Positions 1 to 64,000 of a stretch of DNA of 64,000 bases are shown one piece after another. Source of the DNA: Rhodotorula mucilaginosa (taxonomy: Eukaryota > Basidiomycota > Microbotryomycetes > Sporidiobolales > Sporidiobolaceae); NCBI GenBank assembly GCA_034406715.1, contig CP137871.1, positions 186,001 to 250,000 of the forward strand, written 5' to 3'. Within the stretch, counting starts at the first letter, position 1. Each line of letters opens with the position of its first letter. A program made the position numbers and the translations under genes. The notes below the pieces were generated by a model. That model saw only the letters and a program-made list of their open reading frames with translations, was not told the origin of the DNA and did not search any database.

Positions 1-713
1 GCGAAGGGCCGACGAGCGGTCGACTCGGCGCCGGAGTCGACGAAGAGGCGGGAGAAGTCGCCGCTTCAGCCTGCAAGCGCCAAGGGTGGGCCGAACCATG
101 TCAGCATTGTCCGGTCCATGCTGGGAGTAGACTGCAACCGGATTTGGAGAGCATCTGTCGCCGGAAAGGGGTTTGTCGAGGTCACTGGCAACCCGAGGCT
201 CCTAGATGTGCAGCGAAATAAGGATGCGTGTCGAGGGAATGTAGAATGGTCTGCACTGCCCGGCCTGCTATGCCGCGACTGGGGAAAGCTTCCTCCGATG
301 GGTGACCAGGGTTCGTCCGGCCGAACTCCTCTGACTCCTTGGCCGTACGGTCGTCTCTGTCGATCAGAAGCAAACCTGCCCGGGAAGGCTCACGCAAGAT
401 CGCGCCGCGCCCGGGTGCGCTGACCTTGAACCCAGTCGGCAAAGAGAAGAGAGCGCTCTCTCACCTTGTCGGCTTTGCCCTTGCCCTTGCCCTTGGCGTC
501 CTTCTTGAGGGTCTCGTTCGTCGCAGATTCTGGCTGCTGCTGCTGCGTCGCCCACGGGGCTGGCGGGTGCGCGACGACGCTCCTGAACAGCGGCAGCTTT
601 GGCGGAGGGAGGCGGCTCGTGAGGGCAGGGTTGCGGTACCGCGGGACCGAGGCAGACGAGGCGCTCGCCGTGCGAGTAGCTGACATGGCAGCAGAAGCGG
701 TCGGTCGTACCAT
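1..713 (-). CDS. Partial gene, N-terminal part; product unknown
   Basis: This gene runs off the left edge. The first ATG is at 713 and begins M-V-R-P-T-A-S. About 80 residues follow that are rich in Ser, Ala, Pro and Gln and end in an alternating Gly-Lys stretch (KGKGKGKADK). A good donor (gtgaga) follows near 477. An acceptor near 78 re-enters the same phase with a Ser/Pro/Thr-rich stretch (A-E-A-A-T-S-P-A-S-S) up to base 1. The implied intron of about 400 nt is long for this genome, so the second exon is tentative. The start resembles a low-complexity targeting or disordered N-terminus. No domain is visible, and the product cannot be named from what is inside the window. Confidence 0.4.
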
Positions 714-1130
714 GTCGGCTGCAGGTGTGAGGACAACGGTCGCTTGATCGCGAGAGAGCGGCAAGTCGCGGAATTTGAACTACAGAGACGTATTCTCAAT
801 TTTTCAGGGCGCCACAGACTAGTGTTACATATTCATATGTGATTGCAAAGAGTGTAGTCCAACAAGTTCTTTCCAGAGAGAATCTTATGTGTGATAGCCG
901 AAACCTGAGCGAGCGCGACAGCGTCTGTCTCGGGAACGAGGTACAATACGGCGCCAGGGAAAGCGATAAGGTAGAGAAGGGGACGCGAGGCGAAGAGAGC
1001 ACGACACGTGTGCTGGCCGGCCAAGAAGAGAGAGGGAATTGATGGTCTTCGGGAAGGGGGAGTCGCGCGGGCGGCGGTGGAAGCACGAGGCGCGTGTCGC
1101 GCTTGTTGAGGCGGGCTGGCCGGCGGGCGA
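714..1130. other. Intergenic region, promoter of the left-edge gene and 3' flank of the G-alpha gene
   Basis: About 415 bases lie between the first ATG of the left-edge gene and the stop of the G-alpha gene. I see no supported coding exon or RNA gene here. Confidence 0.4.
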
Positions 1131-3182
1131 TTACAAGATACCCTGTGGAAAACTCTTGCGTGAGCTCGTCGAGCGAAGGGGCGTAAGAGATTCGCGGTTA
1201 CGCACGAGATCTTCAATCGCAGCCTTGAGGATGCTCTCCTCGACAGCGGCAAAGACGACCTTGAGCTGTTCCGTATCGCTGTAGAGGTTCGAACGCGGTC
1301 AGCAATTTTCTGTCGCAAGCCGAACAAGGCTAGAGAGAGCCCACGTACGTGGCGCAGGTGAAATGGACAATGAGCGGTCGGGCCTCCTCGTTCCGGTACA
1401 ACGGCCGGAACTTGCTCTCCATGTACGCGCATCCGGTCGGGTAATCAGACGGTCCCTCATAGTCCGAGTAGTATTCGTAGATCGGCGAGGTAATCAATTT
1501 GGCTGCCAAGGGTGAGCGGAAGGTTAGCGTCTGCAACCTTTCTTCACCCCGAAAGCACCGCTCAAGACCGAGAGCGCACCCTTGAAAAGGTCCGTCTTGT
1601 TGAGGAACAAGATGACGCTCGACTGCGCAAACCATCGACTGTTCGAGATGGACTCGAACAGTCCCGCCGCTTCGTTCATCCGATTGATGTCCGAGTCTTC
1701 GTACAGTGTCTGGTCGTATTCCGAGATCGCGACGAGGAAGATGAGGACGTTGACATTCTCGAAACAGTGAATCCTGCGGAAGGAGTGAGTAAGCCCCTTG
1801 TGTCTGCTATCTGTAACGGCGAAAGGTGCGAGCGCAAGGGTGCGGGCAGAAGAGCGGAGAGCGTCAACGCACCACTTCTTCCGCTCCGAGCGTTGTCCGC
1901 CGACATCAAACACGACATAGTTGAGCTGTCCAACCGGGAACCGCTCCTCCGTCAAGCCCGTTGTCTTTACTCGCGATCGCAGGATGTCCTGATCGGTCGG
2001 GGCGTAGTTTTGCGATCCTATCCGTTCTGCCGCGTCGAAATAACTGCACGATGGAGCATCGGAGGCAGAAAGTCAGAACATTGGCAACAATCAGGGACAG
2101 GGTGCGAGTACAGGACTGATCGAGGAAACGCACTAGGAAGCCGAGTCGTTCAGCTGAAACTCGCGACTCTTGCTGACACACGCCTTGGTCGTCGGGTCAG
2201 CCCACAATGCCACCAGGGCGTTCGTCACTGCCGGGTCGAGCATCGGCGGACACGGATCGTGGGCCGAAACGCGGGTCGACATGATCAGGGCGGCCTTCTC
2301 TTGCAAGGACGGCGGCAGCGGCATGTTGAGGTCATGCAGCGCCTCGATGACGACTTGCATAGATTGAATCTGCGAGCAACAGGCCGGACCCTCAGCAGCG
2401 AGGCCTTTTGCAGAAAGAGCTTCCTCTGCAGGAGCGAGAGCCTCTGGACGCACCAGGTTGGCATAGACGATTTCCCGATAACCATCCCGCTCCTCCTTCG
2501 AGTAGCCGCCGACATGGTGCAATCGCATCTGCTTCAGCACCGTAGACTGCGCGAGAAGAGTGGATCAGCCATTCTGCTCCCTCAATCCCGTTCCTCAAAA
2601 CTCACCTTGCCCGACTCTCCGGTTCCGAGCAGCAGCAGCTTGATATCTCGTCTGCGGGGCAGATTTGATCGTCAGCATTCTCCGCTCCCTTCGAAAGGGC
2701 AAGCGTGCTCCGTGAGTGGACCCCCCGAATCCGTCATTGCCGGAACTCGGTCAGATCACATCGCCCAGCGGATCCAAATACCACCCTCCACGATTGAGCG
2801 GCGCCATAGTTACGCCTCGCACGTCCCAATCGCAACCCCCTCGTATAGCGGAAGAGGCCCTCCGATGCTGGACCTGGGACATATCCCTTCTGACGCCATG
2901 CTTCGGTCGATCACCCGGGCGTGATACGGGAGACAAGCCAGGCGCGAGGAGGTCTCGGAGCCCGCCGCTTCGGCAGGGTACGGCGGTTCCCGTACGCCTA
3001 GTCGGCTCTAGGAGCGGCGCCCACGCCGGACAGGCGGAGTCGTGGCGAGGCAACAGCCCCCGGGTAGGTCGGTTGGCCTGGTCTCACCTTGCGACGACTT
3101 TTTCGTGCTCCTTGTTGCGCTCCTGCAGCGCCGTCTGGTACTCTGCCTCCCTCTGCGCATCTTTGGATGCACCGCAGCCCAT
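1131..3182 (-). CDS. Heterotrimeric G-protein alpha subunit
   Basis: This is a membrane-bound GTPase that relays signals from seven-transmembrane receptors, in fungi usually pheromone or nutrient receptors. The ATG at 3182 starts M-G-C-G-A-S, giving N-myristoylation (Gly2) and palmitoylation (Cys3) sites. The reading then shows the P-loop G-T-G-E-S-G-K-S-T, a helical domain, switch I R-V-K-T-T-G, switch [14 protein letters not shown], the N-K-T-D guanine motif and T-C-A-T near the C-terminus. All canonical G boxes are intact. There are about seven introns. The first (about 2652-3087, 436 nt) is far longer than the others. The last (1143-1205) precedes a 12-nt final exon coding Gly-Ile-Leu-stop, so the protein ends E-D-L-G-I-L. 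Length should be near the usual 355 residues. Which fungal G-alpha subclass it belongs to cannot be decided by eye. Confidence 0.95.
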
Positions 3183-3775
3183 CTTGCCGTTGCCCGTGCG
3201 CGCGCGCGAGAGTGCTCAGTCGAAGGCGGGGGAGTTTGAAATCTCGCGAGAAGCGATGGCAGCGGCGGCTCGAGGCGACGGCAGCGAGAATCGAGCGAGG
3301 TGGGGGCAGAGGCTGGCGGAAGCTGCGGCGAGTCCTGCGTATAGAAGCGCCGGGTATCTCGAAGCTATAGCCCTGATGAGCCCGAGCGAGAGTCTCCGAG
3401 GCCCACCCCAAGAGCGGCAATTTCGCACCAACTCTGTTCCCGGAAAGCTAGCCACCCTCTCCGTGCCGAACGAGCTTATTTCCCTTCTTTTCGGCAGGAA
3501 TACAGTGCTGCGCGCGAATACAGAATTATCGGCGGCCGGCCTACTGTAGCTCATCTTTGTAACCCGGCTATAGATATCGCGGTGGCGCTCGCTTCTTCGC
3601 TTGGCGCTCCACTTCGATCGTTCTATGCGATGCGGTTGCAGAGGGAGGAACGGGGTATGCGAGTCGGGGTTGCGAGGGAGGTGTCTACATCGATATAAGT
3701 GAAGGGCGATAAAGAAAAACTGCCGGCGTCGTGGCAAATGGGTTCCAAGACGGCGAAGGAGACAGCCTGAGCTGC

Positions 3776-6488
3776 TCACATACCCATCATGCCGCCAGCG
3801 TACTGCATCGGTCGGATATGCGTCGGATGCTGCAGTCGTAGTGGCGCCGTCAGTCTCGATAGAGAGGAAGGGGGATCAAAAGCCGCGGGCCCGAGACTCA
3901 CGGGCGAAGCTTCAAACGTCGTGTACTTGATCTCGCCCGTCTCGTCAATCCGAGCGAAAGCAGCCAGGTTCCCAACTTGATCGACCTGCAGCCGGAGGGC
4001 ACCGAGAAGAGCATTAGCCATCGCCCTGAAGAAAACGGACTCCGCTCGGATCGGGACAAGAGGAACTTACATAGTTCGGCGCGGAAAAGACCGTGATCAA
4101 CCTCCCGTCGTGCTCAACGCTGTACCCACCTTGCCGAACCTCGTGCGCGCGAATCACGGCCGTGATCTCGTTCAACTCGGTCCAGCGACGAGTCACGTCC
4201 GGTCCGAACCCGAGTCCGACCCCTCGCTTCGACGGTCCGCGACCGTCGGCGTCCTGCGGGTCGGTCCACAGCATCTCGCACATGAGGCCTTCCTGTCCCG
4301 GTTGTTTGAGCGACATGCGCGGGATCTTGCGGATGTCGTCGAGCGTGACGCCGTCTTTGGAGAAGAGACCACCTGTCGAGAGGGCGTTGATTCAGCGATC
4401 GCCACCGGAACAGTCGAAAGAGGCGGGGCGCAAGATGCTCACCATGCACGACAAAGAACCGCTTCACGTTCTTGTGCAGGGTCGGGTTCGGCGGATTCGG
4501 TGCGGCGTCAGGTCGAGGGGAGGAGGAAGCAGTGATGAGAGTCGACAGCGGCACTGCGAGCGCCGACACCACAGGTCAACCTGTAGTTCAGAATCCACAG
4601 CAAAGAAAGATAGATTGACGCACAGGCAGTGAAGACTTCTTCCGAGAGCTTGTACGCCTGCGCGCCGTACTTCTTGTTCGCCTCGCCCTGCAACGAGTGC
4701 ACCGTCAAGTCAGCCAAAGACTATGCCGCCGAGCAGACCACGTGACTATTTACGCACCTCGTAGCCATAAACTCGGTTCATATCTGTCGTCTCGTGGTTC
4801 CCTCGGTTGATAAAGACGTTCTTCGGGAAGAGCCCTGTTCCCAGAGAAATGCTGTGCTCAGTAGGGTGCGACGCGACGGAAGACCCAGCCACGTGGTAAC
4901 TCACACTTGTACGCGAGCACAGTGAGGAGGATCTCGGTCGACCAACTACCGCGGTCGACGAGGTCGCCGTTGAAGACGAGGGTATGTGTCGGAGACGGTT
5001 TGCCGGTCAACGACAAGAGGTGCAAGAAGTCGTAGTACTGTCCGTGGACGTCTCCAATGCTGCCAAGTTGCGTTGATACTCAATGTCAGTATTCGGCCCG
5101 CTCCATGCTGGCAGACACAGGCCCTCACACATCGACGGTTTGTCCTTCCGGGATCGGCACGTCCACCAGCGTCGGTTCCTCCTTCAAGACGTCGAACGCT
5201 CCAAGCAAGATCTGCCACGCCGTTCTCCGCGGAACAACTTGACCGTCCTTGAACCACTGCACCATCTCGTCGACAAACTCGGCCGTGATTTCGGGAGACG
5301 CGTCGGTGCCGCCGAGTCGAGGGCCGGTGTAATCGGACGGGATGGGAGAGGTGCCTTCTTCGAGCTGTTTCCGGATCTGGATCGAGCATGCATGCACGGG
5401 ATCAGTACGGGGGAAGGTGGACGCCGCCTGCACAATGCGACTCACAGATACGCTGACCGGCTCTTCTTCCTTGCCAGCAATCGCGGCCTCGAACGCCAAT
5501 CGACGGATCAGCTTCTGAGTGGCATCGAACTGCTGTTTCGCGGTCGCGTTGTTCGGCTCGAGCGCGAGAACCTGCGACATGTCCTAGGCGTCAGCGGGCA
5601 TTTCAGGTCGAGAGAATGTCGGAAGATGCGACGCACGTGCTTGAGGTCGACGATTGCTGCTTTCGGCTTGAGGATGGCCAAGTTGGCGATGGCCCTCCGG
5701 TAGTAAGCCTGTAGGCGGAAGATTCAGACTACGTTAGCCCCAACGAGGTTCGAGTGGCGAAACGATGAGCATGACTCGCCTTGACAGCGCGGTTGTCCAG
5801 CTCAATTGCGCGGGCTAGGGTGTCTCAGAGTCAGCAAGAAGGTATCGTCGCTATAGAGATTCTGCGCTACTCACTCGCATCTGCGATCGCAAGACCGTGT
5901 TCCTCCAACTTGAGCCTGACGGCCGCGCGATTTGACCAGACGATCGGGTCGAACGGGTTCTTGTTCAGCGAGACCGTGTACAGGTCGAGAGATTCGCGGT
6001 AATGGGACTGGGTGAACTGGGCGTTTGCTTGCGACTTGAGAGAGAGGGCGAGCTGTTCGGGGCAGATGGGTCGCAAAGAGCAGAAGGAAGCAAGACCAAC
6101 GTTAGCGGGTCCGGAGATTACAGCGGCCTGAGACTCCGCGCCACATGATCACCGCCATTCCCCGATGCCGCTCTCGCGCCAGCTCGCAAGCTGCAAGAGC
6201 GCCACCGAGAGATCCGGGAAAGAGAGGTTTGCTTACTTTTTTGTCGTCGTCGCTGACCTGGTCCACCGAGTCTGCTCTGATGCCACCTTCTCCGCCAGTG
6301 ACTGAAGTGCCGTCAATCGAAGGTTCCGGCGCCTCTCCGTTGAGCGGTGCGCGGTATTCCTGGAGGTCGCTCGCGGAACCAGCGGACGAAGTGGCGGACG
6401 ACGAGTCGGCGTCGTTGGGACTCGACGAGTGCGCTGGCGAGGCGGGCAGGCTCGAGACTGGCGACGCGTCGTCTGCTGCAAAGCTCAT
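3776..6488 (-). CDS. PPT1: Serine/threonine protein phosphatase 5 (TPR-PP5)
   Basis: PP5 is a PPP-family metallophosphatase that dephosphorylates Hsp90 and its clients. After an acidic Ser-rich N-terminal segment (start MSFAADDAS at 6488) come TPR repeats, with Q-A-N-A-Q-F and N-R-A-A-V-R-L-K motifs. The catalytic domain shows G-D-V-H-G-Q, G-D-L-V-D-R-G and R-G-N-H-E, the metal-binding and catalytic signatures. It ends in a PP5-like tail with [11 protein letters not shown]. At least eight short introns split it. The reading frame stays open upstream of 6488, but 6488 gives the only Met close to the TPR region with a normal-looking N-terminus. The roughly 80-residue acidic leader before the TPRs is longer than in mammalian PP5, which starts almost directly with TPRs. 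Confidence 0.93.
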
Positions 6489-6800
6489 CTTGGACGATAT
6501 GGCTTCTGCGGTGTGGCGGAAGACAAGCTTCGAGTTGGTTGATCTGCGCCGTTTGCCTCGAGTCGCGTGCTCTCGCTCTCCCCTACCATGCTCTGCTGTG
6601 GAGACTGTAGGAGGGTGACCTGCCATCGATGGACCGTGCTCTGTCCACTGCTCCTCAGGACTCGCGCCTCGACGAACTCCCATCGTCCTCTCAGCACTTC
6701 CATTCGATCTCCGTGCACTTTCCAACCAGCCGCTGCCACTCGCCTCGCGGGAAGTATGTGTGTGAGCTCATCTGCTACAACCGGTGCGCGAGCACGATCC
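6489..6800. other. Divergent intergenic region (PP5 / island 1)
   Basis: About 310 bases separate PP5 from the first plus-strand island gene. The region presumably holds both promoters. I see no coding exon that I can support. Confidence 0.4.
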
Positions 6801-6823
6801 TTCGGCTTGTCCGCGGAGCTCGA
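6801..6823 (+). promoter_or_regulatory. Island-family upstream motif, copy 1
   Basis: TTCGGCTTGTCCGCGGAGCT lies about 140-165 nt before the inferred start of the first island gene. The CGGCTTGTCC core with an adjoining CCGCGG recurs upstream of the other family genes in the same orientation relative to transcription. A promoter role is an inference. Confidence 0.45.
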
Positions 6824-6964
6824 GGTCGTCGGGTCCGCCTCCTTCCCGCTCCCTCACCCTTGCCGTCGCGCCTTTCCTCCTGCTCGCCTCGAGCTTTCTC
6901 GTACCTACCTTTTCCAGTCACTGCCGCGACACAACCCGACCGAACCCGTCCCCTTTTGCCACGC

Positions 6965-7812
6965 ATGGACGCCGATGCCTACCGCGCCTACATAGCCAAC
7001 TCTTGAGCTCCTCGACACCCTCTTCAAAGCTGCCATGGATGACTGGGCGGGGCGGAGGAATGCCACCCGGCCGCAATCAAAGCAACTCGAGAAGTATTGG
7101 GATAGCACAATCAACCTCTTCTGGCAAGAAGAGCCCGGGCCCGACCGCAAGGTCACGGATACGGTCCACCACGAGGAAGAAGTGGCCACTTCGTGGCTCA
7201 GACAGCTGGGGACCGTGGCGACGTGCAACTTGCCCCGTGCCTCAAAACCAGCAAAACAACATTGGCACACAGAGTCATATGGTTAATGGCGATTTTTTCA
7301 GGCCTTTGTCTGGACGCGGTATGAGAAGCTGCGCGACATGAAAACAGCGGGCGAAATCAAGCAGGCCCGCCGCTTCGTGGTACGTTTTGACATGCAAAGC
7401 GGTCCTACAGAAGGCTCACCAAGCTCGCCACTTGCAGCTGTACGCCACCCCGTTGCAAATCTTCCTACGCTTGGTCAATCTTTCCCCCTTCGCACTTACG
7501 GCCAGCTCTACGTACAATCTCCTAATGAATTTCCGCTTGTTCCTTCTTCCCTTGAATCTAAATACATAGCGCAGCCACTTTCCCGCATTGCCCTGGCCAG
7601 AGACGCTCCAGGAGCAGCTACAATCAGAGCAACCACCACAATCAGAGCAAACTGCACCTGTTCACCCAGAGCATAGCGAGGATGATAATCAACCCGACCA
7701 CCGGGGACCGATGGACCTCTCAGCAATCCTAAATCACAGTCTCGGGCCTTATCACCCGATCTCTCGTCGCGCGGCGGGGGCGTGTCGTGCGACGAATTTG
7801 CGCAGTTTCTGA
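6965..7812 (+). pseudogene. Island-family gene 1, short single-module form; probably frameshifted
   Basis: This is a paralogue of the gene at 8469. Both code a Leu-rich helical module (L-E-L-L-D-T-L-F-K-A-A here) with W-L-x-Q-L and E-K-L motifs, then a 36-nt microexon at 7438-7473 (LYATPLQIFLRL). A last exon contains PWPETL and ends P-I-S-R-R-A-A-G. The ATG at 6965 aligns with the start of the second copy, but its frame closes after 13 codons (MDADAYRAYIANS). The homologous frame resumes around 7003, so a small indel separates start and body. A shorter product could begin at the in-frame ATG at 7035. Function is unknown. The last exon carries an extra Gln/Glu/Pro-rich stretch before the terminal motif. 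Confidence 0.5.
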
Positions 7813-8324
7813 CGGACAGAATTCGATCCGAGGTAGTGCTCCGTGGGTAGGGACGATCTGCCACCAGATCCAGAAGGAATATGACGTGCGAACCGTGCCA
7901 GCCGGTGTGCGGCGGAACAAGCAATTACGGCTGCTTGACAGGCTTCAATCGAAAAGCGGAGAGGCATAGACAAGGCAGGAAGCAACGCGCAAACTGTCGT
8001 CGCGTCCTTTCGCTTCCCGACATCGGCGTGGCGCCAAAGTCCCGTGACTGCACTGCCTTGAGTGTCGACGCGCTATGCAAACATGATTGGGAGCTATGTA
8101 CTCCGAAACCGGCCGCTTCTGGAGTGCTTTGTACGTGCTGGTCTCGTGATGATTCTGAGAAGGTTTGAACCGCTGAGCGTTGGTACCGAACATGCTGGAC
8201 TTTTAGCATGTACGTCGTACGATCGTCAGTCGGAAGACAAGGTTCGGACCCCGTAGATGCGCATGTGGAAGAGTAAGGCCCGGATCGACTCGGGGACGCG
8301 GTGGCGCACGACCCTCCTCGAACA
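7813..8324. other. Spacer between the two plus-strand island genes
   Basis: About 510 bases. I see no supported gene. Short open frames here do not match the family and lack splice context. Confidence 0.4.
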
Positions 8325-8347
8325 TTCGGGTTGTCCGCGGAGCTCGA
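8325..8347 (+). promoter_or_regulatory. Island-family upstream motif, copy 2
   Basis: TTCGGGTTGTCCGCGGAGCT matches the copy at 6801 at all but one position and lies about 120-145 nt upstream of the ATG at 8469. The surrounding sequence is otherwise different, which makes the match stand out. Confidence 0.5.
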
Positions 8348-8468
8348 AAGCGCTCGCTTTCTTCGCTTGCATCGATTGCATCTTCCTTCCTTCTCCAAAC
8401 TTGTGGGGCCTGTCTCAGCCTCTTGCCGTCGTCGCCCACTACGTCACCCACAACGGTTGACGAATACC

Positions 8469-9187
8469 ATGTCAACCGGTGCCTCCCGCAACAACGCCAG
8501 CGAGTCTGACCTCGAAGCTCTCGTACAAGCTGCCATAGCAGCTAGGAGCACCGTAAAGAAACTCAAGAGAGCACCGGGGTCAGCTCATGTCGAAGCGTCC
8601 TTGCGTGCCATAGCCTGTAGTCATTCGCATCCGTCCAACGCGCGCAAGCCCGATCCGGTACTCAACGACGCGATCAAAACGGAGAAAGAGATAGTCCTTC
8701 CGTGGCTCGCCCAGCTTAAAGATATCGCGGGACAGACCCAAGACCCAAAGGAGCAGGCCAGGATTTATGAGTATTGGCGGATCTATGCAGTGTTCGCTGA
8801 ACTCCGGTGCGAAAAACTGTGCGAGATGCCACTCGCCGAGGCACAACAGTTCATGGTGCGGCATTGACTGTCCAGCTTCGCCGAAACCTACTCAAAAGGA
8901 CTGACTAGGTTGACGTTATACAGCGCTACGCGACGCCGACGCGGATCTTCGAGACTTTGGTGAGCTTGTCTCTGCGTGCCCGTCCCAGCTTTTCGTCAAG
9001 ACCTTCCTGTTCTCTCCTCACCGCTCCCGCTGCCCTCACGCAGGAAAAACACTGCCCCGGCATGCCCTGGCCGGCAACACTCCGCCGGAGCGATGTACGC
9101 CACCTCCTCAACAATCTCGGTGCTTTCCAGCCAATCTCTCGCCGCGCCGCAGGAACGCCTAAAAGGACAAAGCCGCCTGTCTTCTGA
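8469..9187 (+). CDS. Island-family gene 2, short single-module form; function unknown
   Basis: Three exons are supported. Exon 1 starts at the ATG at 8469 (MSTGASRNNASESD) and codes about 130 residues of predicted helix, with L-E-A-L-V-Q-A-A and W-L-A-Q-L-K. It ends A-E-A-Q-Q-F-M at a GTGCGG donor. Exon 2 is the 36-nt microexon at 8924-8959 (RYATPTRIFETL), between a ttatacag acceptor and a gtgagc donor. Exon 3 codes CPGMPWPATL and ends with PISRRAAG and K-P-P-V-F-stop. The same order occurs in the neighbour at 6965. The microexon and terminal motif link it to the larger minus-strand family genes. No signal peptide or membrane segment is seen. Function is not known; helical scaffold character is an inference. 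Confidence 0.6.
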
Positions 9188-9510
9188 AGCACACTTTAGA
9201 GATGCAGTCAAGTAGGAATGTTGATCGGTACCGATCTTCGTGAGCTTCGCCTGCCCAAGCCACCGGTTGGATCAATCACCTTGGACCCGACCAGCCACAC
9301 CTTCGCTTTCCCTCTTCCTCTGGGCTCTTCTCCTTCCGAGAGATCCGTTGCCATATACCTTTCAATCGACCTTGGATGTTTGCTCCCAGTTGTCTTAGTA
9401 GCGCTCCTCTTTCTTTGATCTTCTGCTGAGCAAGACCTCGTCCCTCCGATCGAAGATTCAGACTTTATTTACGAAAGAGATGAGGCGGCTGTGACAGCGA
9501 CGCCGGTTCT
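9188..9510. other. Convergent spacer after island 1
   Basis: About 320 bases between the 3' ends of the second island gene and the next minus-strand gene. Nothing recognisable. Confidence 0.4.
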
Positions 9511-11382
9511 CTACCCCTTTGCCCGCTGTCCAAAGATCGAGAGCCATCCCGAGCCTCCTGACTGAGGCACGCTCGGTGCAGGGTTTGCCGGACCCGACTT
9601 CGTTCCGACGTTCGTAGGAACCTCCTCTTGCGACGTCGATTTCGGGACCCCAACTGGGCGCGGCGGTGGCGCAGGCGGTCTCGGACTGATTTTGCGGAAT
9701 GGCGGTGCAGCCATGGGAGACTGTCTGGGCACAGATGGAGAAGAGCTGCTAGTAGAGCGATCGATCGGCACCTTGTTCTGTGAAGAGCTGGGATTCGGCG
9801 CAGTGGGCCGAACGCGAGAGAGTCGGACTGAGATCCCCGTTGCCGCAGGCTGCGTCGCCGCTTCCGAGTCTGCTGCTGTCATCCTTGAGCGTCAATATGG
9901 GCGCAGAGAAGAGACTGGCTCCGCAGGAACTTTGCCGCTGTCGAAAGCCAACAAGCGCGCATGAAAGGACGCGTTCGGGAACCCTTCGCAAAGCTCACCT
10001 TGAAAGAAACCAAACCAGCCGCCGCGTGCTTGTTCCGCCTGCTGCGGCAAGATTGGCGAGACTTGGATGTCTAGGGAGTCGGAACCGCGCGACAGCTTGA
10101 GCCGTTTTTGCTTGATCCGCTCGGCGAGCTTTTTGAGCGTGTCGTCCCCCGCTGGATCGCGGCATGCGAATTCGAGAGCAGGAAGAGTTGTATCCTGCCG
10201 TAACGATCGTGAATCAGTCAATGTACATGTAGGTCAGGAATGTTTACGAGTCAATTCACTCCAAGAAGGGCTAGGCAGTATCGGTAATGAGCCTCGACAG
10301 CTTTAGGCGACAAGTCGGTGATGTCTATTCGCGGCGACGAGCGAGGCGAAGATGGTCGGGGCCGAGATGATGATGTAGGCGGTGCAGACTGGTTGCGCAA
10401 AGTGGCGGGAGGAGCAGAGGGCGCTTGCTCCTCTTTCTTTCGGTTTGACGGTTGATCAGCGGACGCTGCAGGCTCAGCCGGCTTTGACGTCGTCGCGGCT
10501 GCTGGAGTCGGCGGAGGGACGGGTGCGGCCGGAAAGAGGTGCTCAATGAAGTAGCAGAGCGCGAGCAAACTCGCAACCTCGAGACCTACAGGAGTCGGTC
10601 CGAAAGTCAGTGGCGGATCTCTTGACAAGCCACAATGAGCCCACCTTTGCGATCACGGATACGTGGCTCGATACGCTGCGCACTCGCAAGTCGTCAGCTC
10701 ATTGCGCGCGGAGCGAACGTGAGCTACAGCCCAAGGACTTGCCGCGACATTGTGATCGAGGATCTCGATGCTGCCGCCTTTGCGGTGTGGGTGATATTGC
10801 AGGATTGGGAAATTCGGATCCGGTTTGCGCGACTGTCGAGGGAGGGGTCGAAAGATCAGCCTCGCCCGAGTCTCGCCCTGCATGGAGGAAGGAAGGGGAG
10901 AAAGCGCTGCTGGCTGGCTCACGGCGCTCAAGGTGAAACCGCGCTCGCCGCTGAGCAGGTTCCCCACTTCCCGCGTCCAGACGTAGCGCGTCTCTTCCCA
11001 CTCCATGTCCCAAGACCAGCCAAGTCCGGGCTGGTTCCAGAGGTGCACCTCAACATCGGGATCGAACAAGCGAGTCAAGCGGTGCTTCGGATTCGGTTTC
11101 GCGTTCGGCAGAGACGGCGGCGCGACAGTCGAGGTACCCAGTCGTTTAAGCGTGTACGGATCGTAGGCGTTGAAGCTACCATCCTGGTCATCCTGCGAGT
11201 ATAGATGTCATCGGAGCTGGAACTCATCATCTCGGTTGAATGACACCCGGGCAGATCCTCACCTTGTGCAAAGCGTACGCCTTGAGGGTCGGAATACTAT
11301 CACACGAAGCGTACACATCGAGGTCGATCCATCCGGGTTCCGCAACGCGAGGGCGGATGAGCAGGGTGAACACTGTCGACAT
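9511..11382 (-). CDS. Conserved-looking protein of unknown function, Pro/Ser-rich C-terminus
   Basis: The ATG at 11382 begins MSTVFTLLIRPRVAEPGW. It is chosen because it directly precedes a compact globular region and the frame upstream is Arg-rich and unconvincing. The N-terminal half reads as a beta-rich globular domain (Y-D-P-Y-T-L-K-R, V-H-L-W-N-Q-P, Y-V-W-T-R-E-V). Next come an I-E-I-L-D-H segment and a hydrophobic helix (L-E-V-A-S-L-L-A-L-C-Y-F). The rest is Pro/Ser/Ala-rich and disordered, holding one short helical block (K-K-L-A-E-R-I-K-Q-K) followed by W-F-G-F-F and, near the end, W-L-S-I-F-G. About five short introns are visible. I do not recognise the family. The single hydrophobic helix looks too isolated for a transporter. 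Confidence 0.6.
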
Positions 11383-11736
11383 TGTCAAGACACGAGATCA
11401 GTCCAGCTCCGAGATCCACCGACTACCTCGACTGGGCTCACGAGCAGCGTCGAGCGGCATCCACGAGAGCGTTGAGCGCGCGGGTGACTGCGCAGGAGCC
11501 GTGTCGAGATGCGAGGAGGGCGACAGAGGCGACGGCGATTTCGGAGGAGGCGGTGCAAGATCAGCGAGCGAGACATGGCGCGTGAAAGAGGACTGCGAAC
11601 GCGACTCGGGGGCGACAAGTTAAAGCGACTCAAAGAGTGTCTGTGCGTGTTCGTGATTGCAAGGGGTAGTGGTCTAGGATCATACACTTCGGTTCCGAGT
11701 TCAAGGCACCCTGCCTTTTATACGCGGACAATCGAC

Positions 11737-14700
11737 TCAGTTCAACCCTTCCTCGTCTGCCGCTGCGGCCGCGAGGTCGATATCGACCTCGTCCTCCTCC
11801 TCCCCTCGCAGGGCAATCCGCTCCTCCTCCTCCTCTTCAGCCTCGCCGTCCAGGTCCAGAGCCTCAACAGGCTCCGCCCTCCTTCGAGGAAGATCGGCAT
11901 CACCAGCAGCGGGTCCAGCCGCTTTGCCACCACCGGCCTCTTCAGCCTGCAAGATCGCCTTGATCGGCAACGCCGTCGTCCCCTCGGCCGCCGCCGGGAT
12001 CGCGACGCCGTCATCCTCCGGGTGCGCACCGGGCGCCTCGACCGGCTGGTTCGCGACGACGCTCGTCGTCATCTCGCGGTCGTTGCGCGGGATGCCGTCC
12101 TGCTCGCCGCCCACCACTTCAACAAACAGCGGACCGTCGCGGTCCTCGTCCCTGACGGCGTGCTCTGCGCGAGGCGGCTCGTCCGGGATCGAAGACGAGA
12201 CCGGCGCCTTTTCGACCGGCTCAAAGCCCGCCCGTCCGGGCTGCACAGCCGCCGCAACAGACGTCTCGGCAGAAGCAGAAGCGTCGCCCTCCGCAGCCGC
12301 AAGAGTCGGAACTGCACTCTGCGGCGCATAGTCGGACTTCTTCTCGTGGAAGTCGGCGCACGAGAAATCCCAATTCCGGCCGAGTTTCTTGGCGCGCTCG
12401 CACTGGCCTCGGGTCCAGACGCCGGCGTATGCGAGCGGCGAGAGGTACCACCACGCGAGGACTGCACCGCCGACCAGCGTCAACGCCACCGACAGGCGTA
12501 ACCGCGGGCGGAGGCGAGACGTCGCGAGGTCGAACGCGGTCGCGAGGAGGAGGAGCGCAAAGTAGAGCGCGGGGAAGTAGTGGTGCAGGAAGAGTTGGCG
12601 ACCCATCAGGAAGAAGGGGAAGTAGTGCAGGAACCAGCCTGCAAAGAGGAAAGTGCCGACGCGGTCGTAGTAGACGACTTGAGCTGGAGATCCAAGTCGC
12701 GATCGGTCAGCCTGCGTTCTCTGTTTCGGCAGCGAGAATGCACACTCAGACATCCAACTCACAGTTGGCAAAGTCCTTGTAGCCGCGTTGAGCTCGCAGG
12801 ATGAGCAATCCTCGAATGGCCAGGAACGAACTGACGGCGATGGTCGACAGAGCCCAGACGAACGGGTTCCCGATCAAGTAGACCTGACGATGATCCTTGA
12901 CCCAGCTGCGGACGATATCCCCAGTCAGCACTTCAACTTTCATTGAAAGAGTCGCCCGAGAGAGAGAAAGAGCCTCTCACAAGTTGATCCCGCGCAGGAG
13001 CAGAGGCCAGCTCGAAGGGCGCGAATCGTATGCGTGACGGTCCGTCAGGCCCTGATTCGTCTGCCACATAACGGTTTGAAGCTCGGCAAACTTGGCGAGG
13101 AACGACGGACGACGGTAGTTGACCTTGCGCGCGTCGAGAGGAACTGCGCGCGGAGGTTCGACTCCCGGGTCAATCAGATGTCCCCTGCAAACCCTAGAAG
13201 CGAACGGACTCACGCATCTTGTGCTCGTTCGTCTCGATGTACCACAGCGCGTTCTCGCGACTCGGATTCTTGTTGCACGTAACTTCCTGCTGCTCGAACC
13301 CCCACTCGGGCAGTTTCACCTTGTGACTGAACAGGTAACACCCCGTCAACATGTGGCGGAGGCGGAACCTCGTCCTCAACGCCTCGAGGTGGGTCTTGGC
13401 GTGTTTCCCTCCATAGGCCGACTCGACCTGATCGATCTCGAGGACCCAGTGGTCGTTCGCGTCGCCTTCGAAGCCTTCGAACCCGTAACCGGACACTTCG
13501 TTCTGGTAGTCGACTTCGCTGACGGGCGGGCGGACGTCGTGCGAGTGCAACTTTTTGTGCGTGGAAGGGTGGTGGAACACGAGCGTCTGGCGGTCTTTGA
13601 TCGGCGTCGGGGGCGCGTGCGTCTCGACGTCGGGGATGTTGGGATCGGCAGTCGCGTTCATGACGAGCCAGACGTTGTTGTCGTCGCGGTGCGGGTAGAG
13701 AGTAATTTGTTGTTCTGAGGGAGAGATGGAGGTTTAGCCAGGGCTGTTCCCCGGCTCAGAGGCGGGAGGCGAGACTTACGCTGACTGCCGCCGGGGTAGA
13801 CGTGAGGATGAGAATGCAAATAGCCGCCCTGCGTATGCGCGTGGCGAATGGTGACGCGCGAACCGACCATGACGTCTGCACCGCGCGCAAGAGAAGAGGC
13901 CGAGTCGAGGACGTCGCGGGAAGGACAGAAGAGACGAGAGATCAGCTCGCACCGCTCGCTATGATACTGACGCCCGTTTCGGCACCTCTGAAGACGCACC
14001 TGCAAACGTGTCTTGCATGCCGTGTCCGCGGAGCGTGTGCTGGAACTCGGAACTCATGAAGCCGTCTCCGTCGCCCGAGTTGCTCAACACGGCAAAGTGA
14101 ATCGCAAACATCGAGATGTAGAAAACGATCGGGACGGCAATCAAGCAGATGGCCCTCGCGACGAAGTGGCGAACGAGGAGCGGGATCGGGACGCGCAAGT
14201 CGCCGAGGAGGAGCCAGAGTTGCAGGACGGTAAAGACGCCGACGGTCGCGATGGTGAACAAGCCGACCCACTTGCACGAGACGACGGCGCCGAGCGCGAG
14301 TCCGGTCAGGGTCAACCACGTCCACCACCTCCTGGAGAACGGTCCGACTTTGCCGAGGCGGTCGCGCGGCGTCTCGTTCTCGTTCGAGAAGCCGATCCAG
14401 AAAAACGCCGACAGGGCCGTGAACAAGATCAGGGGCGAGTCGAGCAAGATGAACCTCGATTGGGTGATCAACCCGTTCTCGAACAGGACAAAGAGGGCGC
14501 CGAGCAAGGCCGTCGCGGGGCGGAGGTGCAACGCGCGCAGGGTCAAATACGCGAGGGGGACGAGCGCGAGTCCGAGGGTCGCGGGCAACAGGCGCATCGC
14601 GACGTAGGGGACGTGGGCGGGTCCGTACTCGGCGCCGATGTCTTTAAAGTCGAACTGGCCGCCTTTGAAGCCGGCGAGCCAAGCGACGAGGGTGATGAGG

Positions 14701-15398
14701 AGTTTGGCGAGCGGAGGGTGCACGTCCATGAAGAAGCGCGACTGGATATACCTGCGTGCAGTTGGGGTCGGTAAGAGGGTGCGTGTGCAGTCGGATCTTT
14801 TGAGTGTGCAAGTGAAGGACTGACTTGTTGGCAAAGCTGTGATCCGACACCATCGAGCACGAGAAGGCTCGTCAGCCGGGCTTCCTCGTTCCGGACTTGC
14901 CGACAGCCAATTCCTAGTGTTGCGACCGTATCGACTCACCCTCCAAAATGGACTTCATCGAATCTGCGATACGGAGTAACAAGAGGGATCAGTCTCCGGT
15001 GCGGTGCGAAAGAGGAACGGCGACGCGCGGTACAAGCGGACTCACACGACGCTGCTCGGTCTTGCGATGTGCCAGTACCGTACGACTGCGCCGAGCAAGA
15101 CCAATCCGGCCAGGACGCGGTTCTCGCCCGGTTGGATCACGTCGAGTCCGCCTCCGACGCGGCTCCACCAGGTCGACGACGTCCCTGTCCGGGATCTGTT
15201 TGCTTTTGCGAGTGGGCGGTCGTCCGAGAGGGAAGCTTTGCGTGGCCGGCTTGCGTACGAGGAGGGCTTGGCACTCTCCGTGATCTTGTCGCTCGTGTAG
15301 GCGTCGGCAGCTGCTGGCGGAGCGACGTACGTCGACGTGGACGCGGCGCCGAGGGAGCGGTCGCCGAGCCGGCGTGACCGCAGTGGGTCCGAGGCCAT
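11737..15398 (-). CDS. PMT4: Dolichyl-phosphate-mannose-protein mannosyltransferase, PMT4 type
   Basis: This ER membrane enzyme transfers mannose from Dol-P-Man to Ser/Thr of secretory proteins. The start at 15398 (MASDPLRSRRLG) leads through a cytosolic Ser-rich tail into the first transmembrane segment. The early luminal loop carries the D-E/H region and F-M-D-V-H-P-P-L-A-K. A multi-spanning region follows, then MIR repeats (V-T-I-R-H-A-H-T-Q-G-G-Y-L-H-S-H and a second block with G-C-Y-L-F-S-H), then the C-terminal membrane bundle with H-Y-F-P-F-F-L-M-G-R-Q-L-F-L-H-H-Y. The L-F-L-H-H-Y block and single-enzyme context point to PMT4. It differs from the usual PMT4 in a C-terminal extension of well over 100 residues. 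This extension is Ala/Glu/Asp-rich and ends in runs of Glu (about 11740-12300). Several short introns are present. It shares a 292-bp divergent promoter with ZPR1. Confidence 0.93.
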
Positions 15399-15690
15399 CC
15401 CTAGCTTGCTGGCCGTGTGCCCGAGCGCGTTAGAGTGAGGAAAGAGTCGCTATAGCCAGCGCTGCACCGCCTCACTCTTGCTGACCTCTCGTTCTGCTTC
15501 AGCGCGTGCACAGCTTCACTCTCTCTTCCTCCTTATACACACACACACAGTAAGTACCGTGTTAGACATACAGTCGCAGTGCAGCATAGACTGACAGCTT
15601 GCCCCGATCTTCTGCCCGCTCGCCCACTCCGTCTACCCCGGAAACGCAACCTCGCCACTCATCTTCCATCACCCTCTCGAAGACCTCAAC
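15399..15690. promoter_or_regulatory. Bidirectional promoter region PMT4 / ZPR1
   Basis: The two start codons are 292 nt apart on opposite strands, so this segment must hold both promoters. It has pyrimidine-rich tracts on the ZPR1 side and a short (AC)n run at about 15536-15549. No individual factor site is claimed. Confidence 0.5.
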
Positions 15691-17328
15691 ATGTCGACCT
15701 CGGAATCAACTGCAACAGCACCGGAGGAGCAGCAGCCGCAGAGTCAGTGGCGACCCATCGGGGAAGCCGTCGGCGCAGGCGACGTCCCCGTCGAAGTCAT
15801 CGAGTCGCTCTGCCTCAACTGCCACGAACAGGGAGAGACCCGCATGCTCCTGACCGTCATCCCCTACTTCCGCGAAGTCATCGTCTGCTCCTTCCGCTGC
15901 GAACACTGCGGTCACACCAACAACGAGATCCAGTCCGCGGGAGAGATCCAACCCCTCGGCGCCATCTACACCGTCAAGTGCACCGACCGCGACGACCTCA
16001 ACCGCCAACTCGTCAAGTCCGAGAGTTGCACCATCTCGATCCCCGAGTACCAACTCACCATCCCCGCCGGGCGCGGTCAGTTCACCACCATCGAGGGCGT
16101 CCTCGCCGACACGATCCGCGACCTCGAACACGACCAACCGCTCCGCAAAATCCAGCACCCCGAACTGCACGAAAAGATCCAAGACCTCGTCGCGAAACTG
16201 CGCGTGATTGTGCCCAACGTCGAGGCCGCCCCCGGTGGCGCCGACGACGAACCGACCGCGTCCACGTCTGCCGAGGCCACGGCGCCGATGCCTAACTTTA
16301 CCCTCAAACTCGACGACCCGTCCGGCAACTCGTTCGTCGAGACCCGCGGCGGTCTGCAGGACCCGAAATGGTCCAAGCGCGAGTACGGCCGCGACAAGGC
16401 CCAGGACGAGGCGCTCGGACTCAAGCACGACGAGGAGCAGGACAAGGCGACGAGTCACTACCCGGAAGAGATCCTCTCGTTCCCGGGTGTGTGCTCCCTC
16501 TGTGGCAGCGAACTCGAAACCCTCATGAAAAAAGTCAACATCCCGCATTTCAAGGTGAGCAGCCCCGTCGCCTTGTGAGCGAGTGCTCAAGGATTGCACT
16601 CGTCTGACTCGACTCGGACCTCTCTGGACACACGCGCGCAGGACATCATCCTCATGTCGACTAACTGCCACGACTGCGGCTACCGAGACAACGAGGTCAA
16701 GTCGGGCGGCGCCATCTCGGCAAAGGGTCGCAAGATCACGCTCAAGGTCGAAGACACCGACGACCTCAGTCGAGACATTCTCAAGGTGCGTTTCACGAGA
16801 ATTCTCTCTACTCGATGACGAAGGCCAGGAGCTGACACGCTCGCCGCACACCAGTCCGAAACCGCCGGCTTGACGATCCCCGAAATCGACCTCGAACTGA
16901 ACCCCGGTACGCTCGGCGGCCGGTTCACGACCCTCGAAGGCCTCCTCCAACAAGTGTACGAAGAGCTCGACGAGAAAGTCTTTGCGCGCGGGGACGCGTC
17001 CGAACGCGGCGTCACGGACGAGATGGCCACTTTCCTCGGCAACTTGAAAAAGGCCATGGCGGTCGAGATGCCGTTCACGGTCGTGTTGGACGACCCGTTG
17101 GCCAACTCGTACATCCAAAACACCTGGGCGCCCGATCCCGACCCCAACTTGGTCGAGGAGGACTACGAGCGCGACCACTTGCAGAACGAGGAACTCGGAC
17201 TGAACGACATCAACACCGACAACTATGGTCATGTTGAGGTCCCCGAAGGTGGCGAGAACGCCCCTTCCGCCACCGCCGCCGCAGCACCGGACGCAAAGCA
17301 GGAGGTCAAGCCGATCGTTCAGGCTTAG
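15691..17328 (+). CDS. ZPR1: Zinc finger protein ZPR1
   Basis: ZPR1 is an essential eEF1A-binding protein (an eEF1A folding chaperone in yeast) with duplicated zinc-finger/beta modules. The ATG at 15691 begins [13 protein letters not shown]. The first zinc finger is C-L-N-C...[11 protein letters not shown], followed by the first beta domain with [10 protein letters not shown]. The second copy has C-S-L-C, then [11 protein letters not shown] and [11 protein letters not shown]. Two introns interrupt it at about 16555-16641 and 16784-16853, the first inside the second zinc finger. The C-terminal tail is acidic and Ala-rich. Length is close to the family's normal size. It is convergent with the amino-acid transporter downstream. 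Confidence 0.96.
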
Positions 17329-17510
17329 GCGTTCCGCTTTTTCATTCCCTCTCTCATTCGCATAGACGGACGGTCGCATGTATGATATGACTATATAGCA
17401 AGTCAACCCATGATGAATCGGAAGCAGAAGAAGTGTTGTCTAACTGGTCTACAATGGAGAGAAAAGTCTTACAACAGAGGGAAAATGGACATGGGATGAA
17501 CGGGGCTCGG

Positions 17511-19593
17511 TCAGGATGCAGCTCCGCCTTCTTCTGCCGGCAGCGGTAACGACGAGGTGACTTTGCCGCCGAGATATCCCAGGGTGTTCAAGCTTCCCTG
17601 TGGAGACTGCTGCACGAGGTGCCCTGCGATTCGGGAAACGGGAATGCTGATCAGCTCTGGCTCCGCAAGCCACAATGTCTGATGGAAAGCAGCTTACAGA
17701 TGTTCAACGAGAGCGAGACGACCATGACACAAACTCCCCACGAGAGGAGCAGCATCGCGAGGTACCGTAACCGGCGATCGTGCGGCGACTCGGAGTCTTT
17801 GAACAGCGCCAAAACTGCGGGAGGAGCGGGATGAGGCGGATGCGCACACAAACGAGCGGACCGTCTCGGAGGAAAGATACGCACAGAAAACCGAAGGGAG
17901 GATGAAAGAGATGGTGGTCGAGCCCGTCGCGCCGACAAAGCCGAGCACGGTCTCGAGGCTCGAAACAAACATGGCGATCAAAAAAGTCGTAAACAGCAAC
18001 GCGCCACTCTCGACCACAAACCGCCCGAGCGGGATCTCGTCGCCGTCGGAGTGCTCGTCGACGTCGTCATCGTCGCTGGTAGGGACCCGTTGCGGGAAGA
18101 GGAACTTGTCGAGCGAGGCGCGGGCGGGGTGAAGTTGCAGCGGATAGGAGAAGAGGACGAGGATGACGATGCCGACTTGACCGATCATGACGATGTTGGT
18201 TCGCGGGTACATCCTGCAGGCCGTTCTCGCGACTCTTCAGCTCCATCGACGGTGCTCGGACCCAAGGAACAAGTGAACGCACTCGATGAGGTTGCCGCCG
18301 ACGGCCGAACCGAACGTCAAGTAACCGAGAATGCCGAGGACTTCGTCTGCATGCGAGTGGGAGGGCGTTAGAAAAGATGTCGTCTAACCGACTCGATGGC
18401 TCCGAAAGCTTACAGATGATAGCGGCGCCGCCGATCGAGGTGCAGACGGTCAAGTTCAAACGAGCCTGCGTGTTGGCCTGCAGCTCGTTGAAACTGCAGA
18501 TTAAAGTCATGTCAGTTCAATTCACCAGGAAATACCAGAGGACAGCCCACTTACACCGCAAAGATGTTCTGCGCGCACGTGTAGGCGAAAACCTGGACCG
18601 GGATCGATTGGATGAAAGAGGGTCCGAACCGGAACAAGTCTACGTCGCCCGGCGCCGGGAGAGCCTCGTGGCTGACAAAGAAGTAGTACACGACGACGAA
18701 AACGAGGTAGCCAATCGTGCAGAGGGCGATGTACGAGGTCATTTTAAGGCTGTCGAGGCGGCGGAGGAACGCGAGAGGGCAAAGGAGGGTCATCGAGGCA
18801 AGGATCCAGAGCCTTCGGTCGAGCAGGACCGAGTCTGACAGGTCAGGTTGGAAGCTTCGAACCACCTGCAGGTTCGAAAAGCCGGGTCAATCCGCGCACT
18901 CGACGGATCGATGGTCCAAGATGCGCCGTACTTTGGGCATGAGAGCGCCAATGACGATGAGGTACGAGATGGAGACGCCAAAGCATTTCAGCGCGACGGC
19001 AAAGTCGAATCTGTTTTGCAGCCAGTGTCAGTCTCTCGCGCATACCCCGAAAGAAACGGGGTCACCCAAGTAGAAACTCACAGTCGCGCCAGACCCGGAT
19101 ACGTGAGGTTGCTCAGGCTCGAGAAGCTCGCCGCCCGGTGGGGTGCCATCGCCGCGCACCGCGTCAAGAGATAGAGCCCAAAGGCTGCCGCCGCTCCGCA
19201 GACGAGGACCATCAAGATGCCAGGAACCAAGCCTTCGCCCGCGAATGCATGCGCCCTGCGGAATCGCACGACGTCAGCTTCTCCGAGCATCCGCGAAAGG
19301 TGTGCTGGTACCTACATGGCTAACGATCCCGTTCCAATGATCGTGTCTGTACACGTACAGGACGAGGGGAGCAGACACTTTGGGTCAGCACGCGGATCCG
19401 GCGCGAGGTGCCGGACGATGAGGAGAGATCACGGCGACTCACTGGCCAGGTTGGCGATGCACGACATGAGCGATGCTGCGCCATCTCGTCCCTCTGGCTT
19501 GACCGGCGGCGGTCCGTCCGAGTCGTCGTGCAAGAGCGGCCGCCGGTCCTCGACGTGAGGCGATGAGGAGGCGGAGCGAACAGACGAGCCCAT
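17511..19593 (-). CDS. AVT/SLC38-type amino-acid transporter, probably vacuolar
   Basis: The ATG at 19593 starts MGSSVRSASSSPHVEDRRPL, a polar cytosolic tail. The first membrane helix follows, with I-A-N-L-A-N-T-I-I-G-T-G-S-L-A-M-P, the typical start of the amino-acid/auxin permease fold. The rest gives about eleven hydrophobic segments, including F-A-Y-T-C-A-Q-N-I-F and F-N-E-L. A loop with an Asp run (S-D-D-D-D-V-D-E) leads to G-A-T-G-S-T-T-I-S-F-I-L-P near the end. At least seven introns are visible. The family moves neutral or basic amino acids with protons across vacuolar or plasma membranes. The AVT5-7 subgroup is my best guess from the N-terminal motif. The final exon, coding a short Gly/Pro tail and stopping at 17511, was placed from splice signals only. 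Confidence 0.85.
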
Positions 19594-19870
19594 CGTGTTG
19601 TGCGCGCACAGGGCAGGGGGCTATTTGCACCGCTTAGCGAAACAAACCAGCCAGACTTGCTCCGCGTGCATGCAGAGTTGATCGGGGTAATGCACGGATC
19701 GGCGTGCGCAATCACGCGCCTCGAGTTTCCGCAAATTCCGCGGCAACGCCACGAACGGAGCACTTCAAATTTCGCAAGTACTTTAGGACTCTCCAATCTG
19801 TGAAACTTCTGATAGACCACAATTGGGTCAATGCAGATCAATGACTGAGACAAGGGAGTGACCGAGCCAA
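19594..19870. other. Spacer between transporter promoter and island 2
   Basis: About 280 bases, more AT-rich than the flanking core genes. It probably holds the transporter promoter. Nothing recognisable otherwise. Confidence 0.4.
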
Positions 19871-21587
19871 CTAAAGAGAATTGAAAGGGCGTGCCCTGCG
19901 AGACCATGCATCCGGATGGACACCGTACACAGTGAGAGCAATTCTGCGGCCAATGGAGGGCCGGTGCCCCAACGCATGCGGATGGCTGTTCAATAGCTCC
20001 CACTCATCCAGTAGATGGCCTGTCTGATTTGGTGGTTCTCCTTCGTCACCCTCCGAGCTCATGGCTTGCTCTTCCTGGCTTGTAGGAGCCGGACGGGTAA
20101 AAGAAGCGGAGCGCAAAGGGGAAGATGGTAAAGAGGAGCAAGGTGAATGGGCCAAAGGCAATGGGGAGGAAGGTGAAGGGGAGGAGGACAAAGGGCGGGC
20201 AGCAGGCTGCATACACAACTTCACTCATCAGACTGTTTCAAGATGGTAAGGTTCTCTCAAAGTGTGGGAAGGAGACTCACCTGGGTGTGTGCAACGACTT
20301 GCTTCACCTGTCTTGTCAGAGCATCCTGGACCGTCAGGAAACCGAAGAAGAAGAAGAAGAAGAAGAAAAAGTCAGTTACAGCCGTTCCAGTCAAGGTTAA
20401 TTGTAGAACATGACAAACCACCTCGTGCTCTATCCTTTCTGGCTTCCACTCACACTGGGAACAGAGTGGGCAAGGCAGGAATCAGCCATGTGATCAATCT
20501 GGTCACAACAGCAAGAGGACAACTTACAAGGCCATTCGCTGCAGCAGCAATCCCGTCATTGCGGGACACTGTTCTGGTATGGTCCATGATTTTATCCAAC
20601 CACCAGTTCCACGCAATGGCTTTGGCATCTGCAAGCTTCTTATACTTCTTTGGTGTGAGCTGCGACCTGCATGCGGTTGTCCAGGCGCAAAGCTTCCGGA
20701 CCAAGTTCTGCCCCGGGGCTTTGGCTTCAATCTCCTGTTTAGCCTCTTTAGCTCTCAGGGTTTTCTGCCTGCTTCTGCCCCTGCGTTTATAGCCCAACAC
20801 ACTGAGGAAAGTCCAGTCTGTCAGCTTCTTCCGCCACGTGGTGTAATCTAAGCGTGCCAGCTTCTTCTGGAGCACAGTGTATGGCTCTGCGATTGTGTCC
20901 AAATTGGAGGAGCCTATGATTTCTTCAGCGTATTGCGTGAAAATCTGCGCAGCCTCTTTGAAATGCTCAGCGTGTGGCCAGTTCTGCGGGCATCCAAGGC
21001 GCACGCAGAACTTGCTCGGGTCAGTTGGGTACGGAACAGACTTTGACTGTCCGCCATCTACTGTGACAGACATACATGCTTCACAGCTGCATGCTCAAAA
21101 GAGCATCGTTTCTGCAGCCAATGATTTCCCTGTCAGTCATCTTCAGCAAGGCAAGTCTGGCAAGAGCAAGCACAGGCTTGAGGCATTGCCACCGGTTCGT
21201 TCTATGCCAGCTCACCAAGGTTTCTGCAACCGCTCGCAACTTGTCTGAAGGATCCTGCTGCCCCTCCAGTACCCGAGTAATAGCCTCGCATAGTTGACGC
21301 AAATCCTGGCCGAAGGCATCTCGAGTGTCCCGGTATGCCGACCAGTTGCGGTACTTGTGGGTGTAGTCAAAGAACGGCTCTGCCCACACCTCCACCAGAG
21401 CTTCTCCAAGCATTGCCAGGTGCCCATTAGGTCCATAGACCCCTCCAAGGAACTTTGAGAGTAGGCAAAGCAGGGCGTGCAACGTAGAGGAAGTTGTTTC
21501 CGTGGGATTTTCCCGGCGGGCATGGGGTCGCCTCGACCTGAATTGACCCGGAGTTGGAGAAGCTGGAGACAGTGTGCGCTGTTCCAT
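19871..21587 (-). CDS. Island-family gene A; function unknown
   Basis: A two-module family member starting at the ATG at 21587 (MEQRTLSPASPTPGQ). Module 1 has L-G-G-V-Y-G and A-L-V-E-V-W-A-E-P-F and ends D-K-L-R-A-V-A-E-T-L at a GTGAGC donor. Module 2 begins at a W-P-H-A segment, has Y-T-T-W-R-K-K-L-T and A-K-A-I-A-W-N-W-W, and ends in A-A-A-N-G-L at a GTAAGT donor. The 36-nt microexon at 20419-20454 codes CEWKPERIEHEV. A small exon (D-A-L-T-R-Q-V-K-Q-V-V) and a Pro/Ser-rich tail follow. The end is GHRPSIGRRIALTVYG, then D-A-W-S-R-R-A-R. The promoter motif lies about 100 nt upstream. No known domain or signal peptide is visible. Confidence 0.6.
20344..20367 (+). repeat. (GAA)8 microsatellite inside an intron of island-family gene A
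   Basis: Eight GAA units on the plus strand read as TTC on the gene strand. They form the pyrimidine-rich tract of the intron downstream of the microexon. Repeat-length change could affect splicing, but this is speculation. Confidence 0.85.
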
Positions 21588-21947
21588 TGCGCTGCAAGCC
21601 CAAGGAGTATATGAGCGAGAGAGAGAGAGTTCAGCTCGCGCGCCCCAGACTTGTGTGCCTCACACGTCGCACCTTCGCTGCTCCGCGGACAAGCCGCAGA
21701 CCATTTAACTTCAGCCTTTACCCTCTGAGTAGCTCGAGGTTGTGTAGAGTTGGCAAGGCTGCGTTTTTGGTTAGTGTGCTTGCCGCCGCAGAGCGTACGC
21801 AGCTTGCGCTAGGATGTGCGTTGTGCGGTCAGATCATCAGATGGGATCTTGAGAGGTTGTCGCTCAATGAGAATCCGTGCATATCACAGGCTTGCCAACC
21901 CGTGTACAGCAGTATCGCTGCATTGCTGGCTGATCCCAAGAAGGCAC
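21588..21947. other. Spacer: island-2 promoter and MGS1 3' flank
   Basis: About 360 bases. It contains the upstream motif at 21679-21700 and a (GA)n-like run near 21615-21630. No coding exon is supported. Confidence 0.4.
21679..21700 (-). promoter_or_regulatory. Island-family upstream motif, gene A
   Basis: On the gene strand this reads CTGCGGCTTGTCCGCGGAGC, about 95-115 nt before the ATG at 21587. It shares a 13-nt core with the plus-strand copy at 6801. Confidence 0.5.
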
Positions 21948-24234
21948 CTACTGCTGCCGATTCTTGTCCGGATCACGCTCCTGGCCTTTCGCCGCCTCTA
22001 GTCGCTGGAGCATCTCTTCTCTACCCGGCCATTTCTTCCCGCCGAGGTTGCGCCACTCCCATTCCTGCAGGGCGGCTTCGTCGTAGGTCTTGCCGACGAC
22101 AGAGTCCTCGTCTTGCAAAAACGTCGTGCCGGCAAGTTCGGGGGGCAAGAAAGTCTGATGGACCGGGTGGGCGTAGCCGGGCTCGTAACTACAGTTTGCG
22201 TGATTCAGTCCGACAAGACTGTGTATCAAGGGAGAGAAGAAACCGAGACTCACCGATAATCTCGTCCGTACCCGAGCTGCTTCATCAAGCCGGTCGGCGC
22301 GTTCCGTATGTGCAGCGGCACCGGATAAGCTTCCGAGTCGCGAACGAGTGCTTTTGCGGCATTGTAGGCTTTATAGACCCGAACCGACTTGGGCGACTCG
22401 GCCAGCATGACAACCACCTGGGCGAGGATACACTGTCGAGCCGGGGGAAACTAGCGTCAGGCGAGGCAAAGCGAGCGTGGGGAAGGCGATTCGGCAGAAT
22501 TACATCGCACTCTGGCATCCCGATCAGCTGCGTAGCCTGATACGCAGACAGCGCTTGCGGCAGTGCTTGGGGATTTGCAAGTCCCACGTCTTCGCTAGCC
22601 TGTTTCCGATACAGCGAAATCCGTCAGTTTCGGATGGTACACACGAGCGATCGCCAGTCACAATTCACCATTCGGACGAGTCGCCGCGCGACAAAGAGCG
22701 GGTCGTCGCCGCCTTCCAGCATCCGAGCCAGCCAATAGAGCGCTGCGTTTGCGTCGCTGCCGCGAACGGCTTTGTGCAGCGCAGAGATGGTGTCGTAGTG
22801 GTGCTGCACAGGTGCAATGAGTCAGCTCACACTGTTTGTTGAGTCAAAGGAAGCAACAGCGACGCCCTCACATCGCCTGTTCGGTCGTATTGGAGATGTG
22901 CTTTTCGCAGACTGCGCTTGAGTTCGTCGCGGCTGATCTCGCCCTTCGAGTCTCGCGTCGCCGAGACCGCCAGATCGAGCGCCGAAAGCGCCACACGAGC
23001 GTCGCCGTCCGCCGCCGCCGCGAGGAAGCGGACCAGGTCCGGGTCGATGGGCCCCATGTGCGTAAAAACGGGATCGGCGACGTCAGGCACAGATACCGCT
23101 GTCGGATCGGTAGAGCCCTGCTCTGCTGGTGTTTCGCTTGCACTGTTCCCGGCCTCCGCCTTGACTGGTGTCGCGACGGGCGGCGGAGGCCGGGAAGGCA
23201 GAGGAAGGGTTTCGCCGGTCTGCTGCTCGTGTTGAATGCGAAGAGCTCGGACCAAGATACGGAAGATGTCGTCCGGCGTGAGCTTGTTGAGCACAAACAC
23301 CCGGCAGCGCGAGAGGAGGGCGTTGTTGAGCCGAAAGCTCGGGTTCTCGGTCGTGGAGGCGATCAGGGACAACGTGCCCGCTTCGACGACCGGCAGGAAG
23401 GCGTCCTGCTGACTCTTGTTGAATCGCTGGATCTCGTCGATGAAGAGGAGGGTCTTGCGACCAGTGATCTTGAGAACGTTCTCGGCTTCGGTAAAGACTT
23501 CGCGGAGCTGTGCGGCGGTTGCGTTCGTCGCGCTGAGCTCTTTGAAGATGCTCGATGTTGTTTTGGCGATCACGCGAGCGATCGTAGTCTTGCCGGTACC
23601 CTGCAAAATCAGGTCAGCATGCAGTAGCGTTGTACTGCGAACGGTCAAGACGGGATGGCTCACCGGTGGCCCCCAGAAGATGCAAGATCCAATCCGGTCG
23701 GCGTCGATCAAGCCGCGCAGAAGCGCTCCTTTGCCCAGCAGGTGTTCTTGCCCGACAAAGTCGTCGAGACTTGACGGGCGCACCATTTCCGGCAGCGGTT
23801 TCGCCGCCTCGAGGAACGACTTGCTGCTGCTGCGCGGTTTCTTCGCAGGACTCGGGTCTTCCACGGCCTTGCCATTCGCTGGCTTTGACGGCGTCGTCCG
23901 CGGCTTATCGAAGCTGCTCGATGGCGGTTCAGGGTCGCTCCGCCCGCGCTTGCTCAGCGCGGTGGTGCTTGAGCCGGAGGAAGTGGAAGCGACGCCGGAG
24001 CTGCGACAGCCAAAGTCGAGGTGCATGTTGACGACTTGCTGCGTCACGAAGCGGCCGCAGATCGGACTGTGTTCGCGAATGATCAGCATGCGCGACCGCA
24101 ATCCGGATTGGAAGGCGTAGAGCTTCACCATTCGACTGTCGTTGTGGTTGAACCGACAACTCGAGATTGCGTCAGCGCTGAGGTTCGGCGAGGGAGCATT
24201 GAGGGCGCAGCAGCGACACACCCAGAGTGGCCAT
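21948..24234 (-). CDS. MGS1: MGS1/WRNIP1 AAA+ ATPase (replication-fork maintenance)
   Basis: MGS1 is a clamp-loader-related AAA+ ATPase that binds ubiquitinated PCNA. The ATG at 24234 (M-A-T-L) was chosen because two short introns then reconstitute an intact UBZ zinc finger, C-P-I-C...H-L-D-F-G-C. The first Cys codon is split by the second intron. A Ser/Lys-rich linker leads to the AAA+ core with F-V-G-Q-E-H-L-L-G, Walker A G-T-G-K-T-T (its loop also split by an intron), Walker B L-F-I-D-E-I, sensor 1 S-T-T-E-N-P-S-F and S-R-C-R-V-F arginines. The C-terminal oligomerisation region has [10 protein letters not shown] and [21 protein letters not shown]. All catalytic motifs look intact. Confidence 0.95.
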
Positions 24235-24479
24235 ACTGCACGGCGGGACGGTGAAAGGGCAGCAACTGTAGCTTGATGATGATGGAGGGATCTGAGCGAG
24301 AAGTCCGCCGTCTCTCGGCCGAGGCAAATTTCTTCGACGCCGTCGTTGGCCGTCGCGTAGTATCATAAGGAAAGCGAAACTTATTCTAGGCCACAGAGAG
24401 AATCAATCTGACGGAGATACCCTAAGCGGGAACAATCGCATAAGGTTTTACAACACCCAGCCTCCCGAGGTTCCATCCA
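24235..24479. other. Spacer MGS1 promoter / OPT 3' flank
   Basis: About 245 bases, with an AT-richer segment near 24362-24415. Nothing further is recognised. Confidence 0.4.
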
Positions 24480-27427
24480 TCACGGACATCCCGCGCAGTA
24501 GCCTCCACCCCCGATCCCGCATCCCCAACACGTCGCCGGTCCTCCAACGTCCGCACTCTTGAGCCCGAGGCCCACAACGCTGGCGAGACCTTCGCCGAGA
24601 ACGAACCCCGAGGCGACGAGGACGAGCCCAAAGTGTTCGAGGTGGGCCGCACCGCTGTTCCTGCTATTCAATGAAGGGGGATACGTACGGGCGCGTTTTC
24701 GGGTGTAGTGGAGCGAGACGAGCCCGCCGACGAGGCGAGCGAGAGAAAAGGAAGGAGTGTTGATGAAGCCGACAGCAAAGGCGATCCTGTGGACCGACAA
24801 GGTGTCAGCGATCAGATAGCAGCCGAACACACGCAACTGAACATACCCAGACGGGATCCAGCGCGTCCACCGCCAAGCGCGAGCGCGATCGCCATCGCTG
24901 ATCATGCCCGCTCCATCAGCCGCAGCCGCCGCAATCTTGGCCTTGCCCACCGCCTTGAGCGTAGCGAGCGCAACGAAAGCGGTACCGAAGATGAGCATCG
25001 CTCCCTCGGTGTGCGGGGGCAGTTTGCCCGTGTTGACCAGGCGCGCGAGGTTGAGCCAGATTGCGGCGGTCGGGACCGGAAAGGCCGCGCTCGGGAACTC
25101 GTAAACGCGGCGGTATAGACAGTACACTCCAGTCGAGACAAAGACGGAAGCGAGACTGCCGATGAGCTGCGGGCGTACGAGAACTCAGGTAAGAAACGGT
25201 GCGGTCGAGTTTGAACGAGCGCTGAAACGCACCTGGCCATGGAACTGCGCCTTTGGGCTGCTGCCCCAGAGGTAGCCGGTCTTCATGTCCTGCATCAAGT
25301 CTCCGGCTTGTTGCGCGCCAGCTTCCGCAATACCGCCAGCGACGAGGTTCGCAACGACGTTCCCGGGCTGCACGACGGCAAAGACGAGTTGCGAGATCTT
25401 GCCGATCGCCGAAACCGGATTCAAGTCGGTCGTGCCGAGTGCGCGGACTCTGCAGTACGCTGCGTCAATTCCTCTTTACTTGCGGAAGTAGACGGGAGAA
25501 AAGTAAAGGGGACGCACCCGAGGATAGCGAAAATAGAAGCCAGGATCAGAGCGATCACGGTCGCCCACCACTTGATGCCGTCCTCGCCAAACACGGCCGA
25601 GACGAACAAGACGCACGAGATGCAGCTGAGCACTGCCCCGATGACGACGACCGGCGTGGACGGTTCCTCATCCTCGCGAGCGACTTTGCGTGCGACACCA
25701 GCGGCGCCTCCTCCGACGCGGAGTCCATCCATACTCCTCGCATCCTCGTCGTCGTCATCCTCGTCATCCTCGTCATCATCGCTATCGAGCGCGTCCCTCT
25801 CTGCGCGAACAAACAAGTGTCCCGACTTGGCGCGCTCCGCCGTCCGAGCCAAGAAGGGCCGCAACGCCTGCGCGGCGACGAACGAGACGCTCAAGATCGA
25901 CTCGGCCGTCATGATGGCCAGAGCGGGCCAGAGGATCCAGCCTCGGGCGCCGTCGGACGAGGACGAGACGGGTCCGGGTGCCCAGCCGAGCTGCTTCGAG
26001 AGTGGCGAGAGGAACGCCCAGCCACAGAGCATGCCCTGCGTGCGGAGTCCAATACAAGAAGTCAGCGCACAGGATCATCCGCAGACCTAGTTGAGCAAAC
26101 AGCTGAAATAGACGACGCCCACGCACCGCATTCATGCTCAACACCGTTTCCGGACCCATGATGATGCCTTGGCCGACGTAGGAGAAGGACGGAGTGAACC
26201 TGCGCGCAGAAAGACCGCGAAAATGAGCGACCAAATGGCGATTGGAGGAGGATGAGCCGGAGCCGTACCACCAGAGCCAGTCGTGCGCCGCCCGACGGAA
26301 AAAGATGTCGAAAACGGGCACAGCGTAGATGACCGGCATCGCGAGACTGAGCAGCTGTTTCGCACATGTTGATCAGCGCTGGGCCGCTGAGTAAAGTACA
26401 GATAAAGTGTCAAGAGCGCACCGTATAACTCGCCGACGCTGCGAAGCTCAGGAGTAAGGACCGCCAGGCTTTATGACCGACGATCTCTTCGGCCGAGATC
26501 TCTTCGTCCGGCAAGATCAAGTCGCCCATCTCTTCCTGCCCCATCGACTCTTCTCTATGGAGCATAAAGGCCGTCTCTCCACTTCGCGGCGGTTCGGGAA
26601 CGGCAGCCGTCCTCCTCGCCGCTCCTCGATTCCGCAACCCGTGCTTCGACTTCTTGGGCCCCTCAGGCGAATGGACCAAGGGTTTCCCATGCAAGACCCC
26701 CAAGACTTGCGCCGTCGCGGTCCCGCTCGGGAAGACCAACTTCTCGCGGACGACGACCTGTTTCCGGAGCGGGACGGCGAGGAAGACGCCGAAGAAGGCG
26801 ACGCCGAAGGACCAGGCGAGGAGGGCACGGAAGGACAGGATGAGCGGCTCGGCGCCGCCGTCGAGCTCGGGGGTGAGCATTCCGAGAGCTGGAATGACTC
26901 CGACGAAACCGGCGGCGAGGGGCAAAGTGCCCGTCGCGACGGCAGTCGTTTGCAGGACGATCTGCAGGGGGTTTCGATAGGCCAAAAGTCCCGTCAGCCT
27001 GGGTGAACCACCGCCTCGCATCAAGCAAGAGAGCGACTATGTACATTCTCATGTATTGTCAGGGGTCTGTTGTCGAACAAGCCGCTGCTCGGGAGCACCT
27101 TGAAGACGGCGAAACCGAGCAAAGAGGCCTGGAGCGACATCATCGAGATCCAGCCCGTCTGGAGACCAAAGTACGAGTTGGTGCAGGCGAGAAGGACGCC
27201 GATAATAAGTCCGACGACGACGGCTCGGAGCTGTACGGCCGCACAGGGCGATCAAGAGAAGCTACATCAGTGGGACCGCCGGCAGATGGGTACACTTCTT
27301 CTCGCGGCAGACGTACCGTCAGCTCCTCCTCCTCTTCGCCATCTCCGACCTGTTTCCTGACTTGCTCGCGTGGCCGCGACTCGAGCAACCTGTCGAGGCT
27401 GCTCCGCGATCCCGTCGTGCGCGCCAT
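24480..27427 (-). CDS. OPT-family (YSL-like) oligopeptide / metal-chelate transporter
   Basis: A plasma-membrane or vacuolar proton symporter of the OPT superfamily. The ATG at 27427 (MARTTGSRSSLDRLLES) gives a charged cytosolic N-terminus ending in a Glu run. A well-formed intron (donor gtacgt near 27316, acceptor near 27242) joins it to the first membrane helix, L-T-L-R-A-V-V-V-G-L-I-I-G-V-L-L. N-S-Y-F-G-L-Q-T-G-W, V-A-T-G-T-L-P-L-A-A-G-F-V-G and P-S-G-T-A-T-A-Q-V-L are characteristic OPT/YSL signatures. About 14-16 hydrophobic segments follow. A cytosolic loop carries an Asp/Glu-rich stretch (D-S-D-D-D-E-D-D-E-D-D-D-D-E) coded near 25745-25800. The C-terminus is Gly/Cys-rich (C-W-G-C-G-I-G-G-G-G). 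The substrate cannot be read from sequence. Confidence 0.9.
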
Positions 27428-28438
27428 CTTCCTCAGTCTCTTGAGCCGCTGCACCGGGCAGGCAATCCGGCGTGGTCGAATTGGATACAGCGACGCTTTA
27501 TGTCGTCCGCTGTGTGCTCCTGCGACGTTGCTGACTGTGCCGATGCGGGGCGCCAATTGCAAGCGGTGCGAGGCGTAGAGGAGTCGGAGGCGCGCCTGTC
27601 GGTATTCGGGCAAGTGTCCAGTCGAGTCGGTGATAAGTTATGCTCTACGGCAGACTCGGCGAGTTGAGGAGGCCGAGGCCGTGAGTGTCCGGACCGCAAA
27701 CCAACTGTGACTAGCTTTCCCCTTCGCCATCTACACTTCGGCTCGGAGTTCGCGTGCGATGCTGCTCTCGGGTCAGAAGCATTGCTATATTACTGAGGAA
27801 AAAGTCCCTCCAAGTCCCTACCTGCTGCTACGGTCACCGCTGCCCTCCATCAAGAGCTGCGCTTTCAGCTCCGAAACGGACCCGTACAGGTCCTCGCGGG
27901 GACCGAGTCCAGCCAGTGCATCTAGTCACACGCTTATCTTCACTTTACAAGCACACCGCTGTCCGATCCGATCCGAGACTGCGTGCTGGACTCGCGGTCC
28001 GCGCTGCAAGAATACGCCTTCTTCACCCGACCCGACACTGCGCTCGCTGCGCTTGAAAAGTCTGGGATTGATCTTTTTGACTTCGCCGTGGGGGACTCTG
28101 ACAGACTCAACAAAGTCATCCGTCAAAGTGGCGATTCGGAGAACCGCCTCGCGTTCAAGCCCGCCCCCGTTTGGACGCCCCCATCGCGTGCCACTAGCTT
28201 CATCTCTGCAGCAAGAATGCGCGCAGGGCTTTGGATCTTGCGCTATTGTCTGACCAGGTCCGAATGAGTTTGCTCACATCACGGCCCATTTACGAACGGC
28301 CTTTGCTTGCGCGAGGCAGCTTTCTCTACAGAGATCTACGCTTACTCTCGACAAAAAGTCGCAAGAGGAAGGACGCCCGAGACGGCTTCATCATTCCTAT
28401 ACAGACTGGATCCAAGCATCACGAGCACACAACCTACA
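27428..28438. other. Long spacer with an orphan open frame
   Basis: About 1 kb between the OPT start and the J-protein 3' end. On the plus strand, 27983-28267 is open for 94 codons with coding-like composition (ATG at 27983, MLDSRSALQEYAFFTRPD, then F-D-F-A-V-G-D-S-D-R-L-N-K-V-I-R). It has no clear partner exons and no family I recognise. It may be a gene remnant or a small unrecognised gene. Confidence 0.3.
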
Positions 28439-30025
28439 TCAAAGGACCAGCTCTCTCGCACGCTCCTTCCACCTCGGCTGCGCCGTGGAAGCCAGTGGCG
28501 TGACTTTGGACTTGTGCGCCGACTCGATCCGTTTCGCATGCTGGTGTCGGTGTGGGTGGTCTCCTCCGCGGGGGTCTTCGTAGCTACGCAGCCCCCCGGG
28601 AAGGTGACCTCCCGGACTGCGAAGCGAGATGTGCGCTGGTGAAGGCGGGGCGGGAAGACTGAGGAGCGTTCCGGGAGGGGGCAACGAGCGGGAGCGGTGC
28701 CCGTGTTGCTGGTCTCCATGATGATGATGGTGATGAGGAGGAGAGTGATGATGATGCTGTCTGCGTTCCGGGTCGTGGTGGTGCTTGTGCGGGTGATGAG
28801 GAGGGTGGGAATGGTGGCGATCGTCCGCGTAGGCGTAGGCGTCGGTGTAATAATCGCCAGGCATCGAAGCTCGAAAGCCGGAATGGAAGTGCTGCCGGGT
28901 TTCCTGAGAGTTCAAGGTGAGTAGGGCGAGGGTCAAAGGAGCTGCGGGAAGTAGGACCCACAGCGTGCGAAATGATGGTCGTGCTTTCGCTGCGCCACCT
29001 CGTCGTCCCATCCCGGCAGTACGTCACTTCCTGACGGCCGGCTTTAGTCTGACGTGAGGAAAAGAGCGTCAGACATCTTGACCTCTTCTTCTCGACTTCA
29101 AAGAGAGAGAGCGCGAAGAAAGCGCACCACACGATCGCCATTCGACTCCGTCTTCGCTTCAGTCCATTCCTTCCTCGCCGTCTTGCACTTTTCCTGATCC
29201 GGACCGCCTTTGCCGTGGTGCCCATAATGGCCGTGAGGCGCGGGGTACAAGTCCGGATAGCGTTTCTCCCGCAGAGCGAGTTCGTGCATCTCGGTCACGG
29301 TGTTTTGGAAGAGCTCAGTTGGACTCAGAGTGGCGAGATCGTCGAGAGCGGCCGCCTCTTTGTCGGAAACAGCTTGAGGAGAGATATAGTCGGGCGGTAC
29401 AGAGTCGGAATGTGCCTCGAAACCGGGCGTCCGGAGCGGATGTTGTCCTTCGCCGGGACGAGGATACCCTCCCGGAGGAACACGATAGCCCGGAAAGGGA
29501 CTCTCTGGCGCGTCCGGATTCGGTGCAAATCGTCCCTGGGCGATAGAAACGGGTGGTCCGGTCCAATTCGAAGGGAAGTGGGCGGTGGAAGGAGGGACAA
29601 CTTGCGAAGGAAAAAGAGAGGCTGCGAAATCTCGTGCTTGAAGTGAGAGGTCATACGCTTTTCGACTTGTCTCTGTTAGCCCAAAGGAAAGGATGTTTCA
29701 ACCAGTATGCGCCTCCTGCAGAACGAAACTATATGTCTTGCCGTCGCTAAGTATCACATAAGCCCGCGCGAGTGCTTGAAATTTCCTCGCCGCCTCCGCT
29801 TTCTCAGCTTCCTCCGGAACTCGATCCGGATGGTACAGCTTTGCCTGCCAATGTCTTGTCTCTTGTCAGCTGTATCTGGAAGCAAGCTAAAGGGAACTGA
29901 GACAAGTGACGTACCAGCCTCAAGTACGCTGCGCGAACCTCGGCGGTGGTGGCGAGGGGCGTGAGCTCGAGGAGGGAGTATAACGACGGCGCGACATGAT
30001 CGATTGAAGCGAGGGCGGTGCCCAT
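28439..30025 (-). CDS. J-domain (Hsp40) protein, possibly membrane-anchored with a His-rich tail
   Basis: The ATG at 30025 starts MGTALASIDHVAPSLYSLLE. The J domain spans about residues 12-85, with an intact H-P-D loop (K-L-Y-H-P-D-R) and S-R-K-A-Y-D-L. An intron inside the J domain appears to use a GC donor (gcaaga near 29740) with a ctaacag acceptor. A Pro/Gly-rich linker follows, then T-E-L-F-Q-N-T-V-T-E-M-H-E-L and a Gly/His/Lys segment ending near 29110. The frame can stop there. Alternatively an intron of about 140 nt joins it to an open frame down to 28439 that codes one hydrophobic helix (L-W-V-L-L-P-A-A-P-L-T-L-A-L-L), a Tyr/Asp segment and a strongly His-rich tail (runs of His at 28700-28800). 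The J domain is sure; the membrane/His extension is inferred. Confidence 0.75.
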
Positions 30026-30323
30026 GTGCTCCGGTGTGCGTATAAGTCACTGTGTATCAGGGTCTGAGACCACCTCGTTCGCACAGGAGGAGAAGGTCTT
30101 TAAGAAGCAATGGACAAGCCGCGGAGCTCGGAGGGAGCTGCTTCCCGTCGAAGGCCTCGTGATCAAGCGAGTTCTCTGTCTCTTTATATGCGATGCGCTT
30201 CCCAAAAGGGTCCATAGCCGGCATGGAGGCTGTCAAAATACATGATTACAGGGGGTTTACGCGCGCATGAGCGCGAAAAGGAAATAGGATCGAACCCAGA
30301 GCAATTGCTCAGGACAGAACAGA
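30026..30323. other. Spacer: J-protein promoter and PHF5A 3' flank
   Basis: About 300 bases. It contains a copy of the island-family motif at 30111-30131. No coding exon is supported. Confidence 0.4.
30111..30131 (-). promoter_or_regulatory. Island-family-like upstream motif at the J-protein gene
   Basis: On the J-gene strand this reads GAGCTCCGCGGCTTGTCCAT, about 85-105 nt before the ATG at 30025. It is the only good copy found upstream of a gene outside the island family. Chance is possible for a GC-rich word, but position, strand and length match the others. Confidence 0.4.
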
Positions 30324-31209
30324 TCAACCCTTGACGAATTGACCGGCGGCTTTGCGAGTATAGAAAGCGTCCGTCCTGAACAAAGCGGTAGGTACCGTGT
30401 CAATGGAATCCCGAGGTGTGTCGGAGAAAAGAGAGGACAAACGCACCGAGAAGTGCCGATATTGACAATCTTGGGGCATCCGTCCCGAGACTTTTCTAAC
30501 CGTACGCACTCCTGCACAATACAACAGCGAGTCAGTCTGAGGTTTTCACGGACTTGCACGCCTTTCGCGCAAATCAGAGGCAAGAAAGACGGCGCCGAGC
30601 AAACCAGCGACTCACCGCGCAATAGTATGCGTCCGAGACACCTGTCAGACAGACCGTTAGCGAGCTGCCGCACAGAAGAGAGGGAGCACGACCCTCTGGG
30701 TGAGCAGACTGCGCGACGGAAGACTCACCGTGACCGCCACAGACGATACACCTTCCGCCGTACGTGCCAAAGTTGCACTCGTCGCAGATCCGGACCAGCT
30801 CTGCCGGTCGCACGTACGAGTCGCAGATCGGGCTATAGGACGGAGCAGATTTTGAGTCAGCGTCCTAAACTTGCGGGACGAGCGGCGGAGAGCGGGCAGC
30901 GAGAGGAGGCGTTGCTCACCATTTACCGTCGTCCTTCTCGCACAACCGACCGATCGCTGCAGGTACAACGTGTACAGGTCAGTGCATGCTCTGCAGCCTC
31001 CATGTAGCCGTCACCTTCAGGACGCACCGATACCAGGCTCTGTGTCCGGTGCGATCCATTTTGGCGCAAGTCATCACGACAGGTCGACGCGTCACGCATG
31101 GAGAGACAAGGAAAAGCGTCAGTATGCGGCCTCGAAAGAGATACATGAAAGGACTTTGTGACTGCGTACGCTTGCGACACTGGACGAGATCGGTGTTGTG
31201 TTTACTCAT
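30324..31209 (-). CDS. RDS3: PHF5A / Rds3, SF3b-complex zinc-finger splicing factor
   Basis: A small, very conserved protein of the U2 snRNP SF3b complex that helps recognise the branch point. The ATG at 31209 gives [13 protein letters not shown]. Reading through seven exons yields [61 protein letters not shown] and a C-terminal K-A-A-G-Q-F-V-K-G. It is about 113 residues, as usual for the family, and all zinc-ligand Cys positions are present. Exon 2 is a 12-nt microexon (31028-31039, AGCCTGGTATCG) completing Q-P-G-I. One intron splits a CPIC cysteine codon. Six introns in so short a gene is dense even here. Confidence 0.93.
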
Positions 31210-31473
31210 CTCGCGCGGGCGGGTGCTGAGGCTTGTCGGCTAGTGGAAGGGGCTCTACGTCGGTCTGGGATGACGCTTGCGGTGGTGGACAAGCTTCCGG
31301 CGACTGTGCAGCACTACAGAGAGCAGCTCGCTCAGAGTTTCTCATCAAGAGTCGGTTCGGCTGATCGAGTCCCGCCTCCCCTCAGTCACTCCCTGCCATC
31401 TCGCTTGGCCGGTTTCGACCGCCACTGCAGCTCTCTCTCTTCCCGCTCATTGACTCTACCCTGCAGTCATGTA
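31210..31473. other. Spacer: PHF5A promoter / island-3 edge
   Basis: About 265 bases. An 8-nt match to the core of the island motif (GGACAAGC at about 31288) is too short to claim. Composition becomes less GC-rich from about 31.45 kb rightwards. Confidence 0.35.
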
Positions 31474-33703
31474 TCAAGCTTGGGAACCAAAGACTATACT
31501 TTTTGCCCATGTTTTGTCCTGCTTGTTGCTAAGCTTGTCACAGCGCGCGCTCCCTGCTTTGCTCAGCGCTTTGGCGCTTGCACTCGTTGCTCTCCAACAC
31601 TGCTTTGCAACTCCGGACTTCAACAGGGGGCTAACCAGTATAGACCATCTCAAAGTGCAAATCAACCTGAAAGAACATGTAATGCAGGCCTCAACACGCT
31701 CTGCTGCCCAGCTGTCTGGCTCGAAACCGTAAACCTTCTCGGCAATGCGGCGGGCCATCCGGGGCTTGTAGCCAAGCGATTGGAGGGGGTCATAATGCAG
31801 GACTTGCAGTTCACCCTGTGTGTTCCACGAATCAGCCAGGTAGGTCCAGAAAAGAGACACGTGATGAACACGGATCAGTGTCAGAATACGGAAAGGGCGG
31901 AACAGATTACAGGCAGTGCAGTTTTTGTGTGCTGCTTAATTGCAGTGATCTGCAGAGCTAAGTATCAGCGGGCTAAACTTCGTCTCCATGCAAGACCAAT
32001 TTGACATACGAGTGCTTGTGCTAGACGGAGAGTGGGCCACGGAGGGCAAGGAGCTCCGTTGTTGAGGACGGTCTCTGCCGCCCCCGCTCTGAACGTTTCT
32101 TCACGTGAGTTGTACATCCATTGGAGCCATTCAGTTCCCACAGTGGTCAGGTAGCCAGTTTCTGCAAGAGTCTGAAAATGGAATGCCCACTCAAAGTAGC
32201 ATTTTTTGAGGTCGGACTAGAGCCCGAGCTGGACCTCTTCAAGCCGGTGTTTCAAGGCCTCAGAGTCGAAGTGCTCAGGCTCGGCAACAGACGGGCCAAG
32301 TGGGTACACAAGAAGGGTCAGCCAAAGCTGGCTCAGCAGCGTGTTGAGCATGCTATCCATGGCAAACGAATCTCCCTGAAGGAAGCAATCGGGTCAGTTC
32401 ACAATTAGCTATGTAAAATGTTACAGGTTTTCTTGACCAAGAAGAAGGTAAGGCCAACGTTTTGCTTCTGTCACAGCCCGACGGCATCACGGAGGTTCAA
32501 AAACCCATCAAAACAAGCCTACCGCAATGTGAGAATGTTTTCTTGCCAAATCTGAGACAACCTCCCAGCTCAGCGCACTCAGGCAGGCCTGCATTGCTGC
32601 ATCACACCGACACCTGGAGGTTGTTTGACCGTGTCAAATCTGTGAGCAAGCTGTGGGACAGGGTGCAAGCATGTTTCAGTGCTCACTGTAAAACTGTCAA
32701 GAGGTGAGAAAGGAACTTGCCACAAATTCTGCAGCTACACAAATGCGTTGCTGCTCTGCTGCCCCAGCATCTTGAGCATCCAAGGATGGCACCGATTTCC
32801 GGACGCTCTGCGCCGCAGCCCACATGTCCATGATCCACCGATCCCAGGCCTCGGCCTGGCAATAACTGAGAGTATGATAATGTGCTTCTGTGAGCTGTCT
32901 GAGAAGGAGGCAATACCAGTCCTGTAGGTCCCTGTAAAGGTCCTGTCTGCACCCTCTGGCTCCGGCTTGTCGAAGGGTTGTCTGGGTTTCCATGATATTG
33001 CTCTTGAGGTTTTTCTTCAACTCGAAGCCCAAGACACTGGTGACAGCCAGGCAGATTACCTTGTGGCGCCAGGTTACGTACGCAATAGGCTTGGGTATCG
33101 CATTGGCTGGTACGCGGACAAGCGTGGGATCTGAGGATTTTTCAAGCTCTTCCGCAAAGTGAATGCTAGCGTTGGCAGCTTTGTCCACCCAGTCAGTGTA
33201 TTGCCAGGCCTTTATCTGTGATGTGTCAGCACTTCTTCACCTCAATGAGATATAGGGAAAGTACGTGCAAGTCTGCTGGCAAAGGCTTTGAAGTTCCTGT
33301 CCTTCAGTAATCGCGCTCGGATCAACGGCGGCCCTGAGTCTGAAACAGACCAGTGAAGACGCACCAGGAGACCAGCAAGCTCCTTCAGTTTGACTGTATT
33401 AGACTTTGCTGTTCCTCTGATCTTGACAGATTGCCACAAAAGTAACCGCAACTCGAGTTCAAAGTCCGGCCGTGCATCTTTGAACCAACACACAATTCGG
33501 TGTCTGCTGACGTAGGAGAGAAGTGGGCGCGCCCACAAGTTCAATACCGCCTCAGCGCACTCTTGAAGGCGGGACTTGTGTGCGGTCGGGGCGTTGTATT
33601 CGGCGCTTGGCTCGATGAGGCTTCCCAACTGCGCAACGACCGTGAGCAGCATCCGTCGATCTTGCACAGAAGGCTTGTCAAGGTCAAGACGCCCGCCGGG
33701 CAT
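31474..33703 (-). CDS. Island-family gene B, two modules plus third helical domain; function unknown
   Basis: The first in-frame ATG is at 33703 (MPGGRLDLDKPSVQ). Module 1 has V-V-A-Q-L-G-S-L-I-E-P and A-V-L-N-L-W-A-R-P-L and ends L-K-E-L-A-G-L-L at GTGCGT. Module 2 (after an A-W-Q-Y segment) has Y-V-T-W-R-H-K and C-Q-A-E-A-W-D-R-W and ends A-A-E-F-V. The microexon-equivalent block at 32615-32650 reads LAHRFDTVKQPP and probably continues into a longer exon. A third domain near 32120-32360 contains L-L-S-Q-L-W-L-T-L-L-V-Y-P-L-G-P and an H-F-D...A-L-K motif, shared with gene C. The C-terminal signature is YKPRMARRIAEKVYGF followed by D-S-W. The reading then continues to a stop at 31474, longer than in the relatives. 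Exon junctions between 31.9 and 32.6 kb are uncertain. Confidence 0.5.
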
Positions 33704-34403
33704 GACTGCTCGTGACCTAGGATACGATGTGGTGGAGGACCAGTTGAAGGGCTGTTCAAGATAAGCAAGACGCCTATGCCGGAGTGGGGATCCAAACCCT
33801 CCAGCGCTCGGAGTGCCGCGGAGGAACGCCCGGACACTCCGCGGAGACGCGCTTGCATCGCCTTTCCACACAATGAAGTATGCCCCGAGAGCTATACCAG
33901 CGCCACACAAAATTGTCCACCAACTTCCGTTCCCAAACTTTTGAACAACAACGGCTTCTTGAGAAGCTACGGCCAAGTCCGAGGGAGAAGTTCCACCAAC
34001 ACCACCTAAGTCGGGCAACGGCGTCTTGAGGCAGTGACTGGCACACGGCGTAGGGTATCATCTGCAATCGGAAGTAGTGATAGTGACGTTTGAAAAGAGA
34101 GAGAGAGGAAGAGACTTAGATGGGAAAGCAATGACGACCGAGGCGAAGGTTGGGACACCCACCAGGGTATCAGCCCAGTAAACTGGCTCCTTGTGTTAGC
34201 CTGGCCCCACAGGTATTGTAAACTGTTGACACTTCTGTGCACTCTTGTCCAGAAAGAAGCGTCCAAAAAAACAGACTGAAGGGAAATCACAAAGGCAGGG
34301 AAAGAGGAAAAACAACAAACACAAAAGAAAAAAAAACAGCATGGATACAAAAGAACGCAAAGCTGAGAGAAATACAGAGGGAGGGAGAGCAAATGGTACA
34401 TGC
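33704..34403. other. Spacer between island-family genes B and C
   Basis: About 700 bases, including the promoter motif for gene B at 33811-33846, purine/pyrimidine-rich runs (34085-34110) and an A-rich tract at about 34300-34340. No gene outside the family is seen. Confidence 0.4.
33811..33846 (-). promoter_or_regulatory. Island-family upstream motif, gene B (double copy)
   Basis: The gene strand carries two CCGCGG boxes separated by about 20 nt, with the second followed by CACTCCGAG. The second half is almost identical to the motif upstream of gene C, while the neighbouring sequences have diverged. It lies about 110-145 nt before the ATG at 33703. Confidence 0.45.
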
Positions 34404-36272
34404 TCAAGTATGGCGTTCCTCCCACAGGTGGGCTTCAATCCCGTAGACCTTCCTTGCGATGCGGGAAGCGATTCTTGGCTTGTTTCCGAGCGACTGCACT
34501 GGGCCTGCAGTCCAGTGCTGGTGGACGGATGATGACTGACCCTGCTGCTGCAAGGTCGCAATCTGGTCTGCCTGAACACCAGGAAGGTTTGATTTAGAAT
34601 CACCGACGGCGCAGATGTGAGGAATGCTGAGAGAACGCTGAGAGGACTTGGAAAGCTTACAAGGAAATTGACTGCATCTGTGGTGTGCCATACTTTCTGT
34701 GAAGTCCCATTGCCAGGGCTTGTCACTTGCATCATTTTATGGATGTGTTGGCGTAAAGTCCCCATCCATCCCTTCCAGGAGTTGGCTTCACCTGCTAGGG
34801 TACCAGCTTCCTCGGCCCGCTCAAAATGGCCCGCAAGGTGAAAGTATTGTTGCTCAAGCTGGATGTAGAGACCATCCTGGAATATACCAAGAGCACATTT
34901 CAGGGCATCTGGGTCAAAATGGCTGCAAGTTGGAAGGTCAGGGCCAAGAGGGGCAACCACGACAGTCAACCAAAGCTGGTGAAGCAGCTGGTTGAGCACA
35001 GTGTGCATATCAAGTCTGATTGCCTGATGGTGAGAGCGCGTCAGTAATCTACCCTGATGACTTGGGTGTGTGTGACAAAGGCACAGTTAGAGAATGGAAA
35101 TTCCGTCTCACTGCAAAACCACTCTGTTCTCTTTGCAGCTTTGCAACCTCCTCCAAAGTAAAAGCTTCTTGGCAGACAACTTTTGCAGCCACAGACCAAA
35201 CAGCCGGAGGTTTTTGCGCTGTGTCAAACTTTTGGGCAAGCTAGAGGAGAATTCGGAGGTGAATTTTCGCACCGTGGACAACAACCTGAAGTGAGCGGAA
35301 AACTCACCACAAAGTTTGCAGCAACGCGAGTACATTGCCCCTCTGATGCAGCAGCAGATCCTTGAGGCAAAGCAGGCACTGCCTTGCGGATGCGCAAAAC
35401 TGCGTCCCACATGTTTGTGATCCACAGGTTCCATGCACAGGCTTTATGCTGGCTGAGAGCTTTGTAAAAACCACAAGAGAATGCCCTTCTCCAGCTGCGC
35501 TGCCACTCTTCCATAGCCTTATACAGGTCGCGTCTTGCTGCGTCAAGACGTGGCCGGTTGGTATCGGAATCGACATTAAGGTAGGTATTGTACTTGGAGC
35601 CTAAAACACTGGTAATAGCTAGGAGGTGAAGCTTCCTGCACCAAAAACGGTAAGTAATAGGCTTGGGCACTGTGCCAGGTGGTGTGGGGACATGTGTCGG
35701 ATGGTTGGCCTGCAGCAACTGGTGCGCAAAAAGACTGCTGGCTTGAACACCTTCAGCTTCGTCTTCGCCTCCTCTTTGCTTCCAGGGCTGTGATTGTACT
35801 TTGTCAGCACTTTGACATGAGAGTGAAACAAGAAATAGATACGCGCAAGCCTGTGGGCAATGGTCATGAAATTCCTGTGGATCTGTATGTTCTTGGATCA
35901 ATCTGCCAAGGCTACAGAGAATAAGAAAGACAAGGGAGGACGCACCAGGAGCTGTGCAAGTTGCTTCAACCTCTCTGAAGGTAGCTCGTTGCTACCCCAA
36001 ATCTGGGCAGATTGCCACAAGAGCAATTGCAGCTCAAGCTCAAAGTACCGGTGCGCCTCTTGAAACCATTTCTGGTCGCTATTTTGGCTGATGAAGTGGT
36101 CAAAAGGCTGTGCCCATAAGTACACCAACGCTGCAGCCCGATCCTCCAGGTCGGGGTCTGTGACACCGGGACCGTTGCTGTCGAGTCCTCCTGCTGGCTC
36201 TACGACGCTTTGCAGCTGTGTCACAACCGCAGCCACTGCTTGGCGCGCTTGCACACAAGCCTCTGCGGCCAT
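34404..36272 (-). CDS. Island-family gene C, two modules plus third helical domain; function unknown
   Basis: The ATG at 36272 (MAAEACVQARQAVAAVV) opens module 1, with V-V-T-Q-L-Q-S-V-V-E-P, A-L-V-Y-L-W-A-Q-P-F and an end at L-K-Q-L-A-Q-L-L before GTGCGT. Module 2 has Y-R-F-W-C-R-K-L and K-A-C-A-W-N-L-W and ends A-A-N-F-V at a GTGAGT donor. The microexon-equivalent block at 35205-35240 is LAQKFDTAQKPP, matching gene B. It runs on into a helical stretch (A-A-K-V-V-C-Q-E-A-F). The third domain near 34740-35005 has L-L-H-Q-L-W-L-T-V-V-V-A-P-L-G-P and H-F-D-P-D-A-L-K. A Gln/Ser-rich segment leads to NKPRIASRIARKVYGI and the end H-L-W-E-E-R-H-T at 34404. It is the closest relative of gene B within the window. 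Confidence 0.55.
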
Positions 36273-36375
36273 TTTGCTGTCTGTAATTGAAGGAAGGTAT
36301 CGTAGCTGTTGGTCAAGAGCAAGGTAAACCTTTGCGTTACAGACGACCGGTTTTCGGCGACCCCAGTCGATACTC

Positions 36376-36418
36376 GGAGTGCCGCGGAGGAACGTCCGGA
36401 CTTCCCGCGGACAGGCCC
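36376..36418 (-). promoter_or_regulatory. Island-family upstream motif, gene C (double copy)
   Basis: On the gene strand GGCCTGTCCGCGG is followed by GTTCCTCCGCGGCACTCCGA, about 105-145 nt before the ATG at 36272. The arrangement is the same as in gene B. Confidence 0.45.
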
Positions 36419-37499
36419 GTGCACTGCACCGCCATTGCGGGGGAATCAAGAGCTATTCTTGCGATGCGGAGGGAAAATCCTTTCGCGCTCTTGGGGAAGC
36501 GATTGATTCCGAGTCTGTCCCTTCAAATTGGGCGGCAGCCCTCCCTTCGTGACAACAAGCAAGGGTAGTCTGTTACATTCTCAATTGGAGGACTAACCAG
36601 TCACCGCGCCCAAGAACAGCAATAATGATGCGTTTGCGCAAGCAGCCGGAGGAAAAGTAATCCGAAATTGTTGGGGAGAGAGACGGGGCAGTCAGTACGC
36701 TAGATCAGACTTGCACAGACAGAAGAGGGCAAATTTTTGGAAGTGTATGGCCTTAGGACCAATTACAACAACCTGTCACAAGAAGCAAGCCATATGGCCA
36801 TGTGTCATTGTCATTTGTCATTTAGGACATTGGTAGGGGAAAGCAAGAATGCAGCGCGGGCATTCTTTCCGCTTCTTCTCCTCACTGACCCCTTAGGCAA
36901 AGCTAACATTAAGAGTGCAACTCAAGCCCAGGTCAACTGGACACTGTGATGTGTCCTTGCACTGCGAGATAATCTGGGTATTCTCAGACAAAGAGAGAAT
37001 TGCAAAGCGATAGAAAGAGAGGAGAGGTAATCATCCGACATCTTGTCGGACCCTTGCGGTAAATTGGAGCTCAAGTCCTTGCAATGATATCCATATGGTG
37101 AAAGAGTAAGCAAAAGAGCAGTGAAGGGAAGGTGAATTAGAGTGAGCGAGTTCAAGCAGCGTGGAATCCAAACCTAGCACGGTCGCTGCATTGCCAAGAT
37201 TCTGCTGCTTATGGTAGGGTTGCTTAACTGGTGTTATACGCTCTGACATCTGAATTACTGCCTTCCAAAAGTGTGGTAAAGCGCGGGAGTCTGCTCGGAG
37301 CGAGTGTGAGTGACTGGAGGTCAAACACAAGTCCGCGCTCGAGCAGGCAATACAACATGAAACCTTGCCTCATCAGCTAATTGTCTCCGTAATTGATCCA
37401 CCTCAACGGCGCCACCTCACTCCCATCTGAGACTACTCTCCAACAAAAACAAAAAGGAAGCCGAACTTGACATTCAACAAAAAGCAAATGAGAAAATAA

Positions 37500-37660
37500 A
37501 AAAGGCATGGGGAAAAACAGAAGGAAGAGGTAGACTACACATTGCAAAGCTGGGAGATCACAGAGGGGGAGACAGCAAATATGATGCACACCTATGCATA
37601 CTGTTCCTCCCACAGGTGGGGTACAGACCTGTTCAGCAAGCTGCAGCAGGCCCTCTTTTG
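37500..37660 (-). repeat. Duplicated 3'-end segment (partner at about 34340-34500)
   Basis: Both segments contain, in the same order, a GCAAAGCTG box, a G/A-rich stretch with CAGAGGG, an AGCAAAT box and GTTCCTCCCACAGGTGGG. In gene C the last box codes the terminal W-E-E-R. Here the same reading gives H-L-W-E-E-Q but belongs to no complete gene. It looks like a relic left by duplication of a family gene. Confidence 0.55.
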
Positions 37661-37758
37661 ACTTGCCTCTCTCCGCTCTCGAAGTTGCTCGAAGTGTCAA
37701 ACTTCCGCACCAAGTTTCCTCACAGAAGGGTATTTACTGCAGAAACAAAGCAAGAAAC

Positions 37759-40713
37759 CTACAGAACAAAAGACCAAGCCCTCTGGGACCACAGGTCCGG
37801 ATCAATGCCATACACCTTGTGAGCAATCCTCCGGGCAATGCGAGGCTGGTGACTCATTGCTTGGAAGTGCTCAAATCCGTCGAAAGGTGGACCTGGCTCC
37901 TCAGGATACCCAATGTTCCCTGTGAAAGGGTTGGGTCCTGCTGCAATTGGAATTTGATTGTGGTTGTAGTGCAGAGAGGGGCCATCGTAGTGAGTGGGAG
38001 GGTTGCCATAGGCAAGAGGGTCATAGGCAAGAGGATCATTGGCACCATAGGTGAAATGGTCACCATGGGGGAAAAGTGGGTCCTGGGGGGAGCTGATTGG
38101 TCCGGCAACATGGTTCATCCCTGATGACCCGCCATGGGCTCCGTGAGGGCCTGCAGCAGGCAGAGAGAAAGGAACAGGGTTCTGCAGAACAGCAAGACAC
38201 ATGAGGCTCCAGTGCGGTGTTTCAAGGAGATCATGAGAAACTTACCTTTGCCATGACCAGGTCCACCTGCGCATTGAGTATGTGCTGTCGAAATGCTATT
38301 TTAGAACTCCGTGTTGATAATTAGAGAGTAGAAGTGCGTTCTGTGCCTTTTAGACTCACCACCTCATTCTCAACTATTCCATTGGTCCATGCAAGCTGTT
38401 GCCAGTAAGGTCCAAGAGGAATCAGTCACAATTGCCTACAGCATGATGAGGTGAAAGCAGCGCACGATGTTGTTTGCTGCAGCAACAGTCCCCTCCTGTC
38501 TGGCCACAGTCTGGACATGATCCATGAGCTTGTCCAGCCACAGATTCCAGGCACAAGCCTCTGCATATGGGAGGCCCTTGTAGGCATCCTCTGGAAGCTG
38601 CGCTAGGCCGTCCTTTTTCCACTGCTCAAGCTGGTGCAACAACCATGTGCCCTTTGCTTTGATTGTCTTCTTTGCCTCCGGAATGGTTGGGGTGTGTCTG
38701 CCCCGTGCGCAGCCAACTGGACCGAGGAACGTGCACTCATTGACCTTCCTCACCCAAAGGCCATGGGGTCTGCGTATCAGCTTCTCCTTGATGACACTGC
38801 AAGGCTCAGCAACCCAAGCGAGATCAGTAGTATTCTCAATCTCATGGGCAAAGCTTGTGAAGGCTTCCGCCTCAGCCTCCTCTTCCTCAGGCTTTGGCCA
38901 ATCCTGCAGCAAGTCTCGCTGGCATCAGTTGGGTAGAGAGAGTCTGCCCTCTGCTCTGTCCAGATCAATGGGATGCACACGTACATACTTCTTTGCCATA
39001 GCCTGAAAGGAGTAGTGACACTGTTGCAATCCGCTCTTTTGAGAAGTCAGCTTTGCGTGCTTGTCAAAGGAACAGTCTGAGTATCAGCTTGCCAGGGTAT
39101 GCGCAGCCTGTCGCAACTTCTCCGGAGGAGCTGGACCACGCTCCAACTGATGCTTCATGTACTGGCAAAGCTGTCGAAGCTCTGTACCAAATGCATGGTG
39201 GTTGTTTCGATACCATGCCCTAGCCTGATATTTGCGGTCATGGTTCTTGAACGGCTTGGCCCAGACCTGGACCAGTGCTTCACCAAGTGTAGCAAGGTGC
39301 GCATTTAGTCCGTAAACGCCTCCAAGGTCATCTGCAAGTAGGGAAAGCAGAGTCTCCGCAGTGGAGGGTATCAACCCAGTGCTGACCTGACAGCGACGAT
39401 ATTCTACTTTTCGCCGCCTCCTTGAGCCCTGAGGCAGAAGTGTCTGAGGCAGGCTGCTCCTTGTATCTTGGGGAGGCTGCTGTGTCGGCTGCTAAGGATA
39501 GTATTTAGTCACTCATTCTTTGGCTGTGACAGGCTTTTACACACAAAGTCTGGAAGCACAAGCTGTGTGAGCCTTGCCTGCAGGAGAAGGAACTCAGCTT
39601 TGGTCATGCCAAGCAGAAAGAAAGGGACACGCGCTTACAATCTCCCTCTCGATGATTTCAGGTTTCTGGTCAAGCTACGGAGCAGATCACGTAAGCCAGC
39701 ATTCCCTCTCATCTGTTTGTCAGGCAGCAACTTACAATGAGTTTGGCTGCTCGCCTGATTCGTTCCTTGTCGGTTCCCTCCACCATGCGCGCATCTCTGA
39801 CCTTTTCCTGTAGCTCTGCAAGCCACTCCACCCATGCATTCGCCTCGGCATCAGACAGAGTTGAGTACCGACGGCCAGAAAGCTGCTCCTCGCGCTCCTT
39901 GGCCCACTGTTGCAGCTGGGTCCAGAGCTTGTCTGTGGCAGGCGCGGCGGCGTTCACATCGAGCTCTGCCTGGGGTAGGGCCAGAGTGCGGTGCTCGGCA
40001 GAGCGAGGCCACGCTGCACCGCGTACGTCACACTCAGTGAGCATCTGCAGCTTCTGCTTCCATTGGTAGTATGTGAAGCGCGCCTGGAGGGGCTTGAACT
40101 CCGGAACTTGAATCCGCTGGAGATCGCCTGTCTCCGTGATGCCGGCTGCAAACACTGCAGCTTGCTCTGCCGCCTGCTGTACCTGCTCATCAGGAGGCCA
40201 TCTCTGAGACAAAACGTATCAGTCAGCACACAAGCTGCAGAGAGCACTTGGGCTTCTCTTGCTGCAAGTTACCAGCTGGGGCGCAATCGCTGAGAAAGAA
40301 TACCTTGTTCCCTGCAGGTCACCGAGATTCAGCCAGTGGACAACAGAGCAAGACAAAGAAGCTTGACATACCAGCAACTCTGCTGTAGCTTGCAGTACAC
40401 GGTTATGGGTTGGCAAAGACGCCGCATTTTTTACGGCCGTGAACAGTTCTTTGAGAAGGGTGTCGAGCGCATCGAATCCTTTGACATGAGCAGACCGGTG
40501 AAGGTAGTTAAATATCGAAAAAGGCGTCGACCACAGGACCAGTAGCGCTTCAGCCAGGTTCTGTATGTGCGACCGCGCCCCCTCAGGCCCCTGCTCAGGC
40601 GCTCGCAGACGCGCGGCGAGGAGGATATGCAGATGGCGGACTGTGACCGTCAGCGGGTTCTTGCGGCGTCGAAGCTGTTTGCGCTCGGTTTGATGCGCTG
40701 TCTCCGGATCCAT
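37759..40713 (-). CDS. Island-family gene E-D, probably a four-module tandem protein; function unknown
   Basis: The ATG at 40713 (MDPETAHQTERKQLRRRK) begins unit E. Its first module has A-L-L-V-L-W-S-T-P-F, ending A-T-A-E-L-L at GTATGT. Its second has Y-Q-W-K-Q-K-L and A-N-A-W-V-E-W-L, ending R-A-A-K-L-I at GTAAGT. Microexon 39639-39674 is LDQKPEIIEREI. Phase-0 exons then lead through a Gln/Pro/Arg-rich segment into unit D, which has no ATG of its own. D's first module has L-G-G-V-Y-G and A-L-V-Q-V-W-A-K-P-F, ending at a GC donor. Its second has E-A-C-A-W-N-L-W-L, followed by microexon 38360-38395 (LAWTNGIVENEV). An Asn/Pro/Gly/His-rich tail ends HQPRIARRIAHKVYG and D-L-W. Fusion of E and D is inferred; two genes, one broken, is the alternative. 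Confidence 0.5.
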
Positions 40714-41189
40714 TGGGTTACAGGTGCAAGAGGCGCAGGAAAGAAAGGGGCGAAAGCCGGAACTGACAGTTAGTACTGACCGTTCTCGGCCGGACAAGCC
40801 GCGGACCTGCGTCCAGAGCACCGCCACACGCGGGCTTAGACCGCGACAAAGTGTCGCGCGCTCGCCTCCCCAGTCAAGGTACCCTGAAAAGCTGGCTCGC
40901 TGCACAAGGCTCTGCTGTTTCAAGTTGGGAAGGTCATGCTTGCGAGAGCGCGAGAGAGCGCTGCGAGGGAGCCGCGGTTACTACACCTGAGGGGAGGCGC
41001 CAGTCTGCACTTGACTCCGCTTTGCCGCCACACGGAACGCGGAGCGAATGGCGCAATCTCTCTCTGCGTCTCTTGCACGTTTCTCTACGCACACGTCCGC
41101 AAACAGCAGGATCACCTGAACGGACTCCATACGCTGCTTGACTTGCCCACTCCTCCGGAATAGACAGGTCTAGCGCTCTTCCCAACACA
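40714..41189. promoter_or_regulatory. Divergent promoter region: island gene E-D / fusion gene
   Basis: 476 nt between two start codons on opposite strands. The E-side motif lies at 40791-40806. No obvious TATA box. The boundary between AT-richer island and GC-rich core lies here. Confidence 0.45.
40791..40806 (-). promoter_or_regulatory. Island-family upstream motif, gene E-D
   Basis: The gene strand reads GTCCGCGGCTTGTCCGGCC about 78-95 nt upstream of the ATG at 40713. There is no equivalent upstream of unit D, which supports E-D being one transcription unit. Confidence 0.5.
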
Positions 41190-44100
41190 ATGACCGACAG
41201 CTGGACTCCGCGCTCCACCTCTGACCCGCTATCGCCGGCCAGTCCCGCCTCGCTCACCTCGAGCCTCTTGCGAGGTGCGTCCTACACATTCACGAGGAGA
41301 ATGCCCCCGCGCTGATCCCGCCGTCTGCCCGCAGCTCGCCCTTACCGGTTCGCGACCTTGGCGGCGACGGTCGACAACCCGGATCCGGGCCACAAGGACC
41401 AGTATGGCTCGTCGAGCGTGCCCATCTACCAGACTGCGACCTTCAAGGGCATGGGCGGGCAGTACGACTACTCGCGGTCCGGGAACCCGACTCGCTCGCA
41501 CCTCGAACACCACATTGCGAAAATCTCGAACGCCCGCCACGCCTTTGCAGTCACGTCGGGCATGGGCGCCCTCGACGTCATCTTTAGGTTGCTCAAGCCG
41601 GGAGACGAGATCATTGCCGGCAACGACCTGTACGGCGGTTCGAACCGCTTGATCGGCTACCTCAAGGAGCACGGCGGGATCACAACTCACCATGGCGACA
41701 CGACCAACCCCGAGTCGCTCTTGCCGTACCTGCAAGACCCGGCGCACAAAGTCGCCATGGTGTTGCTCGAATCGCCGACGAACCCGCTCCTCCAGATCGC
41801 CGACCTCGAAGAGATCGCCCGCATCACCAAGCGGTACCGCCCCGAGGCCATCGTCGTCGTCGACAACACGATGATGAGTCCGTACCTGTGCCGCCCGCTC
41901 GAGCTCGGTTGCGACATCGTCTACGACTCCGGCACCAAGTATTTGAGCGGACACCACGACCTCATGGCCGGTCTCATCTGCTGCGACCGGGACGAGATTG
42001 CCAAGGTGCGAGGACAAAACTAGTGTTTCCTGCGTGTTTTCGCAAGACTGATCTTTCCCGCCCGCAGGGTATCGGCTTCACGATCAACTCGATCGGAAAC
42101 GGTCTCTCGCCGTTCGACTCCTTCCTGCTCCTCCGCGGTGTCAAGACCCTCTCGCTCCGCATCGACAAGCAACAAGCCAACACGATCCTGATCGCCAACT
42201 ATCTCGACCAGCTCGGTTTCAAAGTCAACTACCCCGGATTGGCGTCGCACCGCGGCAAGGCCGTGCACGACCGGATCGCGAGCGGTCCGGGCGCCGTACT
42301 CAGTTTCGAGACGGGCGACGTCGCGCTCAGTGAGCGGATCGTTGCGAGTACGCGACTGTGGGGGATCAGTGTCTCGTTCGGTTGCATCAACTCGCTCATC
42401 TCGATGCCGTGCCTCATGTCGTGCGTCCCCTTGCGCGAGACATCCGCACCTGGGTCATGCTGACGCTCCCTCTCTCACACAGCCACGCCTCGATCGACCC
42501 CGCTGTCCGCGCGGCGCGCAACCTCCCCGAGGACCTGATCCGTCTCTGCGTCGGGATCGAAGACCCCGCCGACTTGATCGACGACCTCGAAGCCGCCCTG
42601 CTCGAAGCCGGCGCCGTCCGCACCGTCGACGAGGCTTCGTCCGCCCTCCGGGGAGAACGGTTGAGCCTCGAACGGACGGGAGCGGTTCGCGGAGACGGGT
42701 TGGTGCGAGAGCTCGAGGGGCTGGGACTGAAGAGCGAGGAGGGGCGGAGTGATCAGCCCAAGGTTGAGACGATCATGACTAGTGCGCCGGGCAAGGTCAT
42801 CCTGTTTGGAGAGCACGCAGTCGTTCACGGTGTGGTGCGTTCACCATTCTTCTCTCCACGCCGCTCTCGTGTGGTCACTTGCACAGGACGTTGGCGCTGA
42901 TCCTTTCCTCCGCTCATTGCCGACAGACTGCGATCGCGGGCGCGATCGACTTGCGGTGCTACTGCCTCGCCGAAGCTCGCGCCGACGGACTCTTGTCGCT
43001 CGTCCTCCCCGACATGGCCTACTCGCAAACGTGGGATCCCGCCTCCCTCCCGTGGGACAAAGTCGCGCCGTTCCCTCCCCCTCTCTCGAGCGTGCTCAAA
43101 TCGGGGCCGAAAGGCGATTTCGTCCCCGACCACGAGTTGCTCACTTTGCTCGCGAACCAGTACATCACGCGGGACGTCGCCGCGGGCGAGCAAGGGTTGA
43201 AGGCGGTCCAGTCGGCGCAGGCGTTCTTGTACCTGTACATGCACGTCGCGAGCGTCACGGGACTCCGACCGGCGCAGACTTACACCATCAGGGCGGGCTT
43301 GCCCGTCTCGGCCGGACTCGGCTCGTCCGCCGCCTTCTCCGTCTCGGTATCGAGCGCTCTGCTCTACTCGCACGGCGTTCTTCCCGTACCGACCGCATCT
43401 TCATCATCACAACCCGAAGATTCCTCGGTGGCCCCGGAACACGCCCACCTCGTCAACGCGTGGGCCTTTGTCGCCGAAAAGGTCCTGCACGGCAACCCCT
43501 CGGGAGTCGACAACACCGTCTCGGCGCTCGGAGGCGCGATCGCGTACCGCCGCGCAATCTCGGGCCGACAGGAACAGAGCCTGAAGAGCTTGAAAGGGTT
43601 CGACGAGATCCCGTTCTTGATCACGGATACCAAGGTCCCGAGGGATACGAAGACGCTCGTGGCGGGCGTCGCGCGGAGAAAGCTCGAGGTGAGTAGCAGG
43701 GTCTTTGGTCTCGAGTGTTTGACTGTAGTCTGGCTCAGATGTGCTGATGCGGTATGATCTTCCGCAGGAGCCGGACACGATCATCCCTCTGCTCGACTCG
43801 ATCCAGCGGATCGCAGACCAGGCCGAATCCCTCCTCGCTTCCGCAACCACTTCCTCCGGCAGCTCGACCACCCGTCTCGAACAGCTCTCGGACTTGGCGC
43901 GCCTGATCGAGCAGAACCACTCGCACCTCGTCTCGCTCGGAGTGAGCCACCCTGCGCTCGAGACGGTCCGGAACAAGACGCGCGACCAGCCGTGGGGCCT
44001 CGCGACCAAGTTGACTGGTGCAGGCGGCGGCGGTTGCGCAGTCACTGTTGTTCCTGATGGTGCGTGGGTTACCTCTCGGCGAATTTACCTTTTGCCCGAA

Positions 44101-44388
44101 ACTGACCCAGTTGCCCGCCCACCCCAAACAGGCTTCTCGAACGACTCGCTCCTGTCGCTCCGGTCCGCCTTGGCCGACATCGGTTTTGAGACCTACTCGA
44201 CCTCGGTCGGCGGCCGCGGCTACGGCGTCCTCGTCCCTCCCGCGGCTGGTTCCGCCGAGGAGCAGGTCGAGTCGGCCGAAGGCGGCGTGGAGGCGAACGC
44301 GATCCCGGGTCGGAAGCGGTTCGAGGACGCGCCGGCTGAAGATCTCGCGCGGTGGGCAGAGTCGGCCGGAGTTTGGACTTGCGCATAG
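41190..44388 (+). CDS. STR3/ERG12: Cystathionine beta-lyase-mevalonate kinase fusion protein
   Basis: Seven exons (41190-41274, 41335-42005, 42068-42420, 42483-42834, 42927-43688, 43768-44059, 44132-44388) give about 923 residues in one frame. Residues 1 to about 415 are a PLP-dependent trans-sulfuration enzyme: Y-S-R-S-G-N-P-T-R, G-M-G-A-L-D, V-D-N-T and the PLP lysine in S-G-T-K-Y-L-S-G-H-H-D (about Lys230). Cystathionine beta-lyase releases homocysteine for methionine synthesis. From Met468 the protein is mevalonate kinase: S-A-P-G-K-V-I-L-F-G-E-H-A-V, the GHMP ATP loop P-V-S-A-G-L-G-S-S-A-A and K-L-T-G-A-G-G-G-G-C. This step commits mevalonate to sterols and carotenoids. Exon 4 (42483-42834) codes the lyase C-terminus, an approximately 50-residue charged linker and the kinase start without a stop. 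Both halves look catalytically complete. An internal start at 42775 could also give free kinase. Confidence 0.9.
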
Positions 44389-44642
44389 AGTGCGCGCGTG
44401 TGGCGCTCATCGCGACGAAGAGGATTTCCCTTTGCTTGTGTAGATATCCATCTGCCCCCGTATTTGTACTGTACCAAAATTTGCGCCAGCCATTTCGGTC
44501 CGATCATTCTTGAATGGCTAACCAGAGTCTATACTCGCTCGCACGTGCACCGGATGTCGCGGTAATTCCGCGTGGAAGCGAACTTCTGCTCTTTCACCTT
44601 CAATCTCGCAAGTCTCACTCAACCCGAAGGAGCCGGCCGAGT

Positions 44643-46196
44643 ATGGCAGACGACGAGCTAGATCCAGCCTTCCTGGATCTAGACCTGCCCGCGCACGCCT
44701 CGTCGTCGCTGTCGTCGCTCGGCGCCGAGTTTGGTGGTTCTTCACTCGACATCGGACTCGACGACTCGTTCGAGGCACAGCTCGGAGCAGGATTCGGAGC
44801 TGCTGCTGCTACACTCGGAGACGAGCTACATTTCGGTGGCGAGACGCTCAACGGGTTCGAGGAACTCGATCCGGCGAGGAGCGTGCACCTTGCAGACAGC
44901 GACAACGACGACGGCGACGCCAGCTCGTGCGACGACGACGACGATGCAGTGCGCACACCGTCGAGGCAGAAACGCGCGAGGATCCGCCCCACACCGCAAC
45001 ACCAGAGCCTCGCGTTCGAACTCGCCAGCGTCGCGAGACCGTCGCAGCGAGAACGAACCCTCTTGAGCGAACTCGGCCTCGAAGATGACAACAACGGCAA
45101 AGAGGCAGGCACTTTGGACAAGTCGGACGTATCGGAGAGCGAGTCTGAAGGCTCTGCAGGCCGTCGAACGGCCAGGCGCGGTGCAAGCGCTTCTGTCCGG
45201 CAACGGAATGGACTCGCTCGACTGGATGACGATCGCGACGTGTCCGCGTCGCCACGACGACGCTCAGCAACGAACGGAAGGAGGGCAATCCCCACCTCTC
45301 TAGAGCAAGACGCCGACCGGATCACACTCTCCAACTTCCGCGAAGTCGAGCAGGCCGGTGCCAAGCGAGAACGAGCGCTCGAGCAGGACCTCGACACGGC
45401 GGCCGCCAACCTCTCCGACTCGACCCGCGATATCTTGGACTTTATGAGCCGATTACGGATACACGTCGGCGCTTCTTCTTCGGAGCCTCCCAACTCGACA
45501 ACGATCTCGACCGCAGCGACGACGACTCCTCCGCTCGATTATCGAGATCGACAATCCGTCGTCGAGGATCTCTGCTCAGCCTTTCTACGCTCGCTGCAGT
45601 CTTCGGCTGCACGACGGACTGAGCAACAGCAGGACTTGACGGTGCTCGAGCGGGAGTTGGCTCGAACGGAGGTCGGATGGCAACATGCGCTGGGAGGGCT
45701 GGACCCGCTCCCGCATGATTTGTTTGACGACTCCGCCGTGCACGACCACCTCAATGGCTCCTCTCAGCTAGTCGTGCACGACTCTAATGATCCTACTCGC
45801 CAAGCATGGCCGCGACCCCGTACCGACGAACCCACCGCAACCGTCGGCGCCTCAATCACCTCCGAACTCGCCTCCCTCCGCTCGACGACCCAATCCCTCC
45901 TCTCCCTCCTCGCCTCCCTCGCCGAACAGACCCAAGTCCAATCCGCCCTCACCTCCGACGCGGGTCGGAAACTCCGCGCGCTGCGGACTCAGCTCGGCAC
46001 GCTCAAGGACGAGGCGGCGCAAGTTGAGCGGAGCGAGGCTTTCGTCGAAGCGTACGAGAAAGCGCCGCGGACACGAGTCCAGGAGGGGACAGAAGAGAGT
46101 GCGGCGGCGAGGGCTCGACGGGAAGTGGAGGCGGTACAGCAGCGGTTGGAATCCGGATGGATCACGGCCCAAAAGATCTTGACGAGCTGCGCCTAA
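44643..46196 (+). CDS. Acidic, coiled-coil-containing protein of unknown function
   Basis: A single open frame without introns, unusual next to its neighbours. The ATG at 44643 (MADDELDPAFLDLDLPAH) is preferred. An in-frame ATG at 44514 would add 43 residues with no clear character. The N-terminal 250 residues are acidic and Ser/Asp-rich with basic patches (S-R-Q-K-R-A-R-I-R). The C-terminal half is helical and heptad-like (R-K-L-R-A-L-R-T-Q-L-G-T-L-K-D-E-A-A) and likely forms coiled coils. It ends W-I-T-A-Q-K-I-L. A nuclear, kinetochore- or spindle-type coiled-coil protein would fit the composition, but no family is recognised. Confidence 0.75.
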   Translation: MADDELDPAFLDLDLPAHASSSLSSLGAEFGGSSLDIGLDDSFEAQLGAGFGAAAATLGDELHFGGETLNGFEELDPARSVHLADSDNDDGDASSCDDDDDAVRTPSRQKRARIRPTPQHQSLAFELASVARPSQRERTLLSELGLEDDNNGKEAGTLDKSDVSESESEGSAGRRTARRGASASVRQRNGLARLDDDRDVSASPRRRSATNGRRAIPTSLEQDADRITLSNFREVEQAGAKRERALEQDLDTAAANLSDSTRDILDFMSRLRIHVGASSSEPPNSTTISTAATTTPPLDYRDRQSVVEDLCSAFLRSLQSSAARRTEQQQDLTVLERELARTEVGWQHALGGLDPLPHDLFDDSAVHDHLNGSSQLVVHDSNDPTRQAWPRPRTDEPTATVGASITSELASLRSTTQSLLSLLASLAEQTQVQSALTSDAGRKLRALRTQLGTLKDEAAQVERSEAFVEAYEKAPRTRVQEGTEESAAARARREVEAVQQRLESGWITAQKILTSCA

Positions 46197-46402
46197 GACG
46201 ACTTTCTTTCTTTCTGCGAAACACACCCACCCACCTCGGATCCTCTTTTCAGTCCACCACACAATCTTGTCGTACTATTTCTTGCATTCGACGGAACATT
46301 CGCTGCCAACCCAACTTCGCTCTTCTGCAAGTCGTTTGAAAGCGCTCTTTTCATTGGCTGTCTCAACAAGAATCGCCTGAGAGCCCTACAGCCCTACAGC
46401 CC
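46197..46402. other. Convergent spacer, coiled-coil gene / TFIIIC subunit
   Basis: 206 nt between two stops. It is pyrimidine-rich on the plus strand and presumably holds both 3' UTRs. Confidence 0.4.
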
Positions 46403-49400
46403 CTACCGCACTCGCATCCATCGTCCTCCACAGAACAAGCAACAAGTCGCTCGGAGCAGCAACTCGTTTAGTACCGGATCCGCCGACTTGAGCAAAGCCT
46501 TGCGCTCACAAGCGGTGCACGTCCGCGCCTGCACGACCGAGACGAGGTCGAGCGTGACCGAGCAGCGCTCCCACTCGTGACCCGATTCGCAGCACGCGTA
46601 GCGGGTATTGGCGAGCGGGACGGGCGCGCGGCAGGCGGGGCAGAGCACGTCCGGTTGCTCGAACGCTTGGGAGAGGTCTTCGGGCGGGAGGGTCGCGCTT
46701 TGCGGGTCGTCGGTCGTCGCTGGGAGGGTCGAAGCCGACGCGAGGAGTAGGCGCGCATACACTGTCTTGGCGGCCTCTGTGTTTGCGGTACGAGTTTGCG
46801 TCAGAACGATAACTCAAAACCTCAGGATAGGAGCGCAAAGCCGACCGGAGACTCACCGGTCAATTTGAGCGAGCTCAACACGGATGCAAGGCGACCCAAC
46901 GTCTCCTTGGCCAAGAGCCTGATGAGGTCCGTATGTGCGAGCTGGACCTCGTGCCGCAGCCCTTCGACGAGCGTGTCCTCGCGCTGTCCAACATCAATCA
47001 GTCAGCATCTGCAGCGTTCCATCCGAATCATAAGGGAGAAAAAAGGAGGTGTAAAGACTGACGAGCAACGCCCTCGCGAGCGTCTCCTTCTCGCGAATCT
47101 GTTCAAGCCTCTCGTCGGCCCAAATCTGCGCCTCGAGCTTCTCGCGCATGCCCGCCTCGACCGGGGACATCGCCGCGTCGTCGTCCATCGATCCCGGTAC
47201 GGCGGGCAGCGTCAGGTATTGAAGCATGCCTTCGACGAACGGGGTCGAGCTGGAGAAACGGCGGATGGCGTGCAAAGGGAGGAGCAACTTTCCGAGCGGG
47301 CAAGCGGTTCGAGCTGTTGAAAAGGGGCCAAACCAAAGAAATATAGTCAGCGTACGAGTCCGAGTCCGCAGAATGCTTCCGTATCGGGAGAAAGGAAGCA
47401 AGAGCTCACCATTGATAGGTTGCGCGAGGACCTGCATGCATTCGTCGACTGCAGTCGATTCAACGAGCCCTGGTCCGGTCAAATCGGCAACGACGAGGTA
47501 CGTCTTCATCTGCCCGTACGGCCTATAGATCGACGCGTCCGGTCGAGCGGTTCTACCCGATAACGAAGCCGGTGCGGAGATCAGCAGCGCTCTCTTTTCT
47601 GCAGCATCGAACTCGCGGGAAAGACTCGGAGACTCACTCGAAAATGAAGGCGACATCGCCTATTCTTTGGTTTTCCGAACCCACCGCGCCTCCTCCCTGA
47701 TTGAGGACCACCATCCCGACAATTTTAGCACCTTCCTTCCTCCCGATCTGACCACCAACGGCAGCCGCCGTCGTCTCAAACCGGTCCTTTTTCATCCCAG
47801 CACTGCGACCGAGCACTTCCTCGAAAACGTCGCGGGCTCGAGAAGTCAATGCGGACGGTGAGAGCGCCGCGGTGGCGGCGGACCCGTCTGCTTCTTCGGG
47901 GGGAGTGGCGGAGAGTCGCAAGTGGGGGGAGAGGCTCAGGTGGTAGAACGCGGACGAAGAGAGCGAAACGAGGAGCGAGTCCTGATGTGGTAGGTAGGCG
48001 ACACCTGTGCGATGTGTCTCTACTACAGTCAGGCCATGAACCGGGTTGGGAGCCTGGCAGACAAGCAATGAGGAGATGAAAACCACGGACGCACCGCTGC
48101 ACAGCGCCCACGGCGTCGCGCCCATCCACCGATCCTCTCCCACCATCTCCAGCTCGACTTCCTCCACCCCCGCTTGCGACGAGACTTTCCATCCTCCTTC
48201 TCCGTCTCCGTCCCGATCTGGTTCGAGCGTCGCGAGATGGACCGTGCCGAGTTTCGAGTACGCAATCCGGAGCTGCACGTGGTGAAGAGTGGGTGGGTGA
48301 CATTCAGATCTTCTTCCGACGCGGCAACAAAAAGTCGCGGGGGCAAGAAGGCTCACGTTCGGGTCACCGTCCCGATTCGCCCAACACAGCTGCGTCGCCG
48401 CCCTCCCGTCCGCCTCCGAGATCCGCAAAGCCGGTAAGATGGTCTTGACCGCTCCGAGTCCATCTCCCTGAGTGACCGTGAGAGCAAAGACCCGACCGTC
48501 GCCGTCTGCGATCGCGAGCTGGGCCGTGTAGGTCTGTGAAGCTGTTTACGTGGGAGCAGCGACGACAGGAATCAAGCGAGGTGGTGAGAAAATGGGAGTA
48601 CGACGTCAGCTTGAGCTTAAGGGAGGTGGACAAAGAGGGAAGAAAACGAACCTCGCTCCTCTTGTCCCTCCTGTCCAACAGACCTCCATTCTGACCAGCT
48701 CAGCACATGGATGATATCGACCTCATCGGCGGGCGCCACTCGCGCGACGCATTCCGGTTTCCGGTCATCTCCACCGAGCCTGCGATTTCGTGCACGTCGG
48801 GGGTGAGGGAAAAATGGGAACTGGTCAACTCCAGTTCCTAAGCCTGGAGACGGAGGTCCGTCGGAGTTCATGAGGGAATGCCTCCAGTCCCGCAGCACAA
48901 CGACGCGCGGAGAGAAAGCGTACGTACCTCCAGATAGACACTTCTCCGCTCCGGTGCCCGAGTGCAAACAGCGACCGATCGGACGCAGTTCCAGGTGCGG
49001 GGCCGGACCAAGCAACAGCTGTGCGCGAAGGGCGAGTGGTTTTCGCGCATTGTTGGTTTTGTGTGTATGTAGCATAGCGTGTCGTGGTTCGGATGTTTGA
49101 GATGTAGGAAGTGGAAAGGCCGTTCACAGGGACGGAGAGGACAGAAGAGGAGAAGGGCATCGAGTATCGAGGAGGTCAGACACATTCGGACCATTAACAG
49201 CAAGCAGCGCCGAGCAAAGTGTGGCTAGGGCGGACGTACCGGTCGCTTGGCAGCGGAGCAACGCGGCGACCATCTCGCGGCGCATCGGCTGCGTCTGCAC
49301 TTTTTGCTTGGTTTCTGCGCGGGCGCAGGAACAGCACCGTCAATGAATCGCGTACGTTCGACATCGGTATCGGTATCATCAGGTCTTTGCGTTACACCGC

Positions 49401-50511
49401 CGCGGTCGCTTCTTTCTTTTGTTTGCCCGCAGAAAACCAAAGGAAGACCGAGAAGAAAAAAAAAAGGGAAGGGAAGGACAACTTACGATCCGGCGCAAGT
49501 TCGCGGACCAGTCCGCTGGTCAAGTCGGCAATCTGTTTCCGTCATGTGAGGGAAGATGGGGTTCGAGCCGTCAGAGAAGCGAAACCGGGAAATCCGCAGG
49601 TTGCGAACGGGGAGCTGGAGAAGATAGACAGCGAGAAAAGGAAGGGGTGCGCCCCGCGCTCACCTCTGTCCACTCTCCGGTCGTCGCGTTCTTGCTCGGT
49701 CCAAAGAGGAGCGCTTCGCCGTTGGTCGTGATCGCCGCGAGGATGCAGCTGTGTTGAGTCCGGGCGGCGTGGACAAAGTTATCCCGCAGTTTTTGAGAGA
49801 GAGAGAAAGACACGGTCGAATGCGGGTTTGAGACGGAAGGTCTCTTTGTCAGTGTGACGTTCTTGTACACGTTCTTTCTGGACAAGAAACAGTACGGAAC
49901 AGGAGAAGAGGAGGGTACGGAGCACTGACTGACCCTCCGAGATGAGTGAGACCGGAGGGGGACCACGCCGCCGCTCGCCAGTGATTCTCGACCATGCCAG
50001 GCATGTTGAGGTCGTACTCTGTGTACGATGTGTGAACGCTTGTCAGGCTCTTCGGCAGATGCTCGTTTTCACCTGAAGACAAAGAGAGAAAAGACGGGGT
50101 AACTGACCGTCTGCCCAATCGGCCCAGCGGATGGACGCCTTCTTGTCGAGCGTGACGGCCGTCTTGAGCCACGGCAACTCTTCGGCGACTTGTTTCCCTT
50201 TCCCTTTGCCCTTGTTGTCGATTCCGGCAGCTTCGAGACCGCCTTTGGTTCCGGCAGAAGGGAGGCGGACACCGCTGCTGCTCGAGTCGACGAGCGGTTT
50301 CGCCGCATAGCCGAGCGCGGGGGTCTGCGGTGTACAACGTGTCAGCTCAGCGCACCCTCTCGTGCTCGCAAAAGAGGGAGAAGAGAGTTACGACGAGGTG
50401 AATGTCGGAGCGAGTGACGATGGCGAGTTGGCCGTCGGCGGAGCTGACGAGACTGGACGGAGTCGGCGAGACTGCGCCGTACTGCACGCTCACCGTCCCA
50501 GGGAGGGCCAT
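46403..50511 (-). CDS. TFIIIC 90-kDa-like subunit (Sfc9/GTF3C4 type)
   Basis: TFIIIC recruits RNA polymerase III to tRNA genes. The ATG at 50511 starts MALPGTVSVQYGAVSPTPSS, followed by a beta-propeller-like region (L-A-I-V-T-R-S-D-I-H-L, W-R-A-A-A-W-S-P-S-G-L-T, C-I-L-A-A-I-T-T-N-G-E-A-L-L-F). The C-terminal 100 residues hold a Cys-rich finger, C-P-A-C...C-C-E-S-G-H-E-W-E-R-C...C-T-A-C-E-R...C-C-L-F-C-G-G. This layout, N-terminal propeller plus terminal zinc finger, matches the TFIIIC delta/90-kDa family. The gene has roughly a dozen short introns, and exons between 47.6 and 49.9 kb are only partly resolved here. The 292-nt spacer to the next ATG is shared with the oxidoreductase. Confidence 0.8.
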
Positions 50512-50803
50512 CTGCGCTTGAAGTCGTCGGAGAGACGAATGATCAAACACTCGTCGGCCCACGAAGAGCGCCTCCCCTCGTGTGCTCGTATGCACGTGTG
50601 CACCGCCTCCTTCGGCGCTTCGGCTTCGAGCCCGCGCGACACGGAAGCTGACCAAGATTTGATCGGCGCATCTTCTCGCCGCCTTCTCAAACAGCAACAG
50701 CGCTCTCTCCTCGTCAAGCTCGCGCACTGCACTGCTCAAGATTACACTGGACTCAGTGACAAGACATCCGCAAGCTACAGAAACACAACGTCGAGAACTC
50801 GAG
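50512..50803. promoter_or_regulatory. Bidirectional promoter TFIIIC subunit / oxidoreductase
   Basis: 292 nt between divergent start codons. No individual site is claimed. Confidence 0.45.
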
Positions 50804-52455
50804 ATGGCCGCTCCCGCTCCCGTCAACGTCGCCGTCATCGGCATGGGCATGTCCACCACCGTCTTCCACGCCCCGTTCAGTACGTGAACCACAGGATAGG
50901 ATAGCAGGGAATGCTCTGCTCAGGCTGACCCAGCCCGGAACCGCAGTCCTCTCGCTCCCCGAAAAGTTCAACCTCAAGGTGATTGTCGAGCGATCCGCAA
51001 CTCCCGAAAAGTCGAAAGCCCGCGACAAGTACCCGGGCGTCCACGTCGTCAACACTCTCGACGAGGCGCTCGCCATTCCCGAGATCGACGCCGTCTGGAT
51101 CTGCTCGATCAACGACACCCACTACCAGTTCGCCAAGCAGGCCCTCCTCGCCGGCAAGCACGTCGTCGTCGAGAAACCCGTCACGCCCACGTCCCAGCAG
51201 GCGTACGAACTCGCCCAACTCGCTCGGGAAAAGAACCTCGTCCTCGCCGTATACCAGAACCGCAGGTGGGACGCCGATTTCCTCACCGTCAAGAAACTCA
51301 TCGCCGAGGGCCGACTCGGAGACCTCAGCGAGTTTACCGTACGCACGTCTCCAAATCTGCGCGCAGAGAGACACCCTCTAATACAATACACCCCCCGCAG
51401 TCGCACTTTGACCGGTACAAGAACGTCCCCAATGCCAAAGTCTGGAAAGAGTCGCCCGTCCCCGGTTCCGGCGCCACCTTTGACCTCGGCTCTCACCTCG
51501 TACGTCTCTTCATCTCTTCATCTGCGCTGTCTTCTCTCCCTGCGCGACTGAGGGTCGTATCCCCTTCCCGATCCGGTCCGATGTCGAATTGCGCCTTCCC
51601 ATGTGTCGAGAAAGCAACCTACTGACTTTGGCGTGTGACTTGCGGACCGGAACTCGCGCCGGCACGAAACAGATCGACCAGATCGTCGACTTGTTCGGTC
51701 CGCCCGACCGTGTGACCGGGTTCGTGCGCAACTCGCGCTTGCTCGGCCACCTCGACGTGCCCGACTCGTTCCTCGTCCACCGTGAGTTATTCTTTTTCTT
51801 GTTGCTCGAGGTTCTCATCTTTGCCCGCGCGATTCGCCACCTACCTGGCATTGGCCTGTTCTGGACTCTGACTGACTCGGTCAAGAAAATGTCCTCTCCT
51901 GCAGTGCACTACGACCCCCGCCCGGACCAACCCTCCCGTCACCTCCCCCTCCTCGCCACCGCGCGCGGCTCCATCCTCTCCCTCCAAGACCCGCAATCCC
52001 GCTTCACCCTCAAAGGCAACCGCGCCACGTTCGTCAAATTCGGCGTCGATGTGCAGGAAGCGCAATTGGTCGCAGAGGGGGCGGACGCATTGGACAAGGC
52101 AGAGTTTGCGAGGGACCCGGAAGAGTTGTTTGGCACTCTGTATGCGCTCGATGGAGAGACGGGCAAACCCGCCGCGCCGCAAACGTGAGCCTTTTCCTCT
52201 TATGTGGACCTTTTTTTTCTGGACCCCCGCTCGAGCTGACTCTTAACACCCTCTTTCTCGCGGCGATCGCACAGCATCCCCAGCGAACGGGGCAACTACC
52301 GCGCCTGGTTCGAGAACGTCGGTTCGGCATTGCAGCACCGCGACCCGTCGCGGTTGATCGTCAAGCCTGAGCAAGCGGCGCTCACGATCCGGCTCATCGA
52401 ACTCGCCGAGCAGTCGAGCCGCGAAGGGCGCACGCTCACCCTGAAGGAGGAGTGA
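50804..52455 (+). CDS. Gfo/Idh/MocA-family NAD(P)-dependent oxidoreductase
   Basis: The ATG at 50804 begins MAAPAPVNVAVIGMGMSTTV, a Rossmann fold with the G-x-G-x-S motif. The family signature follows: A-V-W-I-C-S-I-N-D-T-H-Y, A-L-L-A-G-K-H-V-V-V-E-K-P-V-T (catalytic-region Lys of E-K-P) and Y-Q-N-R-R-W-D-A-D-F. The C-terminal domain has G-A-T-F-D-L-G-S-H-L and D-Q-I-V-D-L-F-G. Five introns are visible, with exons ending at 50879, 51338, 51498, 51780 and 52186 approximately. Length near 370 residues is typical. Substrates are sugars or polyols in this family; the specific one is not readable. It is similar in layout to yeast Ydr/Gal80-type fungal oxidoreductases. Confidence 0.9.
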
Positions 52456-52836
52456 TTCAAGGCCGTCTTGGTTACTTCACGTGACCATTGTCCGAGTCCG
52501 ATATAGAAGCTTTCGCGAGCCCCTGTAGTAGAAACGAAAAAGAGCTGAAAAGGCGCTGGTCAACTTGTGAAAAGGCTAGAACGTTTATCCTTTCCCTCTC
52601 GCGACGACTCATTTCCGAAGGGAGCGCTCTCGGTGACCAGTGGCGGACATTCAGAGGAAACATTCACGATGCGAGATGGAGGGTCGGTGTGGAATTACAG
52701 CTACAAGCATTACGGCTTCTGTTTTTTCTTGATGTCAAGTTTCTTTTTGGTAGGGTGGGCGGGAGGCGGCATCGGATTAGTCGGAAACAAGCGCTCCGAG
52801 GGCCGTTGAACCTCCCGAGCGCAGGGAGCAGCAGAG
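52456..52836. other. Convergent spacer, oxidoreductase / deubiquitinase
   Basis: About 380 nt between two stops, with a T-rich stretch around 52715-52750. No gene is seen. Confidence 0.4.
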
Positions 52837-55800
52837 TTAGGAAGAAGCGTCCTTGTCGACGACGACGCCCTCCTCTCGCTCCTTGCTGACAGCGTCGTCG
52901 TCCGCGGCAGGGCTGTCCGTCGACCCGTCGATGGACTCGAGGGCGGGCGGCGGCGCAGTAGTAGCCCAATCCGGGTCGTCGAACGCGCTGAAGTCCTGCG
53001 GCGATCCCGGTTCGGCCGATCCGGGCGGGGAAGGCAGAGTCGAGGAGATCCCGCTCGCGGACGAGAAGTCGAGGTTCGACAACGGCGACGGCATCGACGG
53101 GTGGGTCATGCCCGTAAACCGTCCGGGAACAGGGACCTCGTCGTCGCTGTTGGGAGCGAGAACGTTACTACCGCTGCCGAAAAAGTCTTCGGTCGAAGTC
53201 GACAGCAGGAGGTTCTCGCGCGACGCGAACGGCGAGGCGTCGCCGACTTCGGAACCGGCGACAGAGACGTTGCGGGACGCGTTGGCGGATTCGACCAGTT
53301 CGCGCGACTTGGCGCCGCCGATCGGGCGGGCGGTCTTGCGACGGTAGAAGAGGAGGTAGGCTGCGGACGACTTGACTCGTTCCGGGTTGATCTCGGTCAC
53401 GCGAGACTGTGGAAGGCGGCGTCAGAATCCATCTCCAGGGTGGAACAGCTTTAGAAAGAAAAGAGGAAGCGAAACGCACGTCGTCAAAGTCGTACCAGCG
53501 CCCGTTCTCGGGGTTCTTGGCAAAGGCGGTGTAGTGACCTCCGCCGAGACCGCCAAAGTGGTTCGAGACGGCGTACAGCTCGTACGTCAGCGAGTCGGGT
53601 TCCGAGATGTGCGGCGCGTTGGTCATCTGCTCGGCGAGGCGCTTCTCGACGCGGTCGCCCTCGACGAACGGCTCCATGTCGAGCGCTTCGAGCACGGGGA
53701 AGTCGACGAGGTCGTCGATCTTGTCGCGAGAGTACCGCGACGACGAGAACCGCTTCAGCGCAAAGACGAGGACGTCGGGAACTTTCCACAGCTCGACCTT
53801 CTTGGTCGCCTGTTTGTGCTCTTTGCACTGCGAGCAGTACCACATGTCGTCTTCGCCGAGTCGCTCCTCCTTGGTGAATTCGGTCAGGCAGTCGGCGAGC
53901 GTGATGGTCCGCTTCGCTCCCTTGCCCTGCTGGCGTCGTGCAGCGAGAGCCGGGTCGACCACGCTCTGCGTCAAGTTCCAGGTCGCCGCATCGGGGGCAA
54001 AGAAGTAGTCGAACGCGTTGGCGTCCCACACGACCGTGATGGTGTGCCCGGTCGTGAACAATGGTCGTCGAGTGGGGGTCGCCGCCTCTTCTGCCACGGA
54101 TTCGGGGTTCTCTTCGGTTGCCGGTTCCGTCGCGGGCACGGCAGGCACGGTAGGCTCGACCGGAGCAGCGGAACCGGGCCCGAACATGTCGATGTCTTCA
54201 GCGGTTGAAGCGGTGGTTTGAGGACGAGCCAACGCGTTCGCCTCGAGCTCGTCGAGATCGACGGCACCGTCCCCGTTGTAAAATGACCGCTCTTGGCCAA
54301 GCGGAGCTCGTCCTTCCGAGACGGCATCTCGCGAGACCCTGACGCGGAAAGCTACGCGTCGAGACTGGACCGACGGTGCCGAAGAGGAAGCGGACGAGTC
54401 GGTGGAAGAGGCGGTAGCGGCGGTGTTGTCATCGCTCGTGTTGGCGATCGGGCCAAGGGAGGCCGTCGACGAAGACACGGACGACCCTCCGAGAACGCTT
54501 GGGAGCGCGATCGGAGGGGCGAAAGTGTTGTCATCCAGGTCGGCCGGAGCCTCGTCATCGACCTCCATCGACTCGGGCTTCGGGGAGAAGAGCTGCGCCG
54601 GCTCGGTCGTGGTGGTGGTGGTGGTGGCGGCGGCGTCTGTCGCGACATCTCCATTCGCTTCGGTGACAGGTTTGCTCGAAGCTGCTTCGGCCCGCTCGCG
54701 ATCGAGAGCCTCGATCTCTTCCTCGATAAACTGCAAGAGCTCGTCGCCGCGCTTGGTCACGCGAGCGTACTGCTTCGCCAGCGCCCGCTTGACGTCGGCC
54801 GCGCTCGACGCTTCCTCGGCGGTGAGGGTGATGACAAAGGGCGAGCCGAACGTTTCGGCGTCGCTCGAGATGCCAAACTTGCGAGTGCTCGCGCCGCCGC
54901 CGCCCCCGCCCGGCGACAGCTTCTTGTGCGCGACGGGTACGATCACGGGCGAGTTGGCGTCGGCAGGAGCTGACGACGGCGCGCTCCGGAGTCCGAACCG
55001 GCGAGGTTGCGGGTACGGGATGGTCGTCTCGTACAGGATGATGCGGTCGTTGTCGCCAATCTCGGTGACCATCTCGTCGTCGTGCCAGTCGCGGTAGAAC
55101 TTGCCCTTCCATTCCTCGGTCAGGATGAGGTGCTTCGGCTCGATGTCGAGCAGTTTGCCGACGACCGACTTGAGCGTCTTGATCGTGCCATTCTTGGACA
55201 CCTCGAGCTCGACCTCGATGATGCCGCGCGAGGCCTCGAGCGGCACGACAAACACTTTGCCCGCCCATTTCTTCGTCACCGGCAAGTTGGTCGTCACGTA
55301 CATGAACGGATCGAACGTGATCGAGACCTGAGAGAGTCGACGGCGTCAGCGACTTGAGTACCGACGTCAGCATTTCAAGGTGGGAACTCACCTTGTCGCA
55401 GTCGGGGCAGACAACCGTACTGCGATACTGGCCCTGAAACAGGTCGACAATGACCGAGTCGTTCCGGCTCCGGTACTGCTCCCAGCACGTCTTGGCCAGC
55501 TCGACCAACTCCTTGTCCGACCCGCCCTCCCAGTCCGGCGCCTCGGTCGCCGGCTTCTTCTTGATCCGGTTCAAGTCCTCGTGGATCCCGTCGAGCAAGA
55601 AGGCGAGCAACTCTTGCGAGTCTTGCTGGCCGTAGCCCGAGAACTGGGGCGCGAACCGCGACAGCGCCTGCTTGAACTCGCGCGGCGCGACCGCGGAACC
55701 AGACCCGTGCCAGAGCCGCTCGATCAACTGCCCGAACGCCTCTGCGACTTGGCCGCGCATCCCGAGCGGGTTGTCGGGATTCAGCTCGGAGCGGTACACG

Positions 55801-57663
55801 CCGGCTGCAGCAAGGACGATCAGAGTCAGTATTCTGGGTAAATGGCGATTTTGACGACGGGAAAGGTGGAACGCACACAAGAAGTACTCTTGGAGTTCCT
55901 TGGTGTTGCTCATGCACTGCAGAGCAGAATTCATGAAGCAGGTGCTGCGGGGGCATTGGGCGGCTCGTCAGTTATCTTGATAGATCATGCAACCAGAACG
56001 CGACACGCCGCCCGACTCACTTTCCGAGGTTCTGCAAGCCGACCAGCCCTCGCTGTCCTTGCTTCCCACCAATCGCCGTCTTGCTCCTCGTCAGCGCCCC
56101 CGTCAGGGCCCCCATCATCCCTCCACCCGCGCCATGAGCCGTCTTTGATGTCGCAGGAGCGGCGCCCGTCGAAGTCGAAGCCGCCGCCGTGGTGCTCGTC
56201 GACGTCGACGCGTGCGAGCTCTTGGGTTTGTGCAGCCCTGCTGCCCAGGAATGTGCGCTCGCAAATAGTCCCTTGTGCTGATGATGGTGATGATGGTGCT
56301 TCTTGCTGCCATGCGAGTCTTCCGAGTCGGGCAGGCTCGCCACCGAAGTCGACAAGCTCTCGGCCGGAGCAGCGTCCGCGGACGCCGGCGCGGTTTCATC
56401 GTCGGCCTGCGCGAGGACGGCGAGCACCTCTTCGGCGTCGACGATCCAGTGCATCGCTCCGTCCTGGCCCTCGACGGCCAAGCGAGTCTCCTCGTCCGCG
56501 AGCAACGCATCCGCCAAGGTCGAATCAGCTCCGAGCTTGTCCAACTCGAGCAGTTCGACGCCCGACTCTCGCAATTTGTCGGCAAAGACATAAGCCGGTC
56601 CTTCGAGCGCAGAGAGTTCGTCGCCGGCGGGTGGGAGGCGCCACAACCGGACGTCGCGCGTGAGAGAGAACGCTTCTTTGATCTGGTCAAAGAGTTCGCG
56701 CACGGTCGCTGAAGACGAGAGTTGCACGGTCGGAGCGCTGTCGAGCGAGGGGACGCTGATGTTGGTCGTCGTCGAGCTTGACGTTGCGGGCAGGAGGAGG
56801 AACAGGCGGAACAGGGGCGGGTAGAACTCGATCGTTTCGCTACCGAAACCGGCTCGGGCAATCACCTCGCGTCCGAATTCGGGCCCGACGAGACCGTACC
56901 TGCGAGCGCAGGGAGGGAGAAGTGTTGGTCAGCTCGTAGGTAACAAAGTCTCGGAGATTCACCCCTGCACGCACCACTCGGTGAGGTAGCGCCAACCGGG
57001 CGTGGGCAGCACCTCGACGTCGACTCCAACCTGGAGCGGTTTCCGGAGCGTGACGCCGTCCGCTTCGGTGAGCACGGTGGTATCGATCGGTCCGACCTGT
57101 TCGGGCGTGAGCGAGTCGTCGTCCTCTTTGCTCTGTGCGATTCCAGAGCAAGCGGTCTGCCACCGGCGGTACCACCCCCGCGGCACGAGGTACCACGTCT
57201 CGTCCTTCTCGAGCTGGAACTGCTTCATCTCGGTGATCATGGCGAGTTGCTGGTCCGCAGCTGGGCCATTGTAGTGACTCGACGAGGCGAACGTCGGCAG
57301 GTCCTCGTCGTCGTCGTCGTCCGCGTCATCCTGACGGACCGGGGCGTCGTAAGCGGGCGGGAGATCCTCGTCCGCAGTAGGCGGCGCTGAAGCGTTCAGA
57401 GTCGCGTCCGGATCGCTAGCCGGTCCCGCGGGGCTGCCGCGGTTGCTGGCCGAGGGCGACGCAGGACTGAGCGGAGTCGAATCAATGTTGAGCCTCGACG
57501 CGCCGATGCTGCCCTCGTGGTCGGACGAGGTCATGTGGTCCTCGCTGTTGGCTCTCTTGGTCGCGCTGGCCGTGCTCGGACTGGCGCTCGAGCTCGAGAG
57601 GGGGCGTTTGCGAGTGAGGGAGGATGACCGCGCAGGAGAAGCAGCGCCGTCGCGAGCCTGCAT
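52837..57663 (-). CDS. UBP12: Ubiquitin C-terminal hydrolase, DUSP-UBL-USP type (UBP12/USP15-like)
   Basis: This thiol protease removes ubiquitin from substrates. The first ATG in frame is at 57663 ([15 protein letters not shown]). A disordered acidic N-terminus leads to a DUSP domain ([15 protein letters not shown]), a UBL-like segment with a His run ([11 protein letters not shown]) and the catalytic Cys box [18 protein letters not shown], split by an intron. The [14 protein letters not shown] box, zinc ligands C-P-D-C and C-S-Q-C, and the His box [10 protein letters not shown] follow. A long insert (about 54.1-54.95 kb) rich in Thr/Ala/Asp/Ser lies between the two halves of the fold, as in USP4/11/15. 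The catalytic residues are intact. The C-terminal 190 residues are Ser/Pro/Asp-rich. Confidence 0.95.
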
Positions 57664-58567
57664 ACAGCCGCAGAGTGGTAGTGGACCTGCGGGGACTGGC
57701 TTCGAGCTGCCTGTGTCTATGCTCCTGCGGTGCACGTACAGCGCAGTCTCGGCAGGCTGTTCAACATGAGACTCGTTTCGCTCGCTCGTTCGCGATGCTC
57801 TTCTCCGCCTGTCCTTTCACGAGGAAACACGCGTCCATTTTTCCGAGCCAGCTTACAAGCGCCGACACGCTGCCAAATACCACCTTCCGATCCGCTCGCT
57901 GTGTTTTGCTCGACCCTCGCCGCACACACCGCTTGCTGGAGACCCACCTCCGAACCACGACGGTGTTTCTCCTCGGCCCCGGACTGACTTTCAGAACTCT
58001 GTGTCCGGGTTGGATCACAACGACTGGTCTCTCTCAATCATGCTCGCGCAATGCTCCGCTCTCCGCCCTTCCTCGAACGGGGGACACCGCGGCCTGATCA
58101 ATCTGCGCCGCGAATTGCATCTTGGTCAGATCTCTGCTTCGGCTGTCTTTTCCTGCGACTGTGAAACCAGAGCTGAGGAGACTGATCTGCTGCAGCTCAA
58201 GCGGTGCCAGCATGGGCGACACCTTGAGGCTCGTAGCGAAAAGAAGGCTTGACAGGCGAAGAGCGCGAAACAATATTGCGACTTCCTTGCCCATCCCCTA
58301 CCCAGGCATGAGGGCCATCCATCCCACCTTTTCTTGACCTCTGCCATAATCTACTCCCCTTCTTGCTCAGCACGGACGAGACTCCTGCTGAACATGACGG
58401 CGCGGGGGGAAGGGGAACCCGTGAATCCACAGTTCTTCCAAATTACTGATACACTTGGCCAGAAGTGCAACCATTTATGCTACTGCGCAGGACCAACATG
58501 CACGTCAAGAAGGACAAATTCAATGTACAAAGACAGACTCTGCTATGAAAAGTGGCACAGCGCGAGT
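57664..58567. other. Spacer: UBP12 promoter / island-4 left edge
   Basis: About 900 nt. It is GC-rich up to about 58.3 kb and less so beyond. I found no exon with splice support and no family remnant. It may include an upstream non-coding exon of UBP12. Confidence 0.4.
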
Positions 58568-60840
58568 CTACAACAGTGACAAGCGAGCCCTGCGGTTCCA
58601 CACCTCTGGATCTTGGATGCCATAGACTTTGCGAGCAATCCGGCGCGCAATGCGTGGTCCGTGACCCACCGAGTGCGGATCCCCGTATCCAGTCCTTGGG
58701 TCCCATGTCGCTATTGGTCCCTCTTGATTGAAGGCTTGATTTGCTGCTGCTGAATGCGCTTCATTCTGCCACACATTGCCTATGTTCTGCCAGTTCTGGT
58801 CGCCTGCATTTGTTTCCTCCATGGGATACATGGGAAGCTGACAAGCTCGAGAAAGTCCGCCAAATCTCGCTATGGGGCAGACACAGACACTGTGAACAAA
58901 CTGCACTTGGGCAGGAGAAATCGAGATCGAGGAAATTTGAGCCCACCTGAATCTTCAACGGGGAAGTACTGGTTATTGTCTGGAAGGATGTAGGGAATGC
59001 CACCAGATGATGGCAAGTGGTCACCTTGATGGTGCGGAGGCTCCCTGCCGTGACCTTGAGGCTCCTTGGAAAAAAATCCTGCTGGAGAGAACGGAGGCAC
59101 GATCAGCCAAGCCTACGAAGATGGTCGAAAATGGAAGCGCACCAGAATAGTTGGGGCCAGTCAAGTGGGAAAGCTGGTGTTCAGACTGATGAGCCGGCGC
59201 GTGATGGAGGGGAAAGAAAGAAGTGTGATCCGGGGTTTCGAATGGGCGAAACGGAACTGGCTCATTCGGGAAGTGAAAGTTCTGTTAACAATGACATACT
59301 TGCAGGTCAGACACACAGAAACATGCCCAACAGGAAAGTATGGACATACATAAACCGCATTGTGCAGCTGTTGATGCCGATCTGTTGATGGGTCAAGCAG
59401 CGGGTTCGGCTGCTGCATCAATGGCAAAGTAAAGAGAGCCGCTGGCTCAGGAAGGTCACCGGCACAAGGATTATCATGGTGACCATTCCGAGGAGAAACA
59501 GGTGTTCCCAAAGTTGTTGCAGGATCTTGTGGACTTGCTGAGCAAGCTTGCCGCTGTGTCTTGATATCAGTGGCTATCAGCGTCAATCACTCCTGTCAAA
59601 GGATGTGCTGCAGCAAGGCAAACAGGCAACGTACATCGTTTGCCTCGATGCGCCTCTGCAAGGTGGCCTGTTTCGTGAATACGGAGGTGCAGTAGTGGTC
59701 AGTCTTCCTCATCAGCCTCTGCAAGGGCGCAAAAACGACAGTCAGTCATACTTACCACTTCTTGGTCAATTGTTCGGGTGTCTTTGGCAAGCTGAAAGGA
59801 GTTCGTCCAAATTTTAGCCATCCAATGAAATAGCTTGCTTCCTCGGAGCAGGAAGAGGCTCACAATGACTTTAGCAGCCTCCCTTATTCCCTCCTGTAGG
59901 TCAACGCGGAGTCTCCACAAGCGTGAGGTCTTGTAGACTTCTTCCTGAAGCTTTGCCACCCACTCGCGCCATGCCTCGGCTTTGCTGTAGGGCAAGGCAA
60001 TGTAATCCTTCTGCTGGAGGTGTTTTCCAACCGCCTTCTTCCACCTGAATAGATCATCTGCAAGTCCTTTCTGTGCTGCGTTGATGACAAGTTTATGTGT
60101 CTTCCAGCTTGTTCCCCGCCGGTTGTCGCGCGTTTCGCCACAAACGCTGACAGCAATGAGGACCAAAAGCATTTGCTGCCAAGTTTGGTAGGCTATGCGG
60201 TTGTCGGCTTTGGCAGGTGCAGATGGGACAGTGACATCTTCCACTGGTCCACTGTGTAGGAGCTGGGTGATGAACTGCTCAACGGGCTTGGCAGCTCGGA
60301 ACTGCTCATCCGATGGCGACCAGCGCTGCGCGAGCGGGTATCAGATGGATCTTCAAGTCAGAGGGAAGCTAGCTGCAAGTAGAACATACGAAGTGATTGG
60401 CCAAGTCTCCAAAAGAGAACTTGTTGCTCTTCTGCAGTCAACCGAAAGTCAGTCTACGCATGAGGAAGCGAGAAGACCTTCTGAAAGCCCACAAGTTCAA
60501 GTGCGACCTGTCTCAAACGCTCAGAGGCTGGAATCTGCATGTTGCTAAGGATTGAAGTGATAAGCTCCTTTAGATGCTCCAACACAACATTGAAGGCGGC
60601 CCGAGTGGTCTTGTAGTGTTTTCGCGGGCAAGGATTGGTGACAAACAGTGTAAATGGCGCTGCCCAAAGACTGATCAGCCTCTGCCCTACGGCGGGGAGG
60701 TGATCATCTTGGTCTTCCGCGTTATAAAGCGAGGTGGACATAAGCGAAGTCATCGCCTCAACGGTGTTTGCGAGCTTCACCCGCTCCCCGTCTCGCTCTC
60801 CTTCTCGGCGAGTCTGAGAACTCGGAGTTGGACTGGACAT
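58568..60840 (-). CDS. Island-family gene F, two modules with Asn/Pro/Gln-rich tail; function unknown
   Basis: The ATG at 60840 gives MSSPTPSSQTRREGERDGER. Module 1 has R-L-I-S-L-W-A-A-P-F-T-L-F and ends E-R-L-R-Q-V-A-L-E-L at GTGGGC. Module 2 starts R-W-S-P-S-D-E-Q-F, has Y-Q-T-W-Q-Q-M-L, V-S-V-C-G and Y-S-K-A-E-A-W-R-E-W, and ends E-G-I-R-E-A-A-K-V-I at GTGAGC. Microexon 59756-59791 codes LAKDTRTIDQEV, flanked by a ctttcag acceptor and a gtaagt donor. Several exons then code a disordered tail rich in Pro, Asn, Gln, His and Gly. The end is GHGPRIARRIARKVYG, then D-P-E-V-W-N-R-R-A-R-L-S-L-L. It is among the most complete representatives and a good reference for defining the family. Confidence 0.65.
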
Positions 60841-61921
60841 TCTGGCTGCTTGTAGAGGAGGAGGCGTCAAGATGCCAAAGTAGTGGTCGGAAACAGCACA
60901 GAGAACCGCAGCGGCTGCGCTGATGACCACAATGACGGACAAGCCGCGGAGGTGCGAGCGCGGTCGCGTGACGCTTAAAGCTTGGCGCCACTTCGTCCGC
61001 GTTTGCTGTCGCGGTCCGGTGCCTGCGTACAATGTGGGTACTGCAGAACCTTGTAACTTGGACACGGAAATTAAATTGATCAAGCCGCGCAGGCGCAAGC
61101 TCGGTGGAGTGATGCGCCTAGCGCGCAGAGCGTCCTGTCTCGAAGGGGAGATGCGCATACTTACATACTGTAGCATAGCATTATTCTTGCCGCAAGTTTC
61201 TGGGTGTTCAGGACCACCAAAGGACGCTCTGAACCCAGAGAACCCGAATTGCGATGAGTTACCAACGCATTTAGTGCACAAAAATAGCTGCAACCAGTCT
61301 ACTGGTCACCCATATGCTGTGCAGACAAGCTGTCTGGTTGGCCAAGATGAGGGAGGGTAGGAACATGCAAGGAGGTGTACGGTATTCCTCCCTTTGCTTC
61401 GCTTGTTGCCTTCATCTCCCCAGTCTTGCTTCCTTTGTTTCAACATTGTTTACACGCATTTCTTGGAACACTGTCTATCTTATTACTGCATCAACCTGCT
61501 GATAGATGCCTCAGAACCTCATTTTTGGGCTAGACTAGACAAAGGGCAGTGTTTTGAGATGTTGGTCGATCTTCTCGGCCGTGTTTTGGTTGATGGGCAC
61601 TTCTTGATTCTTGACTGTCCCCGCTCTATTGTATTTCTCAAGACCTAAGTATGACTTGCTCTTCATTGACCTTTGCTGGTTAACAGCGGATGAGATAGAG
61701 CACGCAGTAGACATTGTTCAAGTTCGTTCACAAGAGACTGGTTCAGAATGCCCTTTCCCCAGTCTGCTTTCAGGCAGCTGGTTTAGTGCACACTACACAC
61801 TGTATACGTTGCACTTGATCATCCTGTTTTGCTTTTCACACTGAAAGAAAGGAAGTCTCGAGTAGGAAGGAAGTCCAAACTTGAAATTTTCGGAACTTCC
61901 AAATCATGACAAGGTGAGCTT
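60841..61921. other. Spacer between island-family genes F and G
   Basis: About 1.1 kb. The F upstream motif is at 60935-60952. The segment 61.2-61.9 kb is AT-richer and has only short open frames. No gene is supported. Confidence 0.4.
60935..60952 (-). promoter_or_regulatory. Island-family upstream motif, gene F
   Basis: The gene strand reads CCTCCGCGGCTTGTCCGTC, about 95-112 nt before the ATG at 60840. The central 14 nt, CCGCGGCTTGTCCG, are identical to the gene E-D copy. Confidence 0.5.
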
Positions 61922-64000
61922 CTACAACTTTAACTCACGCACTCTGCGGCTGCCAAGCCAAGCCCCTGGCCCATTAGGGCCATAAGGACCATAGACCCCA
62001 TGTGCAGTCTGAGGCACAACACGGGCACCATCACTGACTGCCTGGGGATATTGACTCGAAGGCGCCGGATCGAAGGGACTCTGGGTCGTTTGCAGAGCGG
62101 GATGGACATAGGAGGGGCTGCTCATGCTTGAGGTATACATACGCCCTGAATTGTCCACCTGCGTCATTGGGACTTGAGGCACTGCAGGAGAACCTGCGGC
62201 AGTTGAAGGAGAAGTCATCAACTAGAGGTTGAAAGCAGAGGAAAACCGACAGGAGCTCACCATGGTACCCCCCGTGAGGATTGTGTAGCATAGGATCACC
62301 AAAATTTGAGCGGGGAAAGCCTCCCAATTGTCCAGTCATGGCATCTGGTTCTCGCAAGAAAGAACCGTCATGATAGCCCAGAGGACGCCAATCTTCAGCT
62401 GTAGTAGGTAGATAGTGCTCATTCAAAAGGAAAGGATCCTGTATGTAGTGTTGCAAAGATTCCCTCAGCTCAAGAGAGGCTGTGTACACAGGCAGACTGA
62501 TGGAGGAGACAAGACTGACCAGAGCGAGAGCTTCATGGTCACCCACCGGCAGAGCCCCTCCCGGTTGCTGAGCAAACTGGTTGGTTGCTGTTGCTGGTGG
62601 AAAGGGGACCAACTGGTTGCCTTGAGGGGGAAACGGCCTGAAAGAGTAGCTCGGCTGCAGGTGGTAGGGCAAGTCTGGATACTCAGGATTTCCATAGCCA
62701 AGGGCAGGAGCACCTGCACTGAACGGGGCAAGAGTGCAGAGGTTTGGCTGATGCCAAGGGTGCAGGTACTGCTGACCACGTGAACTTGAAGCCACAGAGG
62801 GGTCTGCCGGACCAGCAACCTGTTGGAATGCCTCAGCATCCTTGCCACTGAAGAACAAGAGCACGAAATCACTGCAAAGTGCTTGATCACAAACTGCCAC
62901 ACACCTTCTCTAGCTGGTGGTGCTCTTTTTGTTGCTCCTTCTCCAAGAGCAACTGTGTTTCCAAGTCCGCCTATTACCTCCGTGACAAGGATTCCCGGAA
63001 GGCCGGTCCAGCAGTGAGTGATGATCCTGGTGACACCACAGCAGATTCAGCAGACTCACCACCTCCTTTTTGATGTGCTCTGGGGTCTCAGCAAGCTGCA
63101 CTGGCCGAGTCAGCCAGATGCAGTATCCTCTGAGAAAATGACCAAAGAAGACCTCCAATGATTTTGGCAGCTTGCCTGATACCCTCATGGATGCCACTCT
63201 GGTTTGCACAAGAGCAAGACACCTCACAAACGCGGTCGCAAAGCCTCCTGGCCCACATGTACCATGCCTCAGCTTTGCTGTACGCCATGTTGTTGTACTG
63301 CTCCACTGTCAGTAGCTTTTTGCAGGACTCCCTCCACAACAGGAGCTCATCCGCAAGTCCAGGTTGCGCCTCATTGATGAGGTCTTTGTTTGTTGCCAAG
63401 GTGAAGGTGCTGGAACCGCGGTTCTTGCCGCAGACACTCAGAGTTATGACAGTGATGAGCATGTTCCTCCAACTGGCATATTTTTTGCGTCCATCAGGCT
63501 TGACGGCAGTGGGTGGCAGAGGGACAAGCTTGGGGTCTGAGGCATCTATGATGGCCTGGGCAAATTTCACAGCTTCGTGCCCTTGTTCCGTCTGCTTTTG
63601 TCTTGGTTGCCAGCCCTGCATTGTAGGACCAGTAAGCCATACATAGTCCAGCGGAAGTTGGGTGTTCAGAACATACAAACTGTTCTGCGATGTTGCAAAA
63701 TGAATGTAATTTCTTTGCACAGATTGTGCTGGTCAGCGCTGCGTGCTCGTGAATTTAAACAAGGAAGAGATAGAATGACCCTTACAAGCACCCCCGCAGC
63801 CTCTTTTAGACGCCGCGAGGCCGAGACCTCGTTCTGCCGAAGAATCACTGCGACGGTGCCCTTCACGTCCGCAAGCTTTTGCTTGAAAGCGCTGCGATTC
63901 GCATCATACATTTCGCGGGATCCGGGCAGCATCATCTGGACAAACGCGGTGAAGGGCGCCGCCCACAGCCTGATTAGCGCTTTACCGCGGACGGAAAGCC
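61922..64000 (-). CDS. Island-family gene G, 5' end outside the window; function unknown
   Basis: The gene enters from the right edge within module 1 (A-L-I-R-L-W-A-A-P-F-T-A-F), which ends R-L-K-E-A-A-G-V-L at GTAAGG. Module 2 begins G-W-Q-P-R-Q-K-Q, has Y-A-S-W-R-N-M-L, V-C-G-K-N and Y-S-K-A-E-A-W-Y-M-W, and ends E-G-I-R-Q-A-A-K-I-I. Microexon 63060-63095 is LAETPEHIKKEV. A Gln/Glu/Lys-rich helix (L-L-L-E-K-E-Q-Q-K-E-H-H-Q) is followed by a long tail of Pro, Gln, Tyr, Gly and Asn to the stop at 61922. The terminal signature is weaker than in its relatives (H-G-V-Y-G...A-W-L-G-S-R-R-V-R). It is the nearest paralogue of gene F by module 2 and microexon. Confidence 0.6.

What the first reader, a model, noticed from the sequence alone, without database searches (positions are those of the whole stretch)
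6801..64000. Undescribed, fast-diverging gene family in four islands between housekeeping genes
Nine modules in eight genes (6965+, 8469+, 21587-, 33703-, 36272-, 40713- with two units, 60840-, right edge-) share an ordered set of landmarks despite low overall identity. These are A-L-x-x-L-W-A-x-P-F in module 1, A-E-A-W-x-x-W in module 2, a 12-residue microexon block and a C-terminal P-R-I-A-R-R-I-A-x-K-V-Y-G signature. I know of no family with this combination. The islands are visibly less GC-rich than the core genes they interrupt. Expansion, orientation bias (all minus outside the first island) and divergence suggest rapid birth and death, as in recognition, allorecognition or selfish gene families; that role is speculation.
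Basis: partly seen in the sequence, partly recalled or inferred. Interest (0 to 1): 0.9.

Follow-up and report, generated by a model that had tools for sequence, protein, structure and literature searches.

The report
Fast-evolving orphan gene family, shared promoter
This stretch of a fungal genome holds a real, apparently undescribed family of fast-changing genes that keep a similar exon layout, the same short promoter signal and usually the same protein tail; what the proteins do is still unknown.

Summary
The family is real and larger than reported. Seven of the nine claimed modules, all on the minus strand, are homologous. Five window genes end in the P-R-I-A-R-R-I-A-type tail. The two plus-strand genes of island 1 are not shown to belong, and no tail was found for the right-edge gene.

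Genome-wide I count 19 genes of unequal support: 13 within 225 kb of contig C8, six on C2, C5 and C6; one more is a relic. Of 32 complete module matches, 30 have the splice GT where the layout predicts it. Module 3 is a relative of module 2.

New here: a 15-bp element, TCCGCGGCTTGTCCG, lies upstream of 15 of 15 core genes with 3 mismatches or fewer (random stretches 5.3%). Its 14-base core occurs 68 times in the genome, 0 times reversed.

Pairs of copies are mosaics with a homogenised 3' part, and some copies are broken. Likeliest reading: a lineage-restricted birth-and-death family of helical adaptor proteins with a constant tail and common regulation. Function is inferred, not shown.

The parts
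60936..60950 (-). promoter element TCCGCGGCTTGTCCG of the 60840 gene, 95 bp before the modelled ATG
60493..60840 (-). 60840 gene, exon 1 (module 1)
60390..60431 (-). 60840 gene, 42-nt microexon
59864..60325 (-). 60840 gene, exon 3 (module 2); predicted all-helical
59756..59791 (-). 60840 gene, 12-residue microexon LAKDTRTIDQEV (by eye; the gene model merged it with exon 3)
58571..58954 (-). 60840 gene, frame with the C-terminal signature
63157..63591 (-). right-edge gene, module 2 (exon 1 runs past the window; no C-terminal signature found)
40791..40805 (-). promoter element of the 40713 gene, exact
40372..40713 (-). 40713 gene, first module 1
39736..40203 (-). 40713 gene, first module 2
39639..39674 (-). 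40713 gene, 12-residue microexon LDQKPEIIEREI
39084..39331 (-). 40713 gene, second module 1
38466..38903 (-). 40713 gene, second module 2
37762..37911 (-). 40713 gene, C-terminal signature
36397..36411 (-). promoter element of the 36272 gene, 3 mismatches
35946..36272 (-). 36272 gene, exon 1 (module 1)
35308..35781 (-). 36272 gene, module 2
34661..35023 (-). 36272 gene, module 3
34407..34556 (-). 36272 gene, C-terminal signature
33831..33845 (-). promoter element of the 33703 gene, 2 mismatches
33351..33703 (-). 33703 gene, exon 1 (module 1)
32721..33209 (-). 33703 gene, module 2
31968..32393 (-). 33703 gene, module 3, interrupted by an in-frame stop
31690..31839 (-). 33703 gene, C-terminal signature
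21686..21700 (-). promoter element of the 21587 gene, 1 mismatch
21216..21587 (-).
21076..21111 (-). 21587 gene, 36-nt microexon
20528..20986 (-). 21587 gene, module 2
20419..20454 (-). 21587 gene, 12-residue microexon CEWKPERIEHEV
19874..20023 (-). 21587 gene, C-terminal signature (P-S-I-G-R-R-I-A)
8469..9187 (+). island-1 gene 8469+ (three exons in one model): membership not shown
6799..7809 (+). island-1 frame 6965+ with degraded element at 6799-6813: broken up by stops, membership not shown

Best explanation
A lineage-restricted, birth-and-death superfamily of intracellular proteins. Each protein has one or more all-helical modules (one long exon each) joined by short linkers from microexons, then a Pro/Gln/His-rich tail, and in 17 of 19 genes a constant basic end (LGxxPRIxRRxAxxxYxxDxxxW, probably two short helices). 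Shown here: homology of the modules, a recurrent exon layout, a shared upstream element, mosaic copies with homogenised 3' parts, and broken copies. Inferred: the constant end docks onto one common partner (a nuclear protein or DNA), the fast-diverging modules give each copy a different binding partner, and the 15-bp element, which contains CGG-N5-CCG as a Zn2Cys6 site would (recalled), switches the copies on together.
For: Own-genome exon searches: 13 places at E<=1e-3; 8 and 13 at E<=1, of which 6 and 9 at E<=1e-3; 15 for the C-terminus at E<=10, of which 12 at E<1e-3. 30 of 32 complete module matches have GT at, or within one codon of, the predicted phase-0 splice point. The layout 312-354 / 36 / 354-459 / 36 nt recurs in three remote genes, C5:1273k, C5:1299k and C8:265k. 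Modules 2 and 3 match at E 1.2e-6. Element upstream of 15 of 15 core genes at <=3 mismatches, 14 in the same orientation, against 212 of 4000 random 250-bp stretches; 68 exact 14-mers genome-wide, reversed control 0. Pair C8:70k/77k: dN 0.068, dS 0.135 over 249 codons. AlphaFold model of module 2: pLDDT 82.6, pTM 0.68, all helix.
Against: No transcript, localisation or binding evidence. The dN/dS of 0.50 is one pair and was not tested for significance; introns 1 and 2 of that pair are 76-81% identical, but introns further 3' are 98-99% identical, more than the exons, so exon-intron contrast supports constraint only in the 5' half. The C-terminal model is weak (pLDDT 62, pTM 0.29). The element also precedes genes outside the family. 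Module 1 is not shown to be homologous to modules 2 or 3. Not every model shows the layout: C6:1303k shows no microexon and several models are plainly imperfect. The protein database is largely made of prokaryote-style gene calls, so wider distribution could be missed.
Confidence: 0.42

Rival explanations
1. Amplified subunit of one nuclear complex, like the TLO (Med2) family of Candida albicans: the constant end plugs into the complex and the rest varies.
For: A constant end with a variable remainder, many copies, truncated copies, as TLO is described in PMC9713401 (passages). Basic C-terminal end.
Against: No Med2 or other significant Pfam match. The 12 other module-2 sequences aligned are only 20-34% identical to the 60840 copy, against about 97% within and 82% between clades (nucleotides) given for TLO.
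Confidence: 0.2
2. Selfish poison-antidote drivers, like the wtf genes of fission yeasts.
For: Multi-exon, fast-diverging, mosaic copies and a shared cis motif, as the FLEX motif in wtf genes (PMC9562144, passages).
Against: No sign of two transcripts was looked for or seen; the element lies upstream of exon 1, not in intron 1. A sexual cycle is unproven. wtf proteins are membrane proteins (recalled); module 2 here looks soluble and helical.
Confidence: 0.12
3. Allorecognition or mating-type related recognition genes.
For: Fast divergence between paralogues; public relatives about 84% alike as well as 97-99% alike.
Against: Not linked to STE3 (C12) or the homeodomain pair (C7). No significant Pfam domain. 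Variation between strains at fixed loci was not tested.
Confidence: 0.12
4. A decaying family without present function, its modules drifting.
For: One copy interrupted by a dispersed solo-LTR-like repeat, one with an in-frame stop, a relic on C1. In the 70k/77k pair the 3' introns are as conserved as or more conserved than the exons.
Against: dN/dS 0.50 in that pair (not tested for significance). Splice points and the element are kept across copies that are 20-34% identical in module 2.
Confidence: 0.13

Closest known systems
TLO gene family (Med2 paralogues) of Candida albicans
   Same: Multicopy, one constant end and a variable remainder, truncated copies, an LTR insertion in one architectural group (PMC9713401 passages)
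   Different: There the constant part is an N-terminal Med2 domain and copies are about 82-97% alike in nucleotides. Here the constant part is C-terminal, no Med2 match was found, and module 2 is 20-34% identical to the 60840 copy
wtf meiotic driver family of Schizosaccharomyces
   Same: Multi-exon, fast-evolving copies with a shared cis motif (PMC9562144 passages)
   Different: The element lies upstream of exon 1, not in intron 1; module 2 is predicted helical; drive is untested
Pleiotropic drug response element / Zn2Cys6 sites of yeasts (recalled, from no call)
   Same: The 15-bp element contains TCCGCGG and CGG-N5-CCG
   Different: Longer and nearly invariant; the factor that binds it is unknown

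Membership tests
One homologous family (the finding's claim) | Significant profile similarity between copies | tested here: met
   Met for the minus-strand units; not met for island 1
One homologous family (the finding's claim) | Conserved exon layout and intron phase | tested here: met
   30 of 32 complete module matches with GT at or within one codon of the splice point; layout; not seen in the C6:1303k model
One homologous family (the finding's claim) | C-terminal signature in every member | tested here: not met
   Five window genes have it; not found in the right-edge gene; island-1 ends weak or at noise
Any known Pfam family | Match above the curated cut-off | tested here: not met
   Best E 0.029; where a cut-off was printed the match was below it (one search prints none)
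Any family with a solved structure | Sequence-profile match in the PDB | tested here: not met
   Module 1 best E 0.067, module 2 none at E<=5, module 3 best E 0.71, C-terminal frames best E 1.7
Any family with a solved structure | Fold similarity | not testable with these tools
TLO / Med2 | Med2 domain | tested here: not met
   No such Pfam match
wtf drivers | Alternative poison and antidote transcripts; transmission bias | not testable with these tools
   No transcripts or crosses
Mating-type genes | Homeodomain, or linkage to HD or STE3 | tested here: not met
   Homeodomain models hit C1, C4, C7, C8:959k, C9, C18; STE3 on C12; none in the C8:70-295k stretch

The most novel reading that the evidence does not exclude
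A hypervariable intracellular recognition repertoire of a yeast: promoter element and 3' end are held constant by conversion while the helical modules between them are diversified and duplicated. Two pairs show it. 60840 and C8:259k are 82% identical in DNA over 825 bp of 3' part and flank and 97.5% over 40 bp around the element, yet their module 2 is 17% identical (23 of 139 residues). In C8:70k/77k, introns 1-2 are 76-81% and the region 300 bp upstream 58% identical, while later introns are 98-99% identical.
Probability: 0.17. Interest if true: 0.85.

Novelty: new variant of a known kind. Interest (0 to 1): 0.55.

Why it matters
A family with no significant Pfam or PDB sequence relative, a recurrent exon layout, a fixed promoter element and usually a fixed protein end, but modules only 20-34% identical inside one genome, is a compact test case for how new gene families arise and diversify. 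The shared element makes the biology testable at once: whatever factor and condition act through it should turn on many copies together.

Tried and rejected
Linkage to mating-type loci: rejected; STE3 is on C12, the homeodomain pair on C7. Island 1 as members: not shown. Caleosin match of one module: E 0.066, below cut-off, one of 13 copies. The element as private to the family: rejected. Exon-intron contrast as a general proof of constraint: rejected. A module-1 comparison of 60840 with C8:259k was run in a wrong frame and is not used; the same slip put the C8:259k start 2 bp off, so its distance of 81 bp is really 83. One of two 3' comparisons (76%) used loosely matched borders and is replaced. 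Literature searches (listings only; 8 of 8, 15 of 1,480, 10 of 29, 4 of 4 and 10 of 3,175 papers seen) showed no description of the family or the element; most subscription journals are not held. Nearness to contig ends was looked at, not tested. The organism was not identified.
Full report
WHERE. The window is C8:186001-250000 of an unnamed 20.35-Mb genome in 19 contigs. The assignment to Microbotryomycetes was not tested. A STE3 receptor on C12 and two homeodomain frames on opposite strands about 1.1 kb apart on C7 fit a basidiomycete.

THE COPIES. One module-2 exon found 13 places in its own genome at E<=1e-3, itself included. Two further exon queries found 8 and 13 at E<=1, of which 6 and 9 at E<=1e-3. 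The last 51 residues of the 60840 gene found 15 at E<=10, 12 of them at E<1e-3. Profiles run on the loci then held found module 2 in 15 frames at E<1e-9, 13 of them training sequences and two new (C8:293k, E 4.8e-17; C8:259k, E 3e-10), and module 1 in 15 frames at E<1e-10, two of them new. Genes counted: C8 at about 70, 77, 206, 218, 221, 225, 246, 249, 259, 265, 276, 290 and 293 kb (13; the 225-kb one has two module units); C2:1490k; C6:1303k and 1371k; C5:1273k, 1299k and 1300k. That is 19, of unequal support. C8:265k rests on the element and the exon layout. C6:1303k and C5:1300k rest on the C-terminus. C5:1299k was met through the element and has the C-terminus and the layout; C5:1273k resembles it (E 8.8e-17), with layout and a C-terminus read by eye. 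A module-1 fragment (E 0.011) beside a C-terminal fragment on C1:1811.7-1812.1k is a relic.

ANATOMY. In the better models of close copies exon 1 has 333-348 nt, the first microexon 39-42 nt (30 in the 40713 model), the module-2 exon 441-462 nt, and the second microexon 36 nt, twelve residues that often end IxxEV (for 60840 the second microexon is by eye). Other models deviate: 21587 starts late (198 nt), C6:1371k has its module-2 exon split, the right-edge and 36272 models are imperfect, and C6:1303k shows no microexon. Three remote genes, C5:1273k, C5:1299k and C8:265k, give 312-354 / 36 / 354-459 / 36 nt in one phase, although the module-2 profile does not reach the C5:1299k and C8:265k frames at E<=5. 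Of 32 module matches reaching the profile's end, 30 have GT at or within one codon of the predicted point (13 of 14 module 1, 12 of 13 module 2, 5 of 5 module 3); of the two others one has GC (five matches that stop short were left out). Module 3 occurs in six copies (36272, 33703, C2, C8:276k, 290k, 293k) and aligns with module 2 at E 1.2e-6 over 107 columns; module 1 aligns with neither (E 0.095 and 0.46). AlphaFold gives module 2 seven helices, pLDDT 82.6, pTM 0.68, from 13 sequences, and the C-terminus two short helices at low confidence (pLDDT 62).

C-TERMINAL SIGNATURE. A profile made only from sequences outside the window (two C5 genes, C6:1303k, two public proteins) hits five window frames at E 3.9e-10 to 1.6e-6; the next is E 0.13. 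By profile the signature is in 16 of the 19 genes (15, C5:1299k), by eye in C5:1273k; it was not found in the right-edge gene, and the end of C8:265k is not held. Island-1 ends are at noise; the end of 6965+ has E 0.015 with another profile.

PROMOTER ELEMENT. Upstream of the starts lies TCCGCGGCTTGTCCG. In the 15 core genes it has 0 (8 genes), 1 (3), 2 (2) or 3 (1) mismatches in the same orientation, and is exact in reverse orientation in C6:1303k. Distances are 77-151 bp. Of the three C5 genes one is exact (found through it), one has 3 mismatches and one has none in the 180 bp held. Control: 212 of 4000 random 250-bp stretches outside the islands reach <=3 mismatches. In the window there are 15 such matches against 3.9 expected. 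The 14-mer CCGCGGCTTGTCCG occurs 68 times exactly in the genome, its reversal 0 times; 12 of the 68 precede family genes as counted here, two of these genes having been met through the element. Of the 30 sites read (of 68), 28 are outside the family; their downstream models look, by eye and without a family search, like a mixture of ordinary genes, membrane proteins and other orphan groups.

EVOLUTION. Inverted pair C8:70k/77k: 249 codons, dN 0.068, dS 0.135, ratio 0.50, not tested for significance; by exon 0.62, 0.19 (13 codons) and 0.46. Introns 1 and 2 are 76% and 81% identical and 300 bp upstream 58%, but four later introns are 98-99% identical, more than the exons: the 3' part looks recently homogenised. 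The 70k copy carries 245 bp inside exon 3 that recur at 14 other places, 11 of them nearly full length at 81-98%; ends TGTTGG...CCAACA and a 5-bp direct repeat, by eye, fit a solo LTR. The 33703 copy has an in-frame stop in module 3. The 60840 and C8:259k genes are 82% identical over 825 bp of 3' part and flank and 97.5% over 40 bp around the element, while module 2 is 17% identical (23 of 139). The 12 other sequences of the module-2 alignment are 20-34% identical to the 60840 copy.

DISTRIBUTION. Three searches of 5.8 billion proteins returned 1 (E<=1e-3; 8000 candidates scored), 6 (E<=0.01) and 8 (E<=1) relatives. Seven were placed: P0001-P0005 are 89-99% and P0006-P0007 84% identical to copies of this genome. 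The other eight were only aligned, 35-92% identical to the 60840 end; the least alike could be other paralogues or another species. The database leans on prokaryote-style gene calls, so this shows presence in close kin, not absence elsewhere. Pfam gave nothing significant, the PDB nothing significant.

JUDGEMENT. A lineage-restricted, birth-and-death gene family is a known kind; this one, with a fixed element and end around modules that change fast and with homogenised 3' parts, appears undescribed within the searches named. Its role is open; the adaptor reading is an inference from anatomy.

Noticed in passing
genome-wide, e.g. window 40791-40805 and 60936-60950: 14-mer CCGCGGCTTGTCCG: 68 exact copies in the genome against 0 for the reversed pattern; upstream of family genes, other orphan groups and some ordinary-looking genes.
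   Followed up: partly
C12:76485-88808 (L084 holds the first unit): Six element sites exactly 2,462 bp apart: a tandem array.
   Followed up: partly
C4:517375-526772 (L074-L076): Three element sites 4,692 bp apart, before near-identical predicted membrane proteins.
   Followed up: no
C3:1058-1076k (L068-L071) and C2:1321k (L063, L064): Two further small orphan gene groups behind the same element; the C2 pair looks by eye faintly like the family's modules, without profile support.
   Followed up: partly
L052:2524-2768 (C8:71023-71267): 245-bp dispersed repeat, ends TGTTGG/CCAACA, inside exon 3 of the 70k copy: looks like a solo LTR; three copies on C11 lie 6,439 bp apart.
   Followed up: partly
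C8:958378 and C8:959724: An element site 1.3 kb before a homeodomain frame on the same strand.
   Followed up: no
C7:869274- and C7:870442+: Two homeodomain frames on opposite strands about 1.1 kb apart, like a mating-type HD locus.
   Followed up: no
window 30111-30125, minus: A one-mismatch copy of the element outside the islands.
   Followed up: no
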